DNA from: Nitrospirota bacterium
GTDB lineage: Bacteria > Nitrospirota > Nitrospiria > 2-01-FULL-66-17
Assembly: GCA_040757335.1 (NCBI GenBank)
Contig: JBFLXB010000015.1
Location: 1-64,000, forward strand
Direction of reading: 5' to 3'
Length of the DNA: 64,000 bases
Part shown: one piece after another, positions 1 to 64,000 of the stretch
How positions within the stretch are numbered: position 1 is the first letter of the stretch
How the letters are laid out: each line of letters opens with the position of its first letter
Notes under the pieces: model-generated
What the model saw: the letters and a program-made list of their open reading frames with translations, nothing else
What the model was told of the DNA's origin: nothing
Database searches by the model: none
Position numbers and translations under genes: made by a program

Positions 1-474
1 GGTCGCGAGGCGCGATGGCGCCTCGCGGATCATCGCGGCCGGTGGATCGTCCTGTTCTTCTATCCCGCGGATTTCACGTTCGTGTGCCCCACCGAGGTGA
101 TGGGCTTCCACCGAGAGCGTGACGCGTTCCGCAAGCTGGGCGTGGAGATCCTCGGCGTCAGCGTGGACTCGGTAGAGAGCCACCGGGCCTGGGCGCTGGA
201 ACTGGGGGGAATCGACTACCCGTTGCTGTCGGATGTGGATCGCTCGGTCTCCACGGCGTGCGGCGTGCTGGATCGTCGAGCGGGCGTGCCGCGTCGCGTC
301 ACGTTCATCATCGACCCCGAGGGGGTGGTGGCCTACGTGGTAGCGAGCCACCATAACGTCGGACGCAGCGTGGAGGAGACGCTCAGGGTGGTGGCGGCCC
401 TGCAAACGGGCCGACTGTGCCCCGCGGATTGGCATCCGGGGGATCCTACCTCTGATTTGGGTCCCAAGTACTGA
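1..474 (+). CDS. 2-Cys peroxiredoxin, AhpC/TSA type (5' end missing)
   Basis: Thiol peroxidase reducing H2O2 and organic hydroperoxides in the cytoplasm. The reading frame is open from base 1, so the start lies outside the window. The fragment shows the peroxidatic motif FYPADFTFVCPTE, with the reactive Cys at fragment residue 29, and a C-terminal resolving-Cys motif LCPADWHPGD near residue 140, the arrangement of AhpC-class 2-Cys enzymes. A GTG inside the motif at position 82 cannot be the start because it would remove half of the active-site loop. The stop lies 3 nt before the next gene, suggesting co-transcription with the VIT-family metal transporter. That pairing would fit an iron/oxidative-stress role (inference). 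Confidence 0.93.
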   Translation, partial: GREARWRLADHRGRWIVLFFYPADFTFVCPTEVMGFHRERDAFRKLGVEILGVSVDSVESHRAWALELGGIDYPLLSDVDRSVSTACGVLDRRAGVPRRVTFIIDPEGVVAYVVASHHNVGRSVEETLRVVAALQTGRLCPADWHPGDPTSDLGPKY

Positions 475-477
475 CGC

Positions 478-1182
478 GTGGCCGCTCTGGATGACAAGCG
501 GCGCCGCATCGAACAGCGCGGCCGCGTCCGCGAATTCGTGTTCGGGATCCAGGATGGCCTGATCAGCAACCTGGGGCTGGTGTCGGGCATCCAAGGCGCG
601 ACCGCGGACCTCACCATTGTCCTGATCGGCGGCATCACCGCCGCGGTGTCCGGCGCCATCTCGATGGCCGCAGGGTCGTATCTTTCCTCCAAAGCGGAAA
701 AGGAGATTTTCGACGCCGAGATTCGCGCCGAGACCGAGCGATTGACCGGGGAGCCCTACTTGGCGCAGGAGGCCGTGCTGGAGTCGCTTCAGGCCGAGGG
801 TCTGCCCCGCGAGAACGCGTACCGGGTCGTGCGCCTCCTGCAACCGCGTCCGGAGATCATCCTGCACACCTACCACGAAAAGGTGTTGGGGCTTGGCCGC
901 GCCGAGATCAACCGCCCAGTACTGGCTGCGTCGGTGATGGGGGCGTCGTTCACCGTCGGCTCGATCGTTCCCCTCGTGCCCTACGTGTTGGCGCCGGGGC
1001 ATCTGGCGTTGCCCGTGTCGGTCGCGGTGTCCACCGCCACGCTCTTCGGCGTAGGAGTGTTCAAAGGTGTCTTGGCGAGGAGGTCGCCGTGGCTGTCGGG
1101 TCTTGAATTCTTCGCGATTGCGTTGGGTTCCGCCGCCCTCGGGTACGGCCTCGGCCTTGCGATCAGCGCGCTCAGCGGGTGA
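478..1182 (+). CDS. VIT1/CCC1 family (DUF125) iron/manganese transporter
   Basis: Integral membrane protein of 234 residues resembling the vacuolar iron transporter (VIT1/CCC1) family, which moves Fe2+ or Mn2+ out of the cytoplasm. The N-terminal half has the family signature region EFVFGIQDGLISNLGLVSG followed by a helix ending SMAAGSYLSSKAEKE. A charged cytoplasmic segment (about residues 75-140) corresponds to the metal-binding loop. The C-terminal half has three hydrophobic helices. The start is a GTG 3 nt after the peroxiredoxin stop, so the two are probably one operon linking metal export to peroxide defence. Substrate not determinable from sequence. Confidence 0.85.
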   Translation: MAALDDKRRRIEQRGRVREFVFGIQDGLISNLGLVSGIQGATADLTIVLIGGITAAVSGAISMAAGSYLSSKAEKEIFDAEIRAETERLTGEPYLAQEAVLESLQAEGLPRENAYRVVRLLQPRPEIILHTYHEKVLGLGRAEINRPVLAASVMGASFTVGSIVPLVPYVLAPGHLALPVSVAVSTATLFGVGVFKGVLARRSPWLSGLEFFAIALGSAALGYGLGLAISALSG

Positions 1183-1224
1183 CGTGCGCCTGAACCGACA
1201 TGACCCTGGGCATCCGCCTGCTCC

Positions 1225-1254
1225 TTGAGCGGGCAGTGGAAACCCGTGTACAAT
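1225..1254 (+). promoter_or_regulatory. Candidate sigma-70 promoter
   Basis: TTGAGC (1225-1230) and TACAAT (1249-1254) are separated by 18 bp, a good match to sigma-70 -35/-10 elements. They lie 36 bp upstream of the 262-residue hypothetical gene at 1290. Assigned by eye only. Confidence 0.45.
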
Positions 1255-1289
1255 GCGTGCGCTGAGATGATCGGACCGATCCCTTCGCG

Positions 1290-2078
1290 ATGAAATTCCA
1301 CCGCCGCAACGACCCCCTCCTTGAGGCCGTCCGAGAGATTCAAGAGTACTGCGAGATTCACCATCTGCCCGTGTTCTCCGGATACCTGACGCGCGAACAC
1401 GAGACCGTCGCGGTGTGGAACGTCACGCGAAGCCGAGACTGGAAAGCGTTCTTAGACCTGGCGGCGTCTCGTGGAGTCGGTCTGGTCTACCTGGACTGGG
1501 TCATGTTTGACGAGCACCACGTCGACGAGGCGCTGATCCGCGGGGATGAGACTCACGAGACGGCGGAAACCGATCCGCAGGTGGACGAGTACAACCGGGA
1601 ACTTGAGAGTTTCCGAACGCACGCGGGGTTGACCGGCGTCATCGAGATCGCATTCTCCCTGGCCGGGGTGTGGCACGTCTTCGAGTGGCAAGCCGAGTGG
1701 TTTACCGAGTTCGAACGCTGTGTGGACGCGTGGGACGAGGGCGCGTATCATCCGAGGCGGCTGCCGAGGGCTCGTCTCCACGACTTGGCCAATCAACTGG
1801 TCAACCACCCCAAGTACCAGGTCTGCCAGAGCAAGGCGCAACGACGATATCTCCTGGAGCAGTTGCTCGGCCGGGAGTTCGAGTCCGTTCGTGCATCGGA
1901 CGTCACGGGAGTGCTGGACCGCGCAGAGGCGATCTTTGAGTTGGAGATCAAACCCTTGGAACGCAGCTATCTCAAGCAGCGCGCCCGTGAACTCAAGGCA
2001 CAAGGCCTGTCGATCGACGCCATTGCCGGCAGCCTGGGGGTGTCGCGGGCCGCCGCCAAAGGCCTCCTCGCGGGGTAG
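1290..2078 (+). CDS. Conserved hypothetical protein with C-terminal helix-turn-helix-like tail
   Basis: 262 residues, no signal peptide and no membrane helices. I do not recognise the family. Residues 1-100 are mixed alpha/beta and rich in Asp, Glu, His and Trp. A Trp-rich middle (around WHVFEWQAEWF) is followed by a helical, basic region. The last about 30 residues (LSIDAIAGSLGVSRAAAKGLLAG) look like a sigma-70 region-4-type or MarR-like helix-turn-helix, so DNA binding is possible but unproven. It is preceded by a plausible sigma-70 promoter and followed at once by a 187-bp inverted-repeat element. ATG start. Confidence 0.75.
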   Translation: MKFHRRNDPLLEAVREIQEYCEIHHLPVFSGYLTREHETVAVWNVTRSRDWKAFLDLAASRGVGLVYLDWVMFDEHHVDEALIRGDETHETAETDPQVDEYNRELESFRTHAGLTGVIEIAFSLAGVWHVFEWQAEWFTEFERCVDAWDEGAYHPRRLPRARLHDLANQLVNHPKYQVCQSKAQRRYLLEQLLGREFESVRASDVTGVLDRAEAIFELEIKPLERSYLKQRARELKAQGLSIDAIAGSLGVSRAAAKGLLAG

Positions 2079-2079
2079 G

Positions 2080-2266
2080 AGCCCGTCCGGGCAGGGCCAT
2101 CTGCGGCGTTGCCGCTCTCTTCAAGGTGCCACGGCCGCCTCACCGTCTCGTCGGCGCTCGTGGCTCGGCGCCACTTCTTCGTGGCGCCACTCGCCTCACG
2201 TACGCACTTAGTACGCTGCGCTCCGGTGCTCGCGGCGCCTGGCATCTGGCCCTTCGCGAACGGGCT
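2080..2266. repeat. MITE-like element, 187 bp with inverted ends
   Basis: The ends are imperfect inverted repeats: AGCCCGT...AGGGCCA at the left matches the reverse complement of the right end, TGGCCCT...ACGGGCT. The core contains CTCACGTACG...AGTACGCTGCGCTC. A second element at 19854-19977 has the same layout and a closely related core. No protein-coding potential. It fills the gap between the hypothetical gene and clpS and ends 5 bp from the clpS stop. Confidence 0.6.
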
Positions 2267-2270
2267 GATG

Positions 2271-2573
2271 CTACAAAGCCTTGTCGATTTCTACGTGCAG
2301 AGCGATTTCTCGCAGGATGTCGGCGACCTTCGCGCACGCGTCGTGCGGGCCCAGGTAACACGCGGCGCGACCGGTTTCGTGGGCTTGCAGGGTGATCGCG
2401 AACGCGTCTTCGGTCGAGACGCCGGTGGCTTTCTGAACCTGTCGGACCACGTCGTCGAACGCGTGGACGTCGTCGTTGTACAGAATCACGTGGAACGCGT
2501 CGCCCGAGGAGCCGCCGCTTGTCGACTCCTCGCGACGGCTCGGAACCTCCACGGCGCGCGACGCGGCGATCAT
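2271..2573 (-). CDS. clpS: ATP-dependent Clp protease adaptor ClpS
   Basis: Cytoplasmic adaptor of 100 residues that delivers N-degron substrates to ClpAP. After a flexible N-terminus of about 28 residues comes the folded core: FHVILYNDDVHAFDDVV, a helix with an Ala/His-rich TLQAHETGRAACYLG segment, and a final strand/helix. The NDD and the hydrophobic pocket residues of the family are present. The start chosen is the ATG at 2573, which overlaps the stop of the upstream 76-residue gene as ATGA, pointing to translational coupling. A longer frame to 2621 would run into that gene. No clpA lies in the window. Confidence 0.93.
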   Translation of the reverse strand: MIAASRAVEVPSRREESTSGGSSGDAFHVILYNDDVHAFDDVVRQVQKATGVSTEDAFAITLQAHETGRAACYLGPHDACAKVADILREIALHVEIDKAL

Positions 2574-2800
2574 CGGGACCCGAGCAGTCGGGTGAGTTCG
2601 GCTTCCAGGGTGCGCACCCACTCGACCAAGGGCACCTCCGCGTCGACCACGATCTGAAACTTCCCCGCGGGTGTCCGCGTGACGCGGCCCGGGCTCTCGG
2701 GACTCAACGGGATTTCGATCGCCTCCCGGTGGATGCCGAGGCGATCGGTGACCGCAAAGATTTGGTTGATCTCGTTCATCCGGACGACGTGGAGCGGCAT
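2570..2800 (-). CDS. Small conserved hypothetical protein upstream of clpS
   Basis: 76 residues, soluble, no recognised domain. Predicted beta-rich start (PLHVVRMNEINQIFAV) and a C-terminal amphipathic helix (VEWVRTLEAELTRLLGSR). It lies between the DUF255 gene (7-nt gap to this ATG) and clpS (4-nt ATGA overlap). This tight spacing is the main evidence that it is real. A start 7 codons further upstream at 2821 would overlap the DUF255 gene by 14 nt. Function unknown. Confidence 0.65.
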   Translation of the reverse strand: MPLHVVRMNEINQIFAVTDRLGIHREAIEIPLSPESPGRVTRTPAGKFQIVVDAEVPLVEWVRTLEAELTRLLGSR

Positions 2801-2807
2801 GTCGCTT

Positions 2808-4889
2808 TCAGGCTGATGCAAGCAGCGCCCGCAGCGCGGCGGGGTCGGTCAGGGGCGCCGAGCAGGTGAACCGGCGGCAGACGTACGCGGTCGGTCGGCC
2901 GTCCCGCAGGGGCTTGCCTCTCGCAGCCTCGGGCACCATCGCACCGTCGGCACGCTCGGCCTCCGTGACGGTGAGCGTACGGTTGGGCAGATAGCTCCCG
3001 TGAACCGCCCGCAATAACGCGCGCGCGTCTGCGTGTCCGCGCGGCCCGATGATGACGACATCCACCGTCCCTTCGTGATACAAGTCCAGGGCGCACAGCA
3101 GATTGGCGTACCCGAACGGATTGTCTTCCATCGCGCGGCCGGAAAGCGTGAAGAGGCGTTCGGCGAAGTCGCGGTAGGCGGCCACGCCCAGGTACGCGGC
3201 CAGACGGAGCAGGGTGAACGAGGCCTGGGACGAACCCGATGGAATCGACTGGTCCGCGCCGGAGAGGGGCCGCGTCACGAGGACCTCGTGATCGTGGCTG
3301 GTCACGTGCAAGCCGCGACCGTCTTGGGCCCAAAACTGCGCCAGGACGGTATCCGTGAGTTCCCGAGCCCACTCCAGGTGTCGCAGGGTCCCCGTGGCCT
3401 CGTACACGTCGATCAGCGCATTGGCCAGGAAGGTATAGTCATCCAGGTATCCGTTGAGTTTGGCACGGCCATCCTTCCACGTGCGCAACAAGCGACCGTC
3501 CCGCCACAATTCGCGGGCGATAAACGCCACGGCGTCTTCCGCGGCCCCGACGTAACGCGGTTCGTCGAGCGCGGCCCCGGCCCGCGCGAGCGCGGAGATC
3601 GCCAGGCCGTTCCAGCTCGTGAGGATTTTCTCGTCCCGAAACGGTTTGACGCGCGTTTCGCGCGCCGCAAACAGCCGGCTCCGCGACGCCGCGAGTTTGG
3701 CGCGGACCTCCTCGATCGGACGGTTGAACTCCACGGCCAGGGCGTCCTCGCGCAACATCACCCGAAGGATCGTCCGGCCTTCGAAGTTACCGCGCTCGGT
3801 GACGCCGTACGCGCGGCAGAAAACCTTGGCGTCCTCGGGTCCCAACACTCGTTCGATCTCCTCGGGCGTCCACACGAAAAATTTCCCCTCGTGCCCCTCG
3901 CTGTCCGCGTCCTGGGTGCTGAAGAACCCGCCGCCGGGATGGCGCATCTCCCGCAAGAGGTAATCGGCGGTCTCGCGCGCGACCCGGGCGAAGTCGGCGT
4001 CGCCGCTGGCCTGGAAGAGATCGAGCGCCAGGGGAATCAACAAGGCGTTGTCGTAGAGCATCTTCTCGAAGTGCGGGACGAGCCATTGGCCGTCCACCGA
4101 GTAACGGTGAAACCCGCCGCCGAGCTGGTCGTAAATCCCGCCGGCCGCCATCATCTGAAGGGTGAAGGCGGCGCGGCGTCGAGCCTCCGTATCACCGCTG
4201 GCTCGGGCATGGCGAATGAACAGTTCCAGGGCCATGGTGCTGGGAAATTTCGGTCCGGTGCCGAAGCCGCCGTGCATGGGTTCGAACAGGCGGGTGAGCG
4301 ACTCCGCCGCCGACGCGATGAGATCCCGGCCCGGAACCCCGTCGGCGGGTTCAGGCGTTTCGATTTTGTCGAGGATCGCCACCGCCTGCTCACCGGTGTG
4401 CGCCAGATCCTGGGCCTTGTCCCGGTAGGCGGTTGCGACCGCTTCGATCACGCGGGGAAAGCCGGGCATGCCGTGTCGGTCTTCGGGAGGGAAATACGTG
4501 CCGGCATGAAAGGGTTTCCCGTCCGGGGTCAGGAACATCGTGAGCGGCCAGCCGCCGCCTCGACGGTTGAAGACTTGGAACGCGGTCTGGTAGATCTGAT
4601 CCAGGTCGGGCCGCTCTTCCCGATCGACTTTGATGTTCACGAAGTGCCGATTCATCAGCGCGGCGATGTCTTCGTCCTCAAACGATTCGTGTTCCATCAC
4701 GTGGCACCAATGGCACGCGGAGTAGCCGATGGAGAGCAGCACGGGCTTGTGCTCGGCCCTCGCTTTCGCAAAGGCCTCCTCGCCCCACGGATACCAGTCG
4801 ACGGGGTTGTGCGCGTGCTGGAGGAGGTACGGGCTCGTCTCGTGAACGAGGCGGTTGGAGTGCCGCGGGGGAGAGGTCATTTCCGTCAC
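2808..4889 (-). CDS. DUF255 thioredoxin-domain protein (YyaL/SSP411 family)
   Basis: 693-residue cytoplasmic protein. The N-terminal thioredoxin-like DUF255 domain (residues about 10-170) carries a redox motif CHWC at 59-62 within the highly conserved [16 protein letters not shown] block. The rest is an (alpha/alpha)6-barrel-like domain similar to N-acylglucosamine 2-epimerase and cellobiose epimerase folds, with [20 protein letters not shown]. The length agrees with the family (about 680-700). GTG at 4889 or ATG three codons later could be the start. It heads the DUF255-small gene-clpS transcript and is divergent from the Nramp-like gene. The biochemical role of the family is not firmly established. 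Confidence 0.93.
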
Positions 4890-5001
4890 ATCGGAGATCG
4901 CGCAGCGCGCCGAGCGACGGGTATCTTAATACGATCGCCTGGCGCGTGTAAACACCGCGCGGCCCGGCGGCCGCGCGCGTGGGCCATCCCGTCGTGATCC
5001 G

Positions 5002-6423
5002 ATGAGCGGGTGGACCTTCTCCGGCCGTCGGTCTCTTCCGGCCTTTCCCGGCTGGCGAGTCGCGTTGGGGCCGGGCATCGTCTGGATGGCGCTGGCGCAG
5101 GGCAGCGGCGAGTTGATCTGGTGGCCGTACGTGGTGGCCAAATACGGGTTGACGTTCCTCGCGCTGCTCGTTCCCGCTTGCCTGCTGCAATACCCGGTCA
5201 CCGTCGAAATCGGTCGGTACACCTTGCTCACGGGAGAAACGATTTTTCAGGGCTTCTTTCGGCTCAACCGCTGGTTGGGGATCGTTCTCTGGATTTTGAT
5301 GACGCTCTCGTTCCTGTGGTTCGGGGCGTTCGCCTCGGCCGGCGGGACGGCTTTGGCGGCGCTCACGAATTTCCCTTCCGGGTGGACGGCACGAGGTCAG
5401 ACGCTCTTCTGGGCCTATGCGTCGATTGCGGTGTTCGTCCTCGCCGTGCTGTTCAGCGGCGTGGTCTATGCGACGATCGAACGGTTCATGAAAGCCGTGG
5501 CCGTCGTGACCGTGGCGGGCCTGCTTTGGGCGTGTCTCCAACCCGAGGTCCTGTCGGTGGCGCCCGCGTTCCTGCAGGGGCTCGTGTCGCTCTCGACCCC
5601 CCTGCCGCGGCCGTGGGATCCGGCGGATGCCACCAAACTGCTCACCGCCGTCACGTTCGCGGGGTTGGGGGGCTTCTGGATCTTGTTCTATTCCTACTGG
5701 CTGCGCGACAAAGGCTGCGCCATGGCGGCGCACATCGGTCGGATCACGGGACCGCTGGCCGGCAAGCCGGAGGCGATTCCCGCCGAAGGCCACCTGCCGG
5801 AGGATTTGCCGGAGGCCGAGGCGAGGTGGGGGACGTGGCGGCGCTACCTGTCGGGCGACGCGCTGATCGGCATCGGAGGGAACCTCGCCACCACGCTGAT
5901 GACGTGCCTGCTCGCGTATGCCTTGTTGTTCCCCCAGGGGCTGCTGCCGCAGGACTACGAACTGGCCGTGGTCCAGGCCCGGTTCTTCGAGGTGAGTTGG
6001 GGCGCGTTCGGCAGGATCCTCTTTTTGCTCGTCGCCGCCGCGTTCTTGACCGATACCTGGCTCGCCACCGCCGACGCGGTCAGCCGCATCCAGGCCGACA
6101 TCGTGTACACGTTGTTTCCCCGAGCCCGCCGCCTGGAAGTGCGGCAGTGGTACTACGTGGTGCTGGGCGTACTCACGGTGATCACGTCGCTCACCATGTT
6201 GGTGGCGGCTCCCGGTCCCTTGATTCTCACCAGCGCCGTGATCGGATTCGTCGGCACCGTGATTTTCCCGGTGGCGTTGTGGCGACTGAACCGAAGATTG
6301 GCGCCGCAACTGCCCGCGTGGGCCGCGCCGAGTCGGGCGTCACAGGCGCTGCTGGGCCTGTCGTTTGCAGCCTACGTCGCGCTGGCGCTGGCGTACCTGG
6401 CCGCATTGGTCGGGTCGTGGTAG
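5002..6423 (+). CDS. Nramp-like divalent metal transporter family membrane protein
   Basis: 473 residues with about 11 hydrophobic helices, the length and helix number of LeuT-fold Nramp carriers. The first helix begins ALGPGIVWMALAQGSGELIWWP. The GPG and the break in the helix resemble Nramp TM1, but the classical metal-binding DPGN is replaced here by GSGE. I also do not see the MPH motif of TM6. It therefore belongs to a divergent Nramp-related branch whose substrate may not be Mn/Fe. ATG start. Divergent from the DUF255 gene with a 112-bp shared upstream region, and convergent with mrp. Confidence 0.65.
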   Translation: MSGWTFSGRRSLPAFPGWRVALGPGIVWMALAQGSGELIWWPYVVAKYGLTFLALLVPACLLQYPVTVEIGRYTLLTGETIFQGFFRLNRWLGIVLWILMTLSFLWFGAFASAGGTALAALTNFPSGWTARGQTLFWAYASIAVFVLAVLFSGVVYATIERFMKAVAVVTVAGLLWACLQPEVLSVAPAFLQGLVSLSTPLPRPWDPADATKLLTAVTFAGLGGFWILFYSYWLRDKGCAMAAHIGRITGPLAGKPEAIPAEGHLPEDLPEAEARWGTWRRYLSGDALIGIGGNLATTLMTCLLAYALLFPQGLLPQDYELAVVQARFFEVSWGAFGRILFLLVAAAFLTDTWLATADAVSRIQADIVYTLFPRARRLEVRQWYYVVLGVLTVITSLTMLVAAPGPLILTSAVIGFVGTVIFPVALWRLNRRLAPQLPAWAAPSRASQALLGLSFAAYVALALAYLAALVGSW

Positions 6424-6435
6424 GGCCGATCGACT

Positions 6436-7254
6436 TTATTGAATGATGGTCAGCTTGGTCGCTGCGGCGGTCACGACCTTGACCTGCTCGATGACCGCGC
6501 TCGCGATCCTGCCGAAGGCCTCGGCTTGCGGGGAGTTCGGGTGTGCGTCCACCACCGGACGGCCTTCGTCGCCGCCGACGCGAATCGCCAAGTCGATCGG
6601 GACTTCCCCCAAAAACGGCACGCCCAGCGTTTTGGCCGCGGCTTGTCCGCCGCCGTGCGAAAAAATATCCGTGCGTTCCTTGCAGTGCGGGCAGAGAAAC
6701 GAGCTCATGTTCTCGACGATCCCCAACACCGGGACGTGGACCTTCTGGAACATGGCAAGCCCCTTGCGGGAATCCAGCAGGGAGACCTCCTGCGGCGTGG
6801 TGACGATCACCGCGCCGGTCAAGGGGACGAGCTGCGAGAGCGAGAGCTGCGCATCGCCGGTGCCCGGGGGCAAGTCCACCACCAGGTAGTCCAACTCGCC
6901 CCAGTCCACGTCGCGCAAGAACTGCTGGATCGCGGAATTGATCATCGGCCCGCGCCAGACCACCGGGCTGTCTTCCGGGATGAAAAATCCGATCGACATC
7001 AGTTTGACGCCGTAGCGCACCGGCGGGCGGAGTTTCTGCCCCTCGCTGCCGTGCACGTCGGCCTGTTTGATCCCCATCATCAAGGGTACGTTGGGTCCGT
7101 ACACGTCGCAGTCGAGCAGGCCCACCCGCAAGCCGCGTTGGGCCATGGCCACGGCCAGGTTGACGGCGACCGTGGTCTTCCCGACGCCGCCTTTGCCGCT
7201 GCTGACTGCGATCGTGTGCTTGACGTGAGGAATCAGGCTATCCTGATCCGGCAT
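6436..7254 (-). CDS. mrp: Mrp/ApbC family P-loop ATPase (Fe-S cluster carrier)
   Basis: Cytoplasmic Fe-S scaffold/carrier ATPase of 272 residues. The deviant Walker A SGKGGVGKTT is at residues 19-28, the switch region VDLPPGTGD is present, and a CPHC pair beyond residue 180 would hold the bridging cluster at the dimer interface. The chosen ATG at 7254 has an AGGAG ribosome site 7 nt upstream. The extra N-terminal frame beyond it is not conserved-looking. It lacks the N-terminal DUF59 domain found in longer homologues. Single gene, convergent with the Nramp-like gene. Confidence 0.93.
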   Translation of the reverse strand: MPDQDSLIPHVKHTIAVSSGKGGVGKTTVAVNLAVAMAQRGLRVGLLDCDVYGPNVPLMMGIKQADVHGSEGQKLRPPVRYGVKLMSIGFFIPEDSPVVWRGPMINSAIQQFLRDVDWGELDYLVVDLPPGTGDAQLSLSQLVPLTGAVIVTTPQEVSLLDSRKGLAMFQKVHVPVLGIVENMSSFLCPHCKERTDIFSHGGGQAAAKTLGVPFLGEVPIDLAIRVGGDEGRPVVDAHPNSPQAEAFGRIASAVIEQVKVVTAAATKLTIIQ

Positions 7255-7384
7255 GCCGTGCTCCTGTGGAACAACCCCGAGCGCGTACACGCGGCTGCCG
7301 TGCACGCGGGATGGGAGTGGCATTATAAGAGGCCGTTCTCCGGGAAGTCAATTTTGGCGGGGCGGGGGTAGGTGTGACGGCTCG

Positions 7385-8320
7385 TCACTTACCAGGGGTC
7401 GAGGGCTCGACGACCACCACCCGGTTTTTGCCCTGTTTTTTAGCCTGGTACAACGCCTGGTCCGCCAGGTCGATGAACGCGGTGGTCGATCGAATGGCAT
7501 TGCCGGGCAGCGAGGCTACGCCGATGCTCACCGTGATCGAGTTCGGCGGGCTTTGTTGCGGGAAGAAGGTGTGGTGCATCACCATTTCCCGGATGCGGTC
7601 CGCTACGTGGCCGGCTCCGCCCGGGTTGTTCTGCGCAAGGATGACGAGGAACTCGTCGCCGCCGTATCGGACCGCGAAGTCGTAGCCGCGCAGCGTGGTC
7701 TGCAGCAAGCGGCCCACGGTGCGCAGCACCTCGTCGCCTGCCAGGTGCCCGTAGGTGTCGTTGATGGCTTTGAAGTTATCCACGTCGATCATCAAGCAGG
7801 AGAGTTTCAGGTCGTGACGCTGAGACCGTCTCAGCTCCCGCGTCAGTGCCCCACCCAGGTAGTTCTGGTTGTAGAGGCCGGTCAAGGCATCGATAATGGC
7901 CTGCTGTTCGATCGACCGCATTTGCGCCCGCAGGCGCAGCATCACGCGTGTACGGGCGACCAGCTCAGCCGGGTGGTACGGTTTGGTCAAGAAGTCTTGC
8001 GCGCCGTGATCGAAGGTCAATAGTTTCTCTTCGATCTGGTTCTGCGACGTCACCATGATGACGGGAGTATGCTGGAATCGGTCGTCTTGTCGGATGGCGG
8101 CGAGGAGCTTCAGGCCATCCATACGCGGCATCACGAGGTCCGTGATGATGAGGTCGACCGGCGATCCGGCCACATGCTTGAGCGCCTCGACGCCGTCCGA
8201 CGCCTCCAGGATCTCCAGGGAAGGGTCGGACTCCTTCAGAATCCGGACCAGGTCCGCTCGCAGCGCGGCGTTGTCGTCAACGACCAGTATTCGCTGAGCC
8301 AAGGGGATGCTCCGCAGCAC
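7385..8320 (-). CDS. Response regulator diguanylate cyclase (REC-GGDEF)
   Basis: 311-residue cytoplasmic signalling enzyme making cyclic di-GMP from GTP. The receiver domain (residues 10-125) has the acidic pair DD at 15-16, phospho-acceptor Asp61 in ITDLVMPRMDG and Lys113 in TKPYHP. The GGDEF domain follows directly: intact active site YGGDEF at 219-224 and, five residues upstream, RGYD (211-214) as a product-inhibition I-site. It should therefore be catalytically active and feedback-controlled. No partner kinase is adjacent. A PilZ effector is encoded about 18 kb away at 26731. Confidence 0.95.
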   Translation of the reverse strand: MLRSIPLAQRILVVDDNAALRADLVRILKESDPSLEILEASDGVEALKHVAGSPVDLIITDLVMPRMDGLKLLAAIRQDDRFQHTPVIMVTSQNQIEEKLLTFDHGAQDFLTKPYHPAELVARTRVMLRLRAQMRSIEQQAIIDALTGLYNQNYLGGALTRELRRSQRHDLKLSCLMIDVDNFKAINDTYGHLAGDEVLRTVGRLLQTTLRGYDFAVRYGGDEFLVILAQNNPGGAGHVADRIREMVMHHTFFPQQSPPNSITVSIGVASLPGNAIRSTTAFIDLADQALYQAKKQGKNRVVVVEPSTPGK

Positions 8321-8344
8321 TTCGCTAATTATAGCGAGAAGAAG

Positions 8345-8421
8345 TGGCGCGCCCAGAGGGATTTGAACCCCCGACCTACGGATTCGTAGTCCGGCGCTCT
8401 ATCCAGCTGAGCTATGGGCGC
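8345..8421 (-). tRNA. tRNA-Arg (anticodon ACG)
   Basis: Complete cloverleaf on the minus strand. Acceptor GCGCCCA pairs with TGGGCGC, D-arm AGCTCAGCTGGATAGAGC, anticodon loop CTACGAA giving ACG, T-loop GTTCAAATC. Discriminator G and an encoded CCA (8345-8347) are visible. ACG is expected to be edited to ICG and to read CGU/CGC/CGA. A short palindrome (CGCTAATTATAGCG, about 8323-8337) lies just beyond its 3' end. Confidence 0.96.
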
Positions 8422-8443
8422 GCAACAACTCTCGTGGTCAGCG

Positions 8444-8941
8444 CTACGTCGCTGGTACGCCCTCTTTGAGGGACAAGCCGTAGCGCGGGTGCGTGAACGG
8501 ATGCACCGACGGATACATAGAAAACAACCAAGCGTCAAAGATCGGGTTGCCCGCTTCGACAACGGTCACTTTCACCGCCGGATTCTCGGGTCGGTCCGAC
8601 ACGGAGGTGAACACCGAATCCTGGATCGTGAAATCGGGCAAGAAATCCCCGACCTCGAGCGTCAATGACGTGTTCGGTACTGCAAAGCGACTGCGCAGCG
8701 GCACCGCATATTCGGTCGTTGCTCCCGTGGATTTGTCTTCCACCACGAGCCGGACCGCTCCCCACTTGCCCTTGACCGACTCCGGAACCACGGTGACCCC
8801 ACCCCCCTGGATCTTGGGGATATCCGACGGCAGGCCTTGCTCCTCCGCGGGGGGAGCCGTAGAACCGGCCGGATTGCCCTGGGGGCAGCCAACGAGGCTG
8901 AGCGCGGCGAACAGAAGACCGACTAGGAAACGATTTGGCAT
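8444..8941 (-). CDS. DUF2155 domain lipoprotein
   Basis: 165 residues. Signal peptide with lipobox LSLVGC (Cys19), then a Pro/Ala/Glu-rich linker to about residue 50 and a beta-rich DUF2155-type domain to the end (GAVRLVVEDKSTGATTEYAV; LEVGDFLPDFTIQD; FDAWLFSMYPSVHPFTHPRYGL). Families with this domain are envelope proteins of unknown role. Lies between two tRNA genes on the same strand. Confidence 0.8.
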   Translation of the reverse strand: MPNRFLVGLLFAALSLVGCPQGNPAGSTAPPAEEQGLPSDIPKIQGGGVTVVPESVKGKWGAVRLVVEDKSTGATTEYAVPLRSRFAVPNTSLTLEVGDFLPDFTIQDSVFTSVSDRPENPAVKVTVVEAGNPIFDAWLFSMYPSVHPFTHPRYGLSLKEGVPAT

Positions 8942-8997
8942 GGTCAGAGCGATTTCAATGTCTGCAACATCTCAGCCCCGGAACCGCCCCGTTGTTT

Positions 8998-9019
8998 TTG
9001 CCGCCCGCTTCGCGGGGTG
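8998..9019 (-). other. Short hairpin immediately 3' of tRNA-Ser(GCT)
   Basis: CCCGC-TTC-GCGGG (9004-9016) within a segment GCCCGCTTCGCGGGGTGTGG that abuts the encoded CCA of tRNA-Ser(GCT). The same segment with one change follows tRNA-Val at 27280-27298. There is no U-run, so it is not a classical intrinsic terminator. A processing or transcript-end role is possible. Confidence 0.35.
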
Positions 9020-9113
9020 TGGCGGAGAGGGAGGGATTTGAACCCTCGGTAGAGGTTTAAGCCCCTACGACGGTTTAGCAAACCGTTGCCTTCAGCCACT
9101 CGGCCACCTCTCC
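9020..9113 (-). tRNA. tRNA-Ser (anticodon GCT)
   Basis: Long variable-arm tRNA on the minus strand. Acceptor GGAGAGG/CCTCTCC, D-arm GCCGAGTGGCTGAAGGC, anticodon stem-loop CGGTTTGCTAAACCG giving GCT, a variable stem around TAGGGGCTTAAACCTCTA, T-loop GTTCAAATC, discriminator G and encoded CCA (9020-9022). Reads AGC/AGU. Confidence 0.96.
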
Positions 9114-9173
9114 TCAAAGCTCGCTGAGCCGAACCTGCACTGCGCCGGAGGCGCAGAACCCGGTGCCTCTCCA

Positions 9174-9229
9174 CTCAGGTGGCGAAGCAACGTAGGCGCG
9201 AATTCCAGCGCCGAGGCTCGGAGAGCATC
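9174..9229. repeat. Diverged copy of the tRNA-Ser-associated repeat
   Basis: GGTGGCGAAGCAACGTAGGC and the following GCCGAGGCTCGGAGAGC closely resemble the 79-80 bp units upstream of the other tRNA-Ser at 11063-11329. It occupies the same relative place, 5' of a tRNA-Ser transcript. The rest of 9114-9356 shows no gene. Confidence 0.5.
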
Positions 9230-9356
9230 GGCCCTTAACCATCGATTTACGCTCGCTTGCGGGACGCTTTGGTTTTCCCTTCGCGAAAAGCCCCTGATTG
9301 TAGGAAAATCCCTGGCGATTTGCAATGGCTCGCAGCCTGTCCTTATAATCCGCGGC

Positions 9357-10520
9357 ATGCGTCCGTATGTTCTTCTCCTCGCGGCGATGGTGGTGGTCGG
9401 CTGTACGCGGACCAAAAGTCCCGACCCCACGCCGGATCTGTTTTCCCTCAGCGGGACCTACCAGGTGGGCAACAACCCGACCTTCTTGGCGTCGGCCGAC
9501 TTCAACGTGGATGGCGTTCCGGACCTGGTCACGGCGAACATCAACGGCCAGAACGTGTCGGTCCTGTTGGGCCAGGGCGACGGCACGTTCGCGGAGCGGG
9601 TGCGTTATCGGGTGGGCGAACTCCCTCGCACGTTGGTGGCCGTGGATTTGACCCAAGACGGGATACCGGACTTGGTGGTGGCGAACAACGGGAGCAACTC
9701 GCTCTCCATCCTTAAGAACCGAGGCGACGGCACGTTCGCGGACGCGGAGCACCGGCCGGTCGGCCGGTCGCCCCTGGCGCTGACGGCCGCGGACTTCAAC
9801 GGCGACGGGCTCGCCGACCTGGCCGTGTGCCTGCGTTTCGACCACCTGGTCGTGCTGCTCGGCGACGGCTCGGGCGGGTTTCTGGATTGGGGGGCGTTCG
9901 ACCCCGGGGACACCCCGGCCGCGGTCGTGGCAGCCGACTTCAACGGCGACGCCTTCATCGATCTGGCGGTCGCCAATAGCGGAAGCATGAAGGGAAACGT
10001 CGCGATCTTTCTCGGGGACGGCGCCGGGCACTTCAAACCCTCGGGGGAATACGGAAACCACATCCGACCCATCCACATGACGGCGGGAGACTTCAACGGC
10101 GACGGCTACATGGACCTCGTGGAAACCGACGGCCCGCGCAACCTGCTGACGCTGTTCCTCGGCAAGGGTGACGGGGCGTTCGACCAAGGCCACGGATTCG
10201 CCGCGGAGAGCGGTCCGGTGTTCGTCGCCACGGGCGACTTCAACCGGGACGGACGTCTCGACGTGGCAGTGACCAATACGGTCAGCCACAGCCTGTCGGT
10301 CGTGATCGGGAATGGGGACGGCAGCTTCCGGTTCCCGCCGTTCGACTATCAAACCGACCGCGGTCCATTCTCCGCGGTGGTGACCGACTTCAACGCGGAC
10401 CGGGTGCTCGACGTGGCCATCGCGCATTTTCAAAGCGAGAACGTCACCGTGTGGTTGGGAAAACCACCAACCGGGCCCGGGAATCAGGAAGGGTCCGGGA
10501 TTTCGCCGGGGTCCGCGTAG
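9357..10520 (+). CDS. VCBS/FG-GAP repeat lipoprotein
   Basis: 387 residues. Signal peptide with lipobox VVVGC (Cys16), then about seven FG-GAP/VCBS repeats, each with a calcium-binding DFNxDGxxDL core (for example ADFNVDGVPDLV, ADFNGDGLADLA, GDFNGDGYMDLV, GDFNRDGRLDVA) followed by a VLLGxGDGTF strand pair. Seven repeats would close a beta-propeller. The last repeat (DFNADRVLDVA) has lost the Gly. The product is probably anchored to the outer membrane and surface or periplasm located, with a binding rather than catalytic role. Monocistronic, ATG start. Confidence 0.88.
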   Translation: MRPYVLLLAAMVVVGCTRTKSPDPTPDLFSLSGTYQVGNNPTFLASADFNVDGVPDLVTANINGQNVSVLLGQGDGTFAERVRYRVGELPRTLVAVDLTQDGIPDLVVANNGSNSLSILKNRGDGTFADAEHRPVGRSPLALTAADFNGDGLADLAVCLRFDHLVVLLGDGSGGFLDWGAFDPGDTPAAVVAADFNGDAFIDLAVANSGSMKGNVAIFLGDGAGHFKPSGEYGNHIRPIHMTAGDFNGDGYMDLVETDGPRNLLTLFLGKGDGAFDQGHGFAAESGPVFVATGDFNRDGRLDVAVTNTVSHSLSVVIGNGDGSFRFPPFDYQTDRGPFSAVVTDFNADRVLDVAIAHFQSENVTVWLGKPPTGPGNQEGSGISPGSA

Positions 10521-10976
10521 GAACGGTCCCCACGCTGCTGGCCTGTCTCGCGCCGCTCAGCTACTCCACACCCTTTTTGCCGCCCTTCACTTTGACGACG
10601 AACCCACAGGCTGGAGTACGCCGCGGTCAAGGATCTCTCGAGGTTCTGGGACACCGCGGGGATCGCTACGTCGGATTCCTGTCGGTTGCCCTCAACTACC
10701 TGCTCTGCACCAAGGGCGCGAAGCACAATGGGCGTCTCGCTCGCTCAGGTGGCGAAGCAAGACGCGCCTTTGTTGCGAGGATCGGAGGGGGTAGGATTGC
10801 TGCGCCACACGCGAGGTTAGGCACAATTACATGGCGCGCCCTTGGCGCGCAGCGTGTTCGAACCCAGCGCGGGTTCTCAGCCTACCCCCAAGTCATGTGG
10901 CTGTGATGAAGGTCAAGTTCGTCTTGCAGCCTCGGCGCGGGAAGACGCGCCTCCGTTGCACACCGCAAGCGAGGAT
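10521..10976. other. Gene-free stretch with duplicated tRNA-Ser 3' end
   Basis: No convincing gene in 456 bp. On the minus strand a short frame ending about 10563 (FVVKVKGGKKGVE then stop) could be the tail of a lost gene. At 10776-10798 the sequence GAGGATCGGAGGGGGTAGGATT duplicates the 3' end of tRNA-Ser(TGA) (10971-10992). The flank before it (GACGCGCCTTTGTTGC) is also shared with 10944-10959. A GGCGCGCC...GGCGCGC hairpin lies at about 10833-10851. Confidence 0.5.
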
Positions 10977-11059
10977 CGGAGGGGGTAGGATTCGAACCCA
11001 CGTCCCTTTCGGGATACGGTTTTCAAGACCGTCGCCTTCGACCACTCGGCCACCCCTCC
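10977..11059 (-). tRNA. tRNA-Ser (anticodon TGA)
   Basis: Minus-strand serine tRNA with acceptor GGAGGGG/CCCCTCC, D-arm GCCGAGTGGTCGAAGGC, anticodon stem-loop CGGTCTTGAAAACCG giving TGA, variable stem TCCCGAAAGGGA, T-loop GTTCGAATC and discriminator G. CCA is not encoded (ATC follows), unlike the other three tRNAs here. Its 5' side abuts the tandem repeat array at 11063. Confidence 0.96.
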
Positions 11060-11062
11060 CAA

Positions 11063-11329
11063 CCTCGCTTGCGTGGCGGAACGTAGGCGCGGTTTCCCGC
11101 GCCGAGGCTCCGAGATGCTTCTGACCTTTTGCCTTCTCCCATCCTCGCTTGCGTAGCGCAACGTAGGGCCGGTTCCCAGGCCCGAGGCTGCGAGATGCTT
11201 TTGACCTTCGCCCTCTGCGATCCTCGCTTGCGTAGCGCAACGTAGGGCCGGTTCCCAGGCCCGAGGCTGCGAGATGCTTTTGACCTTCGCCCTCTGCGAT
11301 CCTCGCTTGCGTAGCGCAACGTAGGGCGG
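11063..11329. repeat. Tandem array of 79-80 bp units upstream of tRNA-Ser(TGA)
   Basis: Units begin CCTCGCTTGCGTAGCGCAAC at 11143, 11222 and 11301 (last truncated after about 29 bp), with a diverged 80-bp unit from 11063. Units 11143-11221 and 11222-11300 appear identical over 79 bp. Each contains an internal inverted repeat GGGCCGGTTCCCAGGCCC. Related sequence occurs at 9174-9229 beside the other tRNA-Ser. No spacers of CRISPR type and no ORF of substance. Confidence 0.85.
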
Positions 11330-11353
11330 TTGCTTGCGTAGCGGATAGCCCTA

Positions 11354-11397
11354 AATCCCCCCATCCCCCCTTTGTCAAAGGGGGGCAAGGGGGGATT
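11354..11397. repeat. C-run/G-run inverted repeat downstream of sdhA/frdA
   Basis: AATCCCCCC...CCCCCCTTTG-TCA-AAGGGGGG...GGGGGGATT forms a long imperfect hairpin of about 44 nt, 18 bp past the flavoprotein stop codon. It could end the liv-gcv-sdhA transcript, and it also resembles a dispersed palindromic repeat. Confidence 0.6.
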
Positions 11398-11414
11398 CGC
11401 CGTTGATCTACCTC

Positions 11415-13085
11415 TTAGTACGTCCGTTCCTTCGGCGGATATTTTGTAATCGCCACGGGCAAGTATTCAAGCCTCGGGCCGCCCGACGTGTAGTAGGCCA
11501 TCGTATGCTTCAGCCACTTCGCGTCGTCTCGATTCGGAAAATCGCGACGCGCGTGGGCGCCGCGCGACTCTTCGCGGGCGATCGCCCCGGTTACGATCGT
11601 CTCCGCCAGATCGACCAGCGAGCCCAACTCCAAGGCCGAGACCAGTTCGGTGTTGAATACGCGACTCTTGTCCTGAATCATCACCGCCGCCGCGCGAGCT
11701 CGTATGTGGGTCAACGCGGCGGACGCGCGTTGAAGCCGTTCGCGCGTGCGAAACACGCCGACGTCGTCACCCATGGTTGCGCCCAACGCGTCGCGAACCG
11801 CGGCCACGCGTTCGCCCGAGCGCCGGTTACGGATCGCCTCGATGCGTTCGCGATCGCGGGCCAGCGCTTCGCGCCCCACGCCGTCGGGTTTTGCCGTGCC
11901 CCGGATCTGTTTGACGGCGTCCTGCGCGCTGCGGCGGCCGAAGACGATGGTGTCCAGCAGCGAGTTGCCGCCCAGGCGGTTGCCGCCGTGCACGCTGACG
12001 CAGGCGCATTCGCCGGCGGCGTACAGACCCGGGATCGAGGTCCGGCCCCACGAGTCGGTCTTGATTCCGCCCATGCTGTAGTGCGCGCCCGGGCGGATCG
12101 GGATCGGGGCTTCGATCGGGTCCACTCCCACGTAGGTGATCGCCAGTTCGCGGATCTGCGGAAGGCGCTCCAGGATCTTCTGCCGACCCAAGTGGCGGAG
12201 GTCCAGCAGCACGCAGTCGTTCACCCCGCGTCCGGCCTCGATCTCCTCTTGTTCCGCGCGCGACACCACGTCGCGGCTCGCCAGCTCCAGCTTGTTGGGC
12301 GCGTACCGAGCCATGAAGCGCTCGCCGTTCGCGTTGAGCAGGTGCCCGCCTTCCCCCCGGGCGCCTTCGGTAATCAGGATGCCCGTGCGCTTGAGCGTGG
12401 TGGGGTGAAACTGCACCATCTCCATGTCCATGAGGGGCGCGCCCGCGCGGTAAGCCATGCTCATCCCGTCGCCGGTATTGATCAGCGCGTTGGTGCTCAA
12501 GGCGAAGACGCGGCCGTACCCCCCGGTGGCCAGAATCACGGCGTTGGCGGCGATGACCTCCAGCTCCCCGGTGAGGACGTTCATCGCCACACACCCCCGG
12601 CACGCGCCGCCCTCGATCACCAAAGACGTGACGTACCACTCCTCGTACGTCCGCGCCGCGCGTTTGACGAGCTGTTCGTACATCACGTGAAGCAAGGCAT
12701 GGCCGGTACGGTCCGCCGCGTAGCAGGTGCGGGCGTAGCTCGCGGCGCCGAACGGACGCTGGGCGATCCTGCCGTCCGGGGTCCGGCTGAAAATCGCGCC
12801 CCTGCGCTCCAGGTCAAAAATGTCCTGAGGCCCTTCCTGACACATCACCTCGATGGCGTCCTGATCGCCGAGGTAATCGCTGCCCTTGACCGTATCGAAC
12901 GCGTGCGACTCCCACGAATCTTGGGGATTGATCGCGGCGTTGATCCCGCCCTGGGCGGCGACCGAGTGGCTGCGCAGCGGGTGCACCTTGGAAATCAGCG
13001 CGACGTCCACGTCGGGCGGCGCTTCGATGGCGGCGCGCATGCCCGCGAGACCCCCGCCGATGATCAGAATGTCGTGGGAGAACAA
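11415..13085 (-). CDS. Succinate dehydrogenase/fumarate reductase flavoprotein subunit
   Basis: Flavoprotein (556 residues from the TTG at 13085) that oxidises succinate or reduces fumarate, normally with an Fe-S subunit and membrane anchor. Visible: FAD-binding IIGGGLAGMRAA near the N-terminus, HSVAAQGG with the His (about residue 40) that carries covalent FAD, the active-site block FHPTTLKRTGILITEGARGEGG, HYSMGGI, GNRLGGNSLLD and the capping C-terminus. The frame runs upstream to 13457 over gcvPB, but similarity starts at FSHDILIIGGG. GTG 13094 or TTG 13085 are the candidate starts, and the ribosome site would be the G-run of the repeat. No iron-sulfur or anchor subunit genes are adjacent. 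Confidence 0.9.
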   Translation of the reverse strand: MFSHDILIIGGGLAGMRAAIEAPPDVDVALISKVHPLRSHSVAAQGGINAAINPQDSWESHAFDTVKGSDYLGDQDAIEVMCQEGPQDIFDLERRGAIFSRTPDGRIAQRPFGAASYARTCYAADRTGHALLHVMYEQLVKRAARTYEEWYVTSLVIEGGACRGCVAMNVLTGELEVIAANAVILATGGYGRVFALSTNALINTGDGMSMAYRAGAPLMDMEMVQFHPTTLKRTGILITEGARGEGGHLLNANGERFMARYAPNKLELASRDVVSRAEQEEIEAGRGVNDCVLLDLRHLGRQKILERLPQIRELAITYVGVDPIEAPIPIRPGAHYSMGGIKTDSWGRTSIPGLYAAGECACVSVHGGNRLGGNSLLDTIVFGRRSAQDAVKQIRGTAKPDGVGREALARDRERIEAIRNRRSGERVAAVRDALGATMGDDVGVFRTRERLQRASAALTHIRARAAAVMIQDKSRVFNTELVSALELGSLVDLAETIVTGAIAREESRGAHARRDFPNRDDAKWLKHTMAYYTSGGPRLEYLPVAITKYPPKERTY

Positions 13086-13092
13086 GTCGCGC

Positions 13093-13141
13093 ACCCCCTC
13101 CCTTACCCTCCCCCCTTGAGGGGGAGGGATGGGTGGGGGGT
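13093..13141. repeat. GC-rich palindromic repeat between gcvPB and sdhA/frdA
   Basis: ACCCCCTCCC...CCCTCCCCC-CTTGA-GGGGGAGGG...GGGTGGGGGGT hairpin of about 49 nt. It encodes the last residues and stop of GcvPB and supplies the purine-rich region before the flavoprotein start. Same type as 16023-16080. Confidence 0.75.
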
Positions 13142-14575
13142 CCACCTCACCACCGGCTTCCTCGCCGCCAGCACTTCGTCCAAACGCGACCTCGGCGTGG
13201 TGTGCGGCGCGCCCAGCACCAACTCCGGTTGCTCCTCGCATTCGCGGGCGATGGCCAGCATGGCGTCGCAGAACGCGTCGAGCGTTTGGCGCGACTCGCT
13301 CTCCGGCGGCTCGACCATGATCGCGTCTTCGACCACCAGCGGGAAGTTGATGGTGGGGGGATAAAACCCGTAGTCGATCAGCCGTTTCGCGATATCCCAG
13401 GCGTGCACGCCCTTGGCGCGCTGACGTTTGGCGGAGAAAACGCACTCGTGCATGCACGCTCGGTCGTACGCCACGTGGTACGCGCCCGCCAGTTTCGCGC
13501 GGATGTAGTTGGCGTTGACGATCGCGTGACGACTGATGTCCGAAAGGCCCTCCGCGCCCAGCCGACGCACGTATGTATACGCGCGTACCAAGATGCCGAA
13601 ATTACCGTAAAAGGAATGCAGTCGGCCGATCGACTGCGGGTGATTCGCCTCCAGATAGTAGCGGTCGCCCTCGCGTTCCACGGTCGGCGTCGGCAGGTAC
13701 GGGATGAGCGGGGCTTTGACGCCGATGGGGCCCGCGCCGGGCCCGCCGCCGCCGTGCGGCGTCGAAAACGTCTTGTGCAAATTGAAATGCACCACGTCAA
13801 AGCCCATGTCTCCGGGCCGGACCAGGCCCAACAAGGCGTTCAGGTTCGCGCCGTCCATGTACAACAACGCTCCCGCGTCGTGCACGATCTTGGCGATCTT
13901 CACGATTTCCTTCTCGAACAGCCCCAGCGTGTTGGGGTTGGTGAGCATCAACGCGGCGCACTGCTCGTCGATCAGCTTCGACAAGTCGCCGACGTCCACC
14001 AATCCCTCGCTGTTGGAGTGCACGGTCTGGACCTCGTACCCCGCGAGCGCGGCGGAGGCGGGGTTGGTGCCGTGCGCAGAGTCGGGAATCAGGACCCGGC
14101 GTCTAGGCACGCCTCGCGCGGCGTGATACGCGCGGATCATCAGGATGCCGGCGAACTCGCCCTGCGCGCCGGCCGCGGGTTGCAGCGAGACGCGGTCCAC
14201 GCCCGCGATTTCCTTCAATTCCTGTTCGAGCTCCCACATGAGGCGCAACGCGCCCTGGGAAAGCGTGTCGCCCTGCAGGGGGTGCGCCATGGCTGCGCCG
14301 GGATGTCGAGCCATCTCTTCGTTGATTTTGGGGTTGTACTTCATGGTGCAGGACCCCAAGGGGTAGAAGCCCACGTCCACACCGTAGTTGTCGCGCGACA
14401 AACGGGTATAGTGCCGGACCACGTCCACCTCGCTCAGCTCAGGCAGGAGGGGATCTGTTGTCCGGCGCATCCCCGACGGGATGGCGTCGGAGGTCGGCGC
14501 GGACACGTCGAGGTCGGGCAGACGGTAGCCGCGGCGGCCCGGCGTGCTTTTTTCAAAGAGCAACGGTTCAGGCAT
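13103..14575 (-). CDS. gcvPB: Glycine dehydrogenase (decarboxylating) subunit 2
   Basis: PLP-dependent P-protein beta chain of the glycine cleavage system, which with GcvPA decarboxylates glycine and passes aminomethyl to GcvH. 490 residues from the ATG at 14575, preceded by AGAGGA 7 nt upstream. The PLP lysine lies in HFNLHKTFSTPHGGGGPG; DSAHGTNPASAA and the conserved NPKINE and PLQGDT segments are present. The expected protein ends near LAARKPVVRW; the extra tail TPHPSLPLKGGG is the translation of the palindromic repeat, which also supplies the stop. Downstream of gcvPA by 95 bp containing a TTGAACCC repeat. Confidence 0.96.
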   Translation of the reverse strand: MPEPLLFEKSTPGRRGYRLPDLDVSAPTSDAIPSGMRRTTDPLLPELSEVDVVRHYTRLSRDNYGVDVGFYPLGSCTMKYNPKINEEMARHPGAAMAHPLQGDTLSQGALRLMWELEQELKEIAGVDRVSLQPAAGAQGEFAGILMIRAYHAARGVPRRRVLIPDSAHGTNPASAALAGYEVQTVHSNSEGLVDVGDLSKLIDEQCAALMLTNPNTLGLFEKEIVKIAKIVHDAGALLYMDGANLNALLGLVRPGDMGFDVVHFNLHKTFSTPHGGGGPGAGPIGVKAPLIPYLPTPTVEREGDRYYLEANHPQSIGRLHSFYGNFGILVRAYTYVRRLGAEGLSDISRHAIVNANYIRAKLAGAYHVAYDRACMHECVFSAKRQRAKGVHAWDIAKRLIDYGFYPPTINFPLVVEDAIMVEPPESESRQTLDAFCDAMLAIARECEEQPELVLGAPHTTPRSRLDEVLAARKPVVRWTPHPSLPLKGGG

Positions 14576-14597
14576 CAGAGTCCTCTGAAAGATTTTG

Positions 14598-14668
14598 TTC
14601 AAGGGTTCAAAAGTTCAAGGGTTCAAGGATTCTATCGCGATGTGTTGAATATCTTGAACCCTTGAACG
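14598..14668. repeat. GTTCAAGGGTTCAA inverted/direct repeat in gcvPA-gcvPB spacer
   Basis: Two direct copies of GTTCAAGGGTTCAA (14598-14629) and an inverted copy CTTGAACCCTTGAAC (14653-14667) fold into a stem with an internal loop. It fills almost the whole spacer between gcvPA and gcvPB. Confidence 0.7.
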
Positions 14669-14670
14669 CC

Positions 14671-16008
14671 TTATCGTTTCCCGAGCACCTCCACCAGACG
14701 GTCAATCTCCGCGCGCGTTCGTTTTTCAGTCACGCACAGGAGCCAATGGTTCGTCCACGCGGGGTCGAGCGTTCCTAAGTCGAGTCCGCCGATGATCCCG
14801 GCCTTCAGCAGGGCCGCGTTCAGGTCCGCGGGCGGGCGCGGCGTAAGCACGACGAACTCCTTGAAGAACGGCGCGGCATACGGGCGCGAAAAGCCGGGCA
14901 GCGCCGCGAGCCGGTCGGCGGCATAGTGGGCCTTGGCCAGGCACTGCTCGCCCACCTCGCGCAGGCCGCGAGGACCGAGCGTGGCCAGATAGATCGACGC
15001 GGTCAGCGCCATGAGCGCCTGATTGGTGCAGATGTTCGAGGTCGCGCGTTCGCGCCGGATGTGCTGCTCGCGCGCCTGCAGCGTGAGGCAGTACCCGGGG
15101 CGGCCTTTGGTGTCCACCGTGGCGCCCACGATGCGGCCCGGCAGTTGGCGCATGAAGTCTTTCTTGGTCGCCATAAAGCCCACGAACGGTCCGCCGAAAG
15201 ACATCGGATTCCCGAGGGCCTGGCCTTCGCCCACCGCGATATCCGCGCCCCAGGCGCCGGGCGGGACCAGCAGCCCGAGCGAAAGGGGATCGACCGACGC
15301 CGCCACCAGCGCGCCGTGTGCGTGGGCGATTCGCGCCACGGCCTCGACCTCCTCCAGATTGCCCAGAAAGTTGGGGTGTTGGATGAGGACCGCGGCGGTC
15401 TCTTTCGTGACGGCTCGTTCGAGGGCCTTCAAGTCGGTTCGCCCGTCCGCGAGTCCGACGTCATGAATCGGATGCGCGATGCCTTGGAGGTACGTCGCCA
15501 CCACGGCACGATAATGGGGATGGATCGCCCCCGCCGCCACCAGCTTCGCGCGCTTGGTCACCCGGCAGGCCATGAGTGCGGCTTCGGCCAGAGCCGACGC
15601 GCCGTCGTACATCGAGGCGTTGGCCACGTCCATGCCGGTGAGCTCGCAGATCATGGTCTGAAACTCGAAGATCGTCTGCAGCAGGCCCTGACTCATCTCC
15701 GCCTGGTAGGGCGTATAGGCGGTGGAAAATTCCGATCGCGAGGCCAGAAACGGCACGATAGTAGGGATCGCGTGGTCGTACGCGCCGGCGCCCAAAAAAC
15801 AAGCGTGGCGATCCGCGTGGGTGTTGCCGTCGAGCAGGCCGCCGATCTCGCGGCGCACCTCCAGTTCGGTGAGCGCGGGCGGGACCGCCAACGGCCGCGT
15901 CAATCGCGCGCTCGCCGGAATTTCCTTGAGCAGGTCGTCAAACCGCTCGACGCCGATCGCAACGAGCATGGCGCGGTGGTCGTCGGCGGTATTCGGCATG
16001 TACTCCAT
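14671..16008 (-). CDS. gcvPA: Glycine dehydrogenase (decarboxylating) subunit 1
   Basis: Alpha chain (445 residues) of the two-subunit glycine decarboxylase; it lacks the PLP lysine, which is in GcvPB. Shows FLGAGAYDHAIPTIV, AYTPYQAEMSQGLLQTIFEFQT, the NASMYDGASALAEAA block and GEGQALGNPMSFGGPF. The length is typical. ATG start with AAAGGA 7 nt upstream. Follows gcvT after a 23-nt gap that is part of the palindromic repeat, and precedes gcvPB. gcvH and lpd are not in the window and must lie elsewhere for a working complex. Confidence 0.96.
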   Translation of the reverse strand: MEYMPNTADDHRAMLVAIGVERFDDLLKEIPASARLTRPLAVPPALTELEVRREIGGLLDGNTHADRHACFLGAGAYDHAIPTIVPFLASRSEFSTAYTPYQAEMSQGLLQTIFEFQTMICELTGMDVANASMYDGASALAEAALMACRVTKRAKLVAAGAIHPHYRAVVATYLQGIAHPIHDVGLADGRTDLKALERAVTKETAAVLIQHPNFLGNLEEVEAVARIAHAHGALVAASVDPLSLGLLVPPGAWGADIAVGEGQALGNPMSFGGPFVGFMATKKDFMRQLPGRIVGATVDTKGRPGYCLTLQAREQHIRRERATSNICTNQALMALTASIYLATLGPRGLREVGEQCLAKAHYAADRLAALPGFSRPYAAPFFKEFVVLTPRPPADLNAALLKAGIIGGLDLGTLDPAWTNHWLLCVTEKRTRAEIDRLVEVLGKR

Positions 16009-16022
16009 TACTGGTCCTTTCG

Positions 16023-16080
16023 TCCCCCCACTTATCCCCCCACCCTTCCCTCCCCCGCAAGGGGGGAGGGTGATGGAGGA
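16023..16080. repeat. GC-rich palindromic repeat at the 3' end of gcvT
   Basis: TCCCCCCACCCTTCCCTCCCCC-GCAA-GGGGGGAGGGTGATGGAGGA hairpin. It provides the final codons and stop of gcvT (tail PSPLAGEGRVGG) and ends close to gcvPA. Similar to 13093-13141. Confidence 0.75.
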
Positions 16081-17186
16081 GAAGACCGTCTCGTGTAGAA
16101 GGGCGGCTTCACGATCACGGCCTGTTTGCGTTTTCCGCGAATGTCGATTTCGATCGGGGTTCCAACCGCGGCGCGGGCTGCTTCGATATACCCCATTCCG
16201 ATGCCCTTGTCGAGGGTCGGCGAGAGATTCCCGCTGGTGACCGTCCCCACGGCGTGGCCGCCGGCCATGATGGGATGGCCCTGCCGCGGCACGCCTTTGT
16301 CGATGAGCTCGAATCCCACGAGCCGACGATCAACGCCTCGCTCGCGTTGCGCCGTGAGCGGCGCCTTCCCCACAAAATCCGCCCCGCCGAAGTCCACGAC
16401 CCAGTCCAACGCCGCCTCCAGCGGAGTGGTCGTCTCGTCGATCTCGTGGCCGTAGAGGGCGTAGCCCATCTCCAGGCGCAACGTGTCACGCGCGCCGAGT
16501 CCTACCGGAACCAAGCCCAGATCCTTGCCTCGGGCCAACGCCTGCTCCCACAGCGCCGCGATCGCCGTCTGGTCCGCCATCACTTCCACGCCCCACTCGC
16601 CGGTATACCCGGTGCGCGCGATCAACAGCGGCCGGTCCTGCCATGTGCTCTGGACGAACGTGTGGAGCCGAAACGGCGCGGGCAACGGAACCGCGAGGCG
16701 CGCCAGCACGTCCCGCGTGCGAGGTCCTTGCAGCGCGATCAGCCCGGTGTCCAGCGTCCGATCGATGACCGAGACTCCGGCCGGCCGATGACGTTCGAGC
16801 CACGCCGAGATTTTGAGGCGGTTCGCGCCGTTGACGATCAGCAGCCAGTCTTCGGCGGCTTTACGGTACACAAAGATGTCGTCGAGGATGGTGCCTCGTT
16901 CGTTGCATACCAGAGCGTAGCGAGCCGAGCCCGGCGTCAGGTCCGCCAGATTCCTGGTGACCAGCGAGCGCAGGTACGCACCGGCGCCGGGTCCGCGCAC
17001 CTCGATGCGCCCCATGTGGCCGATGTCAAAGGCGCCGGCGGCGCGGCGAACCGCGAGATGTTCGCCCACGGTGCCGGCGTACGCAATGGGCATGTCCCAG
17101 CCCGCGAAGTCCACCAGCTTGGCCCCAAGCGCCCGGTGGTGGTCGTGCAGCGCGGTAGCGAGCAATCCGCCCGTCGATGTCTTCAC
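16032..17186 (-). CDS. gcvT: Aminomethyltransferase (glycine cleavage T-protein)
   Basis: Transfers the methylene from aminomethyl-lipoyl GcvH to tetrahydrofolate, releasing ammonia. 384 residues, with LVDFAGWDMPIAY, AGAFDIGHMGRIEV, CNERGTILDDIFVYR, GYTGEWGVEV and GLGARDTLRLEMGYALYGHEID all matching the family. The GTG start at 17186 overlaps the livF stop as GTGA, so translation is coupled to the amino-acid ABC transporter. Genuine homology ends near KPPFYTRR; the remaining SSPPSPSPLAGEGRVGG is read from a palindromic repeat that inserted at the 3' end and supplied a new stop. Confidence 0.96.
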   Translation of the reverse strand: MKTSTGGLLATALHDHHRALGAKLVDFAGWDMPIAYAGTVGEHLAVRRAAGAFDIGHMGRIEVRGPGAGAYLRSLVTRNLADLTPGSARYALVCNERGTILDDIFVYRKAAEDWLLIVNGANRLKISAWLERHRPAGVSVIDRTLDTGLIALQGPRTRDVLARLAVPLPAPFRLHTFVQSTWQDRPLLIARTGYTGEWGVEVMADQTAIAALWEQALARGKDLGLVPVGLGARDTLRLEMGYALYGHEIDETTTPLEAALDWVVDFGGADFVGKAPLTAQRERGVDRRLVGFELIDKGVPRQGHPIMAGGHAVGTVTSGNLSPTLDKGIGMGYIEAARAAVGTPIEIDIRGKRKQAVIVKPPFYTRRSSPPSPSPLAGEGRVGG

Positions 17187-17896
17187 GTCGTCGCCTCCCC
17201 CAAGTAAGCGGCGCGCACCTTGGGATCTTCCAGGAGCGCGGCGGACGGCCCCTGCAGCGCGATCCGCCCGGTTTCCATCACGTACGCGCGTCCGGCAAGA
17301 GCCAAGGCCGCTTTGGCATTCTGTTCCACCAGCAACATCGTGGTGCCCGCGCGGTGGATGGCGCGAATCATCTCAAAAATTCGCTCGACCATCAATGGGG
17401 CCAGTCCCAGCGACGGTTCATCGAGCAGCAACAGGGTCGGGCGCGCCATCAACGCGCGGCCGATCGCGAGCATCTGTTGTTCCCCGCCGCTGAGCGTGCC
17501 GCCGAGCTGCCGGCGCCGTTCGCGCAGCAGCGGGAAGTAGCCGAAGACCTGGTCGAGCGAGGCCGCGATCTCGCCGCGGTCGCGCCGCGTGAGGGCTCCG
17601 GCGTGCAGGTTCTCCAAGACCGTAAACCGGCGGAAGATCCGTCGTCCTTCCGGTACGTGCGCGATTCCGCGGCTCACAACGTCTGAGGCGGCGAGTCCGC
17701 TGATGGTCTGCCCCTGAAAGCGGATAGATCCTCCGGACACGGGCGTCGCGCCCGAGATCGTCATCAACGTGGTGCTCTTGCCGGCTCCGTTGGCGCCGAT
17801 CAGCGCCACGATTTCGCCGGCGCGGATTTCCAGGTCGATGCCCTTGACGGCCTCGATGGGGCCGTAAGACACGCGGAGCCCGTCAGTGACCAGCAT
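17183..17896 (-). CDS. livF: Branched-chain amino-acid ABC transporter ATPase LivF
   Basis: 237-residue ATP-binding subunit. Walker A GANGAGKST (about 34-42), Q-loop, LivF-specific VPEGRRIFRRFTVLENL, signature LSGGEQQ, Walker B LLLLDEPSLGLAP and the switch His position replaced by the usual LivF VEQN. Overlaps livG by 14 nt upstream and gcvT by 4 nt downstream. Works with LivG on the cytoplasmic face of the LivHM permease. Substrates of the family include Leu/Ile/Val, but many members carry other amino acids, amides or urea. Confidence 0.95.
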   Translation of the reverse strand: MLVTDGLRVSYGPIEAVKGIDLEIRAGEIVALIGANGAGKSTTLMTISGATPVSGGSIRFQGQTISGLAASDVVSRGIAHVPEGRRIFRRFTVLENLHAGALTRRDRGEIAASLDQVFGYFPLLRERRRQLGGTLSGGEQQMLAIGRALMARPTLLLLDEPSLGLAPLMVERIFEMIRAIHRAGTTMLLVEQNAKAALALAGRAYVMETGRIALQGPSAALLEDPKVRAAYLGEATT

Positions 17897-18671
17897 GGGA
17901 CGACGAGCCCGCGCCTAGATACGCCTCGATCACGGCGGGATCGCGTTGCACCGCGCCGGGGGAACCCTCGGCGATCTTGACGCCGTAGTCAAATACCACC
18001 ACCCGGTCGGACACGCCCATCACCACCTTCATGTCGTGTTCGATCAACAGCACGGTCACGCCATTGTCGCGAATCCGGCGGATGAGCGCCATCAGCGCCA
18101 GAGTCTCGGTGGGGTTCATGCCTGCGGCGGGTTCGTCGAGCAGCAGGAGTGACGGTCGACTCGCGAGCGCCCGCGCAATCTCCAAGCGTCGTTGCATGCC
18201 GTACGCCAGCTCTCCCGCGATGGCGTCCCCTGCGTCGGGAATCCCCACGAACTCCAGCCAACGGTCGGCGGTCTGTTCCGACGCTCGCGCCTCGTCGCGG
18301 GCGTAGGCCGCTCCCATGATGGCATCGAAGAGGCCCGACCGCTCGCGGCAATAACCGCCCACCAGCACGTTCTCGCGGCCGGAGAGTGTGGGGAAGAGTC
18401 GCACGTTCTGGAACGTGCGGGCGATCCCTCGCGCGGCAACGGCGTGAGGCGACAGTCCGGTCAGCGGCGCGCCGTCGAAGATGATGGTTCCCGCGTCGGG
18501 ACGCACGAGTCCGGTCAAACAATTGAAAAAGGTGGTCTTGCCCGCGCCGTTGGGGCCGATCAGCGCCGTGATTGCGCCGCGGTCGATGGCAAAGCTGACG
18601 GCGTCAAGAGCCTTCAGGCCGCCGAATGCCTTGGTCACGCCCGAGGCGTCCAGCAGGGCGGTGTCCTTCAT
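17883..18671 (-). CDS. livG: Branched-chain amino-acid ABC transporter ATPase LivG
   Basis: 262 residues. Walker A GPNGAGKTT, LivG-type RGIARTFQNVRLFPTLSGRENVLVG, LAYGMQRRLEIARAL as the atypical signature motif, Walker B LLLLDEPAAGMNP and switch His in LIEHDMKVV. The frame is open far upstream over livM, but the ATG at 18671 overlaps the livM stop by one base (TGATG) and begins right before the conserved ABC core. Confidence 0.95.
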   Translation of the reverse strand: MKDTALLDASGVTKAFGGLKALDAVSFAIDRGAITALIGPNGAGKTTFFNCLTGLVRPDAGTIIFDGAPLTGLSPHAVAARGIARTFQNVRLFPTLSGRENVLVGGYCRERSGLFDAIMGAAYARDEARASEQTADRWLEFVGIPDAGDAIAGELAYGMQRRLEIARALASRPSLLLLDEPAAGMNPTETLALMALIRRIRDNGVTVLLIEHDMKVVMGVSDRVVVFDYGVKIAEGSPGAVQRDPAVIEAYLGAGSSSHAGH

Positions 18672-19819
18672 CAGGCGCCTCTGGCTCGCCCCATGGGCGC
18701 GCGACGGCCAAGCCCCTCGGGTCGCCACGCCATCATCGCCACTAGCGCGGCGCCGAACGCGAGCATGCGGAAGTCGTCCACGCCGCGGAGCAGCTCGGGC
18801 AACACCACGATGATGACCGCGCCGGCGGCCACTCCCATGACGCTCGACATGCCGCCCAGCACGACCATCGCGAGGATCACGACGGACTCGAAAAACGTGA
18901 AACTCTCGGGCGAGACGAACGCGTAACGAGCGGCAAAACACACGCCCGCGACGCCGGCCCAGCTCGCGCCCAATGCAAACGCCAGCACCTTGAGGCGCGT
19001 GGTGGGGACGCCCACCGCTTCCGCGGCCAACTCGTCGTCCCGGATGGCCATCAAGGCCCGGCCGATCCGCGACGCGCGCAGGCGTGTGTTCACCACGATG
19101 GCGAGCAACGCGACCGCCAGCGTGACGTAGTAGAACTGCGGAGGGCTGGTGAGCGTGATCGGGCCGATCTGCGGTCGGCCGACGTTGAGAATGCCGTTGG
19201 GCCCGTTGGTCACCGAGTCCCAGTTGACCAGGACGAGATGCACGATTTGAATGAATCCCAACGTCACGATGGCGAGGTAGTCTCCGCGTAAGCGCAGCGT
19301 GATCATGCCCAGCAGCAGACCACACGCCGCGGACGCCAGCGCTCCCAGCGGAAGCCCGACCCAGAACGAGACGCCGAGGCGCGTGGACGCGATGGCGTAG
19401 CTGTAGGCGCCGAGGGCGTAGAACGAGGCGTACCCAAGATCGAGCAGGCCTGCGAGCCCGACCGTGGTTTGCAGGCCCAGCGCGAGGACGACGTACAGCC
19501 ACGCGAGCGTGAGCACGTCGAGCACGTAGTTGTTCAGCGTGAGCGGGGCGGCGAGCAACGCCAAAATCACGACGGCTTGCACCCCGCGGTTGGAGATGCG
19601 GGCGCTGGGTGGGACCAGGGCGGCGAGTGATTTGGCGGAGGCGGTCAGTCCGCGGATCGCCCTGGGATGGCGACGGCCAAAGGTCCACCCGCCGAGCGCG
19701 AGGGCGATGATCACCGCCGTCGCGAGAGCCGGACGCCATCCGCCCAACGGCAGGAGCAGCGCGCCGACCACTGCAACGGTCCACCACGCCGACCACCGGA
19801 CTGCTCCTGCCCTGATCAT
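18671..19819 (-). CDS. livM: Branched-chain amino-acid ABC transporter permease LivM
   Basis: 382-residue inner-membrane permease with about 9-10 helices and the family-typical LDLGYASFYALGAYSYA, GDYLAIVTLGFIQIVHL, NGPNGI, RALMAIRDDELAAEAVG and GGMSSVMGVAAGA segments. The ATG at 19819 is chosen: the extra upstream frame to 19930 is low-quality sequence that enters the inverted-repeat element at 19854-19977. The N-terminal extension of about 95 residues before the conserved core, with two additional helices, is common in LivM. Confidence 0.94.
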   Translation of the reverse strand: MIRAGAVRWSAWWTVAVVGALLLPLGGWRPALATAVIIALALGGWTFGRRHPRAIRGLTASAKSLAALVPPSARISNRGVQAVVILALLAAPLTLNNYVLDVLTLAWLYVVLALGLQTTVGLAGLLDLGYASFYALGAYSYAIASTRLGVSFWVGLPLGALASAACGLLLGMITLRLRGDYLAIVTLGFIQIVHLVLVNWDSVTNGPNGILNVGRPQIGPITLTSPPQFYYVTLAVALLAIVVNTRLRASRIGRALMAIRDDELAAEAVGVPTTRLKVLAFALGASWAGVAGVCFAARYAFVSPESFTFFESVVILAMVVLGGMSSVMGVAAGAVIIVVLPELLRGVDDFRMLAFGAALVAMMAWRPEGLGRRAPMGRARGA

Positions 19820-19853
19820 TGACAAGGCGTCACTCCCGTCCAATCGTGCGGCG

Positions 19854-19977
19854 CTGGGCGACAAGACGGCTGCGGATGCAAGGCGGAGCGAAGTCTCGCG
19901 CGCGCAGCGTACTGGTTCGTACGTGAGCACGAGAGACGACGCGACAACGCAGCAGACGCTGCCGTATCGGCGCCCAG
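19854..19977. repeat. MITE-like element, 124 bp, between livH and livM
   Basis: Inverted ends CTGGGCG..A.ACGGC.GC...TGC are seen at both sides. The core CTCACGTACG...AGTACGCTGCGC matches the element at 2080-2266. It ends 1 bp before the livH stop codon. Confidence 0.6.
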
Positions 19978-19978
19978 A

Positions 19979-20884
19979 TCATACTTTCTCGGGGATGCGT
20001 TCACCCATCAATCCCGTCGGACGAACGAGCAGAACCAGGATCAGGATCACGAACGCGATCACGTCTTTGTATTCGTTCGAGATATATCCCGCGCCAAGGC
20101 CCTCGGCGATCCCGAGCACCACGCCTCCCACCATCGCGCCCGGGATGTTGCCGATCCCGCCCAACACCGCGGCGGTAAACGCCTTGATCCCGGCCACGTA
20201 TCCGATGAAGAAGTTGACCACCCCGTAGTACATCGCGACCATCACGCCCGCCACCGCCGCCAATGCCGAGCCGATCACAAAGGTGGCGGTGATCACGCGG
20301 TCGATCGGAACACCCACCAGGCTCGCCATCTTGGGGTCCTGCGCCGTGGCCCGCATGGCCAGCCCGAGCCGCGTGCGGCGAATGACCACCTGCAGGCCGG
20401 CCATGAGGCCGGCCGAGATGCCCATGATCGCGAGCTGCAGGCTGGTGATCGTCGCGTTGCCGACGGAATACGTGGTCGGCGGATCGCCGAACGCGGGGAA
20501 GACTTTGTCGCTGGACCCTTGCGTGAGCATGACCACGTTCTGAAGCAGGATCGAGACTCCGATCGCGGAGATCAGCGGGGTGAGGCGGTGGGTGCGGCGG
20601 AGCGGCCGATACGCCGCGCGCTCCACGGTGGCCCCGACCGCGCTGCAGTAGACGGCCGCCAGGGCGACCGCCGCGATCACTGACCACAGCGGCGCGCTCT
20701 GGGTCCAGCCCCAGGCGGTGAACACGGCCAACGACAGAATACCGATATACGCCCCCAGCATATAGATCTCCCCGTGGGCGAAGTTGATCAGCTCCAAAAT
20801 CCCGTACACCATGGTGTACCCGAGGGCGACGAGTGCATAGACGCCGCCGAGGGTCACGCCGTTGACGAGTTGCTGGACGAACAT
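19979..20884 (-). CDS. livH: Branched-chain amino-acid ABC transporter permease LivH
   Basis: 301-residue permease with about 8 helices. N-terminal QQLVNGVTLGGVYALVALGYTMVYG, INFAHGEIYMLGAY, RLGLAMRATAQDPKMASLVGV (the loop contacting the ATPase) and AAVLGGIGNIPGAMVGG are all diagnostic. Partner of LivM. Downstream of livK by 118 bp that carry an inverted CCGGTT-type repeat. Confidence 0.95.
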   Translation of the reverse strand: MFVQQLVNGVTLGGVYALVALGYTMVYGILELINFAHGEIYMLGAYIGILSLAVFTAWGWTQSAPLWSVIAAVALAAVYCSAVGATVERAAYRPLRRTHRLTPLISAIGVSILLQNVVMLTQGSSDKVFPAFGDPPTTYSVGNATITSLQLAIMGISAGLMAGLQVVIRRTRLGLAMRATAQDPKMASLVGVPIDRVITATFVIGSALAAVAGVMVAMYYGVVNFFIGYVAGIKAFTAAVLGGIGNIPGAMVGGVVLGIAEGLGAGYISNEYKDVIAFVILILVLLVRPTGLMGERIPEKV

Positions 20885-20910
20885 GGATCGATATCAGACG
20901 AAACGAGTGT

Positions 20911-21004
20911 GCGCCGGTTGGCCGGTCGGCCGGTAAGCCGGTCGGATCAGGAAAGGCATGCGGTCAGGATGTAACGGGCGCACCGGCGAACTGGCGAACC
21001 GGTT
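20911..21004. repeat. CCGGT-rich inverted repeat in livK-livH spacer
   Basis: GCCGGTTGGCCGGTCGGCCGG near 20911-20940 pairs imperfectly with CACCGGCGAACTGGCGAACCGG at about 20979-21000. The two arms surround about 40 nt. The spacer has no other feature. Confidence 0.45.
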
Positions 21005-22130
21005 AACCACCCTCGACCGGCGTCCAGTGTTGCTCGAACACCCCGTTCTCGACAATCCACACGATATAGGGGGCGTTGAGCACGTCGCCTTTGGTATCGA
21101 AACGGATCTCGCCTTGGGCCCCCTGGTGAGTCCGGCCCCGAATCGTTTCAGCCACCTTCGCGCCGTCGGTCGTGCCGGCAGCGGCAATCGCGCTCAACAG
21201 GACGTTGGCGGCGTCGTACGCGTAGATCGAATAGGGGCCGTGAGGGCCGAAGCGTTGGCTGTACGCGGCGAGGAAGGCTTGCGCTTGCGGAAGGTGTGAC
21301 GCGTCCGGACCGAACGTGAGAAACGTGCCCTCGGCCGCCGGCCCAGCGATCTCCAGAAATTTTTGGTCGTAGGTTCCGTCGCCTACGATGAAGGGAGCGG
21401 GCAGGTTGAGTTCGCGCGCTTGTCGGACCAGGAGCCCGGCCTCGGGATAGATGCCTCCAAAGTAAATGACGTCCGGTTTGGCGCTTTTGACCGTGGTCAA
21501 CACGGCGCGAAAATCCTTGTCCCCTTGCGTCACCCCGCTGGAGAACACGACTCGTGGTCCCTCGCCGAGGGCCTTGGCGAATTGTTCGGCCAGTCCCTGG
21601 CCGTAGGTAGTCTTGTCGTGCAGCACGGCCACGGCGCCCGTGGGGTAGCGGGCGCGCACGAACTGCGCGGCGACCGGGCCCTGCTGGTCGTCGCGGCCGC
21701 AGACGCGAAAGATCGTGGGGAATCCCTGCTCCGTGAGCTGCGGGTTGGTGGACGCGGGCGTGATCATCACGACCTTGGCCTGGTTGTACACGCCGGAGGC
21801 CGGAATCGACGCGCTGGAATTCCAGTGGCCGATCACGCCGACCACGCCGGAGTTCACGAACTTGTTGGCGACCGCGACCGCTTGTTTGGGATCGTGCTGA
21901 TCGTCTTCAACCTGAAGGACGATTTTCTTGCCAAGCACGCCGCCCCTGGCGTTCCACTCGTCGACGGCCAATTCCACGCCGTGCCGCAGATCCGTGCCCA
22001 TCTTGCTCTGATCGCCGGTCATGGGTCCGGCGGCGCCGATCTTGATCTCGTTGGAGGCCTTCGGGGTGCAGGACGCGGCCAGGAGCCCGAGAAGGAGTGC
22101 GAGGATGGTCAATGGTCGGGAAATGGTCAC
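21003..22130 (-). CDS. livK: Branched-chain amino-acid ABC transporter substrate-binding protein LivK
   Basis: 375-residue periplasmic or lipid-anchored binding protein of the Leu/Ile/Val-binding fold. From the GTG at 22130 a signal peptide ends in lipobox LLAASC (Cys21), suggesting a lipoprotein. It contains EIKIGAAGPMTGDQSKMG, DDQHDPKQAVAVANKFV and the hinge region. AGAGGA lies 12 nt upstream of the GTG; a TTG at 22157 is an alternative. First gene of the liv-gcv-sdhA run. Confidence 0.93.
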   Translation of the reverse strand: MTISRPLTILALLLGLLAASCTPKASNEIKIGAAGPMTGDQSKMGTDLRHGVELAVDEWNARGGVLGKKIVLQVEDDQHDPKQAVAVANKFVNSGVVGVIGHWNSSASIPASGVYNQAKVVMITPASTNPQLTEQGFPTIFRVCGRDDQQGPVAAQFVRARYPTGAVAVLHDKTTYGQGLAEQFAKALGEGPRVVFSSGVTQGDKDFRAVLTTVKSAKPDVIYFGGIYPEAGLLVRQARELNLPAPFIVGDGTYDQKFLEIAGPAAEGTFLTFGPDASHLPQAQAFLAAYSQRFGPHGPYSIYAYDAANVLLSAIAAAGTTDGAKVAETIRGRTHQGAQGEIRFDTKGDVLNAPYIVWIVENGVFEQHWTPVEGG

Positions 22131-22191
22131 CGCTCTGATGCGTCCTCTGTGGAACAAGAACCCGGACCGGCTGAAATCGGCCTAGCTTACA

Positions 22192-22207
22192 AACCCCACC
22201 AGGGGTT
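22192..22207 (-). terminator. Weak terminator-like hairpin after the DUF4105 gene
   Basis: AACCCC-TGGT-GGGGTT stem of 6 bp followed on the minus strand by TTGTAAG, 15 nt past the DUF4105 stop and upstream of livK. Confidence 0.35.
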
Positions 22208-22221
22208 GTCAACGGCGACGA

Positions 22222-24180
22222 CTAAAAGTACGCGTTGACGCTGATCAGCGCCTCCCGCCAGTCGGGTCTCGCCTTCCATCCCGCCCGCACGTCCCAGTCT
22301 TTCGACAACGTGTAACGCAATTCGAGGTTGCTCACGAGGTCCGACGAACGGTCTCCAAGAAGGAACGCCCTGTAGCTGGCAAAGGCGTGCGCTCGCGCCT
22401 TGGCGGTGAGGTCGAAAAGCAGGCCGCCGGTGGCGCCGGGGCCGGCGCGATACCGTTCGTCAAAGATGGCGCCATACTGCGCGGCGAGTTCGCCCAACAG
22501 ATACCAGACTTCTCGGCGCCACCATCTACTCTGCGCCGCACCTCCGATTCCGAAATCGAGACTGGGCGCGCTGCGATCACGGAACGCAAGGTCCTCCACC
22601 GGGAAGAACCCGGTACTAATCTGCCACGATGGCTTGGCGACCAGGCGGTTGTATGGGGTCAGCGAGATGATCCGGATCACGTCGAGGCGGTTGAGGTTCA
22701 CCCCGGAAGCCCGGTTGTAGCGCAACACGGTGTTCATGAACTCGAGGTGGGTGTTTCGGGCGTAACCGCTTTCGTCGCCCAGGAGATCGTGCAGCGCCGG
22801 CCGGAGCGCGAGTTGCCCGAACCACTGCCCGGACGATCGGCCGCCGCCTAACCCAACGCGCGCCGTGCCATGCCCTGTTTCGGGCGGCGGTGGGGCGGGT
22901 GGAGACGATTCGTCTGAGGCGATGCGCAGCGCGGCACGCTCCAGCAGGATGTCACGCTGCAGCGCCTTGGTGCGGTCGGCGTCGTCCCCCTTCTCGCTGG
23001 GAAGTCGGTACGCCAGATGTCCGGACGCCACATCGAGAATCAATGCGCGGCGCTCATCAGGCAATGCCATGAAGTCAGGGGCGTGCAACACCGCAGGGTT
23101 GCGCAGGACGGCGAACAGCCAGGGCTCCTCGTCATGGCGCAGCCGCGATCGACGGTAAGAAACTTCAGTCTCGCGGGCGGGCCGATACGAGATGCGATCC
23201 ACCAGGCCCGGCGAGTTGAGCAGCGCGCGGATTGTATCCGAGGGAATCGTCCACCAGGTGAACTGCTCGGTCAGGTGGAGGGAAGGGTCCGCCGCATCGA
23301 GGAGCGACAAGAGATGATACGAGCAATTCTCGTCGAAAAAGTAGTAATCAAAGTAGGTGGTGCCCATTTCCCACGCGTGTGCAAGGAGCCGCGCGATCTG
23401 CCCCTCTGTGAAGGTCAGGCGATATTCCCAGATATCCCTGCTTTCAATGTCGGTGTACTCGCGGGTCTTGACGTAATACGGCGTAATCGAAAACCGGCCT
23501 GGTAAGCCGCCACTCACACCCAGGATGATGGATCGCAGTGACGTGGGGGTGTTGGTGTCGGCGGCGAAGTTGATGGTGTAATCCAGCAGGCGACTGGTGT
23601 CGGGCCGGCCCTTGCGATCAATCCGGAGCAAGGTGTGGCCGAACATCGACGACGGGTTGTTCAAGTACGCCGAGGGGAAGACAAACGTGACCGACTCCGG
23701 GTCGAGCGCGGCGACCCATTGCCGGAACCGAATGCACTCCTGCTCGGAGAGTCGGGTCGGATCGAATCCGAGGCTCGCCTTCAACCACTGGTACCGGGCG
23801 ACGAAGCGGCACTGGGGGTGTTGAATGTCCGGGCTCTCCAGCGTTTCCGAGAAGAACGCCGCCAGCGTGGCTTCCAATTCCGCCTCCGAATTGTACTTTC
23901 CGTCGTGAGCCAGAAAGAATCCCGGGCCGTCGGCTTCACTCTTCAGTCCCCCCAGTCGTGGCTTCCGGTAATGCATCAACACCTGCCACTCCCGGCTCTG
24001 GGCGAGCCCCTTCGCGCGCGCGTCAGCGATGAGCTCACTCAGATACGTCGAGTCGGGACGCGAGGGCTGCCCGAAGCTTCGGTCGACGAGGCCGATCACC
24101 GATCCGGTTATCAGCCCGGCGAACACGCAATACGCCGATAGCCGCGGACGTACCCACGGCGTTTGAGTCGGGCGCCACAC
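22222..24180 (-). CDS. DUF4105 envelope protein
   Basis: 652 residues. N-terminal hydrophobic segment (about 15-37), probably a signal peptide or anchor. A long central DUF4105 domain has conserved blocks FPSAYLNNPSSMFGHTLLRID, SMxFGHT-type His, YTINFAAD and YYFFDENCSYHLLSLLD. The GHT and ENCSYH segments look like a Cys/His catalytic pair, reminiscent of NlpC-like hydrolases. The C-terminal about 200 residues are beta-rich with alternating hydrophobics and end in VNAYF, like an outer-membrane barrel with terminal Phe. Function of the family is unknown. Starts 9 nt past a strong terminator. Confidence 0.85.
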   Translation of the reverse strand: MWRPTQTPWVRPRLSAYCVFAGLITGSVIGLVDRSFGQPSRPDSTYLSELIADARAKGLAQSREWQVLMHYRKPRLGGLKSEADGPGFFLAHDGKYNSEAELEATLAAFFSETLESPDIQHPQCRFVARYQWLKASLGFDPTRLSEQECIRFRQWVAALDPESVTFVFPSAYLNNPSSMFGHTLLRIDRKGRPDTSRLLDYTINFAADTNTPTSLRSIILGVSGGLPGRFSITPYYVKTREYTDIESRDIWEYRLTFTEGQIARLLAHAWEMGTTYFDYYFFDENCSYHLLSLLDAADPSLHLTEQFTWWTIPSDTIRALLNSPGLVDRISYRPARETEVSYRRSRLRHDEEPWLFAVLRNPAVLHAPDFMALPDERRALILDVASGHLAYRLPSEKGDDADRTKALQRDILLERAALRIASDESSPPAPPPPETGHGTARVGLGGGRSSGQWFGQLALRPALHDLLGDESGYARNTHLEFMNTVLRYNRASGVNLNRLDVIRIISLTPYNRLVAKPSWQISTGFFPVEDLAFRDRSAPSLDFGIGGAAQSRWWRREVWYLLGELAAQYGAIFDERYRAGPGATGGLLFDLTAKARAHAFASYRAFLLGDRSSDLVSNLELRYTLSKDWDVRAGWKARPDWREALISVNAYF

Positions 24181-24189
24181 GGCACCAAG

Positions 24190-24231
24190 AAAAAGGGCTC
24201 GGACAACCCAGGGGGTTGGCGAGCCCTTTTT
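24190..24231 (-). terminator. Bidirectional Rho-independent terminator
   Basis: AAAAAGGGCTCG / CGAGCCCTTTTT 12-bp stem with an 18-nt loop. The arms supply A-run and T-run on either strand. Lies between the DUF3015 stop (24249) and the DUF4105 start (24180). Confidence 0.85.
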
Positions 24232-24248
24232 CTGTGACGCAGAGATCG

Positions 24249-24815
24249 TCAGATCGGAGATGCGACGCTCGCTAGCACCGGGTCCGCTGCAAGGACCGTC
24301 TGGAGCGTGGCCAACATTTGAAGGGCATCCGTATCAGCAGTTGGGAACAATACGGAGTAGTGCTCCTGCGTCAGATGGAAGAAACGTGGTTGCAGGTCCA
24401 CCGGCACCCCGATCAAAGTGGCCAAGGAAACGAGGTGCTCGCCATGGCCCTGCGCCATGTCTTCCGAGAGATTTTCGATCGTGGCCTGGGCGTACACCGC
24501 GGCCTCGTGTTCACGGCTGACGATCCCGTCCTGCGAGCAACCAGAGGTTCCGGTCGTCATCCCGAAGGTTTGATTGCCGGAGGTGCCGTTGGTTGTCGCG
24601 GCAAGGATCTGAGGAAGGAGGCCACGTTGCCCCTGAAAGAGCAGGTACCCTAACCCGCAGCCGGGTCCGCTTTTCGCCATAGGCCCACTGGTGCCGGGTA
24701 ACTTGACCGACATGTCTTTGTCTTTCTCCGCCGCGGACGCGGGTGTCCACGCCAGCGCGACGGCAAAAGTTGCTGCCGAACACGTGATCAGTGCACGCTT
24801 CATCTGTTTCCGCAT
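24249..24815 (-). CDS. DUF3015 family exported protein
   Basis: 188 residues with a signal peptide (positively charged start, hydrophobic to about 26, cleavage near PASA-AEK). The mature part contains GPGCGLGYLLFQGQRGLLPQILAATTNGTSGNQTFGMTTGTSGC, a Gly/Thr/Asn-rich stretch with two Cys characteristic of DUF3015, then a helical C-terminus. Likely periplasmic; role unknown. Monocistronic, ended by a strong terminator. Confidence 0.88.
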   Translation of the reverse strand: MRKQMKRALITCSAATFAVALAWTPASAAEKDKDMSVKLPGTSGPMAKSGPGCGLGYLLFQGQRGLLPQILAATTNGTSGNQTFGMTTGTSGCSQDGIVSREHEAAVYAQATIENLSEDMAQGHGEHLVSLATLIGVPVDLQPRFFHLTQEHYSVLFPTADTDALQMLATLQTVLAADPVLASVASPI

Positions 24816-24908
24816 GATGACCTCCCTGTTGAAGTGAACAGCCAGCCCACGCGCCGCACGGATATAGCACAGCGTCGTGAGAGTTGCAATACGGGTGAGT
24901 CGGGCGGG

Positions 24909-25538
24909 TTACAGCCAGTGCCTGGCGAGGCGTTGTGACTCGGTGAGGAAGAACGCTTTGATGTCCTCCCAGACCAAAGGAGCCAGCAGCTTCGGGAGTG
25001 GTTCGCGCTCCGCGTCCTCGAAGTAACAAAGGGACTTGAGAATGTGCGCGCGGTTGTACGCGATCCGCCGAAATTTCACATCGAAGTCCCGGAGCAAGTC
25101 GTCCAAGGGCCTGCTTCGGGTGCAGATCGTATAGAGATCAACGAAGTCCCGGCGGCTCCCTCGGCTGGCCACCGCATCGATCTTCATACATCCGATATCC
25201 CGTAGGCTCGCCAGATTGATCCCCAGTCCGGACACGCAGGGATCGAGCAACGGGTATGGGTAGTGAAGAAACGTCAGCCTGGTTCCCTCAAAACGGGCGT
25301 GGACCGTTCCGGGTGCGGCTTCGACGCCGTCGAGTCGGCCTAGGCCAGAGAGCGTGTGGACAACGGCGTCCGCCTCGAACGAATCCGCGGAGAAAAAGTC
25401 GAGGTCATCGGATACGCGGTGGCCGAGTTGGAGGGCGACGGCGGTGCCACCGGCCAGGTAAAACGGACCGAGGACACCGGCGCGGCTCAGTGTGTCCAGA
25501 TGGCGCGGTAGGTCTGCTGGAACGACTTCGACAAACAC
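24909..25538 (-). CDS. AbiEii/AbiGii-type nucleotidyltransferase (probable toxin)
   Basis: 209 residues of the nucleotidyltransferase superfamily used as toxins in AbiE-like toxin-antitoxin and abortive-infection modules. The NTase core GPFYLAGGTAVALQLGHRVSDDLDFFS has the GG and the D-x-D metal-binding pair (DDLDFF), followed by LRDIGCMKIDAVASRGSRRDFVDLY, the family's second conserved block. The start at 25538 lies 52 nt inside the upstream gene, a coupling typical of such pairs. Toxicity is inferred. Confidence 0.85.
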   Translation of the reverse strand: MFVEVVPADLPRHLDTLSRAGVLGPFYLAGGTAVALQLGHRVSDDLDFFSADSFEADAVVHTLSGLGRLDGVEAAPGTVHARFEGTRLTFLHYPYPLLDPCVSGLGINLASLRDIGCMKIDAVASRGSRRDFVDLYTICTRSRPLDDLLRDFDVKFRRIAYNRAHILKSLCYFEDAEREPLPKLLAPLVWEDIKAFFLTESQRLARHWL

Positions 25539-25783
25539 CGTACGTCCTTCGCGGGGACGTCAAGCACATTGGCCCAAAACCCCGCGCTGCGTCGAGACAA
25601 CCGGCGAGTCGAACGCACGACGTCGACTACGCGCTCCCGGGGATAGGTCGCAAATAGCCACCGGACGGCGTCTTCGTCGCCCGATTCCAAGATTCGTTCG
25701 ATCAAAAACACGGCGTGGGATGAGAGATCGACCGCGCCGGGGTCCACGTCCCATAGGCAGGACTTGACCGAAGGAGGAAGCAC
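25487..25783 (-). CDS. Probable antitoxin partner (DUF6922-like)
   Basis: 98 residues immediately upstream of and overlapping the AbiEii-like gene. It begins LPPSVKSCLWDVDPGAVDLS, a helical protein often found next to such nucleotidyltransferases, with LSRRSAGFWANVLDV near the end. GTG start. A TATAGT hexamer ends only about 5 nt before the GTG, so a nearly leaderless transcript is possible, although no good -35 is visible. Confidence 0.7.
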   Translation of the reverse strand: MLPPSVKSCLWDVDPGAVDLSSHAVFLIERILESGDEDAVRWLFATYPRERVVDVVRSTRRLSRRSAGFWANVLDVPAKDVRCLSKSFQQTYRAIWTH

Positions 25784-25829
25784 GCCCCACTATACCACGA
25801 AATCCCGTGCAGGGGTGAGGCGACTGGAG

Positions 25830-26561
25830 CTAGGGCGTTCGTCCCGGTGTGTCTGCGATTTCGTTCACGATTCGCTCCACCGCTTCAACCGGGTCTTGGG
25901 CGTCGCGGATGGGGCGCCCCACGACCAGGAAGTCCGCTCCCGCGGCGATGGCCTGAGCCGGGGTGTTGGCGCGGCGCTGGTCGTCTCCCGGGACTGCGGC
26001 CCAAGCGGGGCGAATGCCGGGTGTGACGACCACGAACTCGGGCCCGAACTGGGTCTTGACCACGTGCGCCTCGTTTGCCGAACACACGACGCCGGTGCAT
26101 CCGGCATCGCGAGCAAGCGCGGCGCGGCGGAGCACAAGGGCTTCCACGGTGAGGTGCGGGTCATACCAGCCGGCGGCTCGTACGGCCGACGCGTCGGTGC
26201 TCGTCAACACCGTGACCCCCAGGAGCTGAGTCGCGGCGAGGCCGGGCGATGCGGCGGTCAACCGCTCGCTGGTTTCACAGTGAACCGTTAGAAAGCGGAC
26301 GCCGTAGCGCTTGGCGGCGAGCCCGGCGGCGCGCATCGTGGCCGGGATGTCGTGAAATTTCAAATCGAGGAAGATGCCCGCCGTGGTGTGCTGGCGGATG
26401 GCTTCAAGAATCGCGGGACCCGCGCTCACAAACAGCTCCAACCCCACCTTGAACAGGCCGACGCGGGAGCCGATCCGCTTCACCAGATCCAACGCTTGCG
26501 GTTCCGACGCGAAGTCGAGCGCGACGATCAACCTTCCACGAGCTGCAGCGTGAAGATCCAC
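25830..26561 (-). CDS. pyrF: Orotidine-5'-phosphate decarboxylase
   Basis: De novo pyrimidine synthesis: OMP to UMP. The TIM-barrel of about 243 residues has the substrate and catalytic strand IVALDF, the catalytic tetrad region FLDLKFHDIPATM (D-x-K-x-x-D) and late phosphate-gripper VVTPGIRP...FLVVGRPI. The frame is open to 26732, but homology begins just before RLIVALD. The GTG at 26561 gives a normal length, though no strong ribosome site is visible. Stands alone. Confidence 0.95.
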   Translation of the reverse strand: MDLHAAARGRLIVALDFASEPQALDLVKRIGSRVGLFKVGLELFVSAGPAILEAIRQHTTAGIFLDLKFHDIPATMRAAGLAAKRYGVRFLTVHCETSERLTAASPGLAATQLLGVTVLTSTDASAVRAAGWYDPHLTVEALVLRRAALARDAGCTGVVCSANEAHVVKTQFGPEFVVVTPGIRPAWAAVPGDDQRRANTPAQAIAAGADFLVVGRPIRDAQDPVEAVERIVNEIADTPGRTP

Positions 26562-26730
26562 GGCCGGGACTGTAGCGATCCGCGCGATCTCTGTCAATGA
26601 GCGAAAGCACTGCCTGATCGGACGGCGCTCGATATTTCGATATAATCCGGTGTGAGTTGACGGACCGAAACCCGTTGCTACACTGAACCACTGTCCGGAT
26701 GCGGCACCGTGTCCGCAAGGAAGGTGCGTC

Positions 26731-27114
26731 ATGGGTCAGGCAGACAGTCGTCGAGAGTTTACGCGGGTTCGCCTCGCCGTGGGCGTTGAAGTGGACCAAC
26801 CGGGTCGGCCCAAGATTTCGGGGCGCGGGCGTGACCTGAGCGTGAAGGGCGTCTACGTTGAGTGTTCGAAGCCGCTCCCACCGTCCACGCCGTGCGATGT
26901 CACGATCGTGCTCTCGGGAACCCCCGAGCCCATGCAGGTGCACGTGACCGGTCGCGTCGTGTACGCGGAGCCCGGCGGCATGGGCATCGAGTTCGTCGAG
27001 GTGGACGTGGACAGCTTCATCCACCTTCGGAACCTCGTCCTGTACAACTCCGTGGACACCGAACAGGTGGAGCGGGAGTTCGCACAACACATCGGATGGA
27101 AGCGCAAAGGCTGA
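26731..27114 (+). CDS. PilZ domain protein (probable c-di-GMP receptor)
   Basis: 127 residues, essentially a single PilZ domain. The c-di-GMP-binding signatures are both present: RREFTRVRL (R-x-x-x-R type) near residue 8 and DLSVKGVYVE (D/N-x-S-x-x-G) near 36. ATG with AAGGAAGG 6-7 nt upstream. Divergent from pyrF. A possible output for the diguanylate cyclase at 7385 (inference). Confidence 0.9.
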   Translation: MGQADSRREFTRVRLAVGVEVDQPGRPKISGRGRDLSVKGVYVECSKPLPPSTPCDVTIVLSGTPEPMQVHVTGRVVYAEPGGMGIEFVEVDVDSFIHLRNLVLYNSVDTEQVEREFAQHIGWKRKG

Positions 27115-27276
27115 CCGCGCAACGTTCGAAGCCGAAGGCTCACCCGAAGATCACCCGAGTGCAACGAGCGTTTCCGCCAAAAACAGGGAGGTTTGAGGCG
27201 GAACAGGGGCTAAACTCAGCAGGACAACAGCAACAGATTGCAAAGCCTCGCGCCGGGGAATCCGGCGCTCATTTTG

Positions 27277-27295
27277 CGGCCCGCTTTGCGGGGTG
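27277..27295 (-). other. Short hairpin immediately 3' of tRNA-Val
   Basis: CCCGC-TTT-GCGGG in the segment GCCCGCTTTGCGGGGTGTGG, the same sequence with one change that follows tRNA-Ser(GCT) at 8998-9019. A further palindrome CGCCGG-GGAAT-CCGGCG lies at about 27251-27267. Confidence 0.35.
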
Positions 27296-27370
27296 TGGTG
27301 GGCGATGCTGGTATCGAACCAGCGGCCTCTTGCGTGTGAAGCAAGCGCTCTACCACTGAGCTAATCGCCC
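27296..27370 (-). tRNA. tRNA-Val (anticodon CAC)
   Basis: Minus-strand cloverleaf. Acceptor GGGCGAT/ATCGCCC, D-arm AGCTCAGTGGTAGAGC, anticodon stem-loop CTTGCTTCACACGCAAG giving CAC, T-loop GTTCGATAC, discriminator A and encoded CCA (27296-27298). Reads GUG. Confidence 0.96.
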
Positions 27371-27660
27371 GATCACTGCCGAATCAAGGAGTTGCATTGT
27401 ACTGATCCGCCCCGGCCGAGTCAATTGTGCTCTGTTTGTGCTCGGCCACGGAACGAGTATTTGCCAGATAAATGACGCCAGGCAATCACCGACGTTTCTG
27501 GCAGCCGTTGAACGAAGCCGTAGCGGGGTCTGTTCCTTTCGGCGGATGAAGGAACGAACGGCGTGGAGCTGTGGACGAGCGAGGGAACCGATACCGGAAC
27601 TACGTGTCACCAAAACACCGGGACCGGTACGCGTCTGGTCCTGAACATCAGACCCTAAGG
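27371..27660. other. Gene-free stretch
   Basis: About 290 bp between tRNA-Val and the ABC ATPase gene. Short open frames on both strands look random; no repeat, terminator or promoter is convincing. Confidence 0.4.
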
Positions 27661-28752
27661 CTAAGGTTGCTGCGGGGAGCCTTCCTTGTCCGTGGGCAGC
27701 ACCGAGGGGTCGAACAGTACGGTGTGGGTGGCGCTGATCTTGATCTCCACGCGTCTACCCCGCTCGTAGACCACGTCCGAGGGTTGGCTGGAGTGCAGCG
27801 ACCGTCCCGAAGCGAGACGGACGGTGTAGACGTTTTCCGAGCCCCGAAACTGGCGCGACAACACCACCCCTGATCCGTCGGGGGTGGGCACCAGGGCCAC
27901 GTCGTCCGGCCGGATCATCACCGACACGACCATCCCGTTCGGGAATCCTGACGTATTGGGGAACGGACCCAGTTCGGTCTTGACCTGAAGCCCGTCGACC
28001 GCGCCCGGAACGAAATCGGCCTGGCCCACGAACTCCGCCACGAACGGCGTGGTCGGCAGATGGTACACGACCTCCGGCGCCCCGAGTTGTTCCAGGCGCC
28101 CGCGGTTCAGCACGGCCACGCGGTCGGCCATGGCGAACGCCTCTTCGTGGTCATGCGTGACCAGCACCGTAGTGGCGCCGGACTGCTGCAGAATGGCATC
28201 CACCTCGGCCCGCATGCGCGAGCGCATGTCCGGATCGAGATTGGAGAATGGTTCATCGAGCAAGACCACGATCGGGTTGGGCGCAAGGGCCCTGGCCAGG
28301 GCCACGCGCTGCTGTTGCCCGCCGGAGAGTTGGTGGGGGTAGCGGTGCTCGAGCCCGGTGAGTCCCACCAGGTCCAACACCTCGGCCACGCGGCGGGTCT
28401 GGTCGCGCCGGTCCATCCGGTGGAGGCCAAAGGCCACGTTTTTCGAGACCGTCAGGTGGGGGAAGAGGGCGTAGTCTTGAAACACCATGCCCACTCCGCG
28501 CTGTTCCGGCGGAACCCAGAACCCGGCACCGGCCACGCAGGCTCCGCCGAGTCGGACCGTGCCCTCGGTCGGTGTCTCAAACCCCGCGATGAGGCGCAGC
28601 AGCGTGGTTTTCCCGCAACCGCTCGGTCCCAGCACCGCCAGCGTGTGCCCTCGGGCCACAGTGAGGGACAGGGCGTCGATGGCGGGCGCGTGTTCGGGGT
28701 GATACTGTTTCGTCACACCGGCCAGCTCGATGACGGGGGTCGTGGCGGTCAC
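27661..28752 (-). CDS. ABC transporter ATP-binding protein, FbpC/PotA-like, orphan
   Basis: About 363 residues. Canonical importer ATPase: Walker A GPSGCGKTT, Q-loop VFQDYALFPHLTV, signature LSGGQQQR, Walker B VVLLDEPFSNLD, switch His in VTHDHEEAF, followed by a C-terminal regulatory TOBE-type domain (VMIRPDDVALVP...GSENVYTVRLASG). FbpC (Fe3+) and PotA (polyamine) families share this layout. No permease or binding-protein gene is adjacent, so the substrate cannot be inferred. Starts at GTG 28752 or 28809 are both possible. Confidence 0.88.
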   Translation of the reverse strand: MTATTPVIELAGVTKQYHPEHAPAIDALSLTVARGHTLAVLGPSGCGKTTLLRLIAGFETPTEGTVRLGGACVAGAGFWVPPEQRGVGMVFQDYALFPHLTVSKNVAFGLHRMDRRDQTRRVAEVLDLVGLTGLEHRYPHQLSGGQQQRVALARALAPNPIVVLLDEPFSNLDPDMRSRMRAEVDAILQQSGATTVLVTHDHEEAFAMADRVAVLNRGRLEQLGAPEVVYHLPTTPFVAEFVGQADFVPGAVDGLQVKTELGPFPNTSGFPNGMVVSVMIRPDDVALVPTPDGSGVVLSRQFRGSENVYTVRLASGRSLHSSQPSDVVYERGRRVEIKISATHTVLFDPSVLPTDKEGSPQQP

Positions 28753-28925
28753 GGCGGAGTGGACAGTCTTTCCGGGGCGGTTGTGGACGGGTGGCGCCCG
28801 GAACAGCACCGGCTCGGGGGTCGTTTCATGAGAGGCTCGGAACGGTCAAGTCTGAAAATGAAAACTAATATCATCGTGCCCCATTGTCAAGAGCGGGACT
28901 GCGCCAGCGGGCTTCCTGTCATTGG

Positions 28926-29969
28926 TCAGCGCAGGCTCAGGAGGTACAGGTCGAGGAACAGGTAGACGAACCATCCCGCCAACAAGAGGAACCACCCGCC
29001 GATCAGGATGAAATCCAAGGTAGTGTGAAACGACACCGAGAAGTTCTCGGCGACCATGGTCGAGACGTCTTCGATCGCGTCCAGTTTTTGCTGGATCGAG
29101 GTTTGCCACGCTTCGAGGTGGAACTTCTTGGCCAGCAACGCATATACCCGCGCCGCGTACCAATCGCCGATCAGCTTGATCCGATGTTCCGCCGCTTGGG
29201 ATTCCAGGAGCGTTTCAGCGCGGATTTTGAGGATCTCGCGGAGCACGGCGCGAATCTCCCGGCGGCGAAACCGGGATCCCATGGGCGTGGTCCGGAGCAT
29301 CTGCGCAATGTGGGCGAGTCGGCGATCGAGCGCGTGATCCGACATCCGCAGACGCAGCAATTGGAGGTTCGCGATCTCGATGAGTTCGATGTTGGCCTCG
29401 AAATCCGCCTGAGGGTCGAAGAGGATCGCGCCGTCCCAGTCCACGATGATCAAGTCGTCCTTGCCGTACTTGATGTTGGCCTGCAGCGTGGCTCGGACCT
29501 CCTCTTCGTCGAGGGGGAGACGTTCGTCTTTGATCAGCCCGACCAGCCGCTCACCGTGCAGCGTGAGAAACACCTCCGGGTCTCCCTGGTAGTTCGCGAT
29601 ACAGTACACCCGGTACTCTTCCTCGAACGTGAGGTCACCTCCCAGCCGAACGAGGGCGGCGCGACACGCGTCGATGAGTTCGGTGTGCAGCTCGAACAGC
29701 GGGTCGGTGAGCAGATCATCCACGTCCATGCTGATCTCGGCGACGGCGAATCCCGGGTCGTACGTTTTCACCACCCGGATGGCGCGACGGCTCGCCAAGG
29801 TGATCGGCGTGCTCTCGATCATCTGTTGCCGCGGCATGAGATCGCCGTAGTTCGGCGCGGCCTTGGAGGGTTTGGAGGCCAGCGGGCCGGCTGGTGCGAT
29901 GCGCGCGGCGACGGGGCTGATGACGAATCCGATCAGGCGGGCGGGAATCGCCAACGCGGCGCGTTCCAT
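28926..29969 (-). CDS. RMD1/DUF155-like membrane protein
   Basis: 347 residues from the ATG at 29969. A cytoplasmic alpha/beta domain (about 30-190) is followed by helices with DFEANIELIEIANLQLLRLRMSD, FRRREIRAVLREILKIRAETLLES and RIKLIGDWYAARVYALLAKKFHLEAWQ, then one or two C-terminal membrane helices (FILIGGWFLLLAGWFVYLFLDLYLL). This order resembles the RMD1/Sif2 (DUF155) family known in mitochondria and bacteria. Function unknown. The longer frame to 30035 lacks support. Confidence 0.7.
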   Translation of the reverse strand: MERAALAIPARLIGFVISPVAARIAPAGPLASKPSKAAPNYGDLMPRQQMIESTPITLASRRAIRVVKTYDPGFAVAEISMDVDDLLTDPLFELHTELIDACRAALVRLGGDLTFEEEYRVYCIANYQGDPEVFLTLHGERLVGLIKDERLPLDEEEVRATLQANIKYGKDDLIIVDWDGAILFDPQADFEANIELIEIANLQLLRLRMSDHALDRRLAHIAQMLRTTPMGSRFRRREIRAVLREILKIRAETLLESQAAEHRIKLIGDWYAARVYALLAKKFHLEAWQTSIQQKLDAIEDVSTMVAENFSVSFHTTLDFILIGGWFLLLAGWFVYLFLDLYLLSLR

Positions 29970-30115
29970 GGGCGGATCATACGGACGGGCCGTTCGGGGT
30001 GTCAATTCGGCGGTTTCGGGGCGCCGGAGGCGCATCCTACACCGGTCTTCTGGCCCGCGGATCGTTCGGGATTTCTCCTTGACTTCCGCGTCCAGCCTCC
30101 CCTACACTGGCGCCG

Positions 30116-31126
30116 ATGCAAGCCGACCGTCCGGGGGTCGCACTGGCCACCATGCAGGACGTCTGGGACTTTTATCGGACGGATCTGCAGGGCGTAGAGT
30201 CGCATATCCAGAAGCACGTCGATTCCGGCGTCCCGCTCATCAATCAAGTCGCGCTCTATATCCTGACCAGCGGGGGCAAGCGCATCCGGCCCCTGCTCCT
30301 CATGATTTCGGCCCGCTTGAACGGCTACGACTCGCCGGGGGATCAGACGGTCACGCTGGCGAGCGCGATCGAGTACATTCACGCGGCTACGTTGCTGCAC
30401 GACGACGTGTTGGACGACGCGTCGTTGCGACGCGGGAAGGACCCGGCGCACGCGTTGTGGGGCAACCGCGCGACCATTCTGGTGGGGGACTATCTCTATA
30501 CCAAAGCCGTCTGCCTTGCCGTCCAACTCGGACTGTTGGAGGTGGATTCCATCCTGGCGCACGCGTGCCGCATCATGGCCGAGGGCGAGGCGCTGCAACT
30601 GCTCCACTGCGGCGACCTGGCGCTGACGGACGGGGACTACCTGAAGATTGTGGAGTGCAAGACCGCGGCGTTGATGTCCGCGGCCTGTCGGTTGGGCGGC
30701 GTGATCAGCGGCGCCGGCTGGGACGAGAAGGAGGCGCTCGGGCGATTCGGCCGCTACCTGGGTATCGCGTACCAGGTCGCAGATGACACGCTGGACTACA
30801 TCGCGGACCAGGGGCGGCTGGGAAAAGCGCTGGGCAAGGACCTCTCCGAGGGCAAAATCACGCTGCCGTTGCTCCACCTCCTGCGAACCGCCAGCGGCGA
30901 CGAGCGCCGTCTGGTGGAAACCGTGGTCCGCGAAGGCCAGGCGTCGCCCACACAATTGCGGGAGATCCTCGACCTCATGCAAAGCCACGGGTCCACCGCC
31001 TATGCCCTCGACGTGGCGCGGCAACACATCGCCATGGCGCAACAGAGCCTCGAGGTCTTCGACAACGGTCCCCACCGCCAAGCCCTGGCCGCCGTGGCCG
31101 ACTTCGTCGTCACCCGCGACCACTGA
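30116..31126 (+). CDS. Polyprenyl (octaprenyl-type) diphosphate synthase
   Basis: 336-residue trans-isoprenyl diphosphate synthase elongating FPP/GPP with IPP, supplying quinone side chains. First Asp-rich motif LLHDDVLDDASLRRG (about residues 94-108), second YQVADDTLDYIAD (about 221-233), the upstream SGGKRIRPLLL motif and GKDLSEGKITLPLL are intact. Small residues before the first Asp motif (EYIHAATLL) favour a long-chain product; exact length not determinable. The start could also be Met13. Confidence 0.95.
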   Translation: MQADRPGVALATMQDVWDFYRTDLQGVESHIQKHVDSGVPLINQVALYILTSGGKRIRPLLLMISARLNGYDSPGDQTVTLASAIEYIHAATLLHDDVLDDASLRRGKDPAHALWGNRATILVGDYLYTKAVCLAVQLGLLEVDSILAHACRIMAEGEALQLLHCGDLALTDGDYLKIVECKTAALMSAACRLGGVISGAGWDEKEALGRFGRYLGIAYQVADDTLDYIADQGRLGKALGKDLSEGKITLPLLHLLRTASGDERRLVETVVREGQASPTQLREILDLMQSHGSTAYALDVARQHIAMAQQSLEVFDNGPHRQALAAVADFVVTRDH

Positions 31127-31178
31127 CCCATCCAGGTCGATCAGCGCCGTTCGGCCGACCTGCGTTCGGGGCGCAAAG

Positions 31179-31433
31179 ATGATGGCTCCACGAATCGCCT
31201 CAATCGTCAGGCCCATCGCGATCGCCTTGCTGCTCGCGGTATCGTCCGTGGCATGTACCTCGGCGGAGCGCGCCGCGCAAGAGGCTTACGAACTCGCGCA
31301 GTTCGAACAGAAACAAGGCAATGCCGAACACGCGCGACAGCTTTACCAGGAGGTCATCACCAAATACCCCGACACGTCGTGGGCTAAGAAAGCCCGCGCC
31401 GGCTTGTCGGAACTCCAGCCTGCCCAGCCCTAG
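31179..31433 (+). CDS. Small TPR-like lipoprotein
   Basis: 84 residues. Signal peptide with lipobox SSVAC (Cys26), then one tetratricopeptide-like hairpin (AYELAQFEQKQGNAEHARQLYQEVITKYPDTSWAKKARAGL). It lies 52 nt downstream of the prenyl synthase on the same strand. The ATG at 31179 or the next codon (31182) can start it. Probably a membrane-anchored protein-protein contact; role unknown. Confidence 0.75.
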   Translation: MMAPRIASIVRPIAIALLLAVSSVACTSAERAAQEAYELAQFEQKQGNAEHARQLYQEVITKYPDTSWAKKARAGLSELQPAQP

Positions 31434-31653
31434 CCCGCCGTCGTTCGATACCGATTGCCGCAGGTTCGCAAAGAGGGACCGGAAACCCTCGCTCGTCTGG
31501 GCTAGGATATTCCCGTAGAGAATTTCGCAAAACCTCGTAGGTTTACCAGTTACGTGGGCGATTCTTTTTCAGTAGAGTCCCGTTCATCGGAAGAGAATTC
31601 CGGAACGGCCAGCGAAGGTCGTACACCTTTAACCAACCGAGAGGAGACGCTCG

Positions 31654-32124
31654 ATGAGAATGATCGGTTTCGCTTTGGTCGCCCTGGTGGGAGCACTGGT
31701 GTCGTCCGCTCTCGCCCAAGAGGGAACGACCAACATGGACATCCTGATTCAGAAGGTCAAGGCCGATAAGAAGTTGCTCGTGGCGGCGAACATGGACCTG
31801 ACCGACGCGGAGGGCAAGGCGTTCTGGCCCATCTATGACGCGTATCAAAAGGACCTTCAGGCCGTCAACGAGCGACTGGGCAAAGCGATTGCCGGGTATG
31901 CAGAGGCTTATGCCAAGGGACCGGTTCCGAACGACACGGCGAAAAAGGTCTTCAACGACGCGCTCGCAGCGGAGGAGGCAGAGTTGAAGTTGAAGCAAAC
32001 CTACCTGCCCAAACTTGAAAAGGCCGTGTCGGCGGCAAAGGCCGTTCGGTATCTCCAGATCGAGAACAAGATCCGGGCCGCGATTCGGTACGAACTCGCC
32101 GACCAGATTCCGCTGGTCGATTAA
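31654..32124 (+). CDS. Small periplasmic alpha-helical protein
   Basis: 156 residues. Clear signal peptide (hydrophobic 4-20, ALA-QEG cleavage), then almost entirely helical and charged. A DLTDAEGKAFWPIYDAYQKDL segment is reminiscent of Spy/CpxP-like periplasmic helical proteins, but the LTxxQ motifs are not seen. GAGGAGA lies upstream of the ATG. Unknown function. Confidence 0.78.
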   Translation: MRMIGFALVALVGALVSSALAQEGTTNMDILIQKVKADKKLLVAANMDLTDAEGKAFWPIYDAYQKDLQAVNERLGKAIAGYAEAYAKGPVPNDTAKKVFNDALAAEEAELKLKQTYLPKLEKAVSAAKAVRYLQIENKIRAAIRYELADQIPLVD

Positions 32125-32153
32125 CACGTCGGTAGCGGTCAGCTTCCGACGAG

Positions 32154-32303
32154 CGCCACCTGGGCCTCGCGCCGGAGATCGGCGTCTCATACGAGATCGA
32201 CTACGACGTGCGGGCAGTCCTGGCGCTGCGGTACAATTACGGCCTCGAGGCGTCGGACACCACGCTCCAGTACTGGACCGTGAAACTCGGGATCGGGTGG
32301 TAA
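32154..32303 (+). pseudogene. C-terminal remnant of an outer-membrane beta-barrel gene
   Basis: An open frame of 49 codons with no start reads HLGLAPEIGVSYEIDYDVR then alternating hydrophobic strands and ends TVKLGIGW, with a terminal aromatic like barrel C-termini. Nothing upstream in frame continues it: the preceding 30 bp separate it from the intact small periplasmic gene. Interpreted as the last two strands of a deleted barrel gene. Confidence 0.5.
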
Positions 32304-32359
32304 CGCGCACTCCCGACCGGAGCGAGCAGCATGATGCCGGTCACGGGAACTCTCCGCCG

Positions 32360-32564
32360 TTAGAACCACTCGCCGATGTAGAAGTACCAGCCGTCGGAAT
32401 CTTGCCGCGTGCGTAGTCGACCAAGAGATTGACACGATGCTTCTCCGAGGCCATCCAGCGTAGTCCAAGCCCCCAGCTCGGCAAGGTGTCCTCGGTGGAG
32501 CGCTCCCGTCGTCGGAGCGATCGCCGACTCCCGTCCCGACCGTCGCGAATCGCAGATCGTCCTC
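32360..32564 (-). pseudogene. Frameshifted remnant of a BamA/D15-like barrel gene
   Basis: Minus-strand pieces in three frames add up to a barrel C-terminus: [10 protein letters not shown] (about 32564-32525), then [21 protein letters not shown] (about 32480-32410), then, after a single-base loss in GGCAAGATTCC, DSDGWYFYIGEWF and stop at 32360-32362. The terminal F and the DYARGK...GWYFYIGE pattern resemble D15/BamA-family ends. Convergent with the fragment at 32154. Confidence 0.55.
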
Positions 32565-32664
32565 TAACGCCGCTGCGGCGGTTGTGGTAATGTGGAGTCC
32601 TGTTTCGTACCCTAAAAGACGCAACGCCTGCGGGCGTGTGGCGTCGGCCACACGGAGCGCCGAT

Positions 32665-34308
<1,644 letters not shown>

Positions 34309-34351
34309 ACGCGTTCAACCCTGCACAGGTATTCGGAGAAAGGAGCCGGGG

Positions 34352-35371
34352 ATGCAGCTCGGGATGATCGGGCTCGGCAGGATGGGAGCGAACATGGTGC
34401 GGCGGCTGCTCAAAGGCGGCCATCGCTGCGTGGTCTTCGACCGGTCGCCGCAGACGGTGAAGGATCTGACCCAGGAGGGGGCCGTTGGGTTCAACTCGCT
34501 CGCGGACCTGGTGAAGAGCCTGGAAAAACCGCGGACGGTGTGGTTGATGCTCCCGGCAGCGGTGGTGGACCAAACCATCGCCGACCTGCTCCCGCATCTC
34601 CAGGCGGACGACGTGGTCATCGACGGCGGCAACTCCTATTACATTGACGACATTCGGCGCGCCAAGGAGCTCGCCCCGCGGAGGATCCACTACGTGGACG
34701 TGGGTACCAGCGGGGGGGTGTGGGGACTGGAGCGGGGCTACTGCATGATGATCGGGGGAGAACAAGAGGTGGTCAAGCGCCTCGATCCGATCTTCGCAGC
34801 ACTGGCGCCCGGCGTGGGCGACATCCCGAGGACCCCGGGGCGCGAAACGCTCGGCGGCACCGCCGAGCAGGGCTACCTGTATTGCGGGCCCACCGGCGCG
34901 GGGCACTTTGTCAAAATGGTGCACAACGGCATTGAGTACGGGCTCATGGCCTCATATGCCGAGGGGCTGGGCATCTTGCGCGCCGCCAACGTGGGCACGC
35001 GATCACGCCAGGTCGACGCCGAGACCGCGCCCTTGCGCGACCCCGAGCACTACCAGTACGACTTCAACCTCCCCGACATCGCCGAGGTGTGGCGCCGCGG
35101 CAGCGTGATCGCGTCATGGCTGCTGGATCTCTCGGCGGCCGCGCTGGTCAAAGATCCGAGCTTAGCGGGTTTTGCCGGCCGGGTGTCGGACTCGGGCGAG
35201 GGGCGCTGGACCATCAAGGCCGCTATCGACGAGGCCGTGCCGGCCCACGTCCTGACCGCGGCCCTATACGAGCGCTTCAGCTCGCGGGGCGAGGCGGATT
35301 TTGCGGACCGACTGCTCTCGGCGATGCGGTACCAGTTCGGGGGACACGTCGAGAAACCGAGCGGCAAATAG
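34352..35371 (+). CDS. gnd: 6-phosphogluconate dehydrogenase (decarboxylating), short type
   Basis: 339 residues, the short YqeC/GndA-like form often NAD-preferring, versus about 470 for the long form. Rossmann motif [13 protein letters not shown], then FDRSPQ where the residue after strand 2 is Asp, favouring NAD over NADP (inference). Substrate motif [21 protein letters not shown], catalytic Lys in [16 protein letters not shown]. Located 43 nt after pgi and 63 nt before pgl. Converts 6-phosphogluconate to ribulose-5-P. Confidence 0.96.
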
Positions 35372-35434
35372 CGGGCTCGCCCGGCAACGTCCCCCCGACG
35401 GAAGACCACTGCTGACCACCTTGGAGACGCGCTC

Positions 35435-36130
35435 CTGAAGATCACCGTCCTTCCGGGAGCCGAGGCGGTGGCGCACGAGGCGGCCAAACACGTTGCCGCG
35501 GAGGCGCGCGCAGCCGTGGCCGCGCGGGGCCGGTTTGTGATGGCCGTCAGCGGCGGGCGCACCCCGTGGCTGATGCTGCGGGCCTTGGCTGCTGAGGATG
35601 TTCCGTGGCACGCGGTGCATCTCGTGCAGGTGGACGAGCGTGTGGCGCCCGCAGGACACACGGAGCGCAACATGACCCATTTGCGCGACAACCTGCTCTC
35701 GCCAGCCTCGCCGCCCCCGGAGCAAATCTACGCCATGCCGGTGGAATCGCCCGATCTGGAGACTGCGGCAGCGGCGTACGCCTTGATGCTCGAGAAGATC
35801 GCCGGCACGCCGCCGGTGCTCGACCTCGCCCACCTCGGTCTTGGATCCGACGGCCACACCGCCTCGCTGGTACCCGGGGATCCCGTCCTCGAAGTCACTG
35901 ACCGTGATGTCGCGGTGACCGGTGTCTATAAGGGGAGACGGCGCATGACGTTGACGTACCCGATGCTCAATCGTTCCCGGCGCATCCTGTGGCTGGTGAC
36001 GGGTAGCGAGAAGGCCGTGATGCTCGCGCGTTTTCGCGCTGGCGACCCGTCGATCCCGGCTGGAAGAATCAGTCGGGAGCAGGCTCTGGTGCTCGCGGAT
36101 CGGGCGGCGGGACAGCCGGGACCCCAGTGA
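35435..36130 (+). CDS. pgl: 6-phosphogluconolactonase (DevB type), CTG start likely
   Basis: Hydrolyses 6-phosphogluconolactone. The family motifs RFVMAVSGGRTPWLMLRAL, VQVDERVAP and LGLGSDGHTASLVPGD are present. The first ATG/GTG/TTG in frame is a GTG at 35468, but this would delete the opening strand ITVLPGAEAV seen in the frame. A CTG at 35435 is preceded by GGAG with an 8-nt spacer and restores it (231 residues). The GTG also has a GGAG 8 nt upstream, so both are possible. zwf, usually the partner, is absent here. Confidence 0.9.
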   Translation: MKITVLPGAEAVAHEAAKHVAAEARAAVAARGRFVMAVSGGRTPWLMLRALAAEDVPWHAVHLVQVDERVAPAGHTERNMTHLRDNLLSPASPPPEQIYAMPVESPDLETAAAAYALMLEKIAGTPPVLDLAHLGLGSDGHTASLVPGDPVLEVTDRDVAVTGVYKGRRRMTLTYPMLNRSRRILWLVTGSEKAVMLARFRAGDPSIPAGRISREQALVLADRAAGQPGPQ

Positions 36131-36292
36131 AGTACGGGCACAACGGTCGAACCTAGCCGGGGATATCGGCGTCACTTCGTACGAGTCGGATATCTGCTCC
36201 ACGCTTCTCGTACGTCCACTCGATCTCCAAGCCGTACAGGGCCCTTTGCCCGCTTCCAGCGCTGAGAATCTCGCCGGATCAGAATCAGTGAC

Positions 36293-36334
36293 ATCCCCCA
36301 AACGGGGGGATCTGCGAAAACACCCCATCTGGGG
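36293..36334 (+). promoter_or_regulatory. Structured leader before the zinc-ribbon gene
   Basis: Two short perfect hairpins, ATCCCCC-AAAC-GGGGGGAT (36293-36311) and CCCC-ATCT-GGGG (36323-36334), lie about 100 nt upstream of the small Cys-rich gene in a 304-bp region (36131-36434) with no other gene. They may be protein-binding sites or an RNA leader. Not assigned to a known riboswitch. Confidence 0.35.
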
Positions 36335-36434
36335 CATAGGACTTTCTCCCCCGATTGAGACATGCTCAAAATCGCACATCGCTCAATACGTCGACGCGGC
36401 GCACCCGTGGCGCGTCGGAACGCGGGAGGACAAC

Positions 36435-36689
36435 ATGAGATGCCAACGATGCCAAGGCTCCATGAACTTGGATCGATCGGACGACCGTTCTCGTCTGATC
36501 GAGCGATGGCGGTGCGAAACGTGGCGGTGCAGCCAGTGCGGGGAACGTATCGACGTCATCGTGCTCCGCCAGCGCGCAAAACCCGAGTGGAGTACGCCGA
36601 ATGCGTCGCTCCGACCACACGTGGCACAAACCAGCCCTCTGCCGTCTCTCGCTTCGCAGGCGGCGCTGCGAGAGACGAGCACCGTTTGA
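36435..36689 (+). CDS. Small zinc-ribbon protein
   Basis: 84 residues. N-terminal CQRC (residues 3-6) and CSQC (about 32-35), with basic residues between, form a four-Cys zinc ribbon; the rest is low-complexity. GGAGG lies 6 nt before the ATG, supporting this start. No other recognised domain. Convergent with the tonB/agmX-like gene at 36724. Confidence 0.68.
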   Translation: MRCQRCQGSMNLDRSDDRSRLIERWRCETWRCSQCGERIDVIVLRQRAKPEWSTPNASLRPHVAQTSPLPSLASQAALRETSTV

Positions 36690-36723
36690 CAAGGGCGCAA
36701 TGAGGGATCTTCTTCGGCGCCGC

Positions 36724-37686
36724 TCAGACCGGAAAGAACACGAACGGGTACGTCACGATGATGATGCCGTCGTAAAGGTGTGGGAATTTCCACATTTTAA
36801 TGCGGCTGGCCAAGGCTTGTTCCAGTGGGGCGTGGTCCATGGTGGTAGAGACGATGCGGGTGTCAATGACCTTGCCGCTGGAGTCGATGGAGAACTCCAC
36901 CGAGATAGTGCCCTTGAGCGTGGGATTGGTGCGCAGTTCTTTGTTGTAGAGATAGATCAGGCCGTTCTTGTATTGCTCCACCACGCGGGCGATGGCGTCG
37001 TAGTCGATCGCAGCCCCTGACCCTGATCCGCCGCCTTTTAATCGAATTCCCACGCCATCGCCGAGTCGTTGCCCGCTGCTGCCCGTTCCCCCAGTTCCGG
37101 TCCCGCCCGGAATTCGAGCGAGCGCGACTTGTTGACCTTGCGCGAGCTTGGTGCGATCGCCGCTCCCGAGCGTCTTGGATTTGGCCACGGCTTTGTCCAC
37201 CAGGCCGGTGTCGCGCGAGACGGACTTGGCCACAATGGTCCGGTTGCTCTTGGTCGTGGGAGCGGTGATCAGATCCGCCGAAGACAAGGCTTGGGTCAGG
37301 CGCTGGCTCTCGATAATGTCGCTGAGCCCGCCTTTTTCTTCCTCCTCGATCAATGACGCGAGCAGCCCGCTCTGTTTGACGATCTCTCGATTCTGTTGCG
37401 CCGAGTTCTTGGGTGCGGCTGCCGGCTTTTTCTCAGCCTTGGGTTTTTCGGGCGCCTTCTTTTCTTGGGGGGCGTCCGCGACTTTGGGTTTCTCGGGCGT
37501 GGCCACGATGGGCGGGGGCTCCAGAATGAGCTTGGCGACTCGCTCGGGTAAATCCTGGATATCCGGATGCTCGGGAAGAGGCATATGCACTATGGTCACG
37601 ATCGCTGCGGCGAGGAGATAGAACCCCAGCGAGAACCGCAGGGTTTTCTTAAACAGCTCGTCGTCTGAATGCGGGACAATAATCAT
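36724..37686 (-). CDS. AgmX/PglI C-terminal domain (TonB-like) energy transducer
   Basis: 320-residue inner-membrane protein. A cytoplasmic start is followed by one membrane helix (about 17-35), a Pro/Lys/Glu-rich periplasm-spanning stretch (about 50-95), a Gly-rich linker (about 195-225) and a C-terminal domain of about 90 residues: VEQYKNGLIYLYNKELR...GTISVEFSIDSSGKVIDTRIV...IKMWKFPHLYDG...VTYPFVF. This domain is the AgmX/PglI (GltG/GltJ) type related to TonB. Its start overlaps the second exbD by 4 nt (ATGA), and it is the last gene of the 17-gene run. Likely energised by the ExbB/ExbD complex. Confidence 0.88.
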   Translation of the reverse strand: MIIVPHSDDELFKKTLRFSLGFYLLAAAIVTIVHMPLPEHPDIQDLPERVAKLILEPPPIVATPEKPKVADAPQEKKAPEKPKAEKKPAAAPKNSAQQNREIVKQSGLLASLIEEEEKGGLSDIIESQRLTQALSSADLITAPTTKSNRTIVAKSVSRDTGLVDKAVAKSKTLGSGDRTKLAQGQQVALARIPGGTGTGGTGSSGQRLGDGVGIRLKGGGSGSGAAIDYDAIARVVEQYKNGLIYLYNKELRTNPTLKGTISVEFSIDSSGKVIDTRIVSTTMDHAPLEQALASRIKMWKFPHLYDGIIIVTYPFVFFPV

Positions 37687-38198
37687 CCGCGGTCTCCGTT
37701 AGTGATCTGCTCTTTTTGAATCACGGCGAGCGCGATGTGAGGAAACCCCGTTTGGGCGCAGGTGGCCATGAGCTTTTTTAGCAACTGGAACGGAATCTTC
37801 TTGTCGCCCATGATCGTGATGTTGCCCGTGAACGTGACCGAAGACGTTTTCTGCGCCATGGCGCGAGTCCGGTCCGCCAGCCGAGTCAGCTCCTGCTTGA
37901 CCGGTTCCAGGATGTTGTCGGGCTGGGCAATGGCTTGCGCCACGCTCATGATGCGCTTGCCGTCAACAAAGATCTCCTTTTCCGTCACCAGCAGGGCCAC
38001 GGTCGCGCGGGGGGCCTTTTCCGCGGTGGACGCGGGCAGCTTCAAACCCTCGGACGACGGCAGGGCAGCCTCTTCACCGGCAATGTGCACCAGGAGAAAC
38101 AAGAGCAGGATGGTGAAAATATCCATGAGGCTGATGAGGCTCAGAGAGACCACGCCATCACGGCCCCGTCGATTGTGCAGTCGGTCTCGGAGCTTCAT
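37683..38198 (-). CDS. ExbD/TolR-like protein 2 (keeps the channel Asp)
   Basis: 171 residues: short basic cytoplasmic N-terminus, one membrane helix LISLMDIFTILLLFLLVHI with Asp26 at the place of the proton-carrying Asp of ExbD/TolR/MotB, then a periplasmic domain. The ATG at 38198 overlaps the first exbD stop as ATGA; the longer frame to 38264 is not needed. Expected to pair with ExbB at 38673 and the first ExbD as a proton-driven stator. In Myxococcus the Agl motor likewise has one TolQ and two TolR-type subunits. Confidence 0.88.
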   Translation of the reverse strand: MKLRDRLHNRRGRDGVVSLSLISLMDIFTILLLFLLVHIAGEEAALPSSEGLKLPASTAEKAPRATVALLVTEKEIFVDGKRIMSVAQAIAQPDNILEPVKQELTRLADRTRAMAQKTSSVTFTGNITIMGDKKIPFQLLKKLMATCAQTGFPHIALAVIQKEQITNGDRG

Positions 38199-38683
38199 GC
38201 GCGTTTGACCTCGCCGATGGAAATGTCCGGGAACAGTTCCTGGGACGCCCCGGCTTCGCGGCACACGTCCATGACTTCTACCAAAGACTCGTACGCCACG
38301 TCGGGCTCGCTCAGCAGGATTACCGACTTTTCCTGCGGGTGGGCGGCTTTGACCCGTTGGAGGATCGTGGTCAGGCCCGCCAGGTCGTATTTGCCGTTTT
38401 GCAGCGCGAGCCTCGTCACGTCCAGGCCGCTGCCGCGCACGCTGATGGCGTCCAGGTGCAGAGCCACGATCAGTTTGAATGGTTCCTGCGCGGGCGGGGT
38501 GGCAGCTTGCGCGCTGGAGGCGGTGGGCAGATTCAGGTCCAGTACCGCGAGCCGCGAAAACACCACACCCGTCAACAAGAACGGGATCAGCACCACCATG
38601 AGGTTCATGAACGGCGTGATGTTGAGCGAGTGGTCGTCTCGGCCCTGGCGGCGCCTCCGTCGCTGCCGCACGCTATTTCGCAT
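38195..38683 (-). CDS. ExbD/TolR-like protein 1 (channel Asp replaced by Asn)
   Basis: 162 residues. Arg-rich cytoplasmic N-terminus, membrane helix in LNITPFMNLMVVLIPFLLTG, periplasmic domain with SVRGSGLDVTRLALQNGKYDL and an ExbD-like C-terminus (SVILLSEPDVAYESLVEVMDVCREAG). Aligning TPFMN with E. coli ExbD TPFID puts Asn27 in the position of the essential Asp25. Overlaps exbB by 11 nt upstream and exbD-2 by 4 nt downstream. Confidence 0.88.
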   Translation of the reverse strand: MRNSVRQRRRRRQGRDDHSLNITPFMNLMVVLIPFLLTGVVFSRLAVLDLNLPTASSAQAATPPAQEPFKLIVALHLDAISVRGSGLDVTRLALQNGKYDLAGLTTILQRVKAAHPQEKSVILLSEPDVAYESLVEVMDVCREAGASQELFPDISIGEVKRA

Positions 38684-39395
38684 GCACCGCTCCTTTCATG
38701 CCGACCGCGCGGCGCGCCTGGTGCATCTCCGCGCCGTTGGAATACCCGTCGGCCCCGTCTTCGCGCGCGGTCTGTCCCGCGAGGTTCACGAGCCGAAGCG
38801 AGTACTCCTCCACCGTGTCGATGACGCGATTGGTGCGGCTCTGCAGGAAGCCGTACACCAACATCAGCGGCACGGCTACGATCAACCCGAACGCCGTGGT
38901 GTTCATGGCCACGGAAATGCCTTTGGCCAGCAAGGTGGCCTTTTGCGAGGGGTCGGCCAGCGAGACCGCGGTGAAGGCCTGGATCAAGCCCACGATCGTG
39001 CCCAAGAGTCCCAGCAGGGTGGCCACGTTGGCCAGGTTCGGCAAATAACCGAGCCGTGCTTCCAGTCGCGGGATGACCTGCATCATGGCTTCGTCCACAC
39101 TGCCCTGGACGTCTTCCCGCGTGAACGACCCCTTCATGCCGCGGATGCCGGCTGCGAGGACGCGATGAAGGGGCGTGCGGGACAGCGTGCAATGACGGAC
39201 CGCCTCGTCCATGCGACGACCTTGGATGGGCGACGCAATCTGGCCCCACAGCCGTTCGGCATTGGCTCCGGAGCGCGCGATGACCACGATCCGCTCCACC
39301 ACGATCGCGGTGGCCACCGCGAGCACCAGGAGGATCGGGTACATGAAGAAGCCGCCGGCCTGAAAGAAGTTGATAAACGTCGACACACTCATCAT
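38673..39395 (-). CDS. ExbB/TolQ/MotA-family proton channel protein
   Basis: 240 residues with three membrane helices. Helix 1 at about 12-32 is followed by a cytoplasmic domain. A long TM2 (YLPNLANVATLLGLLGTIVGLIQAF) carries the conserved GLLGTIxG, and TM3 (SVAMNTTAFGLIVAVPLMLVYGF) has the AMxTTAxGLxVAIP signature. An AGGAGG ribosome site precedes the ATG, whose first codons overlap the 110-residue gene by 4 nt. Forms the pentameric channel around ExbD dimers. Confidence 0.94.
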   Translation of the reverse strand: MMSVSTFINFFQAGGFFMYPILLVLAVATAIVVERIVVIARSGANAERLWGQIASPIQGRRMDEAVRHCTLSRTPLHRVLAAGIRGMKGSFTREDVQGSVDEAMMQVIPRLEARLGYLPNLANVATLLGLLGTIVGLIQAFTAVSLADPSQKATLLAKGISVAMNTTAFGLIVAVPLMLVYGFLQSRTNRVIDTVEEYSLRLVNLAGQTAREDGADGYSNGAEMHQARRAVGMKGAVHAK

Positions 39396-39724
39396 TGGAG
39401 ACCTCCTCTTGTTGCGTTGCTGGTTCCTTGCGAGAGTTGGCGTTGAAAGCGCGCGCGATCAACGGGTTCGAGTAGTTCCTGCTGAAAACTGCGTCGCAAC
39501 GGGATGTCGCCCTCGACCGCGGAGGTGTCTTTCCACGGCACCACGTACACCACGTGGGGCTTTTCCAACGTGCCCTGGATTTCCGTGCCCTCCATCAGAA
39601 AGCGCTCCACGTTGGCACTCGAACCGCCTGTCCTCGTTTGCGTGGGAGCGGTGTCAGCGGCCCATGACGTCTCGACCACGAGCACCAGCGTCGCGAGTCC
39701 GAGTGCGGCGACGGGAAGCCTCAC
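39392..39724 (-). CDS. Small exported hypothetical protein of the exbBD operon
   Basis: 110 residues. A signal peptide (LPVAALGLATLVLVVETSWA, cleavage near residue 22) is followed by a short soluble domain (VERFLMEGTEIQGTLEKPHVVYVVPWK...RSFQQELLEPVDRARFQRQL). I do not recognise a family. 4-nt overlaps on both sides place it firmly in the operon between a TPR lipoprotein and exbB. Confidence 0.78.
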   Translation of the reverse strand: MRLPVAALGLATLVLVVETSWAADTAPTQTRTGGSSANVERFLMEGTEIQGTLEKPHVVYVVPWKDTSAVEGDIPLRRSFQQELLEPVDRARFQRQLSQGTSNATRGGLQ

Positions 39725-40359
39725 GGGGTCTCCCTGGCGCGTTCAACCCGCTTGTGCAGCGCGGCGATCCAGATCGTGACCTCTTCGCGGCCTTCCCCGC
39801 CGGATGCCAAATAGGTTTCGTAGTGCTGGATCGCCTTCTCGGGCTCATTGAGATAGAGGTCGTACAGCACCGCGAGATTGTAGGTGGCGTCTCGGAAATC
39901 CGGCGCGACATCAAGGGCTCGGCGGTACGCGTCTTCAGCCTGACGAAACTCGCCCTGTTCCCGCAGCGCCAGGCCCAGGTTGTAGTACGCCTCGGGGTAT
40001 TGGGGTTGAATCTCGATCGCCTGTTGATACGCGGCTACGGCTTCCGGCAGGAGGCCCAACCGCTTGTAGACCACGCCGAGGTTATTGTGAAACACGCTCA
40101 CGTGGGGATAATTCGTCCGCAGGTTCTCGAATACGGTGCGAGCTTCCTTGAACTTCCCGTCCTCCACCAGGGTGGTGCCTTTCTGGAACGACAAGAGGAC
40201 CTGGTCCAGTTTTTGGGCCTCGGCTGCGCGGGCCTCGTCGCTCCGTGCGGAGGCTGGAGCCGGTGTGGGCGATGCCGGCGGCAACGTGGCTCGGGTGCAG
40301 CCGGCCGCAGCCGCCAGCAGCAGCCACAGGATCATTTTCTGTTGAGGGCGCGTCGTCAT
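39721..40359 (-). CDS. TPR lipoprotein (GltE/AglT-like context)
   Basis: 212 residues. Lipobox LLAAAAGC (Cys21), a Pro/Ala/Ser linker, then about three to four tetratricopeptide repeats (FHNNLGVVYKRLGLLPEAVAAYQQAIEIQPQ; AYYNLGLALREQGEFRQAEDAYRRAL; ATYNLAVLYDLYLNEPEKAIQHYE). Probably anchored in the outer membrane facing the periplasm. Start and stop overlap neighbours by 4 nt each. TPR lipoproteins accompany TonB2-type and Agl-Glt systems. Confidence 0.88.
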   Translation of the reverse strand: MTTRPQQKMILWLLLAAAAGCTRATLPPASPTPAPASARSDEARAAEAQKLDQVLLSFQKGTTLVEDGKFKEARTVFENLRTNYPHVSVFHNNLGVVYKRLGLLPEAVAAYQQAIEIQPQYPEAYYNLGLALREQGEFRQAEDAYRRALDVAPDFRDATYNLAVLYDLYLNEPEKAIQHYETYLASGGEGREEVTIWIAALHKRVERARETP

Positions 40360-43190
40360 CGTTCGGCCGTGAGCAGTCTGTCAATGATCGACGAGAGCGG
40401 TTGAGCCGTCAACGTCTCCACATCGATATTGGACGTGATCCGCTCGGTTCGCTCCGGCCGCTTGTAGAGCGCGGGCCGCAATTCGGCCAGCCGGTCATAG
40501 CTCTTTTTGACCCACTCGTTGTAGGCCCCGGGTTGGCTCGAGGCCCGCTGCACGTTGCTGGCATAAGCGTGGATCGCTTTCTCTTCGAACGGGAAGGCCT
40601 TTTCCTCCAGTTGGAACTTGTACTCCTCGACTTGGTCGGGAGTCAGCGTTTTGGGCAATTCGGCTTCGAGCAGCGCAGTCTTGAAGTGCTCGAACACCTC
40701 GCCCAGACGATAGGCGGACGTGGCGACCACGTCGAAGTAGCGGGACTCCGCGGCGCGGGTGTAGAGCGTGATCGTCTTGTCCAATGCCTGGGTCTTGCTC
40801 TTGAGATTCTTTTTGAATGGCTCCTTCAGCGCGATCTTCTTGAGCGATCGGAACGACTCCTCGGCTTGTTGGAACACGGCTTGTGCCGCGAACACGGTGC
40901 CGGGGGCCTCGTGTTCCACCCTGACAAAGAGTGCGAGCGCTTCTTTGTTTTTCCCCTGGCGCTGGCGGATGACGGCCATTTTCCACAGGCCTTCCGGCGC
41001 GTCCGCGTGTTTGGGGAAGCGCTCCGTGAATTGCGCGAACGCTGCGAAACTCTTCTCCCACTGGGACGCCTTTTCATAATCAAGCCCGGCGGTCCAGAGA
41101 ATCTGGGGGGCCTGCGTCTGATGCTGGGGCATCTTGGCCGCGGCTTCAAAGGCTTCGGCTGCCTGGAGCCACTGTTCGCCTTGCTCGTGGATCAACGCGA
41201 TGTGGAGCGCCGCCTTGGCGCCCAGGTCGGACTTGGGATCACGCTGGAGCAGTTGCTGGTAGGCCACGATGGCTTCTCCCGGCTGTTTGAGCGTTTCGTA
41301 TAGGGTGGCCGCCTCGAATAGTGCGCCGGCCGCCAGCGGGCTGTCGGGAGCTTCCCGGGAAATCCCGGCGAATGTCTTGGCTGCCTCGCCGAGTCGATCG
41401 GCTTTCCTGTGCCGCTCGGCCTGTTTGTACATGGCTGCGGCCAGTAGATCGCTCATCTCACGTCGTTGTACGCTGTCCGTTGTCGGGAGAAGCGACAGGG
41501 TGAGCGCATATGCGGCGCGAGCCTCATCGAAGCGGCCTTGCCGCATGTACGAGTGGGCGATCAGCTTCTGCGCCGTGGCGGTGCCCGTAAATTTTGGATA
41601 CCGGGCCAGAACCTGCCCGAGCACCTCTCGAGCCTCCGCGTCGCGTTGTTGCTCGAACAGGATCTCGCCGGACTTGAGCAGGACCGTCGGGGTTCTGGTG
41701 TCGTTGGGGAACTGCTCGGCGAACCGTTTGGTCAACGCGACGAACCGCTCTTGGCCCTTTTTATCTGGAAGCTTCTCCGCGGCCACGATGGCGGAGTACG
41801 CGGGCTCTTTGTCCACCGGCACCCCGGCGTAGCCGTATGCCACTGCTTCGTACGCCGCGGCTGCCAGGGCATACTCTTGGAGCGCCAACAGAGACTCGGC
41901 GTAGAGCAGATGCACTTCTCGCGTCTCCTTTTCCACGGGGAACTCTGCGAGGAACTGGCGATACCACCTGACCGCTTCCCGGTGATCGTCGGGCTGTTTG
42001 CTCTCTCGCGCACCGGCGTGGGCCGAGATTCCGAGTCGGTACAAGCTGTCTTTGACCAAGGGGCGCGAACGGCCGCGGCTGGTTTCGTCGTTGGCCCGAT
42101 ACCAGGCGCCGGTGCTGAGGTAGCTGTTGACGAGTTCAACTCTGGCGTTGCGAGCGGCGTGGGTGTCCTTCTGCTTCTCGTACGATTCGATCACGTACGA
42201 CGCGAAGATCGGTGCCATGCCGTGCATAGGGTGTTCCCGGACAAAGGTTCGATACGTGTCGATGGCCTTCTGAGTTTGGCCCTCGGCCGCGTACTGGTTC
42301 CCCATCATGAGATAAAGGTCTTTTTCGTAGACGGCTGAACCGTGTTCCTTGAAGTAAACGGCCATGGGACCGGGCCCACCCACACTGCGGAACGAGATGG
42401 CTACGTACGTCAGCGCCTCCCACACCAGAGAACCGGGATCAGCGGCCAGGTCCTGTTGATCAGCGTTCTTGCGGTCGACCAACTGTAGAAAATTCTCGAT
42501 CGCGTGTGGATAGGCTTGCAAGTTGAAATAGGTCCACCCCAGTTTGTAGCCCGCCTTATCCTGCAGGAACGGGTCATCCATCGAGATGGCTTGCTCATAC
42601 GCCTGGGCCGCCTGTTCGAACCGACGACTGTCGAACTCGAACTCGCCGATTCGAAAGTACGCTTCCTGGCGATGGGGGCTGGTCGGATAGTCGGTGACCA
42701 GTCGCGTCAGCAGCGGCTGGGCCAGCTCGCGGCGACCAGTCTCCGAGTAGGCGCGTGCTAGCGAATAGAGCACGTGATCCTGACCGTGGAACGTGGGATC
42801 GGTGCGGAGCAATTCTTGGTAGGCTTGGATCGCCTGGTCATAGTTCACCAGCGGCGGAGGACCATCCGGCCGGTTCTCATAGGCGTCCATCTCGGCGAGA
42901 AACCGTTGGTGCGCGCGCTCCAGGTAGAGATCCCCCAAGCGTTTGAGGGCTTCGGATCGCAGGTCCTGATCCGCCTCGCCGTACTGCTTGAGAAACTCTT
43001 CATACCCAGTGATGACGTCCGCCTTCCGAATGACCGGCGCAGCCTGCTCGACCACCGGCGCTTTGGGTTGAGGGCTCGCGGCTCTCACCGGAAATTGAGC
43101 CGTTGCGGCGCCGTTGGTGCCGGCGCATGCTGTCAGCAGCAACGCGGCGCCCAGATACCATGTTGGACGGATGGCGATGAAACGCGTCAT
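40356..43190 (-). CDS. Large TPR lipoprotein
   Basis: 944 residues, the largest product in the window. Signal peptide with lipobox LLLTAC (Cys22). Almost the whole mature protein is tetratricopeptide-like helical hairpins (for example YFRIGEFEFDSRRFEQAAQAYEQAI, AQKLIAHSYMRQGRFDEARAAYALTL, AALHIALIHEQGEQWLQAAEAFEAAAK, LWKMAVIRQRQGKNKEALALF), more than 15 in number. An extended periplasmic scaffold is likely. 4-nt overlaps with the TPR genes on either side. Comparable large TPR proteins (GltI/AgmK) occur in the Myxococcus Glt complex, but sequence-level orthology is not claimed. Confidence 0.88.
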   Translation of the reverse strand: MTRFIAIRPTWYLGAALLLTACAGTNGAATAQFPVRAASPQPKAPVVEQAAPVIRKADVITGYEEFLKQYGEADQDLRSEALKRLGDLYLERAHQRFLAEMDAYENRPDGPPPLVNYDQAIQAYQELLRTDPTFHGQDHVLYSLARAYSETGRRELAQPLLTRLVTDYPTSPHRQEAYFRIGEFEFDSRRFEQAAQAYEQAISMDDPFLQDKAGYKLGWTYFNLQAYPHAIENFLQLVDRKNADQQDLAADPGSLVWEALTYVAISFRSVGGPGPMAVYFKEHGSAVYEKDLYLMMGNQYAAEGQTQKAIDTYRTFVREHPMHGMAPIFASYVIESYEKQKDTHAARNARVELVNSYLSTGAWYRANDETSRGRSRPLVKDSLYRLGISAHAGARESKQPDDHREAVRWYRQFLAEFPVEKETREVHLLYAESLLALQEYALAAAAYEAVAYGYAGVPVDKEPAYSAIVAAEKLPDKKGQERFVALTKRFAEQFPNDTRTPTVLLKSGEILFEQQRDAEAREVLGQVLARYPKFTGTATAQKLIAHSYMRQGRFDEARAAYALTLSLLPTTDSVQRREMSDLLAAAMYKQAERHRKADRLGEAAKTFAGISREAPDSPLAAGALFEAATLYETLKQPGEAIVAYQQLLQRDPKSDLGAKAALHIALIHEQGEQWLQAAEAFEAAAKMPQHQTQAPQILWTAGLDYEKASQWEKSFAAFAQFTERFPKHADAPEGLWKMAVIRQRQGKNKEALALFVRVEHEAPGTVFAAQAVFQQAEESFRSLKKIALKEPFKKNLKSKTQALDKTITLYTRAAESRYFDVVATSAYRLGEVFEHFKTALLEAELPKTLTPDQVEEYKFQLEEKAFPFEEKAIHAYASNVQRASSQPGAYNEWVKKSYDRLAELRPALYKRPERTERITSNIDVETLTAQPLSSIIDRLLTAER

Positions 43191-45118
43191 TGGGTCAAGA
43201 CGTCCATGATGTGAACCTGGCTGAGCCGAGCCACGGCGGCCATGGCCTCCATCTGGCCGCTGCGTTGATCCACCGCTTTTAGTAGCAGGGCCTGCAACGG
43301 CGGCAGTAGTTCGGCTCGGAGGTCGATCAGCTCCCCCCGATACGCGACCAGGTCCTGTCGAATGGCCTGGATACGCTGACGGAACTGGCTGAGTTTCGTG
43401 TCCAAGCCGTTGATGGAGTCAACCAGCGCGCGTTGGTCGTGGTCCGCCTGTTCCAGGTCGATTTGCACTTGTATGATCGCGCGCTGAAGGTCGTCGCGGC
43501 GTCCGGGAACCTCGGTAAGGATGGTCCAGAGCCGCTCGCCCTGGAGCATACTGAGCCAGCGGTCCGCGTTGTTCCATTGCGCCTTGAGATCCTCGATCTG
43601 TAATCGATCCGACTGACCACTGGGCCTGAGCCGCGCGATGGTCTCGCCCACCGCGCGGCTCTGACCACGGGCCAGGGCCAATTGGCTCAAGACCGAGGGG
43701 TCGCTGCCGAGCGCCCATGCCTCGGCGGTTTCGTGTTGGACGGCCTGGTCGAGCGCGGCCTGCAACTGGTGCTCACGCTGTCGGAGCGGCGTGACAGGGT
43801 TTTGGGTGAGAAACCCCCGGACGGTCGGCACACGATCCCGGAACACGGCCTCGCGGTGATCGACCATGACCTGGAACACATCCGAGTCAGCGAGCTTGCG
43901 GGCCAGGTACTGCTCAATGGTCCCCAGTTCTCCGTACTGTCTGACCCAGAACCGGAGGCCGTCGTCGTCCAATAGCGGGCCGATCGGGCTGTCCAGCACC
44001 GCGGTCATATCCGTCAGCAACCCGCTGAGGCGATCGCGGTCTTTGATGAGCCCCCGCATTGTATCCAATGCTTGTCGCTCGCGGCGATACGTGTCGAGCG
44101 CCTTGCCGTACGCGTGAAACGCCTCACCGCGAGCGCCCATGCGGTCGTAACAATGGCCGATCGTGGTCAGGGCTTCGAGGGCATACGGATGATTGGGCGC
44201 TGCGCGAAGGAGGGTCAGAAACGCGGCGAGGGACTCGGCGTACCGCTGCTGATACAGGTGAACCCACCCCGCGCCGAACACCGCGTCAGGGTAAAACGGG
44301 CTCGTCTGGGTGATCGAGGCGAACGCCGGTAATGCCTCGTCGTATCGTCCGGTTTCTGTGAATAGTAAGCCCAGGGTCAGACGGCTCTTTTCAGCCAAGG
44401 CCTGCAGTAGCGCGTCGTCCTCAGGTTGCAGGCCCCCCAACTCCTCGAGCATGCGGCTCGCTTCGTCCACGTTCGCCAGTTGGGTATGTGATTTGGCGGA
44501 CGTGAGCTGGGCAAAGGGCCGGTAATCGCTGGAACCGGGAATGGCGGTCATCACGTCGAGGGCCCGTTCGAAATTTCCGAGCGCGTAGTGGCTCATCCCG
44601 GCCAGGTACGCGGCGTGATCCATTGACGCGAATGCGGGGTCGGGCGTGAGTCGTTCAAACGTGGAAACGGCGGCTTGGTAGAGCGCACGCGAGTATTGGA
44701 GCCGCTCGATCAACAACAGCACCTGGTTGCGGTCCTGACCGGAAGGGAACGCTGATACCAGTTGGTCGAAGATCACCGTGGCGGGGCGATGCATACCCCA
44801 GGCCACGTACAGACTACCTCGAAGCAGTCTCACGTGGTTGAGCGTGTCCGTGTCCGTGTGTACGGTCTCCTCCAGAAGTTTCAATCTGGTGGCGGACGTC
44901 AGATAATCATCGAGGAAAAAGTGATAGTAGGCTTCCCTTTTCAGCGCGTCGGTGGTGGACCCGGATGTTCGCGGTTCCGCGCCGGATGCCGGCGCAGCCT
45001 CGGTCACACCCGTGGGTTGGGCTTTCGGAGGCTGGGGAAGGTTGATCGACGGGTCGGCCCACGCGTGCGCCGACCACAGTCCCAGCGCGAAGAAGAGGAT
45101 GTTACCGCCACGTTTCAT
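43187..45118 (-). CDS. TPR periplasmic protein with C-terminal coiled coil
   Basis: 643 residues. Signal peptide (ILFFALGLWSAHAWA), low-complexity linker to about residue 55, TPR-like repeats to about 320 (FGAGWVHLYQQRYAESLAAFLTLLRAAPNHPYALEALTTIGHCYDRMG is among the clearest), then a long helical region ending in coiled coil (about 530-620: IIQVQIDLEQADHDQRALVDSINGLDTKLSQF). Overlaps the 182-residue gene by 17 nt and the large TPR gene by 4 nt. Probably a periplasmic scaffold. Confidence 0.85.
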   Translation of the reverse strand: MKRGGNILFFALGLWSAHAWADPSINLPQPPKAQPTGVTEAAPASGAEPRTSGSTTDALKREAYYHFFLDDYLTSATRLKLLEETVHTDTDTLNHVRLLRGSLYVAWGMHRPATVIFDQLVSAFPSGQDRNQVLLLIERLQYSRALYQAAVSTFERLTPDPAFASMDHAAYLAGMSHYALGNFERALDVMTAIPGSSDYRPFAQLTSAKSHTQLANVDEASRMLEELGGLQPEDDALLQALAEKSRLTLGLLFTETGRYDEALPAFASITQTSPFYPDAVFGAGWVHLYQQRYAESLAAFLTLLRAAPNHPYALEALTTIGHCYDRMGARGEAFHAYGKALDTYRRERQALDTMRGLIKDRDRLSGLLTDMTAVLDSPIGPLLDDDGLRFWVRQYGELGTIEQYLARKLADSDVFQVMVDHREAVFRDRVPTVRGFLTQNPVTPLRQREHQLQAALDQAVQHETAEAWALGSDPSVLSQLALARGQSRAVGETIARLRPSGQSDRLQIEDLKAQWNNADRWLSMLQGERLWTILTEVPGRRDDLQRAIIQVQIDLEQADHDQRALVDSINGLDTKLSQFRQRIQAIRQDLVAYRGELIDLRAELLPPLQALLLKAVDQRSGQMEAMAAVARLSQVHIMDVLTQ

Positions 45119-45650
45119 ACAAGAACTCGGGTTGTTTTTTGGCGGTGTCGTCGCGGATCACCAACTTGATGAACGCCGCGCCCTTCTCCTTCTTGAGGGG
45201 GATAGTCTCCGCGCGTTTGTAGTCCTGACCCTGAGGGCCTTTGCCCGTAAACACCGCGGCCAGTTGATGGTCTCCGACCTTGAGGTTCCCCATATACAGG
45301 CGTTGAACCCCGCCCTTTTTCAGCGCCGTGACTTCGCGATCGGTGTAGAGGTAGCTGGTGACCAAGGTGTCGTTCACCATGAGCTTTACCGAGTCTAGGG
45401 CGAAGTAGTTTCCCCCATCCACGCTAAGAAACACCACCACCGATGAGTCCTCCGGGTACAGCAGTTCCTCCTGGAGCCGGAAAATCTGGGTGTTGAGGTC
45501 GATGACGTCGTCCTTGAGTTTCTGGATTTTGACGTCCAGGGCATCGATCTGCTGTTCCGGCGGTTGGAGGTCTTCAGCCGCAACGGGAAGCGCGAAGAAG
45601 AGAAGCAGCGGAAGCCAACGGCATTGTGGGATGCGTCCGTACCGCCTCAT
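45102..45650 (-). CDS. Periplasmic coiled-coil plus beta-domain protein
   Basis: 182 residues. Signal peptide to about residue 25 (LLLFFALPVAA), a coiled coil (QQIDALDVKIQKLKDDVIDLNTQIFRLQEELLYPED), then a beta-rich domain (SVVVFLSVDGGNYFALDSVKLMVNDTLV; GGVQRLYMGNLKVGDHQLAAVFTGKG) ending LYETWR. I do not recognise the family, although proteins of this build sit beside TPR/ExbBD genes. Overlaps apbE upstream by 4 nt. Confidence 0.78.
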   Translation of the reverse strand: MRRYGRIPQCRWLPLLLFFALPVAAEDLQPPEQQIDALDVKIQKLKDDVIDLNTQIFRLQEELLYPEDSSVVVFLSVDGGNYFALDSVKLMVNDTLVTSYLYTDREVTALKKGGVQRLYMGNLKVGDHQLAAVFTGKGPQGQDYKRAETIPLKKEKGAAFIKLVIRDDTAKKQPEFLYETWR

Positions 45651-46693
45651 GGTTGCGAAGTCCTTTGTGTCGTGGTGGTGGCGCCGAGGCCCAAGCCCGT
45701 GAGCCCCGACGAGAGAAACATCTTTCCGTTACGGTCGATAATGATGGCGTCTACGTCTTCCAATTGTTCGATGAGCGCGAGACCGCGTTCAGGGCCCAGC
45801 ACGAACACGGTGGTCGACAACGCGTCGCTGGTGGTGGCGTCGGGTGCCAGGATGGTTACACTGCGGCAGAGGGTTGCCGGGTAGCCGGTCCTGGTATCGA
45901 GGATGTGGTGATACCGCACGTCGTCCTTGATGAAAAATCGCTCGTAGTCGCCGGACGTTGAAATCGCCTGGTCCTCCAAGGGCAACACCGCGAGGATGCC
46001 GTCCGCCTTGTCCGGATCACGAAGGCCGACGCGCCACACGTCGTCGCCGTTTTTGCCCCTGATCAGCGTGTCGCCCCCGGCCATGACCATTGCGTTGCGG
46101 ATTCCGTGCGCGTTGAGCACGGTCATGGCCCGGTCCATGGCGTACCCCTTGCCAATGCCCCCGAGTCCGATTTCCATCTGAGGAGACGGAAGAAAGACGG
46201 TAGATTGTTCATCGTTGAGTTGAATCTTCCGATAGTCCACGAACGGGAGTTGAGCGTTCACCGCGTCAGGGGAGGGGAGCACGGCGTTCCTGAAGTTCCA
46301 GAGCTTACCGACCGATGCGAATGAGATGTCGAACGCGCCGTCGGAGACCTCCGAGAAAACGAGCGATCGTTTGATGACACCGAACAATTCGCGACCCACC
46401 GGTACGGGCGCCACACCGGCCTGTTGGTTGATTCGGGACAGCTCGGTGTCCGACATGAAGTTGCTCATCAGTCGTTCCAGGCGGGACACCTCGGCGAACG
46501 CCGCGTTGACGGCGTGCTGAAGGTGGTCCCGATCGTCACCGACGGCTTTGACGATCACCTGGGTGCCCATCAACACACGTTCCTCGGAGACCAACAAGGG
46601 TCGTTCCGTTGGTGGTGAGGCCGCGGCCCTCTCGGCGAGGGCGCTCAGCAGCAATCCGCTAGTAAGTAAAGCCAAGGCTTGTGTGTAAGACAT
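45647..46693 (-). CDS. apbE: FAD:protein FMN transferase (ApbE)
   Basis: 348 residues with a signal peptide, so periplasmic. Attaches FMN covalently to Thr/Ser of target proteins, using FAD and Mg2+. Shows LMGTQVIVKAVG near the start, SRLERLMSNFMSDTELSRINQQAG, FDISFASVGKLWNF, IGLGGIGKGYAMDRAM, NAMVMAGGDTLIRGKN, the AISTSGDYERFF block, YHHILDTRTGYPA and ATTSDALSTTVFVLG with the metal-binding Asp/Thr. Overlaps the DUF3570 gene by 35 nt. I found no canonical flavinylation motif in the operon, so its target is open. Confidence 0.95.
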   Translation of the reverse strand: MSYTQALALLTSGLLLSALAERAAASPPTERPLLVSEERVLMGTQVIVKAVGDDRDHLQHAVNAAFAEVSRLERLMSNFMSDTELSRINQQAGVAPVPVGRELFGVIKRSLVFSEVSDGAFDISFASVGKLWNFRNAVLPSPDAVNAQLPFVDYRKIQLNDEQSTVFLPSPQMEIGLGGIGKGYAMDRAMTVLNAHGIRNAMVMAGGDTLIRGKNGDDVWRVGLRDPDKADGILAVLPLEDQAISTSGDYERFFIKDDVRYHHILDTRTGYPATLCRSVTILAPDATTSDALSTTVFVLGPERGLALIEQLEDVDAIIIDRNGKMFLSSGLTGLGLGATTTTQRTSQP

Positions 46694-47807
46694 GGGCCCT
46701 CTGCGAGTACAGTGCGCCGGTGCGCGGATCCGTGAAGTTGTCGTAGTCGTACATCAAGAAACTATAGCTGACCTGAACCGAGAGATTTTCCAGACCGTGC
46801 CAGTGAAACCCCCGGGGTTTGTATTTGAGAGATGCGCCAATCCACTGGTCTGAGAATCGCGAGAGCTCCTTGTCCCGGGCCCGGTAGATCTGGGTTGAGG
46901 GGACTCGGTCGCCGTAGAAACTGGCTTGCCCCTGACGATAATATCGATAGAACGAACCGAGGAGCCACTCGTTCCGAACGTACCGTTGATACTCCACCTG
47001 GCCGGTGTGCGAGGCGACGGCGAACGTGTCCTGGTAGTAGCGATAGTCAAATTTCACGGAACTGCGCTGTCCGATCGAGAGCTCTCCCGCTGAATCGGGG
47101 ACGAAACCGAAACCGGTGCGAAGCACCCATGCGTGGCCGGTTCGGGAGTCCGGATAGTTTTCGGGCGCCAACCCGCCACTGTCCAGGATCACGCTTCGAT
47201 ACGGGTTGTTGAGGAATCCGGAGTCGGCTGTGCCTTCGTAATTCACTTGAACCAACCATCGCGGACTCAACGATTGGGTGACGCCTGCGGAATAGATCGT
47301 GCGGTTTGCGTCCTCCTGGCCGAAGGATGGGTCGCCGTTCTTCTCCACCGTGTCCCAAGATCGTGCGAATCTGAGGTTGAGCGTCGTGTTTTTCTCGAAT
47401 AGGTCGTGCGCCATGGCAACCGCGATAGTGTTCGAGGTGTAGTCGGACTCGTGGCTCGTGGTGTAGGTAATTCCCGTGAGCACGTCGCTGTGCAGGACGT
47501 CGGTGCCCACGGTATATTCTGTCCGGCGTTCCTTGTAGGGGCTCGCTTGGGTGACGACGTCGATGGACGCCGAGCTGACCAAGTCGATCCGGGCGCCTGC
47601 TTTCACGGACATCCGGTTGAGCAGTTCCTTCTTGACGATCATGGCTGGTCCCTGGACCATGATGCCGCCGCCGTTGTAGAGGTTGTAGCCTACTGCCGTG
47701 TCGTCCTGGGGTGGTTCTACGGCCTCGGCCGATCCCAGCACACCGGCCAACAGCAAAACGCTCCCTGCGGTTCCAATGCGCGCGTGCACAATCACCGGCA
47801 GCCGCAC
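46659..47807 (-). CDS. DUF3570 outer-membrane protein
   Basis: 382 residues: signal peptide (LLLAGVLGSAEA), then beta-strands throughout, ending HTSLGFTY with a terminal aromatic, consistent with an outer-membrane barrel. Diagnostic DUF3570 features include the early YNLYNGGGIMVQGPAMIVKKEL, DVVTQASPYKERR and YQRYVRNEWLLGSFYRYYRQGQASFYGD. DUF3570 genes are usually found beside ApbE, DUF4266 and a thioredoxin, exactly as here. Overlaps DUF4266 by 16 nt. Confidence 0.9.
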   Translation of the reverse strand: MRLPVIVHARIGTAGSVLLLAGVLGSAEAVEPPQDDTAVGYNLYNGGGIMVQGPAMIVKKELLNRMSVKAGARIDLVSSASIDVVTQASPYKERRTEYTVGTDVLHSDVLTGITYTTSHESDYTSNTIAVAMAHDLFEKNTTLNLRFARSWDTVEKNGDPSFGQEDANRTIYSAGVTQSLSPRWLVQVNYEGTADSGFLNNPYRSVILDSGGLAPENYPDSRTGHAWVLRTGFGFVPDSAGELSIGQRSSVKFDYRYYQDTFAVASHTGQVEYQRYVRNEWLLGSFYRYYRQGQASFYGDRVPSTQIYRARDKELSRFSDQWIGASLKYKPRGFHWHGLENLSVQVSYSFLMYDYDNFTDPRTGALYSQRAHVLHTSLGFTY

Positions 47808-48022
47808 CCTCCTCCACTTCCGCTAAATCCGCCGCGAGATCCTTCCAGGACCTCCTGGACGTGTACATGCCACTCGGTTTTGAGCGCATCCGGGTCGAAC
47901 AGCATGATTTCGTTCGCCAGATACTCCCGTTCCCAGGGCTTCACGCCGGCGCAGCCGGCCAAGGTCGCACTCATCAGCAAACCCCAGAGCAAACCCCAGA
48001 GAATGACGATCTTCACGTTCAC
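47792..48022 (-). CDS. DUF4266 small lipoprotein
   Basis: 76 residues. Lipobox TLAGC (Cys24), then the family core KPWEREYLANEIMLFDPD, a His-containing helix (EWHVHVQEVLEGSRGG) and a Gly/Ser-rich tail ending GGGCGCR with two Cys. The Cys tail could be redox active or bind metal, and a TlpA-type thioredoxin gene sits 4 nt upstream. Role unknown. Confidence 0.9.
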   Translation of the reverse strand: MNVKIVILWGLLWGLLMSATLAGCAGVKPWEREYLANEIMLFDPDALKTEWHVHVQEVLEGSRGGFSGSGGGCGCR

Positions 48023-48026
48023 CGCA

Positions 48027-48539
48027 CTACTCCTTCAGCAGTGCCCGGATTTCTGCCTCGTAGCGGGCAGGCTCGGCCGGGCCGAATCCCCAGTGTACGT
48101 GGCGAAGCGAGCCGTCCTTGGCGACCACGAACGTGGTGGGCATGGTGCGGATCTGATAGACGTTCGAGGTCTTCCCGGCGGGGTCGAACAGCACGGGAAA
48201 CGAGAGACCGAGAGCCGCGCTCATCTGCGCGCCGTGGGAAGAGACCTTGTCGATATTCACGCCCAGGATTTCCAGCCCCAGGTTCTGGTATCGGCGGTAC
48301 AAGGTGTTGAAAAAAGGCAGTTCTTCTTTACACGGGGTGCACCAGGTCGCCCAGAAGTTGACGAGCACGACGCGGCCGCGCAATTCGCTGAGTTTCACGT
48401 TGCGGCCGGTCGAGCTTTTCAGCGTGAAATCCGGAGCCTTCTTCAGCCCGCCCGAGACCTCCGACAGACCCGTGGAATTGAACAGCAGCACGGCCGACAA
48501 CGAAACAACCAGTAACGCGAGGGAGCGAGGTAGCGACAT
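48027..48539 (-). CDS. TlpA/ResA-family thiol-disulfide oxidoreductase
   Basis: 170 residues. An N-terminal hydrophobic segment (signal peptide or anchor, about 6-24) exports a thioredoxin-fold domain with active site WATWCTPC (Cys67/Cys70), GKxSELRGRVVLVNFWA start and cis-Pro in RTMPTTFVV. It probably reduces periplasmic disulfides: apocytochrome c haem motifs or the DUF4266 Cys pair are plausible clients given the neighbouring haem-motif genes (inference). Gaps of 4 and 8 nt to neighbours. Confidence 0.93.
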   Translation of the reverse strand: MSLPRSLALLVVSLSAVLLFNSTGLSEVSGGLKKAPDFTLKSSTGRNVKLSELRGRVVLVNFWATWCTPCKEELPFFNTLYRRYQNLGLEILGVNIDKVSSHGAQMSAALGLSFPVLFDPAGKTSNVYQIRTMPTTFVVAKDGSLRHVHWGFGPAEPARYEAEIRALLKE

Positions 48540-48547
48540 GGCGGTCC

Positions 48548-49195
48548 TCAGAAAAACACGGCGAGGGCGATGGTGCCCTCGAGGTTGTAGGTGAGTGTCT
48601 TCTCGCCGGTGACATCGGTCTCAAACATGTGGAGCCTGAAGTCGGGTCTGACGCTGAACCAATCCGTGACGAACAGTTTGTACCCGGTCCCCACCTCCAT
48701 GCTGAAGTGGTTCCGCTCGTCCATGTTGACTTGGCCCAAGCCCGCGACCAAATAGATGGTGGAGTTGATCGTCCGTTTTCGCGTGAGAAAGATCTGACCC
48801 GGGAAGAGGTCGTACGAAGCGCCGACGCTCCAGTACCACAGGTCGTCGTTCACCAACAACGAGCGACCGGTCAGTTGGCGAAAGGCGGTCTGGTCCACCT
48901 GCGATCTCGCGTAGCTGGCTTCGAACGCGATGTCTTCGGTGACGTGGTAGGTGAGTCTCAGCCCGTACACACCCGACGCGCCGAAGCCGTCGGGGGCGTA
49001 GATTCCGGCATACGGGCCCAATTCGAACCGCTCGGTGTCGAGGCGGGCTTCCTTCAGAGGGCGATCCTCGGCCGGTGGTTTGATGACGGGTTCCTCCTCG
49101 ATCGGAAGATCCTGGCCGTGAGCCAGCGCTCCGAAGTGGAATCCGGCACCCATTACCACGCCGATCACCGTCATGATCCACATTCTCCTCGTCAT
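48548..49195 (-). CDS. Outer-membrane beta-barrel protein (OMP_myx_plus-like)
   Basis: 215 residues with signal peptide (about 1-27), a Pro/Glu-rich acidic segment (IEEEPVIKPPAEDRPLKEARLD) and an eight-strand-like barrel: FELGPYAGIYAPDGFGASGVYGLRLTYHV, FEASYARSQVDQ, INSTIYLVAGLGQVNM and a final LEGTIALAVFF. The pattern is that of the outer-membrane beta-barrel domain family found in myxobacteria and relatives. 9 nt from the SH3-barrel gene. Confidence 0.85.
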   Translation of the reverse strand: MTRRMWIMTVIGVVMGAGFHFGALAHGQDLPIEEEPVIKPPAEDRPLKEARLDTERFELGPYAGIYAPDGFGASGVYGLRLTYHVTEDIAFEASYARSQVDQTAFRQLTGRSLLVNDDLWYWSVGASYDLFPGQIFLTRKRTINSTIYLVAGLGQVNMDERNHFSMEVGTGYKLFVTDWFSVRPDFRLHMFETDVTGEKTLTYNLEGTIALAVFF

Positions 49196-49204
49196 CGTCG
49201 AAGG

Positions 49205-49972
49205 TTAGAAGCGGAACGACAGGCCCGCGCTGTATTCCTGGAATTCCCGCGTCCGTTCGGTGCTCATGAAGAGGGTGAAGTGCCGGATATCCACTCGTCC
49301 TTCCAGGTTCCTGAACAGCGGAACCGCGAACCCAGCGCCGGCGTACGCCGCGGGAAACGTTCCTGACTCGACGTTCACCAGGAGACTCGTCGGGCTTACG
49401 TGCGCCACCCCGCCCCCGATGGTCCCGCTGAGGGCCAACCACCGAGCGCGCCACGGGGTCACGACCATGCCTCCGTGATACAGTTGGGTCCCGCCCAGGT
49501 CCCCCGACACGAAGCCTCCGTTCGCCTCCAAGGCCAGAGAGTCGATGAGGGTATAGGTGACGCGCACATACAGGGCGGGTTCTCCGGAAAACGTGCCGGC
49601 GCTCCATCCCAGCGCGGTTCTCCCCGCGACGATTTCATCGAAGATCCGCTCCGTCCAACTCTTCCGGTATCCTGCTGCCAACAGCGTCTTTTCGATCTCG
49701 CGCCGATGAGCCCATCCCTCGGTGCCGTTGCGGAGACGGATCTCGTACCAGTCCACGCGTCGCTTCAGCAACGCGATGGTTTCGCCCTTTTCCGCCACGT
49801 AGAATACGGGATAACTGCTTCCCGGCCCGGTATGGATCTCCAGAAAGGGCTCGATGATCACCGCTTCTCGGAAGACGGGATCCTTCCCAAACACGGCTGT
49901 GGGGCTGATCACCAGCCCCACGCACGCGATGCCGACGAAGAGTCGCCATCTGGCGGTCGCTCGCACGCTCAA
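49205..49972 (-). CDS. SH3-domain plus outer-membrane beta-barrel protein
   Basis: 255 residues. Signal peptide to about 29, an SH3b-like domain (FLEIHTGPGSSYPVFYVAEKGETIALLKRRVDWYEIRLRNGTEGWAHRREI, about 40-92), then a barrel with alternating strands ending YSAGLSFRF. The SH3b could bind peptidoglycan, linking wall and outer membrane (inference). The TTG start overlaps the preceding stop as TTGA. Neighbouring barrel at 48548 has the same C-terminal fold type. Confidence 0.83.
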   Translation of the reverse strand: MSVRATARWRLFVGIACVGLVISPTAVFGKDPVFREAVIIEPFLEIHTGPGSSYPVFYVAEKGETIALLKRRVDWYEIRLRNGTEGWAHRREIEKTLLAAGYRKSWTERIFDEIVAGRTALGWSAGTFSGEPALYVRVTYTLIDSLALEANGGFVSGDLGGTQLYHGGMVVTPWRARWLALSGTIGGGVAHVSPTSLLVNVESGTFPAAYAGAGFAVPLFRNLEGRVDIRHFTLFMSTERTREFQEYSAGLSFRF

Positions 49973-50433
49973 ATCGGGCTCTGAATCCAGCCCAGGATCG
50001 CGACGTAGTCCGGATCAGCAGTACTCAAAAAAATGTCTCCCCCCAAATGCTGAACGCCTCCCGCGGCCAGCGCCAATGGTTTGGTGAGCAGCTTGCTGGT
50101 GGTCGGGTTCGCGAGGTTGGCCATCCCCGCGGCCGAATCTTGATTGGCGAGCAACTCGTCAGCGGAACACGAGTTGCCCGAGCAATCAAAGATCCGAAAG
50201 CTTCCGCCGGGCCCGCCTGAGTTGGGGTTGCTCTTGTCCCGGTAGTGGCACCCGGCCTGCGAGCACCCCCGAGCGTCGAAAATGGGCTGAATCGTAGCGG
50301 CGAACACGGTCTGGTCCAACTGGCCGATCGCCTCCTCCCCGCCGGGCTCGACCTGGCCGCATCCCGCGGTGAGGAGCGCAACCGTCGCCGCCACAAGTAT
50401 AGCCCCCTTCCCTGGTTTGCCGGCCCTTCTCAC
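49969..50433 (-). CDS. Small lipoprotein with cytochrome-like CX4CH motif
   Basis: 154 residues from a GTG at 50433 that overlaps the upstream stop as GTGA. Lipobox LTAGC (Cys25). VFAATIQPIFDARGCSQAGCHYRD carries a CX4CH motif (57-63) instead of CXXCH; the end DPDYVAILGWI resembles the last domain of the 811-residue protein encoded just upstream (VFEATIQPILQQRCGSCH...DADYTTILNWI). It thus looks like a stand-alone copy of that domain. Haem attachment to CX4CH is possible but unproven. Two further Cys (FDCSGNSC) may form a disulfide. Confidence 0.8.
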   Translation of the reverse strand: MRRAGKPGKGAILVAATVALLTAGCGQVEPGGEEAIGQLDQTVFAATIQPIFDARGCSQAGCHYRDKSNPNSGGPGGSFRIFDCSGNSCSADELLANQDSAAGMANLANPTTSKLLTKPLALAAGGVQHLGGDIFLSTADPDYVAILGWIQSPI

Positions 50434-52865
50434 TGCGCCGCAATGATCCAGTTGAGAATGGTGGTGTAGTCCGCGTCCGTGGTCGCCAGGGGAGCGGGTG
50501 TAACCGGCTGGCCGTTCACCAGCATCGGCACCACGCCCGTGCCTTTCACGAACAACAGGCTGTTGGCCGGATTGGTCACGTTGACGCGAGCGGCCGTCGC
50601 GCCGAAGTCGCCCTCGGGATCTCCGGTCAACACAAAATTGCTGGCACCGCCCGCCACGTGGCAGCTCCCGCAGCGTTGTTGCAGGATGGGCTGGATCGTG
50701 GCTTCGAACACGGCCTCGTCCAGATTCGCGCGGCCCGGGTTGGTGATGACGTCGTAGTTGCTGAACTGGGCGCCCAGATCGATCCACTCCACCATGGTTC
50801 GCTTGTCTTGAGCGGCCAACATTCCGGCATGGTTGTTCGCGTCTGAGGCCGGCAGGCTCAGCGACGAACGGAGTTCCTCGCCGAAGATGCGCTCGACCAG
50901 GTGGCTTTGCCGCGATTCGCCGGGTACCACGAGCTCGGACCCGTTCATGTCGCCCTCGAGCAGGGTTGTATACGAGATGGGGAATCCCAGTCCCGACAGA
51001 TCGCCGCTCAAATCAAGATTCCCGCTCGGTGTGGTCGATGAGTGGCACGACACGCACTCCGCGTCGAAAATCGTCTGCACGTGATCGGTGTAGTCGATCA
51101 CTGCAATCGTTGGTGCGACCAGCGTTGACGGCACCTGGTTGAGCGCGATCGAGTCGGCCGCTGCCCGCTGAGGCTGACCGCGGCGGGGAGAGTGGCAGCC
51201 ATTGCAGGTCCGGTTCTCGCCGGGCCTGACTTGCAACCAGTTTTCCTTCACCTTGAATGAACGCCCTTGGCTGTCCACGACGTGAAGCGTTAACGACGTG
51301 TCGGCAGGAACCGTGACCCGGAATGAACCGTCCGCAGCCACCGGGGCGTAGCCGAGAATCTTCTGTCGCTCGAACTCGGTCAAGCCCATGTCCTCCACCC
51401 CCACGCCGGGTTGGCTCGGCACCGCTTGGACGATCCGCACCTGCTTCACGACCTGCAACGAGGGGTTACCGGTCAGCGTGGCGAAGTCGATGTTGCCGTT
51501 GCCGTCCCTAGGAATCGTCACGCCCAGGACGGCGTTGGACAGGGCGCGGTTGGCTTCCGAGTCATACACACTGGCGGCGGCGAGCACGCCGGTGGTTCCG
51601 AACGATTGACGGTTCGCCAGCTTCGTGGGTTTGGCGGTGGGAATGTCGGTGGCGGCGGCCACGGCCATCAACGGCACCGGCTCGACGTAGACCCGCTGGG
51701 TGCCGGCATCAGGAACCTTGATGGGTTTGAGCGTGCCGTCCGCGTTGTTGAGCATCCAGATGCCGTAGCGGGGGTCCTCACCCTCGGTGACAACTCCCGT
51801 ATCCTCATCTTCCATGTCCTCGACGACTTTGCCGGTCGAGTAGGAGACCAGGTACCGGTCGGTGCCGTCGGGAACCGGGTACGCGCCGTGATACCGGCCC
51901 ACGTCGGACGCTTCACGTCCGGTGGGAATCACCTGGGTACCGGTCAATTGCAACGACGAGGTGTTGGCGTTGTCGGCTTCAGCCACCACGTTCACCACGC
52001 CCAGGGCTCCGCCTTCGAACGTGCCGGTGAGCGGCATCATGGTGCCGATCATGCGTCCGTCCGAGAGCTCGCGCAGATCCAAAAACGAGTTCACGCCGGA
52101 ATGTGATCCGTATTTGACGAAGAGATCCGTGCCGTCCGGCTCCATGAAGAACATCGGAAACTTGTTCTCTCCGCCCAAGTGCTCCCACCGGCTGAACGCG
52201 ATGGTTCCGTCCCGCAGAACAATGGGGTTGCGATCGTGGCTCTGGTTGAACGAGATCTGAACCACCTCCCCGCTGTCGCAGGCCGGTTGGCCAGCGAGGA
52301 CCGGCTGGGTGCGGTCCAGCATGTGAAGGACCGTGGATCGCCGGCGTTCGTACTCGTCGAGGTGCCCGGGGCGGTCCGACGAGAACACGATGCGGCCATC
52401 CGGGAGATACTGGGGGTCCACTTCATTGTCCGCACCGCACGTGAGCTGCACCGGCGCGCTCACCCGCGTGCCGTCCGCGTTCACCTCGACTTCATACAGG
52501 TGCCACCGGTCCGCGCTGCTGGTCCGCATCGCAAACACGACGCGGAACTGCTCTTCGGTGGTTTGCAGAAAGATTTCGGGATCCGACACATCACCCACGC
52601 CGTTGGTCAGGTCACTGGTGAGGTTGCGGAGCGTGCCTGAGGGCGTTGCGGGTACAAGCGTCATCAGATCGCCGCCGGCCTCGAAGCGAATGGGATCCAA
52701 CGGATCACCCATGGCGTCCACGCTGCGCGCGGCGAACACGATGCCCGGGATGTCGTCCTGGGCAATCGGACTTTCCCCGGTAGAGCACGACCACACCACC
52801 AGCCCGCCAACCAGGGCCACTATGGCTCCGAACATCCATCCGAACACTGGTGATTGCGTTTTCAT
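50430..52865 (-). CDS. HzsA-related multihaem c-type lipoprotein with PD40 propeller
   Basis: 811 residues. Lipobox VVWSC (Cys27). Residues about 60-400 contain TolB/PD40-like propeller repeats (DPQYLPDGRIVFSSDRPG, RDGTIAFSRWE). The middle is the domain shared with the hydrazine synthase alpha family (DGSFRVTVPADTSLTLHVVD...NWLQVRPGENRTCNGCHSPR). Haem motifs: CNGCH at 554, CVSCH at 604, CGSCH at 732. Exported, probably outer-membrane-anchored electron carrier or oxidoreductase; not evidence for anammox, since HzsB/C are absent. GGAGG 5 nt before ATG. First gene of the 17-gene run. Confidence 0.85.
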   Translation of the reverse strand: MKTQSPVFGWMFGAIVALVGGLVVWSCSTGESPIAQDDIPGIVFAARSVDAMGDPLDPIRFEAGGDLMTLVPATPSGTLRNLTSDLTNGVGDVSDPEIFLQTTEEQFRVVFAMRTSSADRWHLYEVEVNADGTRVSAPVQLTCGADNEVDPQYLPDGRIVFSSDRPGHLDEYERRRSTVLHMLDRTQPVLAGQPACDSGEVVQISFNQSHDRNPIVLRDGTIAFSRWEHLGGENKFPMFFMEPDGTDLFVKYGSHSGVNSFLDLRELSDGRMIGTMMPLTGTFEGGALGVVNVVAEADNANTSSLQLTGTQVIPTGREASDVGRYHGAYPVPDGTDRYLVSYSTGKVVEDMEDEDTGVVTEGEDPRYGIWMLNNADGTLKPIKVPDAGTQRVYVEPVPLMAVAAATDIPTAKPTKLANRQSFGTTGVLAAASVYDSEANRALSNAVLGVTIPRDGNGNIDFATLTGNPSLQVVKQVRIVQAVPSQPGVGVEDMGLTEFERQKILGYAPVAADGSFRVTVPADTSLTLHVVDSQGRSFKVKENWLQVRPGENRTCNGCHSPRRGQPQRAAADSIALNQVPSTLVAPTIAVIDYTDHVQTIFDAECVSCHSSTTPSGNLDLSGDLSGLGFPISYTTLLEGDMNGSELVVPGESRQSHLVERIFGEELRSSLSLPASDANNHAGMLAAQDKRTMVEWIDLGAQFSNYDVITNPGRANLDEAVFEATIQPILQQRCGSCHVAGGASNFVLTGDPEGDFGATAARVNVTNPANSLLFVKGTGVVPMLVNGQPVTPAPLATTDADYTTILNWIIAAQ

Positions 52866-53138
52866 AGTGCCTCCGTCAAGCTGCCTTGTCGGGACAAATG
52901 TTGCAATTCAGATGCTAGCCATCGGTACAAAATGGTGCATTCCAAGCGTCCATGCGAACCTGGAAAACCCCAAAACACGCCGCTTTGTGAATCCATGGAT
53001 CACGGTTTTGTGATTGAACGCGTAATGTGTGAACCTGAAGCCTCAGCCCGACTGCGAAAAATCTCGTCATTCGACGGTAAGGATCGAGCGCGACTGGGAA
53101 GGGGTGTGGGTCCGACATCGGCGTGTGGTGGGCTTCGC

Positions 53139-54506
53139 TCAGCCGGGCTTCACCGCAGCAAGGACGACGCCGTGTTCAGAGCTGGGCGCTGGGATCACAC
53201 ATCGCTCGTGCCACTTATCGGTCCGGTATCGATACGCCAGGACACTCATGCGAGCGACCCAGTCCGCAAGTAACAGGCTCCACACCGCAATGAGATCCAG
53301 GTTCAAGGCGACGGCAAACAGCCAAGCCAGCGGGACGCGGATGCCCCAGCTTCCGACCACCGTGCTCCAGAACAGGACCGGCGTATCGCCCGCGCCTCGC
53401 AGTGATCCGGATAGAACGAGTGTGATGGCCAGCGGAATCTGGAGGACGGCCACGATTTTCAAAAGCGGTGCTCCCAGCGCGATTACCTCGGAGTCCTGGG
53501 TAAACAGGCGGAGCAGTGGTCCGGGAATGCAGAAGAACACGATTCCCATGCCGACCATGATCATGAGCGCGAGACGGTTGGCCTCTCGGTGGGCGATGGT
53601 GGCCTCCAGAATTCTTTGGGCTCCCACGCGTTGTCCCACCGCGGTGGTGGCGGCCATGCCGATCCCCAGACCAGGTAGAAAGGCCAACGCTTCAATGGCC
53701 ATTCCAACCTGATGGGCGGCGTACGCCGCGGTGCCGTAGAGCATCACGACTTTGAGGTACATGAGTTGCCCGGTTTGCTGCAGCAACCGTTCGCCCAAGA
53801 CGGGAAGACCTACGCGGGCCACCTCGCGCATCAGCTCCGGATGAGGTCGTCCCGTTCGCAGATACCGTCTCCGGAATCCCACCACAAGCAGATACACGGC
53901 TCCGACTGTTTCCGACACCGCGGTGGCAATGGCCGCGCCCAGCACGCCGTAGCGCGGCGCGCCCCAAACGCCGAAGATCAATGGATAGGCGACGGCCAGG
54001 TGGACCACGTTCATGAGCACTGCGGCCCGAAGGGGCGGCCGGGTGTCTCCGGTTCCGTACATGATCGCAGAGAGTAGATTGACCAGCAGGGAGCACGCGA
54101 AGAACGAGAAGATCACGCGGAGGTACGGAGCAATCAGGGCCAACACCTCGGGATGAGCTCCCAAAAAGACCGCACCCGCGTGGCTGCCTGATACGCCGAA
54201 CACGCCGAGTGCCGCGCCGAGCAGGGCGCCGATGCACACGGAACGGAACGCCACCGCGCCGGCGTGGTCCTGCCGTTGCGCGCCCCACAATTGGGCGATG
54301 ACCACGGTGGTGCCGGCGGACAGCGCCCAGACCACGGTCATCGCTACGAACATCATCAGTTGGCCGATCCCCACGGTCGCAATGGCCGCGGCCCCCAGGC
54401 CTCCCACCAGAAAGATGTCCACGACGGTGGTGAGTCGCTGAAGGAGACTGCTGAATACCACGGGGACGGCCAATGCCACGATCTCTTGACGAATGCCGTC
54501 CTTCAT
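53139..54506 (-). CDS. MATE family efflux transporter
   Basis: 455-residue inner-membrane exporter of the NorM-like MATE family, with two repeats of six helices. N-terminal IVALAVPVVFSSLLQRLTTVVDIFLVGGLG and MYGTGDTRPPLRAAVLMNVVH belong to the first half; the second half starts MREVARVGLPVLGERLLQQTG with LSGSLRGAGDTPVLFW. Exports cationic compounds in exchange for H+ or Na+. Monocistronic. 273 bp separate it from the start of the HzsA-like operon, with nothing recognisable between. ATG start. Confidence 0.93.
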   Translation of the reverse strand: MKDGIRQEIVALAVPVVFSSLLQRLTTVVDIFLVGGLGAAAIATVGIGQLMMFVAMTVVWALSAGTTVVIAQLWGAQRQDHAGAVAFRSVCIGALLGAALGVFGVSGSHAGAVFLGAHPEVLALIAPYLRVIFSFFACSLLVNLLSAIMYGTGDTRPPLRAAVLMNVVHLAVAYPLIFGVWGAPRYGVLGAAIATAVSETVGAVYLLVVGFRRRYLRTGRPHPELMREVARVGLPVLGERLLQQTGQLMYLKVVMLYGTAAYAAHQVGMAIEALAFLPGLGIGMAATTAVGQRVGAQRILEATIAHREANRLALMIMVGMGIVFFCIPGPLLRLFTQDSEVIALGAPLLKIVAVLQIPLAITLVLSGSLRGAGDTPVLFWSTVVGSWGIRVPLAWLFAVALNLDLIAVWSLLLADWVARMSVLAYRYRTDKWHERCVIPAPSSEHGVVLAAVKPG

Positions 54507-54887
54507 CGGATAGGCGTTGGGATAACCGCAGGGAACCCGTTGCGTGCGGCTAGCAAGATAGCACAGGGTTTGGCGATGTCCATTGCGGGACGGCGTTTCC
54601 TAAAAAACTGGTTGGAGAGTCGACATGCCAGAACAGTGCCAAGCATCTGAGGCGGCCGATTAGCGAGGAAATATCCCGTTTCGGAGCGAGGTGCCAAGAA
54701 TCTGTCGTGAGTGCCGGTCTTTGAGCGCAGCAGGATCTCCTTCAGCCGGCTTGCTTCGATCGCGCGCACTACGGCGGCATCGGTCCCAGCCAGGGTGTAG
54801 CTTGGGTCGATATGACACGACCCCTCGGCTCGGATGAGCCGAGGGGTCGCGTCATGGGGGCCGTGGACCGCGGCAGTCCGCGAGACT
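54507..54887. other. Gene-free stretch
   Basis: About 380 bp upstream of the MATE gene and past the YceI remnant. The only clear structure is the 14-bp hairpin at 54818-54849. Open frames here lack coding character. Confidence 0.4.
54818..54849 (-). terminator. Strong hairpin, probable terminator of the GYD transcript
   Basis: CGACCCCTCGGCTC-GGAT-GAGCCGAGGGGTCG, a perfect 14-bp stem with a 4-nt loop. No clear U-run follows on either strand, so termination is likely but not certain. Confidence 0.6.
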
Positions 54888-55066
54888 TTACCCCGGTTTC
54901 TTCTCCTTGACCGCCTTGATCTCAAGTTTGATCTTCACGGTGTCGTCCTGATCGCCGTTCTTGGTATAGCTCTTTATCTCGTAGGTCATGGTGGGGAACT
55001 TGGCGACGTTGAAGGAGTCTGGACTCGCAAGTGGTCGTCGCGTCTCTTGTGGTCGGTGTTGGTTCC
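54888..55066 (-). pseudogene. Decayed YceI-family C-terminal fragment
   Basis: Directly after the GYD stop codon the minus strand reads TDHKRRDDHLR, the YceI signature region. A one-base loss then shifts to PDSFNVAKFPTMTYEIKSYTK and continues to KAVKEKKPG stop (54888). YceI proteins have this order (RDxHLRSPDFF(N/D)VxKFP). The lipocalin N-terminus is missing and no start exists, so it is a remnant brought against the GYD gene by deletion. Confidence 0.7.
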
Positions 55067-55354
55067 TTAGCGCTTCAGCCCCTTGATAAACTCGTCGATC
55101 GGCAGCCCCGGCATGGTCAGGAATTGCACCGTGCCGCGCGATCCAAGTTCCACCGAGATCCTGGCGATCGCGTGGTTGTCCGGCGCTTCTACCACGTTGA
55201 CGAAGTCGTACGGCCCCAAGACGGCATACTGGGCCACAACTTTCGCGCCCATGGTTTCGATCTCCTTGTTCACTTCCTTGATACGGGCGGGATTGGACTT
55301 CAGGGTTTTCCGTCCGTCGTCGGTTAAGGTGCTCAACATGATGTAGGTCGCCAT
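55067..55354 (-). CDS. GYD domain protein
   Basis: 95 residues, cytoplasmic, ferredoxin-like alpha/beta fold. Begins MATYIMLSTLTDDGRKTLKSNP and has VAQYAVLGPYDFVNVVEAPDN, the GPYD/G-Y-D core of the family, then GTVQFLTMPGLPIDEFIKGL. AGGAGG lies 6 nt before the ATG at 55354. Function of GYD proteins is not established. Followed by the YceI remnant. Confidence 0.92.
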   Translation of the reverse strand: MATYIMLSTLTDDGRKTLKSNPARIKEVNKEIETMGAKVVAQYAVLGPYDFVNVVEAPDNHAIARISVELGSRGTVQFLTMPGLPIDEFIKGLKR

Positions 55355-55479
55355 GCCAGCCTCCTTGGTGAAAGTGAGTCCCGAATCACGACGCAGTGTA
55401 GAGCGGACGATCCGGGAAACGCAAGCCGGCGGTGGCGATGCGGAACAATGGGGGTTTCCCCCGGCGTGGTGCCTTCGCG

Positions 55480-55485
55480 TACAAT
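55480..55485 (+). promoter_or_regulatory. Candidate -10 element of the rhodanese gene
   Basis: TACAAT 25 bp upstream of the ATG at 55511. The -35 region is poor (TTTCCC about 19-20 bp upstream), so this is tentative. Confidence 0.3.
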
Positions 55486-55510
55486 ACGGGCACATCAGGA
55501 GGGTCGAGCG

Positions 55511-55897
55511 ATGAAGACACGCATTGGTGCGGCGGCGCTGTTGTGGGCGGTGGTTTGGGGACTGGCCTCCTCGGTTGCGGCGTCCGGCTTGACGACCATC
55601 GATGGCGGACAGTTGGAAACATTGATGGCCGACGGTCGCCCCCTGGTCATCGTGGACGTGAGAGAACCGGAACTGTTCGCCGCTGGCCGCATCCGCGGCG
55701 CGATCAATATTCCGTACGAAGATGCCAGACGCCGCATTTTTAAGGAACTGTCACCGCAGGATCGGATCGTGTTCGTCTGCCACGGAGGACCTATGGGTGA
55801 CGAGCTTGGTCACCTGCTTGCTGAAAATGGCTATCCGACCGTCTACAACTTGAAAGGCGGGATGAAGAAGTGGCGGGGAGAAGTGGTGCGCGGGTGA
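55511..55897 (+). CDS. Periplasmic single-domain rhodanese
   Basis: 128 residues: signal peptide (about 1-24, ASSVAAS) then one rhodanese domain with LVIVDVREPELFAAGRIRGAINIP and catalytic loop FVCHGGPMGDELG, where the Cys is the sulfur acceptor. The shortened loop suits small sulfurtransferases. AGGAGGG precedes the ATG at 55511. Transfers sulfane sulfur or handles polysulfide in the periplasm; partner unknown. Confidence 0.9.
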   Translation: MKTRIGAAALLWAVVWGLASSVAASGLTTIDGGQLETLMADGRPLVIVDVREPELFAAGRIRGAINIPYEDARRRIFKELSPQDRIVFVCHGGPMGDELGHLLAENGYPTVYNLKGGMKKWRGEVVRG

Positions 55898-55972
55898 GCA
55901 TTTCAGTCGCGTGGGTGTCGTCCCTCCCCGGGACGCTGACTTCCCTAGGATCTGGTGGTGCCGAGTTGACTG

Positions 55973-56002
55973 GTCGCGCCCGGGCTAGCCCGGGCGCGCG
56001 AC
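55973..56002. terminator. GC-rich palindrome between convergent genes
   Basis: GTCGCGCCCGGGCTAGCCCGGGCGCGCGAC is a nearly perfect palindrome between the rhodanese gene (+) and the membrane-protein gene (-). It could stop transcription from both sides, although a U-run is lacking. Confidence 0.5.
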
Positions 56003-56017
56003 GAACTGCGGCGCGCC

Positions 56018-56965
56018 TTATACGTGGTGCAGCAATCGGCCAATCAACTGGGGGATCAGCACCATGTGTTGTTGCGACAACTGGACTTGGAGGTGCTGGA
56101 GGAGGGTCACGTAGTAGTCTCGAGGAAAGGCGTAGTAAGCGATGGCGGCACAGAGGACGAGAACCAGCGCAAACATGGCGGTTTGTTTGAAGAACGGGAA
56201 TACGCCGCGCCCCCAACCGAACATCCGGCGCCGATTGTTCGCATACTCCAGTCGCTTGAGCACCGGTTCTTTCTTGGTCTCATCCAGACTGACTTTGAGG
56301 GCGTCGAAGCAGTTGAGCGGCCAGATTAGCAGCACGATCGGTGTCACGAAGATAAGGGCGATCAGAATCCTTTCCCAGAACAGTCGGTCCGTGGCGGTCT
56401 CGAGATGGGGCCAGAAGAACCAAATGAGCAGGGCCGTGGGCACTGCAGAGAAGCCCAGCAGGCCGACCAACAGAAAAAGCGCTCCTTTCTGTGCCTGCCC
56501 ATTCAGGAATTGCCCCCACCCTGGGAGCACCATCGAGCAGGCGGCTGGAATCCACGAGCTGTCGATGCCGCGGAACGGTTCGGTCCGGGCCGCGTTGGTC
56601 TGGTGATACGCCTGCTCCGCGCTGGACAACCAGACGAGCAATCCGGAAAGGTAGAACAGCGTCGCGGCCGTCAGGATCTGGGAGGACGTGACCGCGAGGC
56701 TTTTGAGCCACGCGAGTATGGGGTCACGATAGAGCCAGATCAAGACCGGGTCTGCATAGAAATTCACCATCAACAACAAGAGGAGGAGGGCGCCGATGCT
56801 CCGCTGATCGTGATAAATCTGACCGCCGCCCCAGACCAGGATCGACCACGAAAACGCCGCAGCCGGGTTTTTCTGAACGCGTGCTGGGGGAGTGGCGGTG
56901 GATTTCCTGCGAACGCGGGGGCGTTCATCGGGGTCCTCGATGACCCACACGCGGTCGGTTTCCAT
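56018..56965 (-). CDS. Polytopic membrane protein with paired GxxQ repeats (DUF5683-like)
   Basis: 315 residues from the ATG at 56965. A basic cytoplasmic N-terminus is followed by about seven membrane helices. Two internally similar segments, LVWGGGQIYHDQRSIGALLLL and LPGWGQFLNGQAQKGALFLLV, match the GxGQ(I/F)YxGQxxKG pattern of TM2/DUF5683-type proteins, suggesting a duplicated unit. Function unknown. Convergent with the rhodanese gene. Confidence 0.72.
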   Translation of the reverse strand: METDRVWVIEDPDERPRVRRKSTATPPARVQKNPAAAFSWSILVWGGGQIYHDQRSIGALLLLLLMVNFYADPVLIWLYRDPILAWLKSLAVTSSQILTAATLFYLSGLLVWLSSAEQAYHQTNAARTEPFRGIDSSWIPAACSMVLPGWGQFLNGQAQKGALFLLVGLLGFSAVPTALLIWFFWPHLETATDRLFWERILIALIFVTPIVLLIWPLNCFDALKVSLDETKKEPVLKRLEYANNRRRMFGWGRGVFPFFKQTAMFALVLVLCAAIAYYAFPRDYYVTLLQHLQVQLSQQHMVLIPQLIGRLLHHV

Positions 56966-57088
56966 GAGTGCCTTCCCAAAAACCGCGAGAAAATATAGCA
57001 CTCGAACAGCCAGCGGTCCAAAGCCCGAGGGGCTCTGGCGGCAGGGTCGTAGTGTCCTGGCGAACGATTCGCGGTCGCGTTGGATCAG

Positions 57089-59473
57089 TCACGTCGTGGG
57101 AAAGCGCAACACGAACGTGGCTCCTGGGCCTTCGCCGGGTTCAAGTCGGATCTGACCACCGTAGCGCAGGACGATCCGTCGCGCGATGGTCAAGCCCAAC
57201 CCCGTGCCTTGCCCGGGCGCTTTGGTGGTGAAGAAGGGGTCGAAGATCTTTGACGCATAACCTTTCGGAACCCCGGGACCCGAGTCGTGGATTCTCACCA
57301 CGATGGCCTCGCTGGAGACGCCGCTGCTCAAGTCGATCGTGCCCCTGCCTTTCATGGCCTGGATCGCGTTCGTGATGACGCTGACGAAGACCTGTCCGAT
57401 CTCTTCGGGGACCGCGCGAATCCGTGGAACCGACTGGTAACGCCTCCGCACTTGGAGCCCGGTGACCTCGTCGGTCAACCCGACCACCCTCAGCGCGAGA
57501 TCGAGTTGCTCGTTGACGTCGACGTCGTCCCGCAGATCGGCGCGGTCGGGTCGCGTGGAGCCGGCGAAATCTCGAATGACTCGGGCCATCCGCTTCGCGT
57601 GGTCCACGATGCGGCTCGCGTGATCTTTCATACGAGTCGGATCTTTTTCGTCCCGGATGGCTTCGCTGAGACTGAGGATGCCGAACAGCGGATTGTTGAG
57701 TTCATGGCCGATGCCCGATGTCAACACGCCCAGTCCGGCGAGTTTCTCGGCCTGCAGCAATTGGTCCTGCATCTGGCTCTCTCCCGTGGTGTCCCACAAC
57801 ACGAGCCCGGCCCATCCCTGTTCGGTCGAACGGGTGTCGATGCGGAACATCTCGTACCGATACGTCACCCGCCGGATCGTCAGTTCGTTCGTGGCCGGGC
57901 TCGTCTCGCTCGTCGGTCGAGGGGACAACGGATCGCCCGGCGGCTCATCGGCCCCGGAGACCTGGACCGGTCCCGGCGTCCGTCCCGACATGGCGAGGCC
58001 TTGGGCGTAGACGTGGAGCTGATCACGCAATCGCTCGCGGGAGGAGTCATCCAGGGGGATCAGCTCGAACAAGTTCGTGCCGTGGACCTCACGATCACCC
58101 ACGCCGAACGCGCACCGGGCGGCGAAGTTGGCGTATTGCACCCGCTCGTCTTCGATCAGGACAATCGGGTTGGGCACGCTGTCCAGAATCCGCTGGGTAT
58201 AGGCCTGAAGCGACCGGATCTCTTCGGCCTTTTCTTCGACTTCCTGCGTCAGCCCGGAGAAGGCCTTTCGCAGCCGGACGTTCATCCGATCGAACTCTTC
58301 CGCTAGCTGTTCGATCTCGTCGCCCGTGCGCACCGAGATCCGCTCGTTGAGCTCTCCGCGACCGATCAGCGCGGCGCCTTGCTGCAGGCGGCGTATCGGC
58401 GTCACGATGCGGACGGCGGCCGCGTACCCCAAGACGGCCAACAGCGCGATCGCCAGAAGCCCGCCCACCGAGGTTCGCGCCAGCAGGTGACGGGTCGGAG
58501 CCAACAGCTCTCCGGACGACTGCCAGGCGAACGTGTGCCAGACGGTGCCGGTGGATGCGATCGTCAGGCGGTTGGTGTCGGAGAGCGGCGAGAACCCGAC
58601 GATGGACTGCGTCTGACTGCCGTGCCCGTCGGAAGGAGTCTTGGCCCAGCCCGCGTGAGGCGGAGTCACCAGACGCACGAGTTCGGCGTCTGCCAGCCGC
58701 GTTCCCGTGGGGAGGATCGGGCAACTCATGACGGTGCCGCTGCTGTCGATGAGCATGACGTGTCCGGTCTTTCCGAATCGAATGGGAGACAGGAATGGGG
58801 ACAAGTAGCTCTTGGCGTCGAACACGCGATGGACGACTCCCAGCGGCCGTTTGCGATCGCTCCCCATCACCGGCACCGAGAGGTGAAACGTATACGCGTT
58901 CAGCGCCGGGTCGAACGTCACGTTTCCGAGGTAGGCGCCGCCTCGCCCGACGGCCAACGCTTTTTGCCACCAGGTTTCCCCGCCGTGCGTGTAGTCGACC
59001 GAGGTGTTGACGCTGCCGGCAAGGCGACCCGCGGCGTCGGTCACGAACAGCACGCGCGTTGCGTCGGGTTCGTGCGCCTCGTTGTTCAAATACCATTTGA
59101 GACGACCGGCCAGCGGCCCCTCGGTGATCTCCCGGACCAGACGGTCATCGCGAGCCTGCCACCGCCGTCCAGGATCAGCAAGGGAGAAGGGGGCCGCTGC
59201 CCGGTCGGTCAGGAATTCCACGAGTGCGGGATCGCGTGCGATGCGGGTGATGAGGGTGACTTCATCGGCGAACACCAGATCGAGTTTGCGCGCGCTTTCA
59301 GTGGCCAACCCCGCGAAGCTCGCCCCGATCACGGTTTGCAGTTCGCGGGTACCCTGGACGTAGGCCATGCCGATCGCCAGCAACAACGGCACGGTCCCCA
59401 CCACCAGCGTCAGCAGCACGAGCCGGCCCTTCAGTCCCCATCGCGTGCGGGTCCGGCTCGGTGAGCGCTCCAT
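57089..59473 (-). CDS. Sensor histidine kinase (dCache-HAMP-PAS-HisKA-HATPase)
   Basis: 794-residue membrane sensor. TM1 at about 17-38, a periplasmic dCache-like sensor (to about 330), TM2 (GGLLAIALLAVLGYAAAV), HAMP with RRLQQGAALIGRGELNERI, a linker coiled coil and PAS domain (ILDSVPNPIVLIEDERVQYAN), then phospho-acceptor His590 in SGIGHELNNPLFG. The ATPase has the N-box TNAIQAMKGRG, DSGPGVP and GTGLGLTIARRI. Last gene of a three-gene cluster, 24 nt after the Rossmann-type kinase. Confidence 0.93.
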   Translation of the reverse strand: MERSPSRTRTRWGLKGRLVLLTLVVGTVPLLLAIGMAYVQGTRELQTVIGASFAGLATESARKLDLVFADEVTLITRIARDPALVEFLTDRAAAPFSLADPGRRWQARDDRLVREITEGPLAGRLKWYLNNEAHEPDATRVLFVTDAAGRLAGSVNTSVDYTHGGETWWQKALAVGRGGAYLGNVTFDPALNAYTFHLSVPVMGSDRKRPLGVVHRVFDAKSYLSPFLSPIRFGKTGHVMLIDSSGTVMSCPILPTGTRLADAELVRLVTPPHAGWAKTPSDGHGSQTQSIVGFSPLSDTNRLTIASTGTVWHTFAWQSSGELLAPTRHLLARTSVGGLLAIALLAVLGYAAAVRIVTPIRRLQQGAALIGRGELNERISVRTGDEIEQLAEEFDRMNVRLRKAFSGLTQEVEEKAEEIRSLQAYTQRILDSVPNPIVLIEDERVQYANFAARCAFGVGDREVHGTNLFELIPLDDSSRERLRDQLHVYAQGLAMSGRTPGPVQVSGADEPPGDPLSPRPTSETSPATNELTIRRVTYRYEMFRIDTRSTEQGWAGLVLWDTTGESQMQDQLLQAEKLAGLGVLTSGIGHELNNPLFGILSLSEAIRDEKDPTRMKDHASRIVDHAKRMARVIRDFAGSTRPDRADLRDDVDVNEQLDLALRVVGLTDEVTGLQVRRRYQSVPRIRAVPEEIGQVFVSVITNAIQAMKGRGTIDLSSGVSSEAIVVRIHDSGPGVPKGYASKIFDPFFTTKAPGQGTGLGLTIARRIVLRYGGQIRLEPGEGPGATFVLRFPTT

Positions 59474-59497
59474 GGGTGATCCTAGTGTGGAGGAAAT

Positions 59498-60586
59498 CTA
59501 TCCTGCGCCCGGAAACTGTAGGCGAAAGGTCGTCCCCTGACCTTCTCGACTCGAGACCGAGATGTGTCCGTCGAACTTCTTGACGATGGTGCGACAGATG
59601 TGCAGCCCCAATCCGGTGCCTTCGCCCGGTCTCTTGGTGGTAAAGAACGGATCGAAGATTTTCCCCAGAATCTTCTCGGGAATGCCGGGTCCGGAGTCGC
59701 TGATGGCCACGGCCACCGCGCCGTCTTCACGGTGGGTCGACACCTGCAAGGTTCCCCTTCCGTGCATCGCTTGAACCGCGTTGGTGATGAGGTTCACAAA
59801 GACTTGGATGAATTCGTCCGGCCTGCCGCGCACGACCGAACGATCCGCGTAATCCTTGACTACCACGACTTCCTTCAGCCCGGTGGCGTATTGAGCCAGC
59901 TGGATGGCTTCGTCCAGTTTGGTGTTGATCTCGACGTCCGCCCAGTCCTCCGACTGCGGAATGCGGGCGTACCGCGTCAAGCCCTGGACGATGGAGGAAA
60001 TCCGCCTGACCGCCCGCAGCATGTCGCGCGCGTGCTCCCTGACCACCGCCGGGTCCTGTTCATCACACAGAGTTTCCGCCAGGCTCATGAGAAAATAGAG
60101 GGGATTGTTGATGTCGTGGGCGATCCCGGAGGTGAAGGTCCCGATCGTGGCCAGTTTCTCGGCCTGAGACAGTTGCATCTGGATCTGGGCTTCGTACTGG
60201 ACGAGGTTCCAGAGCAGTTTGGCACCGGTGCCGCCCAGAACCTCGGTTCCTGGAGGATGGTGAGCGGTGATCCAACGCGCGACCTCGGGATCCCCGGTGA
60301 CATCCACGATCAAGTCGGTCTGGTAACTGGAGAGTAGCTCCGCGACGTTGACAGCGATCGGAATGCCGAGCTCCCGGGCGCGGCGCAGCCCGGGAGCTCG
60401 GGGATCATGGTCCGCCACCCCGCTGACCGCGACCCCCGGGGTGCGTACGAACAACTCGAGTAGGGCGGACCCCCCTTGACCGGCGCCGAGAATAGCCACC
60501 GTCATCCGTGGTCCGCCCGGTGTGACGGCGGACAACGGAGCCGTAGGGGGCGCCTCTTGAGATAGGCCGGGCGTGGACTGCTCCAA
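59498..60586 (-). CDS. Histidine kinase with N-terminal NAD(P)-binding-like domain
   Basis: 362 residues, no membrane helix, so cytosolic. Residues about 28-125 form a Rossmann-type domain: VAILGAGQGGSALLELF (G-x-G-x-x-G), acidic VADHDP after strand 2, LIVDVTGDPEVARWI. A HisKA follows with His157 in SGIAHDINNPLYF, then a HATPase with TNAVQAMHGRG, DSGPGIP and GTGLGLHICRTI. It may sense a dinucleotide or small molecule (inference). 28 nt downstream of the response regulator. Met28 is a possible later start. Confidence 0.9.
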   Translation of the reverse strand: MEQSTPGLSQEAPPTAPLSAVTPGGPRMTVAILGAGQGGSALLELFVRTPGVAVSGVADHDPRAPGLRRARELGIPIAVNVAELLSSYQTDLIVDVTGDPEVARWITAHHPPGTEVLGGTGAKLLWNLVQYEAQIQMQLSQAEKLATIGTFTSGIAHDINNPLYFLMSLAETLCDEQDPAVVREHARDMLRAVRRISSIVQGLTRYARIPQSEDWADVEINTKLDEAIQLAQYATGLKEVVVVKDYADRSVVRGRPDEFIQVFVNLITNAVQAMHGRGTLQVSTHREDGAVAVAISDSGPGIPEKILGKIFDPFFTTKRPGEGTGLGLHICRTIVKKFDGHISVSSREGQGTTFRLQFPGAG

Positions 60587-60614
60587 CCTGGAGGTCGGCG
60601 ACCGCTTCCCGGAG

Positions 60615-61034
60615 CTATACCCGGCCGTACTGCTTCATCGCCGAGTCCACTGCGGCGGCGAGCTTGTCTCGTTCGACCGGTTTGATGAGGTAATCCGCCA
60701 CGCCCTGCTTCATCAACGAGGTGGCGAGTTGCACGTCAGGAAATCCCGTCAGCACAATGATCGGACGCGAAGGATACTGTTTGCGGAAATAACTGATCGC
60801 CTCCACCCCGTTCACCCTGGGCATCCGAATGTCACAGATGATCACATCGACGGAAAGGGGATTGTCGCCGGAATTCATGACATCCACGGCTTTTTTCCCG
60901 TCTTCGGCCTCGATCACCTCATACCCGGATTTGGTCAGCCCCAGGTTCACGGCCTTTCGTACATCGGCTTCGTCATCCACCACCAAGACGCGGCCCCGGC
61001 TGTTACTCTGCGGAATACCAAACAGGTCGACCAT
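60615..61034 (-). CDS. Stand-alone response regulator (CheY-like receiver)
   Basis: 139 residues: a receiver domain with acidic pair (Asp20/21), phospho-acceptor Asp68 in VIICDIRMPRVNG, switch Thr96 and Lys118 in LIKPVERDK; no output domain. GGGAGG precedes the ATG at 61034; the longer upstream frame is not supported. First gene of the cluster with two histidine kinases, which are its likely partners. Confidence 0.93.
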   Translation of the reverse strand: MVDLFGIPQSNSRGRVLVVDDEADVRKAVNLGLTKSGYEVIEAEDGKKAVDVMNSGDNPLSVDVIICDIRMPRVNGVEAISYFRKQYPSRPIIVLTGFPDVQLATSLMKQGVADYLIKPVERDKLAAAVDSAMKQYGRV

Positions 61035-61283
61035 CACGTGCCCTCCCTTCGCTCCCTGAAAGGAAACACCCGACCGGCAACCCTGCTGTCTCACCGCGAG
61101 AGCACAATAGTCCCTTTGGGAGGGCGTGTCAAGAAGGAACAACAAACGCGTATCGTGTGCACGTCTGCGGGACGACTCGGCGATCACAACCCTTCTGGGT
61201 TTCGGCCGAGTGCGGCCGTCGTTTGACAAAGCCCGCCCCCCTGACTACCTTTCCTCGGTCAACCACCCCAAGGAGAAACCGCG

Positions 61284-61670
61284 GTGCAAAACCGGATTGT
61301 GCTCCACTATGGAGATGGACGGATCGTGAAAGGGAGCACCGGCGATTTTTTTCCTGACAAACAGTGGTTTCACTGCACGGAAAACGGTTCCGAGAAACCC
61401 ACCCGGGTGGATATCTCAAAGCTGAAGGGAGTCTTTTTTGTCAGGGACTACGAGGGAAACGCCGAGTACCGGGAGCAATATAACGGTGAACGGACCGGTC
61501 TGGGCAAGAAAGTTCGAGTGACGTTCAAAGACGGTGAGGCGATCCTCGGGTACACGCCCGGATTTTCCCCCAACAAGCCAGGGTTCTTTCTCTTCCCCGC
61601 CGACCCCAAGAGCAACACCGAGAAAGTGTTCGTGGTAAACGGCTCCACGGAAGAGATCACGTTTGTCTGA
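61284..61670 (+). CDS. Small conserved protein (DUF6982-like)
   Basis: 128 residues, soluble. Begins QNRIVLHYGDGRIVKGSTGDFFPD and contains VDISKLKGVFFVRDYEGNAEY and KVRVTFKDGEAILGYTPGF, a repeated beta-strand pattern of a small-barrel fold. GTG start with AAGGAG about 8 nt upstream. Function unknown. Divergent from the response-regulator cluster. Confidence 0.82.
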   Translation: MQNRIVLHYGDGRIVKGSTGDFFPDKQWFHCTENGSEKPTRVDISKLKGVFFVRDYEGNAEYREQYNGERTGLGKKVRVTFKDGEAILGYTPGFSPNKPGFFLFPADPKSNTEKVFVVNGSTEEITFV

Positions 61671-61751
61671 GGTGCCATTTCGGACAGGTTCCGCAGGCCT
61701 TGTGCGAATCTGCTGTTACTGAGGCGGGGCCGCGTGGCCGCAAACCCGCGG

Positions 61752-63386
61752 TTACCGAACCGGCGCGGTCGGTTCCTCGCGCAACTCCTCGGCTTCTCGC
61801 TGGATGCGGTGCCGTTCAGCCTTGGATTCCAGGATCACGTGTTCGAGCGCTTCATCGGACACCTGGGTCAACTGCGCCGCCGCGTCTTTCATCGCACCGT
61901 GCTCGACTGCGCGTGACAGGATCTCCGCCTTGGTGGCGCCCTTGCTCTTGCCCAGGAAGGGCTTGATGATGAGATAGACCACGTCGCGCACCGGCATATA
62001 TCGGAGAAACCGCCTCAAGAGCCGGAACGTCTGGATCGGGTAGTGCCGTAATTTGTACAGAAACAGCCGTTTGAAGCCGGCGGTGCGTTCGGCGTTGATG
62101 ACCTCGCCGGGCAGACAGGTAGGGTCGATTTCCGAACACTTGAAGTACTTGTACCAATCCGTGGCGTCGTTGACCAAACCGCGGTGCACATACTCCTGCC
62201 AGAGCGGCGTGCCTCGATAGACGCACAGTCGATTGAAGCCGAAGGTGTCCAGCCGCAGGCGGGATGCAAAATCGAATGTCGCCCGCATGTCTTCGACGGT
62301 CTCGTCCGGGTTGCCGACGGTAAAAAATCCGTGCACGATTTCGATGCCGGCCCGTTTGGCATTGGTGACTGCGGACTCGACGTCCTCCAATGTCTGTTCC
62401 TTTTTCAGCCGATCGAGCACCTTCTGGCTTCCGCTCTCGATCCCGAACATCAGGGTTCGGCAGTGCGCCTTGGCCATGATGGGGAACAAATGCTGGCAGA
62501 CGGAATCGACCCGTCCCTCCACGCCCCACTCGATGTCGATCCTCTGGTCGATGATACCCTGACAGATCGCCTCGATCCGTTTGGGTTTGAGCAGGAAATG
62601 GTCGTCCACGAAATAGACCGCGCCGTACCCGAGCTCCTGCAGGTGCTTGAACTCCGCCACCACGTGTTCGGCGCTTCGAAAGCGCCATTTCCCGTCGTTG
62701 AAGATCGGGATGTCGCAAAACACACAGGGCCACGGGCAGCCGCGGGACGTCTGCATGGTGGTGAAGCGCTTCATCGACAGCACCGCCGGCACGTCGAGCG
62801 GCATGGACTCGATGAAATCGAGTTTCAGGCTGTCGCGGTCTGGAAAGGGCCACTGGTCGAGATTGCGCTCGGTGGGGCGGTTGGGATTGTTGATGACCCG
62901 GTCGTCCTTCATCCAGGTCAGGCCCTGTACGGCCTCGGGGTCGTTGAGATGCGCCAGGAGGTCGAGGATCAACTGCTCACCGTCGCCGCGGCACACGAAG
63001 TCGACTTCGGGACACTGCAGCTTCACCAACCCCGCGTTCAGCGAGGCGAAGACCCCGCCGAACGCGAGCTTGACCGCGGAATCCACCGCGCGGATCTTAC
63101 GGGCCAGGATCTTTGCGTAGGGGTAGCTGGTCGTGCTGAGAAAACTCATGCCCACCAGCGCGGGACGCTGGCGCCGGATCTCCTCAATGATGACGTGGTC
63201 GGGCGTCTCGGGATTGGCCTGATCGAACATGACGCACTCGTGGCCATCGCGTTTGAGCACCGCGGAGAGCGACATGATGCCGATGGGGGGAAAGCCCATC
63301 ACCCGGATATTGCCGTTCTTGGCCCGGGTCTTGGCTGGCAGCGCGTAAAATTGAGGATCGCGGATATGGATCAGGAAGACGCGAAT
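61752..63386 (-). CDS. B12-binding-domain radical SAM protein, probable ATT start
   Basis: About 544 residues. The N-terminal cobalamin-binding-like Rossmann domain is followed by a radical SAM core with CX3CX2C in RGCPWPCVFCDIP binding the 4Fe-4S cluster, and an iron-protein SPASM-like tail is not visible. The conserved opening strand IRVFLIHIRDPQFYALP lies upstream of the first ATG/GTG (63302). The only in-frame initiator that keeps it is ATT at 63386, preceded by GAGG, because an in-frame TAA closes the frame further upstream. Such enzymes typically modify lipids, hopanoids or cofactors. Substrate unknown. Confidence 0.88.
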   Translation of the reverse strand: MRVFLIHIRDPQFYALPAKTRAKNGNIRVMGFPPIGIMSLSAVLKRDGHECVMFDQANPETPDHVIIEEIRRQRPALVGMSFLSTTSYPYAKILARKIRAVDSAVKLAFGGVFASLNAGLVKLQCPEVDFVCRGDGEQLILDLLAHLNDPEAVQGLTWMKDDRVINNPNRPTERNLDQWPFPDRDSLKLDFIESMPLDVPAVLSMKRFTTMQTSRGCPWPCVFCDIPIFNDGKWRFRSAEHVVAEFKHLQELGYGAVYFVDDHFLLKPKRIEAICQGIIDQRIDIEWGVEGRVDSVCQHLFPIMAKAHCRTLMFGIESGSQKVLDRLKKEQTLEDVESAVTNAKRAGIEIVHGFFTVGNPDETVEDMRATFDFASRLRLDTFGFNRLCVYRGTPLWQEYVHRGLVNDATDWYKYFKCSEIDPTCLPGEVINAERTAGFKRLFLYKLRHYPIQTFRLLRRFLRYMPVRDVVYLIIKPFLGKSKGATKAEILSRAVEHGAMKDAAAQLTQVSDEALEHVILESKAERHRIQREAEELREEPTAPVR

Positions 63387-63552
63387 GGGAGCCTCGTTTC
63401 TACGAGTACGGGTGTGTGAGGAATCGGATTACTGACTCTCCTTGTCGTTGCATCCCAACTTCAACGCGACCGAGACAGTAACAGGGACATGGTCGGTCCG
63501 TCAATCGTCAGAGTCCAAGGCGGTTGCGGCGGTCTTCCAGTCGCCAGTGAGG

Positions 63553-64000
63553 TCACGGGAGCACCCGCTGTTTCTGGAGCGCCTCCAGAACGTCCGCCAC
63601 GTAGGATTCCATTAACGCGTGTCGATCGGTCTGGAGCTTGGTTTGCGTGACCGCGGCCCAGATCAGCTTCTCGGTTTCGACGTCGTAGAGGTTCACTTCC
63701 GCCACGGCGTATTCGGCTTCCTGCGCCATCGGGTAGCCGCCGCCGTAGTACGCGGGCCAAGTGCCGTAGTATTCCGGCAAGCGGGAGGCGGCTGGATCCT
63801 GCGAATAGCGCAGGCTGGCCGTCTTGTCGACCAGCCTGGTCAGCAGCAGGGTGTCGGCGCCAGCCTCCTTGAGTCGAGCGGCCATCACTTCCTTGTCGGG
63901 AGGCTTCTCTTCGGGCACGATCTGATGACCCGGGACCGCGTCGAGACCTCGCGCTTTCAACTGCCGAACGAATTCATCCTCCAAGCGCGGCCGGTTCTTC
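63553..64000 (-). CDS. Hypothetical protein (5' end beyond the window)
   Basis: About 149 residues visible. The frame is open to the right edge, so the start is outside. It reads LEDEFVRQLKARGLDAVPGHQIVPEE, LKEAGADTLLLTRLVDK, then AEYAVAEVNLYDVETEKLIWAAVTQTKL and a C-terminal helix. This pattern, a variable-solubility factor turned into a strand-rich domain with a conserved LIW, resembles the small lipoproteins of the DUF4136/LpoB-like class, but I do not assign it. A Tyr/Gly-rich insert (YYGTWPAYYGGGYP) lies in the middle. Confidence 0.7.
   Translation of the reverse strand, partial: KNRPRLEDEFVRQLKARGLDAVPGHQIVPEEKPPDKEVMAARLKEAGADTLLLTRLVDKTASLRYSQDPAASRLPEYYGTWPAYYGGGYPMAQEAEYAVAEVNLYDVETEKLIWAAVTQTKLQTDRHALMESYVADVLEALQKQRVLP

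Follow-up and report, generated by a model that had tools for sequence, protein, structure and literature searches.

The window analysed here (the whole stretch of 64,000 nucleotides from a Nitrospirota contig) carries, at positions 36724–52865, 17 open reading frames on the minus strand, all of which were confirmed at the coordinates originally predicted for them apart from two starts. From the HzsA-like to the TonB-like gene, the features are as follows:

50430–52865, minus strand: HzsA-related lipoprotein, 811 aa, with three CXXCH motifs (554, 604, 732) and lipobox Cys27
49969–50433, minus strand: small lipoprotein with CX4CH, 154 aa, a relative of the HzsA-like C-terminal haem domain
49205–49972, minus strand: 255-aa exported protein combining an SH3 domain with a small barrel (SH3_3, 5e-11)
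48548–49195, minus strand: outer-membrane beta-barrel of the OMP_myx_plus family, 215 aa (TIGR04565, 132 bits, cut-off 60)
48027–48539, minus strand: TlpA/ResA-like exported thioredoxin with WCTPC, 170 aa (PF00578, 1.7e-31)
47792–48022, minus strand: DUF4266 small lipoprotein, 76 aa, C-terminus GGGCGCR (PF14086, 2e-16)
46659–47807, minus strand: DUF3570 protein, 382 aa, predicted outer-membrane barrel (PF12094, 6e-29)
45647–46693, minus strand: 348-aa ApbE, an exported FAD:protein FMN transferase (PF02424, 5e-85)
45102–45650, minus strand: exported protein of 182 aa with a coiled coil at the N-terminus and a beta-sandwich
43187–45118, minus strand: TPR protein a, 643 aa, GltC-like in position and size (TPR matches)
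40356–43190, minus strand: TPR lipoprotein b, 944 aa, GltD-like in position and size (TPR matches)
39721–40359, minus strand: TPR lipoprotein c, 212 aa, GltE-like (NF033758 GltE)
39392–39724, minus strand: p110, 110-aa exported protein found in most core modules examined
38673–39395, minus strand: AglR-like proton channel subunit of the ExbB/TolQ type, 240 aa (PF01618, 4e-28)
38195–38683, minus strand: ExbD1 (AglQ position), 162 aa (PF02472, 2e-17)
37683–38198, minus strand: ExbD2 (AglS position), about 171 aa (PF02472, 4e-14)
36724–37686, minus strand: TonB-like transducer, GltG-like without FHA domain, 320 aa, with an AgmX/PglI C-terminal domain

In the same order, the first eight junctions measured −4, −4, 9, 8, 4, −16, −35 and −4 nt and the last eight −17, −4, −4, −4, −4, −11, about −4 and −4 nt, so that the largest intergenic gap is 9 nt, in agreement with the limit given in the original prediction for the 17 contiguous genes. 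The start of the CX4CH gene was corrected to GTG 50433, which overlaps the HzsA-like stop by 4 nt. The most probable start of ExbD2 is ATG 38198, 4 nt within ExbD1, a position on which the orthologues agree; a longer ExbD2 frame reaches 38264, and the second-to-last junction (ExbD1/ExbD2) is −13 nt with the alternative start and −4 nt with the preferred one. No internal terminator or promoter signals above chance were found in a sequence scan of the operon. The domains named beforehand were all recovered (HZS_alpha, SH3_3, TlpA/AhpC-TSA, DUF4266, DUF3570, ApbE, TPRs, MotA_ExbB and two ExbD). An adjacent MATE gene was rejected as an operon member: comparable genes are common in the class, and its adjacency is therefore little proof.

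By their signal sequences, the proteins of the redox set (HzsA-like, CX4CH, the two small barrels, TlpA, DUF4266, DUF3570 and ApbE) are predicted to be outer-membrane or periplasmic. The HzsA-like protein (PF18582, 1.5e-18) aligned with hydrazine synthase alpha (5c2v; 4e-17) over the middle domain and both CXXCH sites of 5c2v, and differs from it by an extra C-terminal haem domain and a lipoprotein anchor. It scored 95 bits against the NF052339 equivalog (cut-off 800), and hydrazine synthesis was rejected on this score and on the extra domain; Pfam and NCBIfam searches found no hydrazine synthase beta or gamma among the 17 genes. Identity was 66–79% in six orthologues, and the three CXXCH motifs are conserved except in one homologue (L058), which has CX3CH at the second site. 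The CX4CH lipoprotein matched HzsA-like residues 714–807 by BLASTP (E 5e-7) and keeps its motif in all eight such lipoproteins. An expected relationship to OMP_myx barrels was upheld for the 215-aa barrel, which passes the curated OMP_myx_plus cut-off, and the C-terminal part of the 255-aa SH3 protein matched the same family below cut-off (2e-6). The TlpA-like protein reached 122 bits against ResA (NF002854), also below cut-off.

The ApbE, DUF3570, DUF4266 and thioredoxin-like genes lie together in the operon, and the suggestion that such genes cluster elsewhere agrees with the TlpA-DUF4266-DUF3570-ApbE flavinylation cluster known since 2021, in which the DUF3570 of a relative is a proven ApbE substrate (PMC8238504). 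The ApbE signature motifs are preserved in orthologues and the DUF4266 CXC tail in 9/9. The DUF3570 flavinylation motif is altered in the alignment (DLVSSAS and TQAS): both [ST]GA[ST] motifs are absent from all nine DUF3570 proteins, which have SSAS and TQAS instead (one TQGS), and flavin attachment is therefore uncertain. The DUF3570 structure model, of low confidence (pLDDT 54), has 14 long strands and looks like an outer-membrane barrel, with OmpG and FadL-type porins as the top Foldseek matches; it suggests an outer-membrane flavoprotein barrel.

Profile matches show the putative motor to comprise one ExbB, a pair of ExbD proteins and a TonB transducer resembling GltG. The transducer scored 86 bits against the AgmX/PglI model NF033768 (cut-off 40) and 101 against 650 bits for GltG (NF033760, 5e-29), the latter over model residues 343–645 only. 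ExbD1 carries Asn at the usual proton-carrying Asp in a 24-sequence alignment, and this Asp is kept in every aligned homologue of ExbD2. TPR protein a matched the GltC model (15 bits, 0.008) and TPR lipoprotein c the GltE model (1.3e-11), both below cut-off and with repeats that match many models; TPR lipoprotein b has YbgF/CpoB-type repeats. By predicted gene order, the three TPR proteins and the small exported protein are shown to be arranged as in other Nitrospirota core modules. Profile searches assigned no family to p110 or to the 182-aa protein, and the model of the latter (pLDDT 76) had no significant PDB match. Homologues of the 182-aa protein also adjoin cores carrying other cargo, and it is possibly an adaptor.

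A TonB-like transducer with ExbB and ExbD could also belong to an assimilatory system, in which the motor opens a barrel importing a metal chelate or organic compound first reduced or oxidised by the surface haem and flavin proteins. The likeness of the DUF3570 model to FadL/OmpG channels would fit such uptake, as would the iron transporter genes sometimes found in DUF3570 clusters (PMC8238504). However, domain profile searches of the 17 proteins found no TonB-dependent receptor family, for which reason the likeness to Vibrio TonB2 systems drawn in the original prediction was also of no help, and the AgmX/PglI tail and TPR set are those of Agl-Glt machines rather than of a Ton system. We consider uptake unlikely.

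The order of the 17 genes recurs in nine Nitrospirota genomes (this one and eight further), representing at least nine species, at about 37–80% protein identity. Since the genes flanking 36724–52865 vary from family to family while the order recurs in eight further genomes, the arrangement is not due to chance. In one genome (G017) the end of the operon lies on a second contig. Two genomes (G007 and G012) have lost ExbB and both ExbD from the operon and must either borrow a motor or go without. HzsA-like orthologues (E 1e-229 or better) occur in 8/396 Nitrospirota genomes, the same eight in which the 182-aa protein has a close orthologue, and in all eight they were found only in this operon. 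One operon carrier is filed as Ca. Manganitrophaceae. Manganese oxidation was rejected as the main reading on the ground that presumed Manganitrophus genomes lack the 182-aa and HzsA-like proteins; a paper on Manganitrophaceae manganese-oxidation genes mentions neither hydrazine synthase nor TonB nor ApbE. Whole-genome searches were confined to Nitrospirota. A scan of DNA contigs gave Nitrospirota matches only, for two exact peptide patterns taken from the 182-aa protein that may miss distant operons, and plasmid searches returned no match for TPR lipoprotein b and only weak Bacteroidota matches for the HzsA-like protein.

Trees of the redox and motor halves had identical topology with 100% support, and the two predicted halves are thereby shown to have been inherited together, rather than residing in the separate loci that would have spoken against a single system. 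In the TPR lipoprotein b and TonB trees all redox-linked motors formed a single 100/100 clade, whose sole unlabelled row (L153) comes from the G017 operon itself, from its part on the second contig; motor and redox block were therefore joined once. This one joining event, the order kept over deep divergence and the gene overlaps of a few nucleotides all argue against the two halves being merely co-transcribed, as an Agl/Glt-type machine and a surface redox enzyme that work independently and never touch. So does the confinement of HzsA-like orthologues to genomes with the core, and so do the OMP_myx-type barrels, a class known in Glt machines, inside the redox half. Such independence would be in keeping with the occurrence of the core without redox cargo in many Nitrospirota, and of DUF3570/ApbE clusters without the core, yet we regard it as quite improbable. 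The core alone is found in about 35/396 sampled Nitrospirota genomes (TPR lipoprotein b in 35/396), often with other cargo or none. In a second redox-carrying core module (G004, L104), the cargo is a cupredoxin together with a cytochrome c7-like protein.

On balance, we favour, with moderate confidence, the reading that the operon encodes one trans-envelope machine, in which an Agl/Glt-type motor driven by the proton motive force has a surface electron-transfer complex as its cargo; the motor's effect on this cargo is what we infer. Proton flow through ExbB/ExbD would drive the GltG-like protein, and this in turn would pull on the outer-membrane TPR lipoproteins, much as AglRQS acts via GltG in Myxococcus, where AglR-GltG contact and surface transport driven by the proton motive force are experimental findings (PMC3169522, PMC3858216). 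Docking of the haem lipoprotein may fall to the 182-aa protein together with both small barrels, and DUF3570, as an outer-membrane barrel bearing covalent FMN attached by ApbE, could relay electrons between the external haem lipoprotein and either cytochromes or the TlpA/DUF4266 thiols of the periplasm. Motor work would then place, cluster or gate the complex at the surface. That the motor actively moves or gates the flavin barrel and tri-haem lipoprotein, giving powered contact with an external redox partner, is a more tentative proposal, on which we are doubtful.

Elsewhere, lipoproteins and barrels rely on Lol and Bam and have no motor of their own, which weighs against a motor that serves only to export, flavinylate or insert the redox proteins and is dispensable once they are placed. 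The operon does encode the maturation enzymes ApbE and TlpA, and Agl-Nfs builds a spore coat of which it is itself no component (PMC3858216), but DUF3570 clusters elsewhere function without a motor (PMC8238504), and we think this assembly role very unlikely. For the trans-envelope machine favoured here, the tie between an Agl/Glt-type core and a defined cargo over deep divergence leads to a concrete hypothesis, namely that surface redox proteins are what the motor works on. The operon may be the first case of a gliding-type motor acting on an electron-transfer complex rather than on slime or spore coat; if so, extracellular electron transfer can be powered mechanically. The data extend the range of the Agl/Glt-type core to Nitrospirota and point to exchange of cargo on it (redox, OmpA giants, cupredoxin/cytochrome or none).

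The AglRQS-GltCDEG core complex was described from proteobacteria in 2011 and reported in many non-gliding bacteria, its function there being unknown (PMC3169522); the word Nitrospirota does not occur in the text of that paper. Judged by its predicted products, the downstream half (TPR-TPR-TPR-p110-ExbB-ExbD-ExbD-TonB-like) matches this core in composition: both combine at one locus a single TolQ with two TolR, a transducer of the GltG type and three TPR proteins, here with the ExbB/TolQ and two ExbD/TolR genes in a row. The proposed Agl-Glt-like motor is supported, with the AgmX/PglI-tailed TonB and the OMP_myx barrel also present. The full gliding set is absent from the operon, which has no GltI (no 4000-aa TPR gene), no GltJ (39 against 450 bits among the 17 proteins) and no GltG FHA domain. 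Compared with the 2011 core, the present one is from Nitrospirota, has a 320-aa transducer without FHA and a first ExbD usually with Asn at the proton-carrier site, and is joined to haem, flavin and thiol cargo. Myxococcus cluster G1 has the same gltD-gltE-small gene-gltG order, whereas here the motor genes are inserted before gltG. The flavinylation cluster shares the same four adjacent parts; here there is no adjoining DsbD, SSAS/TQAS replace [ST]GA[ST], and the cluster is coupled to a motor and haem lipoproteins (PMC8238504). The original view was that no described system is known to have the full set; the motor half by itself matches the core known since 2011 (PMC3169522), and the TlpA-DUF4266-DUF3570-ApbE block has been known since 2021 (PMC8238504). 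With Agl-Nfs the operon shares the idea of a modular motor whose output depends on its cargo, a polysaccharide coat there and a redox complex here (PMC3858216).

All 17 reading frames of the original prediction were found at their positions, the largest gap being at most 9 nt, and its product names were backed by family searches; the start codons of the CX4CH lipoprotein gene and of ExbD2 were refined to GTG 50433 and ATG 38198 respectively (both minus strand). The AgmX/PglI C-terminal domain of the protein proposed as an AgmX-type TonB-like protein scored 86 bits against a curated cut-off of 40, and a check with the OMP_myx profiles identified the 215-amino-acid protein as OMP_myx_plus (132 bits; curated cut-off 60).

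The operon was present in 9 of the 58 genomes related to that of the window, in families f1, f6 and f8, with TPRa orthologues of 37–66% identity that all adjoined DUF4266. These nine loci are collinear from the HzsA-like to the TonB-like gene, some being broken by contig ends (the end of the operon in genome G017 sits on a second contig). Since the genes flanking them differ, with a MATE gene upstream in f1 but, in f8, enolase/gatB/gatA on the upstream side and a gene for an Era-like GTPase on the downstream side, the limits of the operon are set independently of the original prediction.

HzsA-like orthologues (E of 1e-229 or better) were detected in 8 of 396 Nitrospirota genomes, the same eight that encode a close orthologue of the 182-amino-acid protein. 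Trees built from the redox half (2290 columns) and from the motor half (2164 columns) had identical topology with 100% support everywhere, and those of TPRb and the TonB-like protein placed every redox-linked motor inside one 100/100 clade, in which the only row without a label, L153, represents the part of the G017 operon that sits on the second contig. The simplest account is one joining event followed by common inheritance of both halves. The whole-genome searches covered Nitrospirota, and a scan across all species with short exact peptides returned six loci, all from this phylum.

Hydrazine synthase alpha, including its two CXXCH sites, aligns with the HzsA-like protein across the middle domain, and the HzsA-like protein differs from it by an added third haem domain; the CX4CH protein encoded by the next gene is a relative of this third domain. 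The TlpA-DUF4266-DUF3570-ApbE genes correspond to a cluster described by Meheust et al. (2021; PMC8238504), who showed flavinylation of DUF3570 at two [ST]GA[ST] motifs. In the operon DUF3570 (46659–47807, minus strand, in the window) these are replaced by D-x-[VI]-SSAS and T-Q-[AG]-S in all nine proteins. SSAS is the best candidate flavin acceptor, being the only motif of this type conserved throughout among the 17 proteins. ApbE looks intact, with its motifs kept, while DUF3570 has lost the glycine from each of its two motifs (SSAS, TQAS). The DUF3570 structure model (14 long strands; pLDDT 54, pTM 0.59) matched OmpG and FadL-type porins and is read as a predicted outer-membrane barrel, at the level of fold class only.

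Upstream of the operon lie:

53139–54506, minus strand (as the operon), MATE transporter, separated from the operon by 273 nt
57089–60586, minus strand (as the operon), two histidine kinase genes (a Cache/HAMP/PAS kinase and a second kinase)

The MATE protein may supply FAD to ApbE, since flavin export is known for two members of the MATE family, Bfe and YeeO (PMC5655446). A MATE gene also precedes the operon in genome G001, and a 56% identical MATE ends a TlpA-DUF4266-DUF3570-CcdA-ApbE cluster in genome G019 (locus L053). The kinases are possible regulators.

Across the window and L057–L062, L090–L104, L137–L143 and L153, ExbD1 (38195–38683 in the window), in the position of AglQ, carried Asn at the proton-carrying Asp site in 21 of 24 sequences, including that of the window, while ExbD2 retained Asp in every sequence aligned. 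The AglQ D28N change paralyses the Myxococcus motor (PMC3858216); if the ExbD1 site corresponds to AglQ D28, the motors compared here would run on one Asp. In genomes G007 and G012 the operon (L059, L060) lacks exactly ExbB-ExbD-ExbD, p110 being followed directly by the TonB-like gene. Elsewhere each of the two genomes has a second complete core (L102, L100), suggesting that the motor is shared in the way of AglRQS. In Myxococcus, AglR contacts GltG and Glt or Nfs complexes are driven along the surface by pmf (PMC3169522; PMC3858216). By analogy, the matching parts of the operon would push against TPR lipoproteins and barrels in the outer membrane, which would hold a redox complex; both this step and the electron path are inferred.

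TPRb relatives (E below 1e-40) occurred in 35 of 396 Nitrospirota genomes, with the recurring order TPRa-TPRb-(TPRc)-p110-ExbB-ExbD-ExbD-TonB and neighbours differing from those of the operon; some modules had no ExbB and ExbD, and further ones adjoined housekeeping genes. The window's own genome holds a second complete core (L090, G000:C7:24000-43999) with an unrelated 314-amino-acid lipoprotein upstream. In another class of the phylum (L094, L097) the core module or a 182-amino-acid homologue adjoins giant 1700-amino-acid OmpA-domain proteins. At L104 the genes before the module (277–1228) code for a cupredoxin and for a cytochrome c7-like lipoprotein, which make up a second and independent redox cargo; the contig ends there. 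Luciano et al. (2011; PMC3169522) described a seven-gene core complex (aglR, aglQ, aglS, gltC, gltD, gltE and gltG) from Gamma-, Beta- and Deltaproteobacteria and Fibrobacteres, with no function assigned. The Nitrospirota core set matches these seven Agl-Glt genes in composition, with its TPR proteins as candidate rather than demonstrated orthologues of GltC/D/E, because their repeats match many models.
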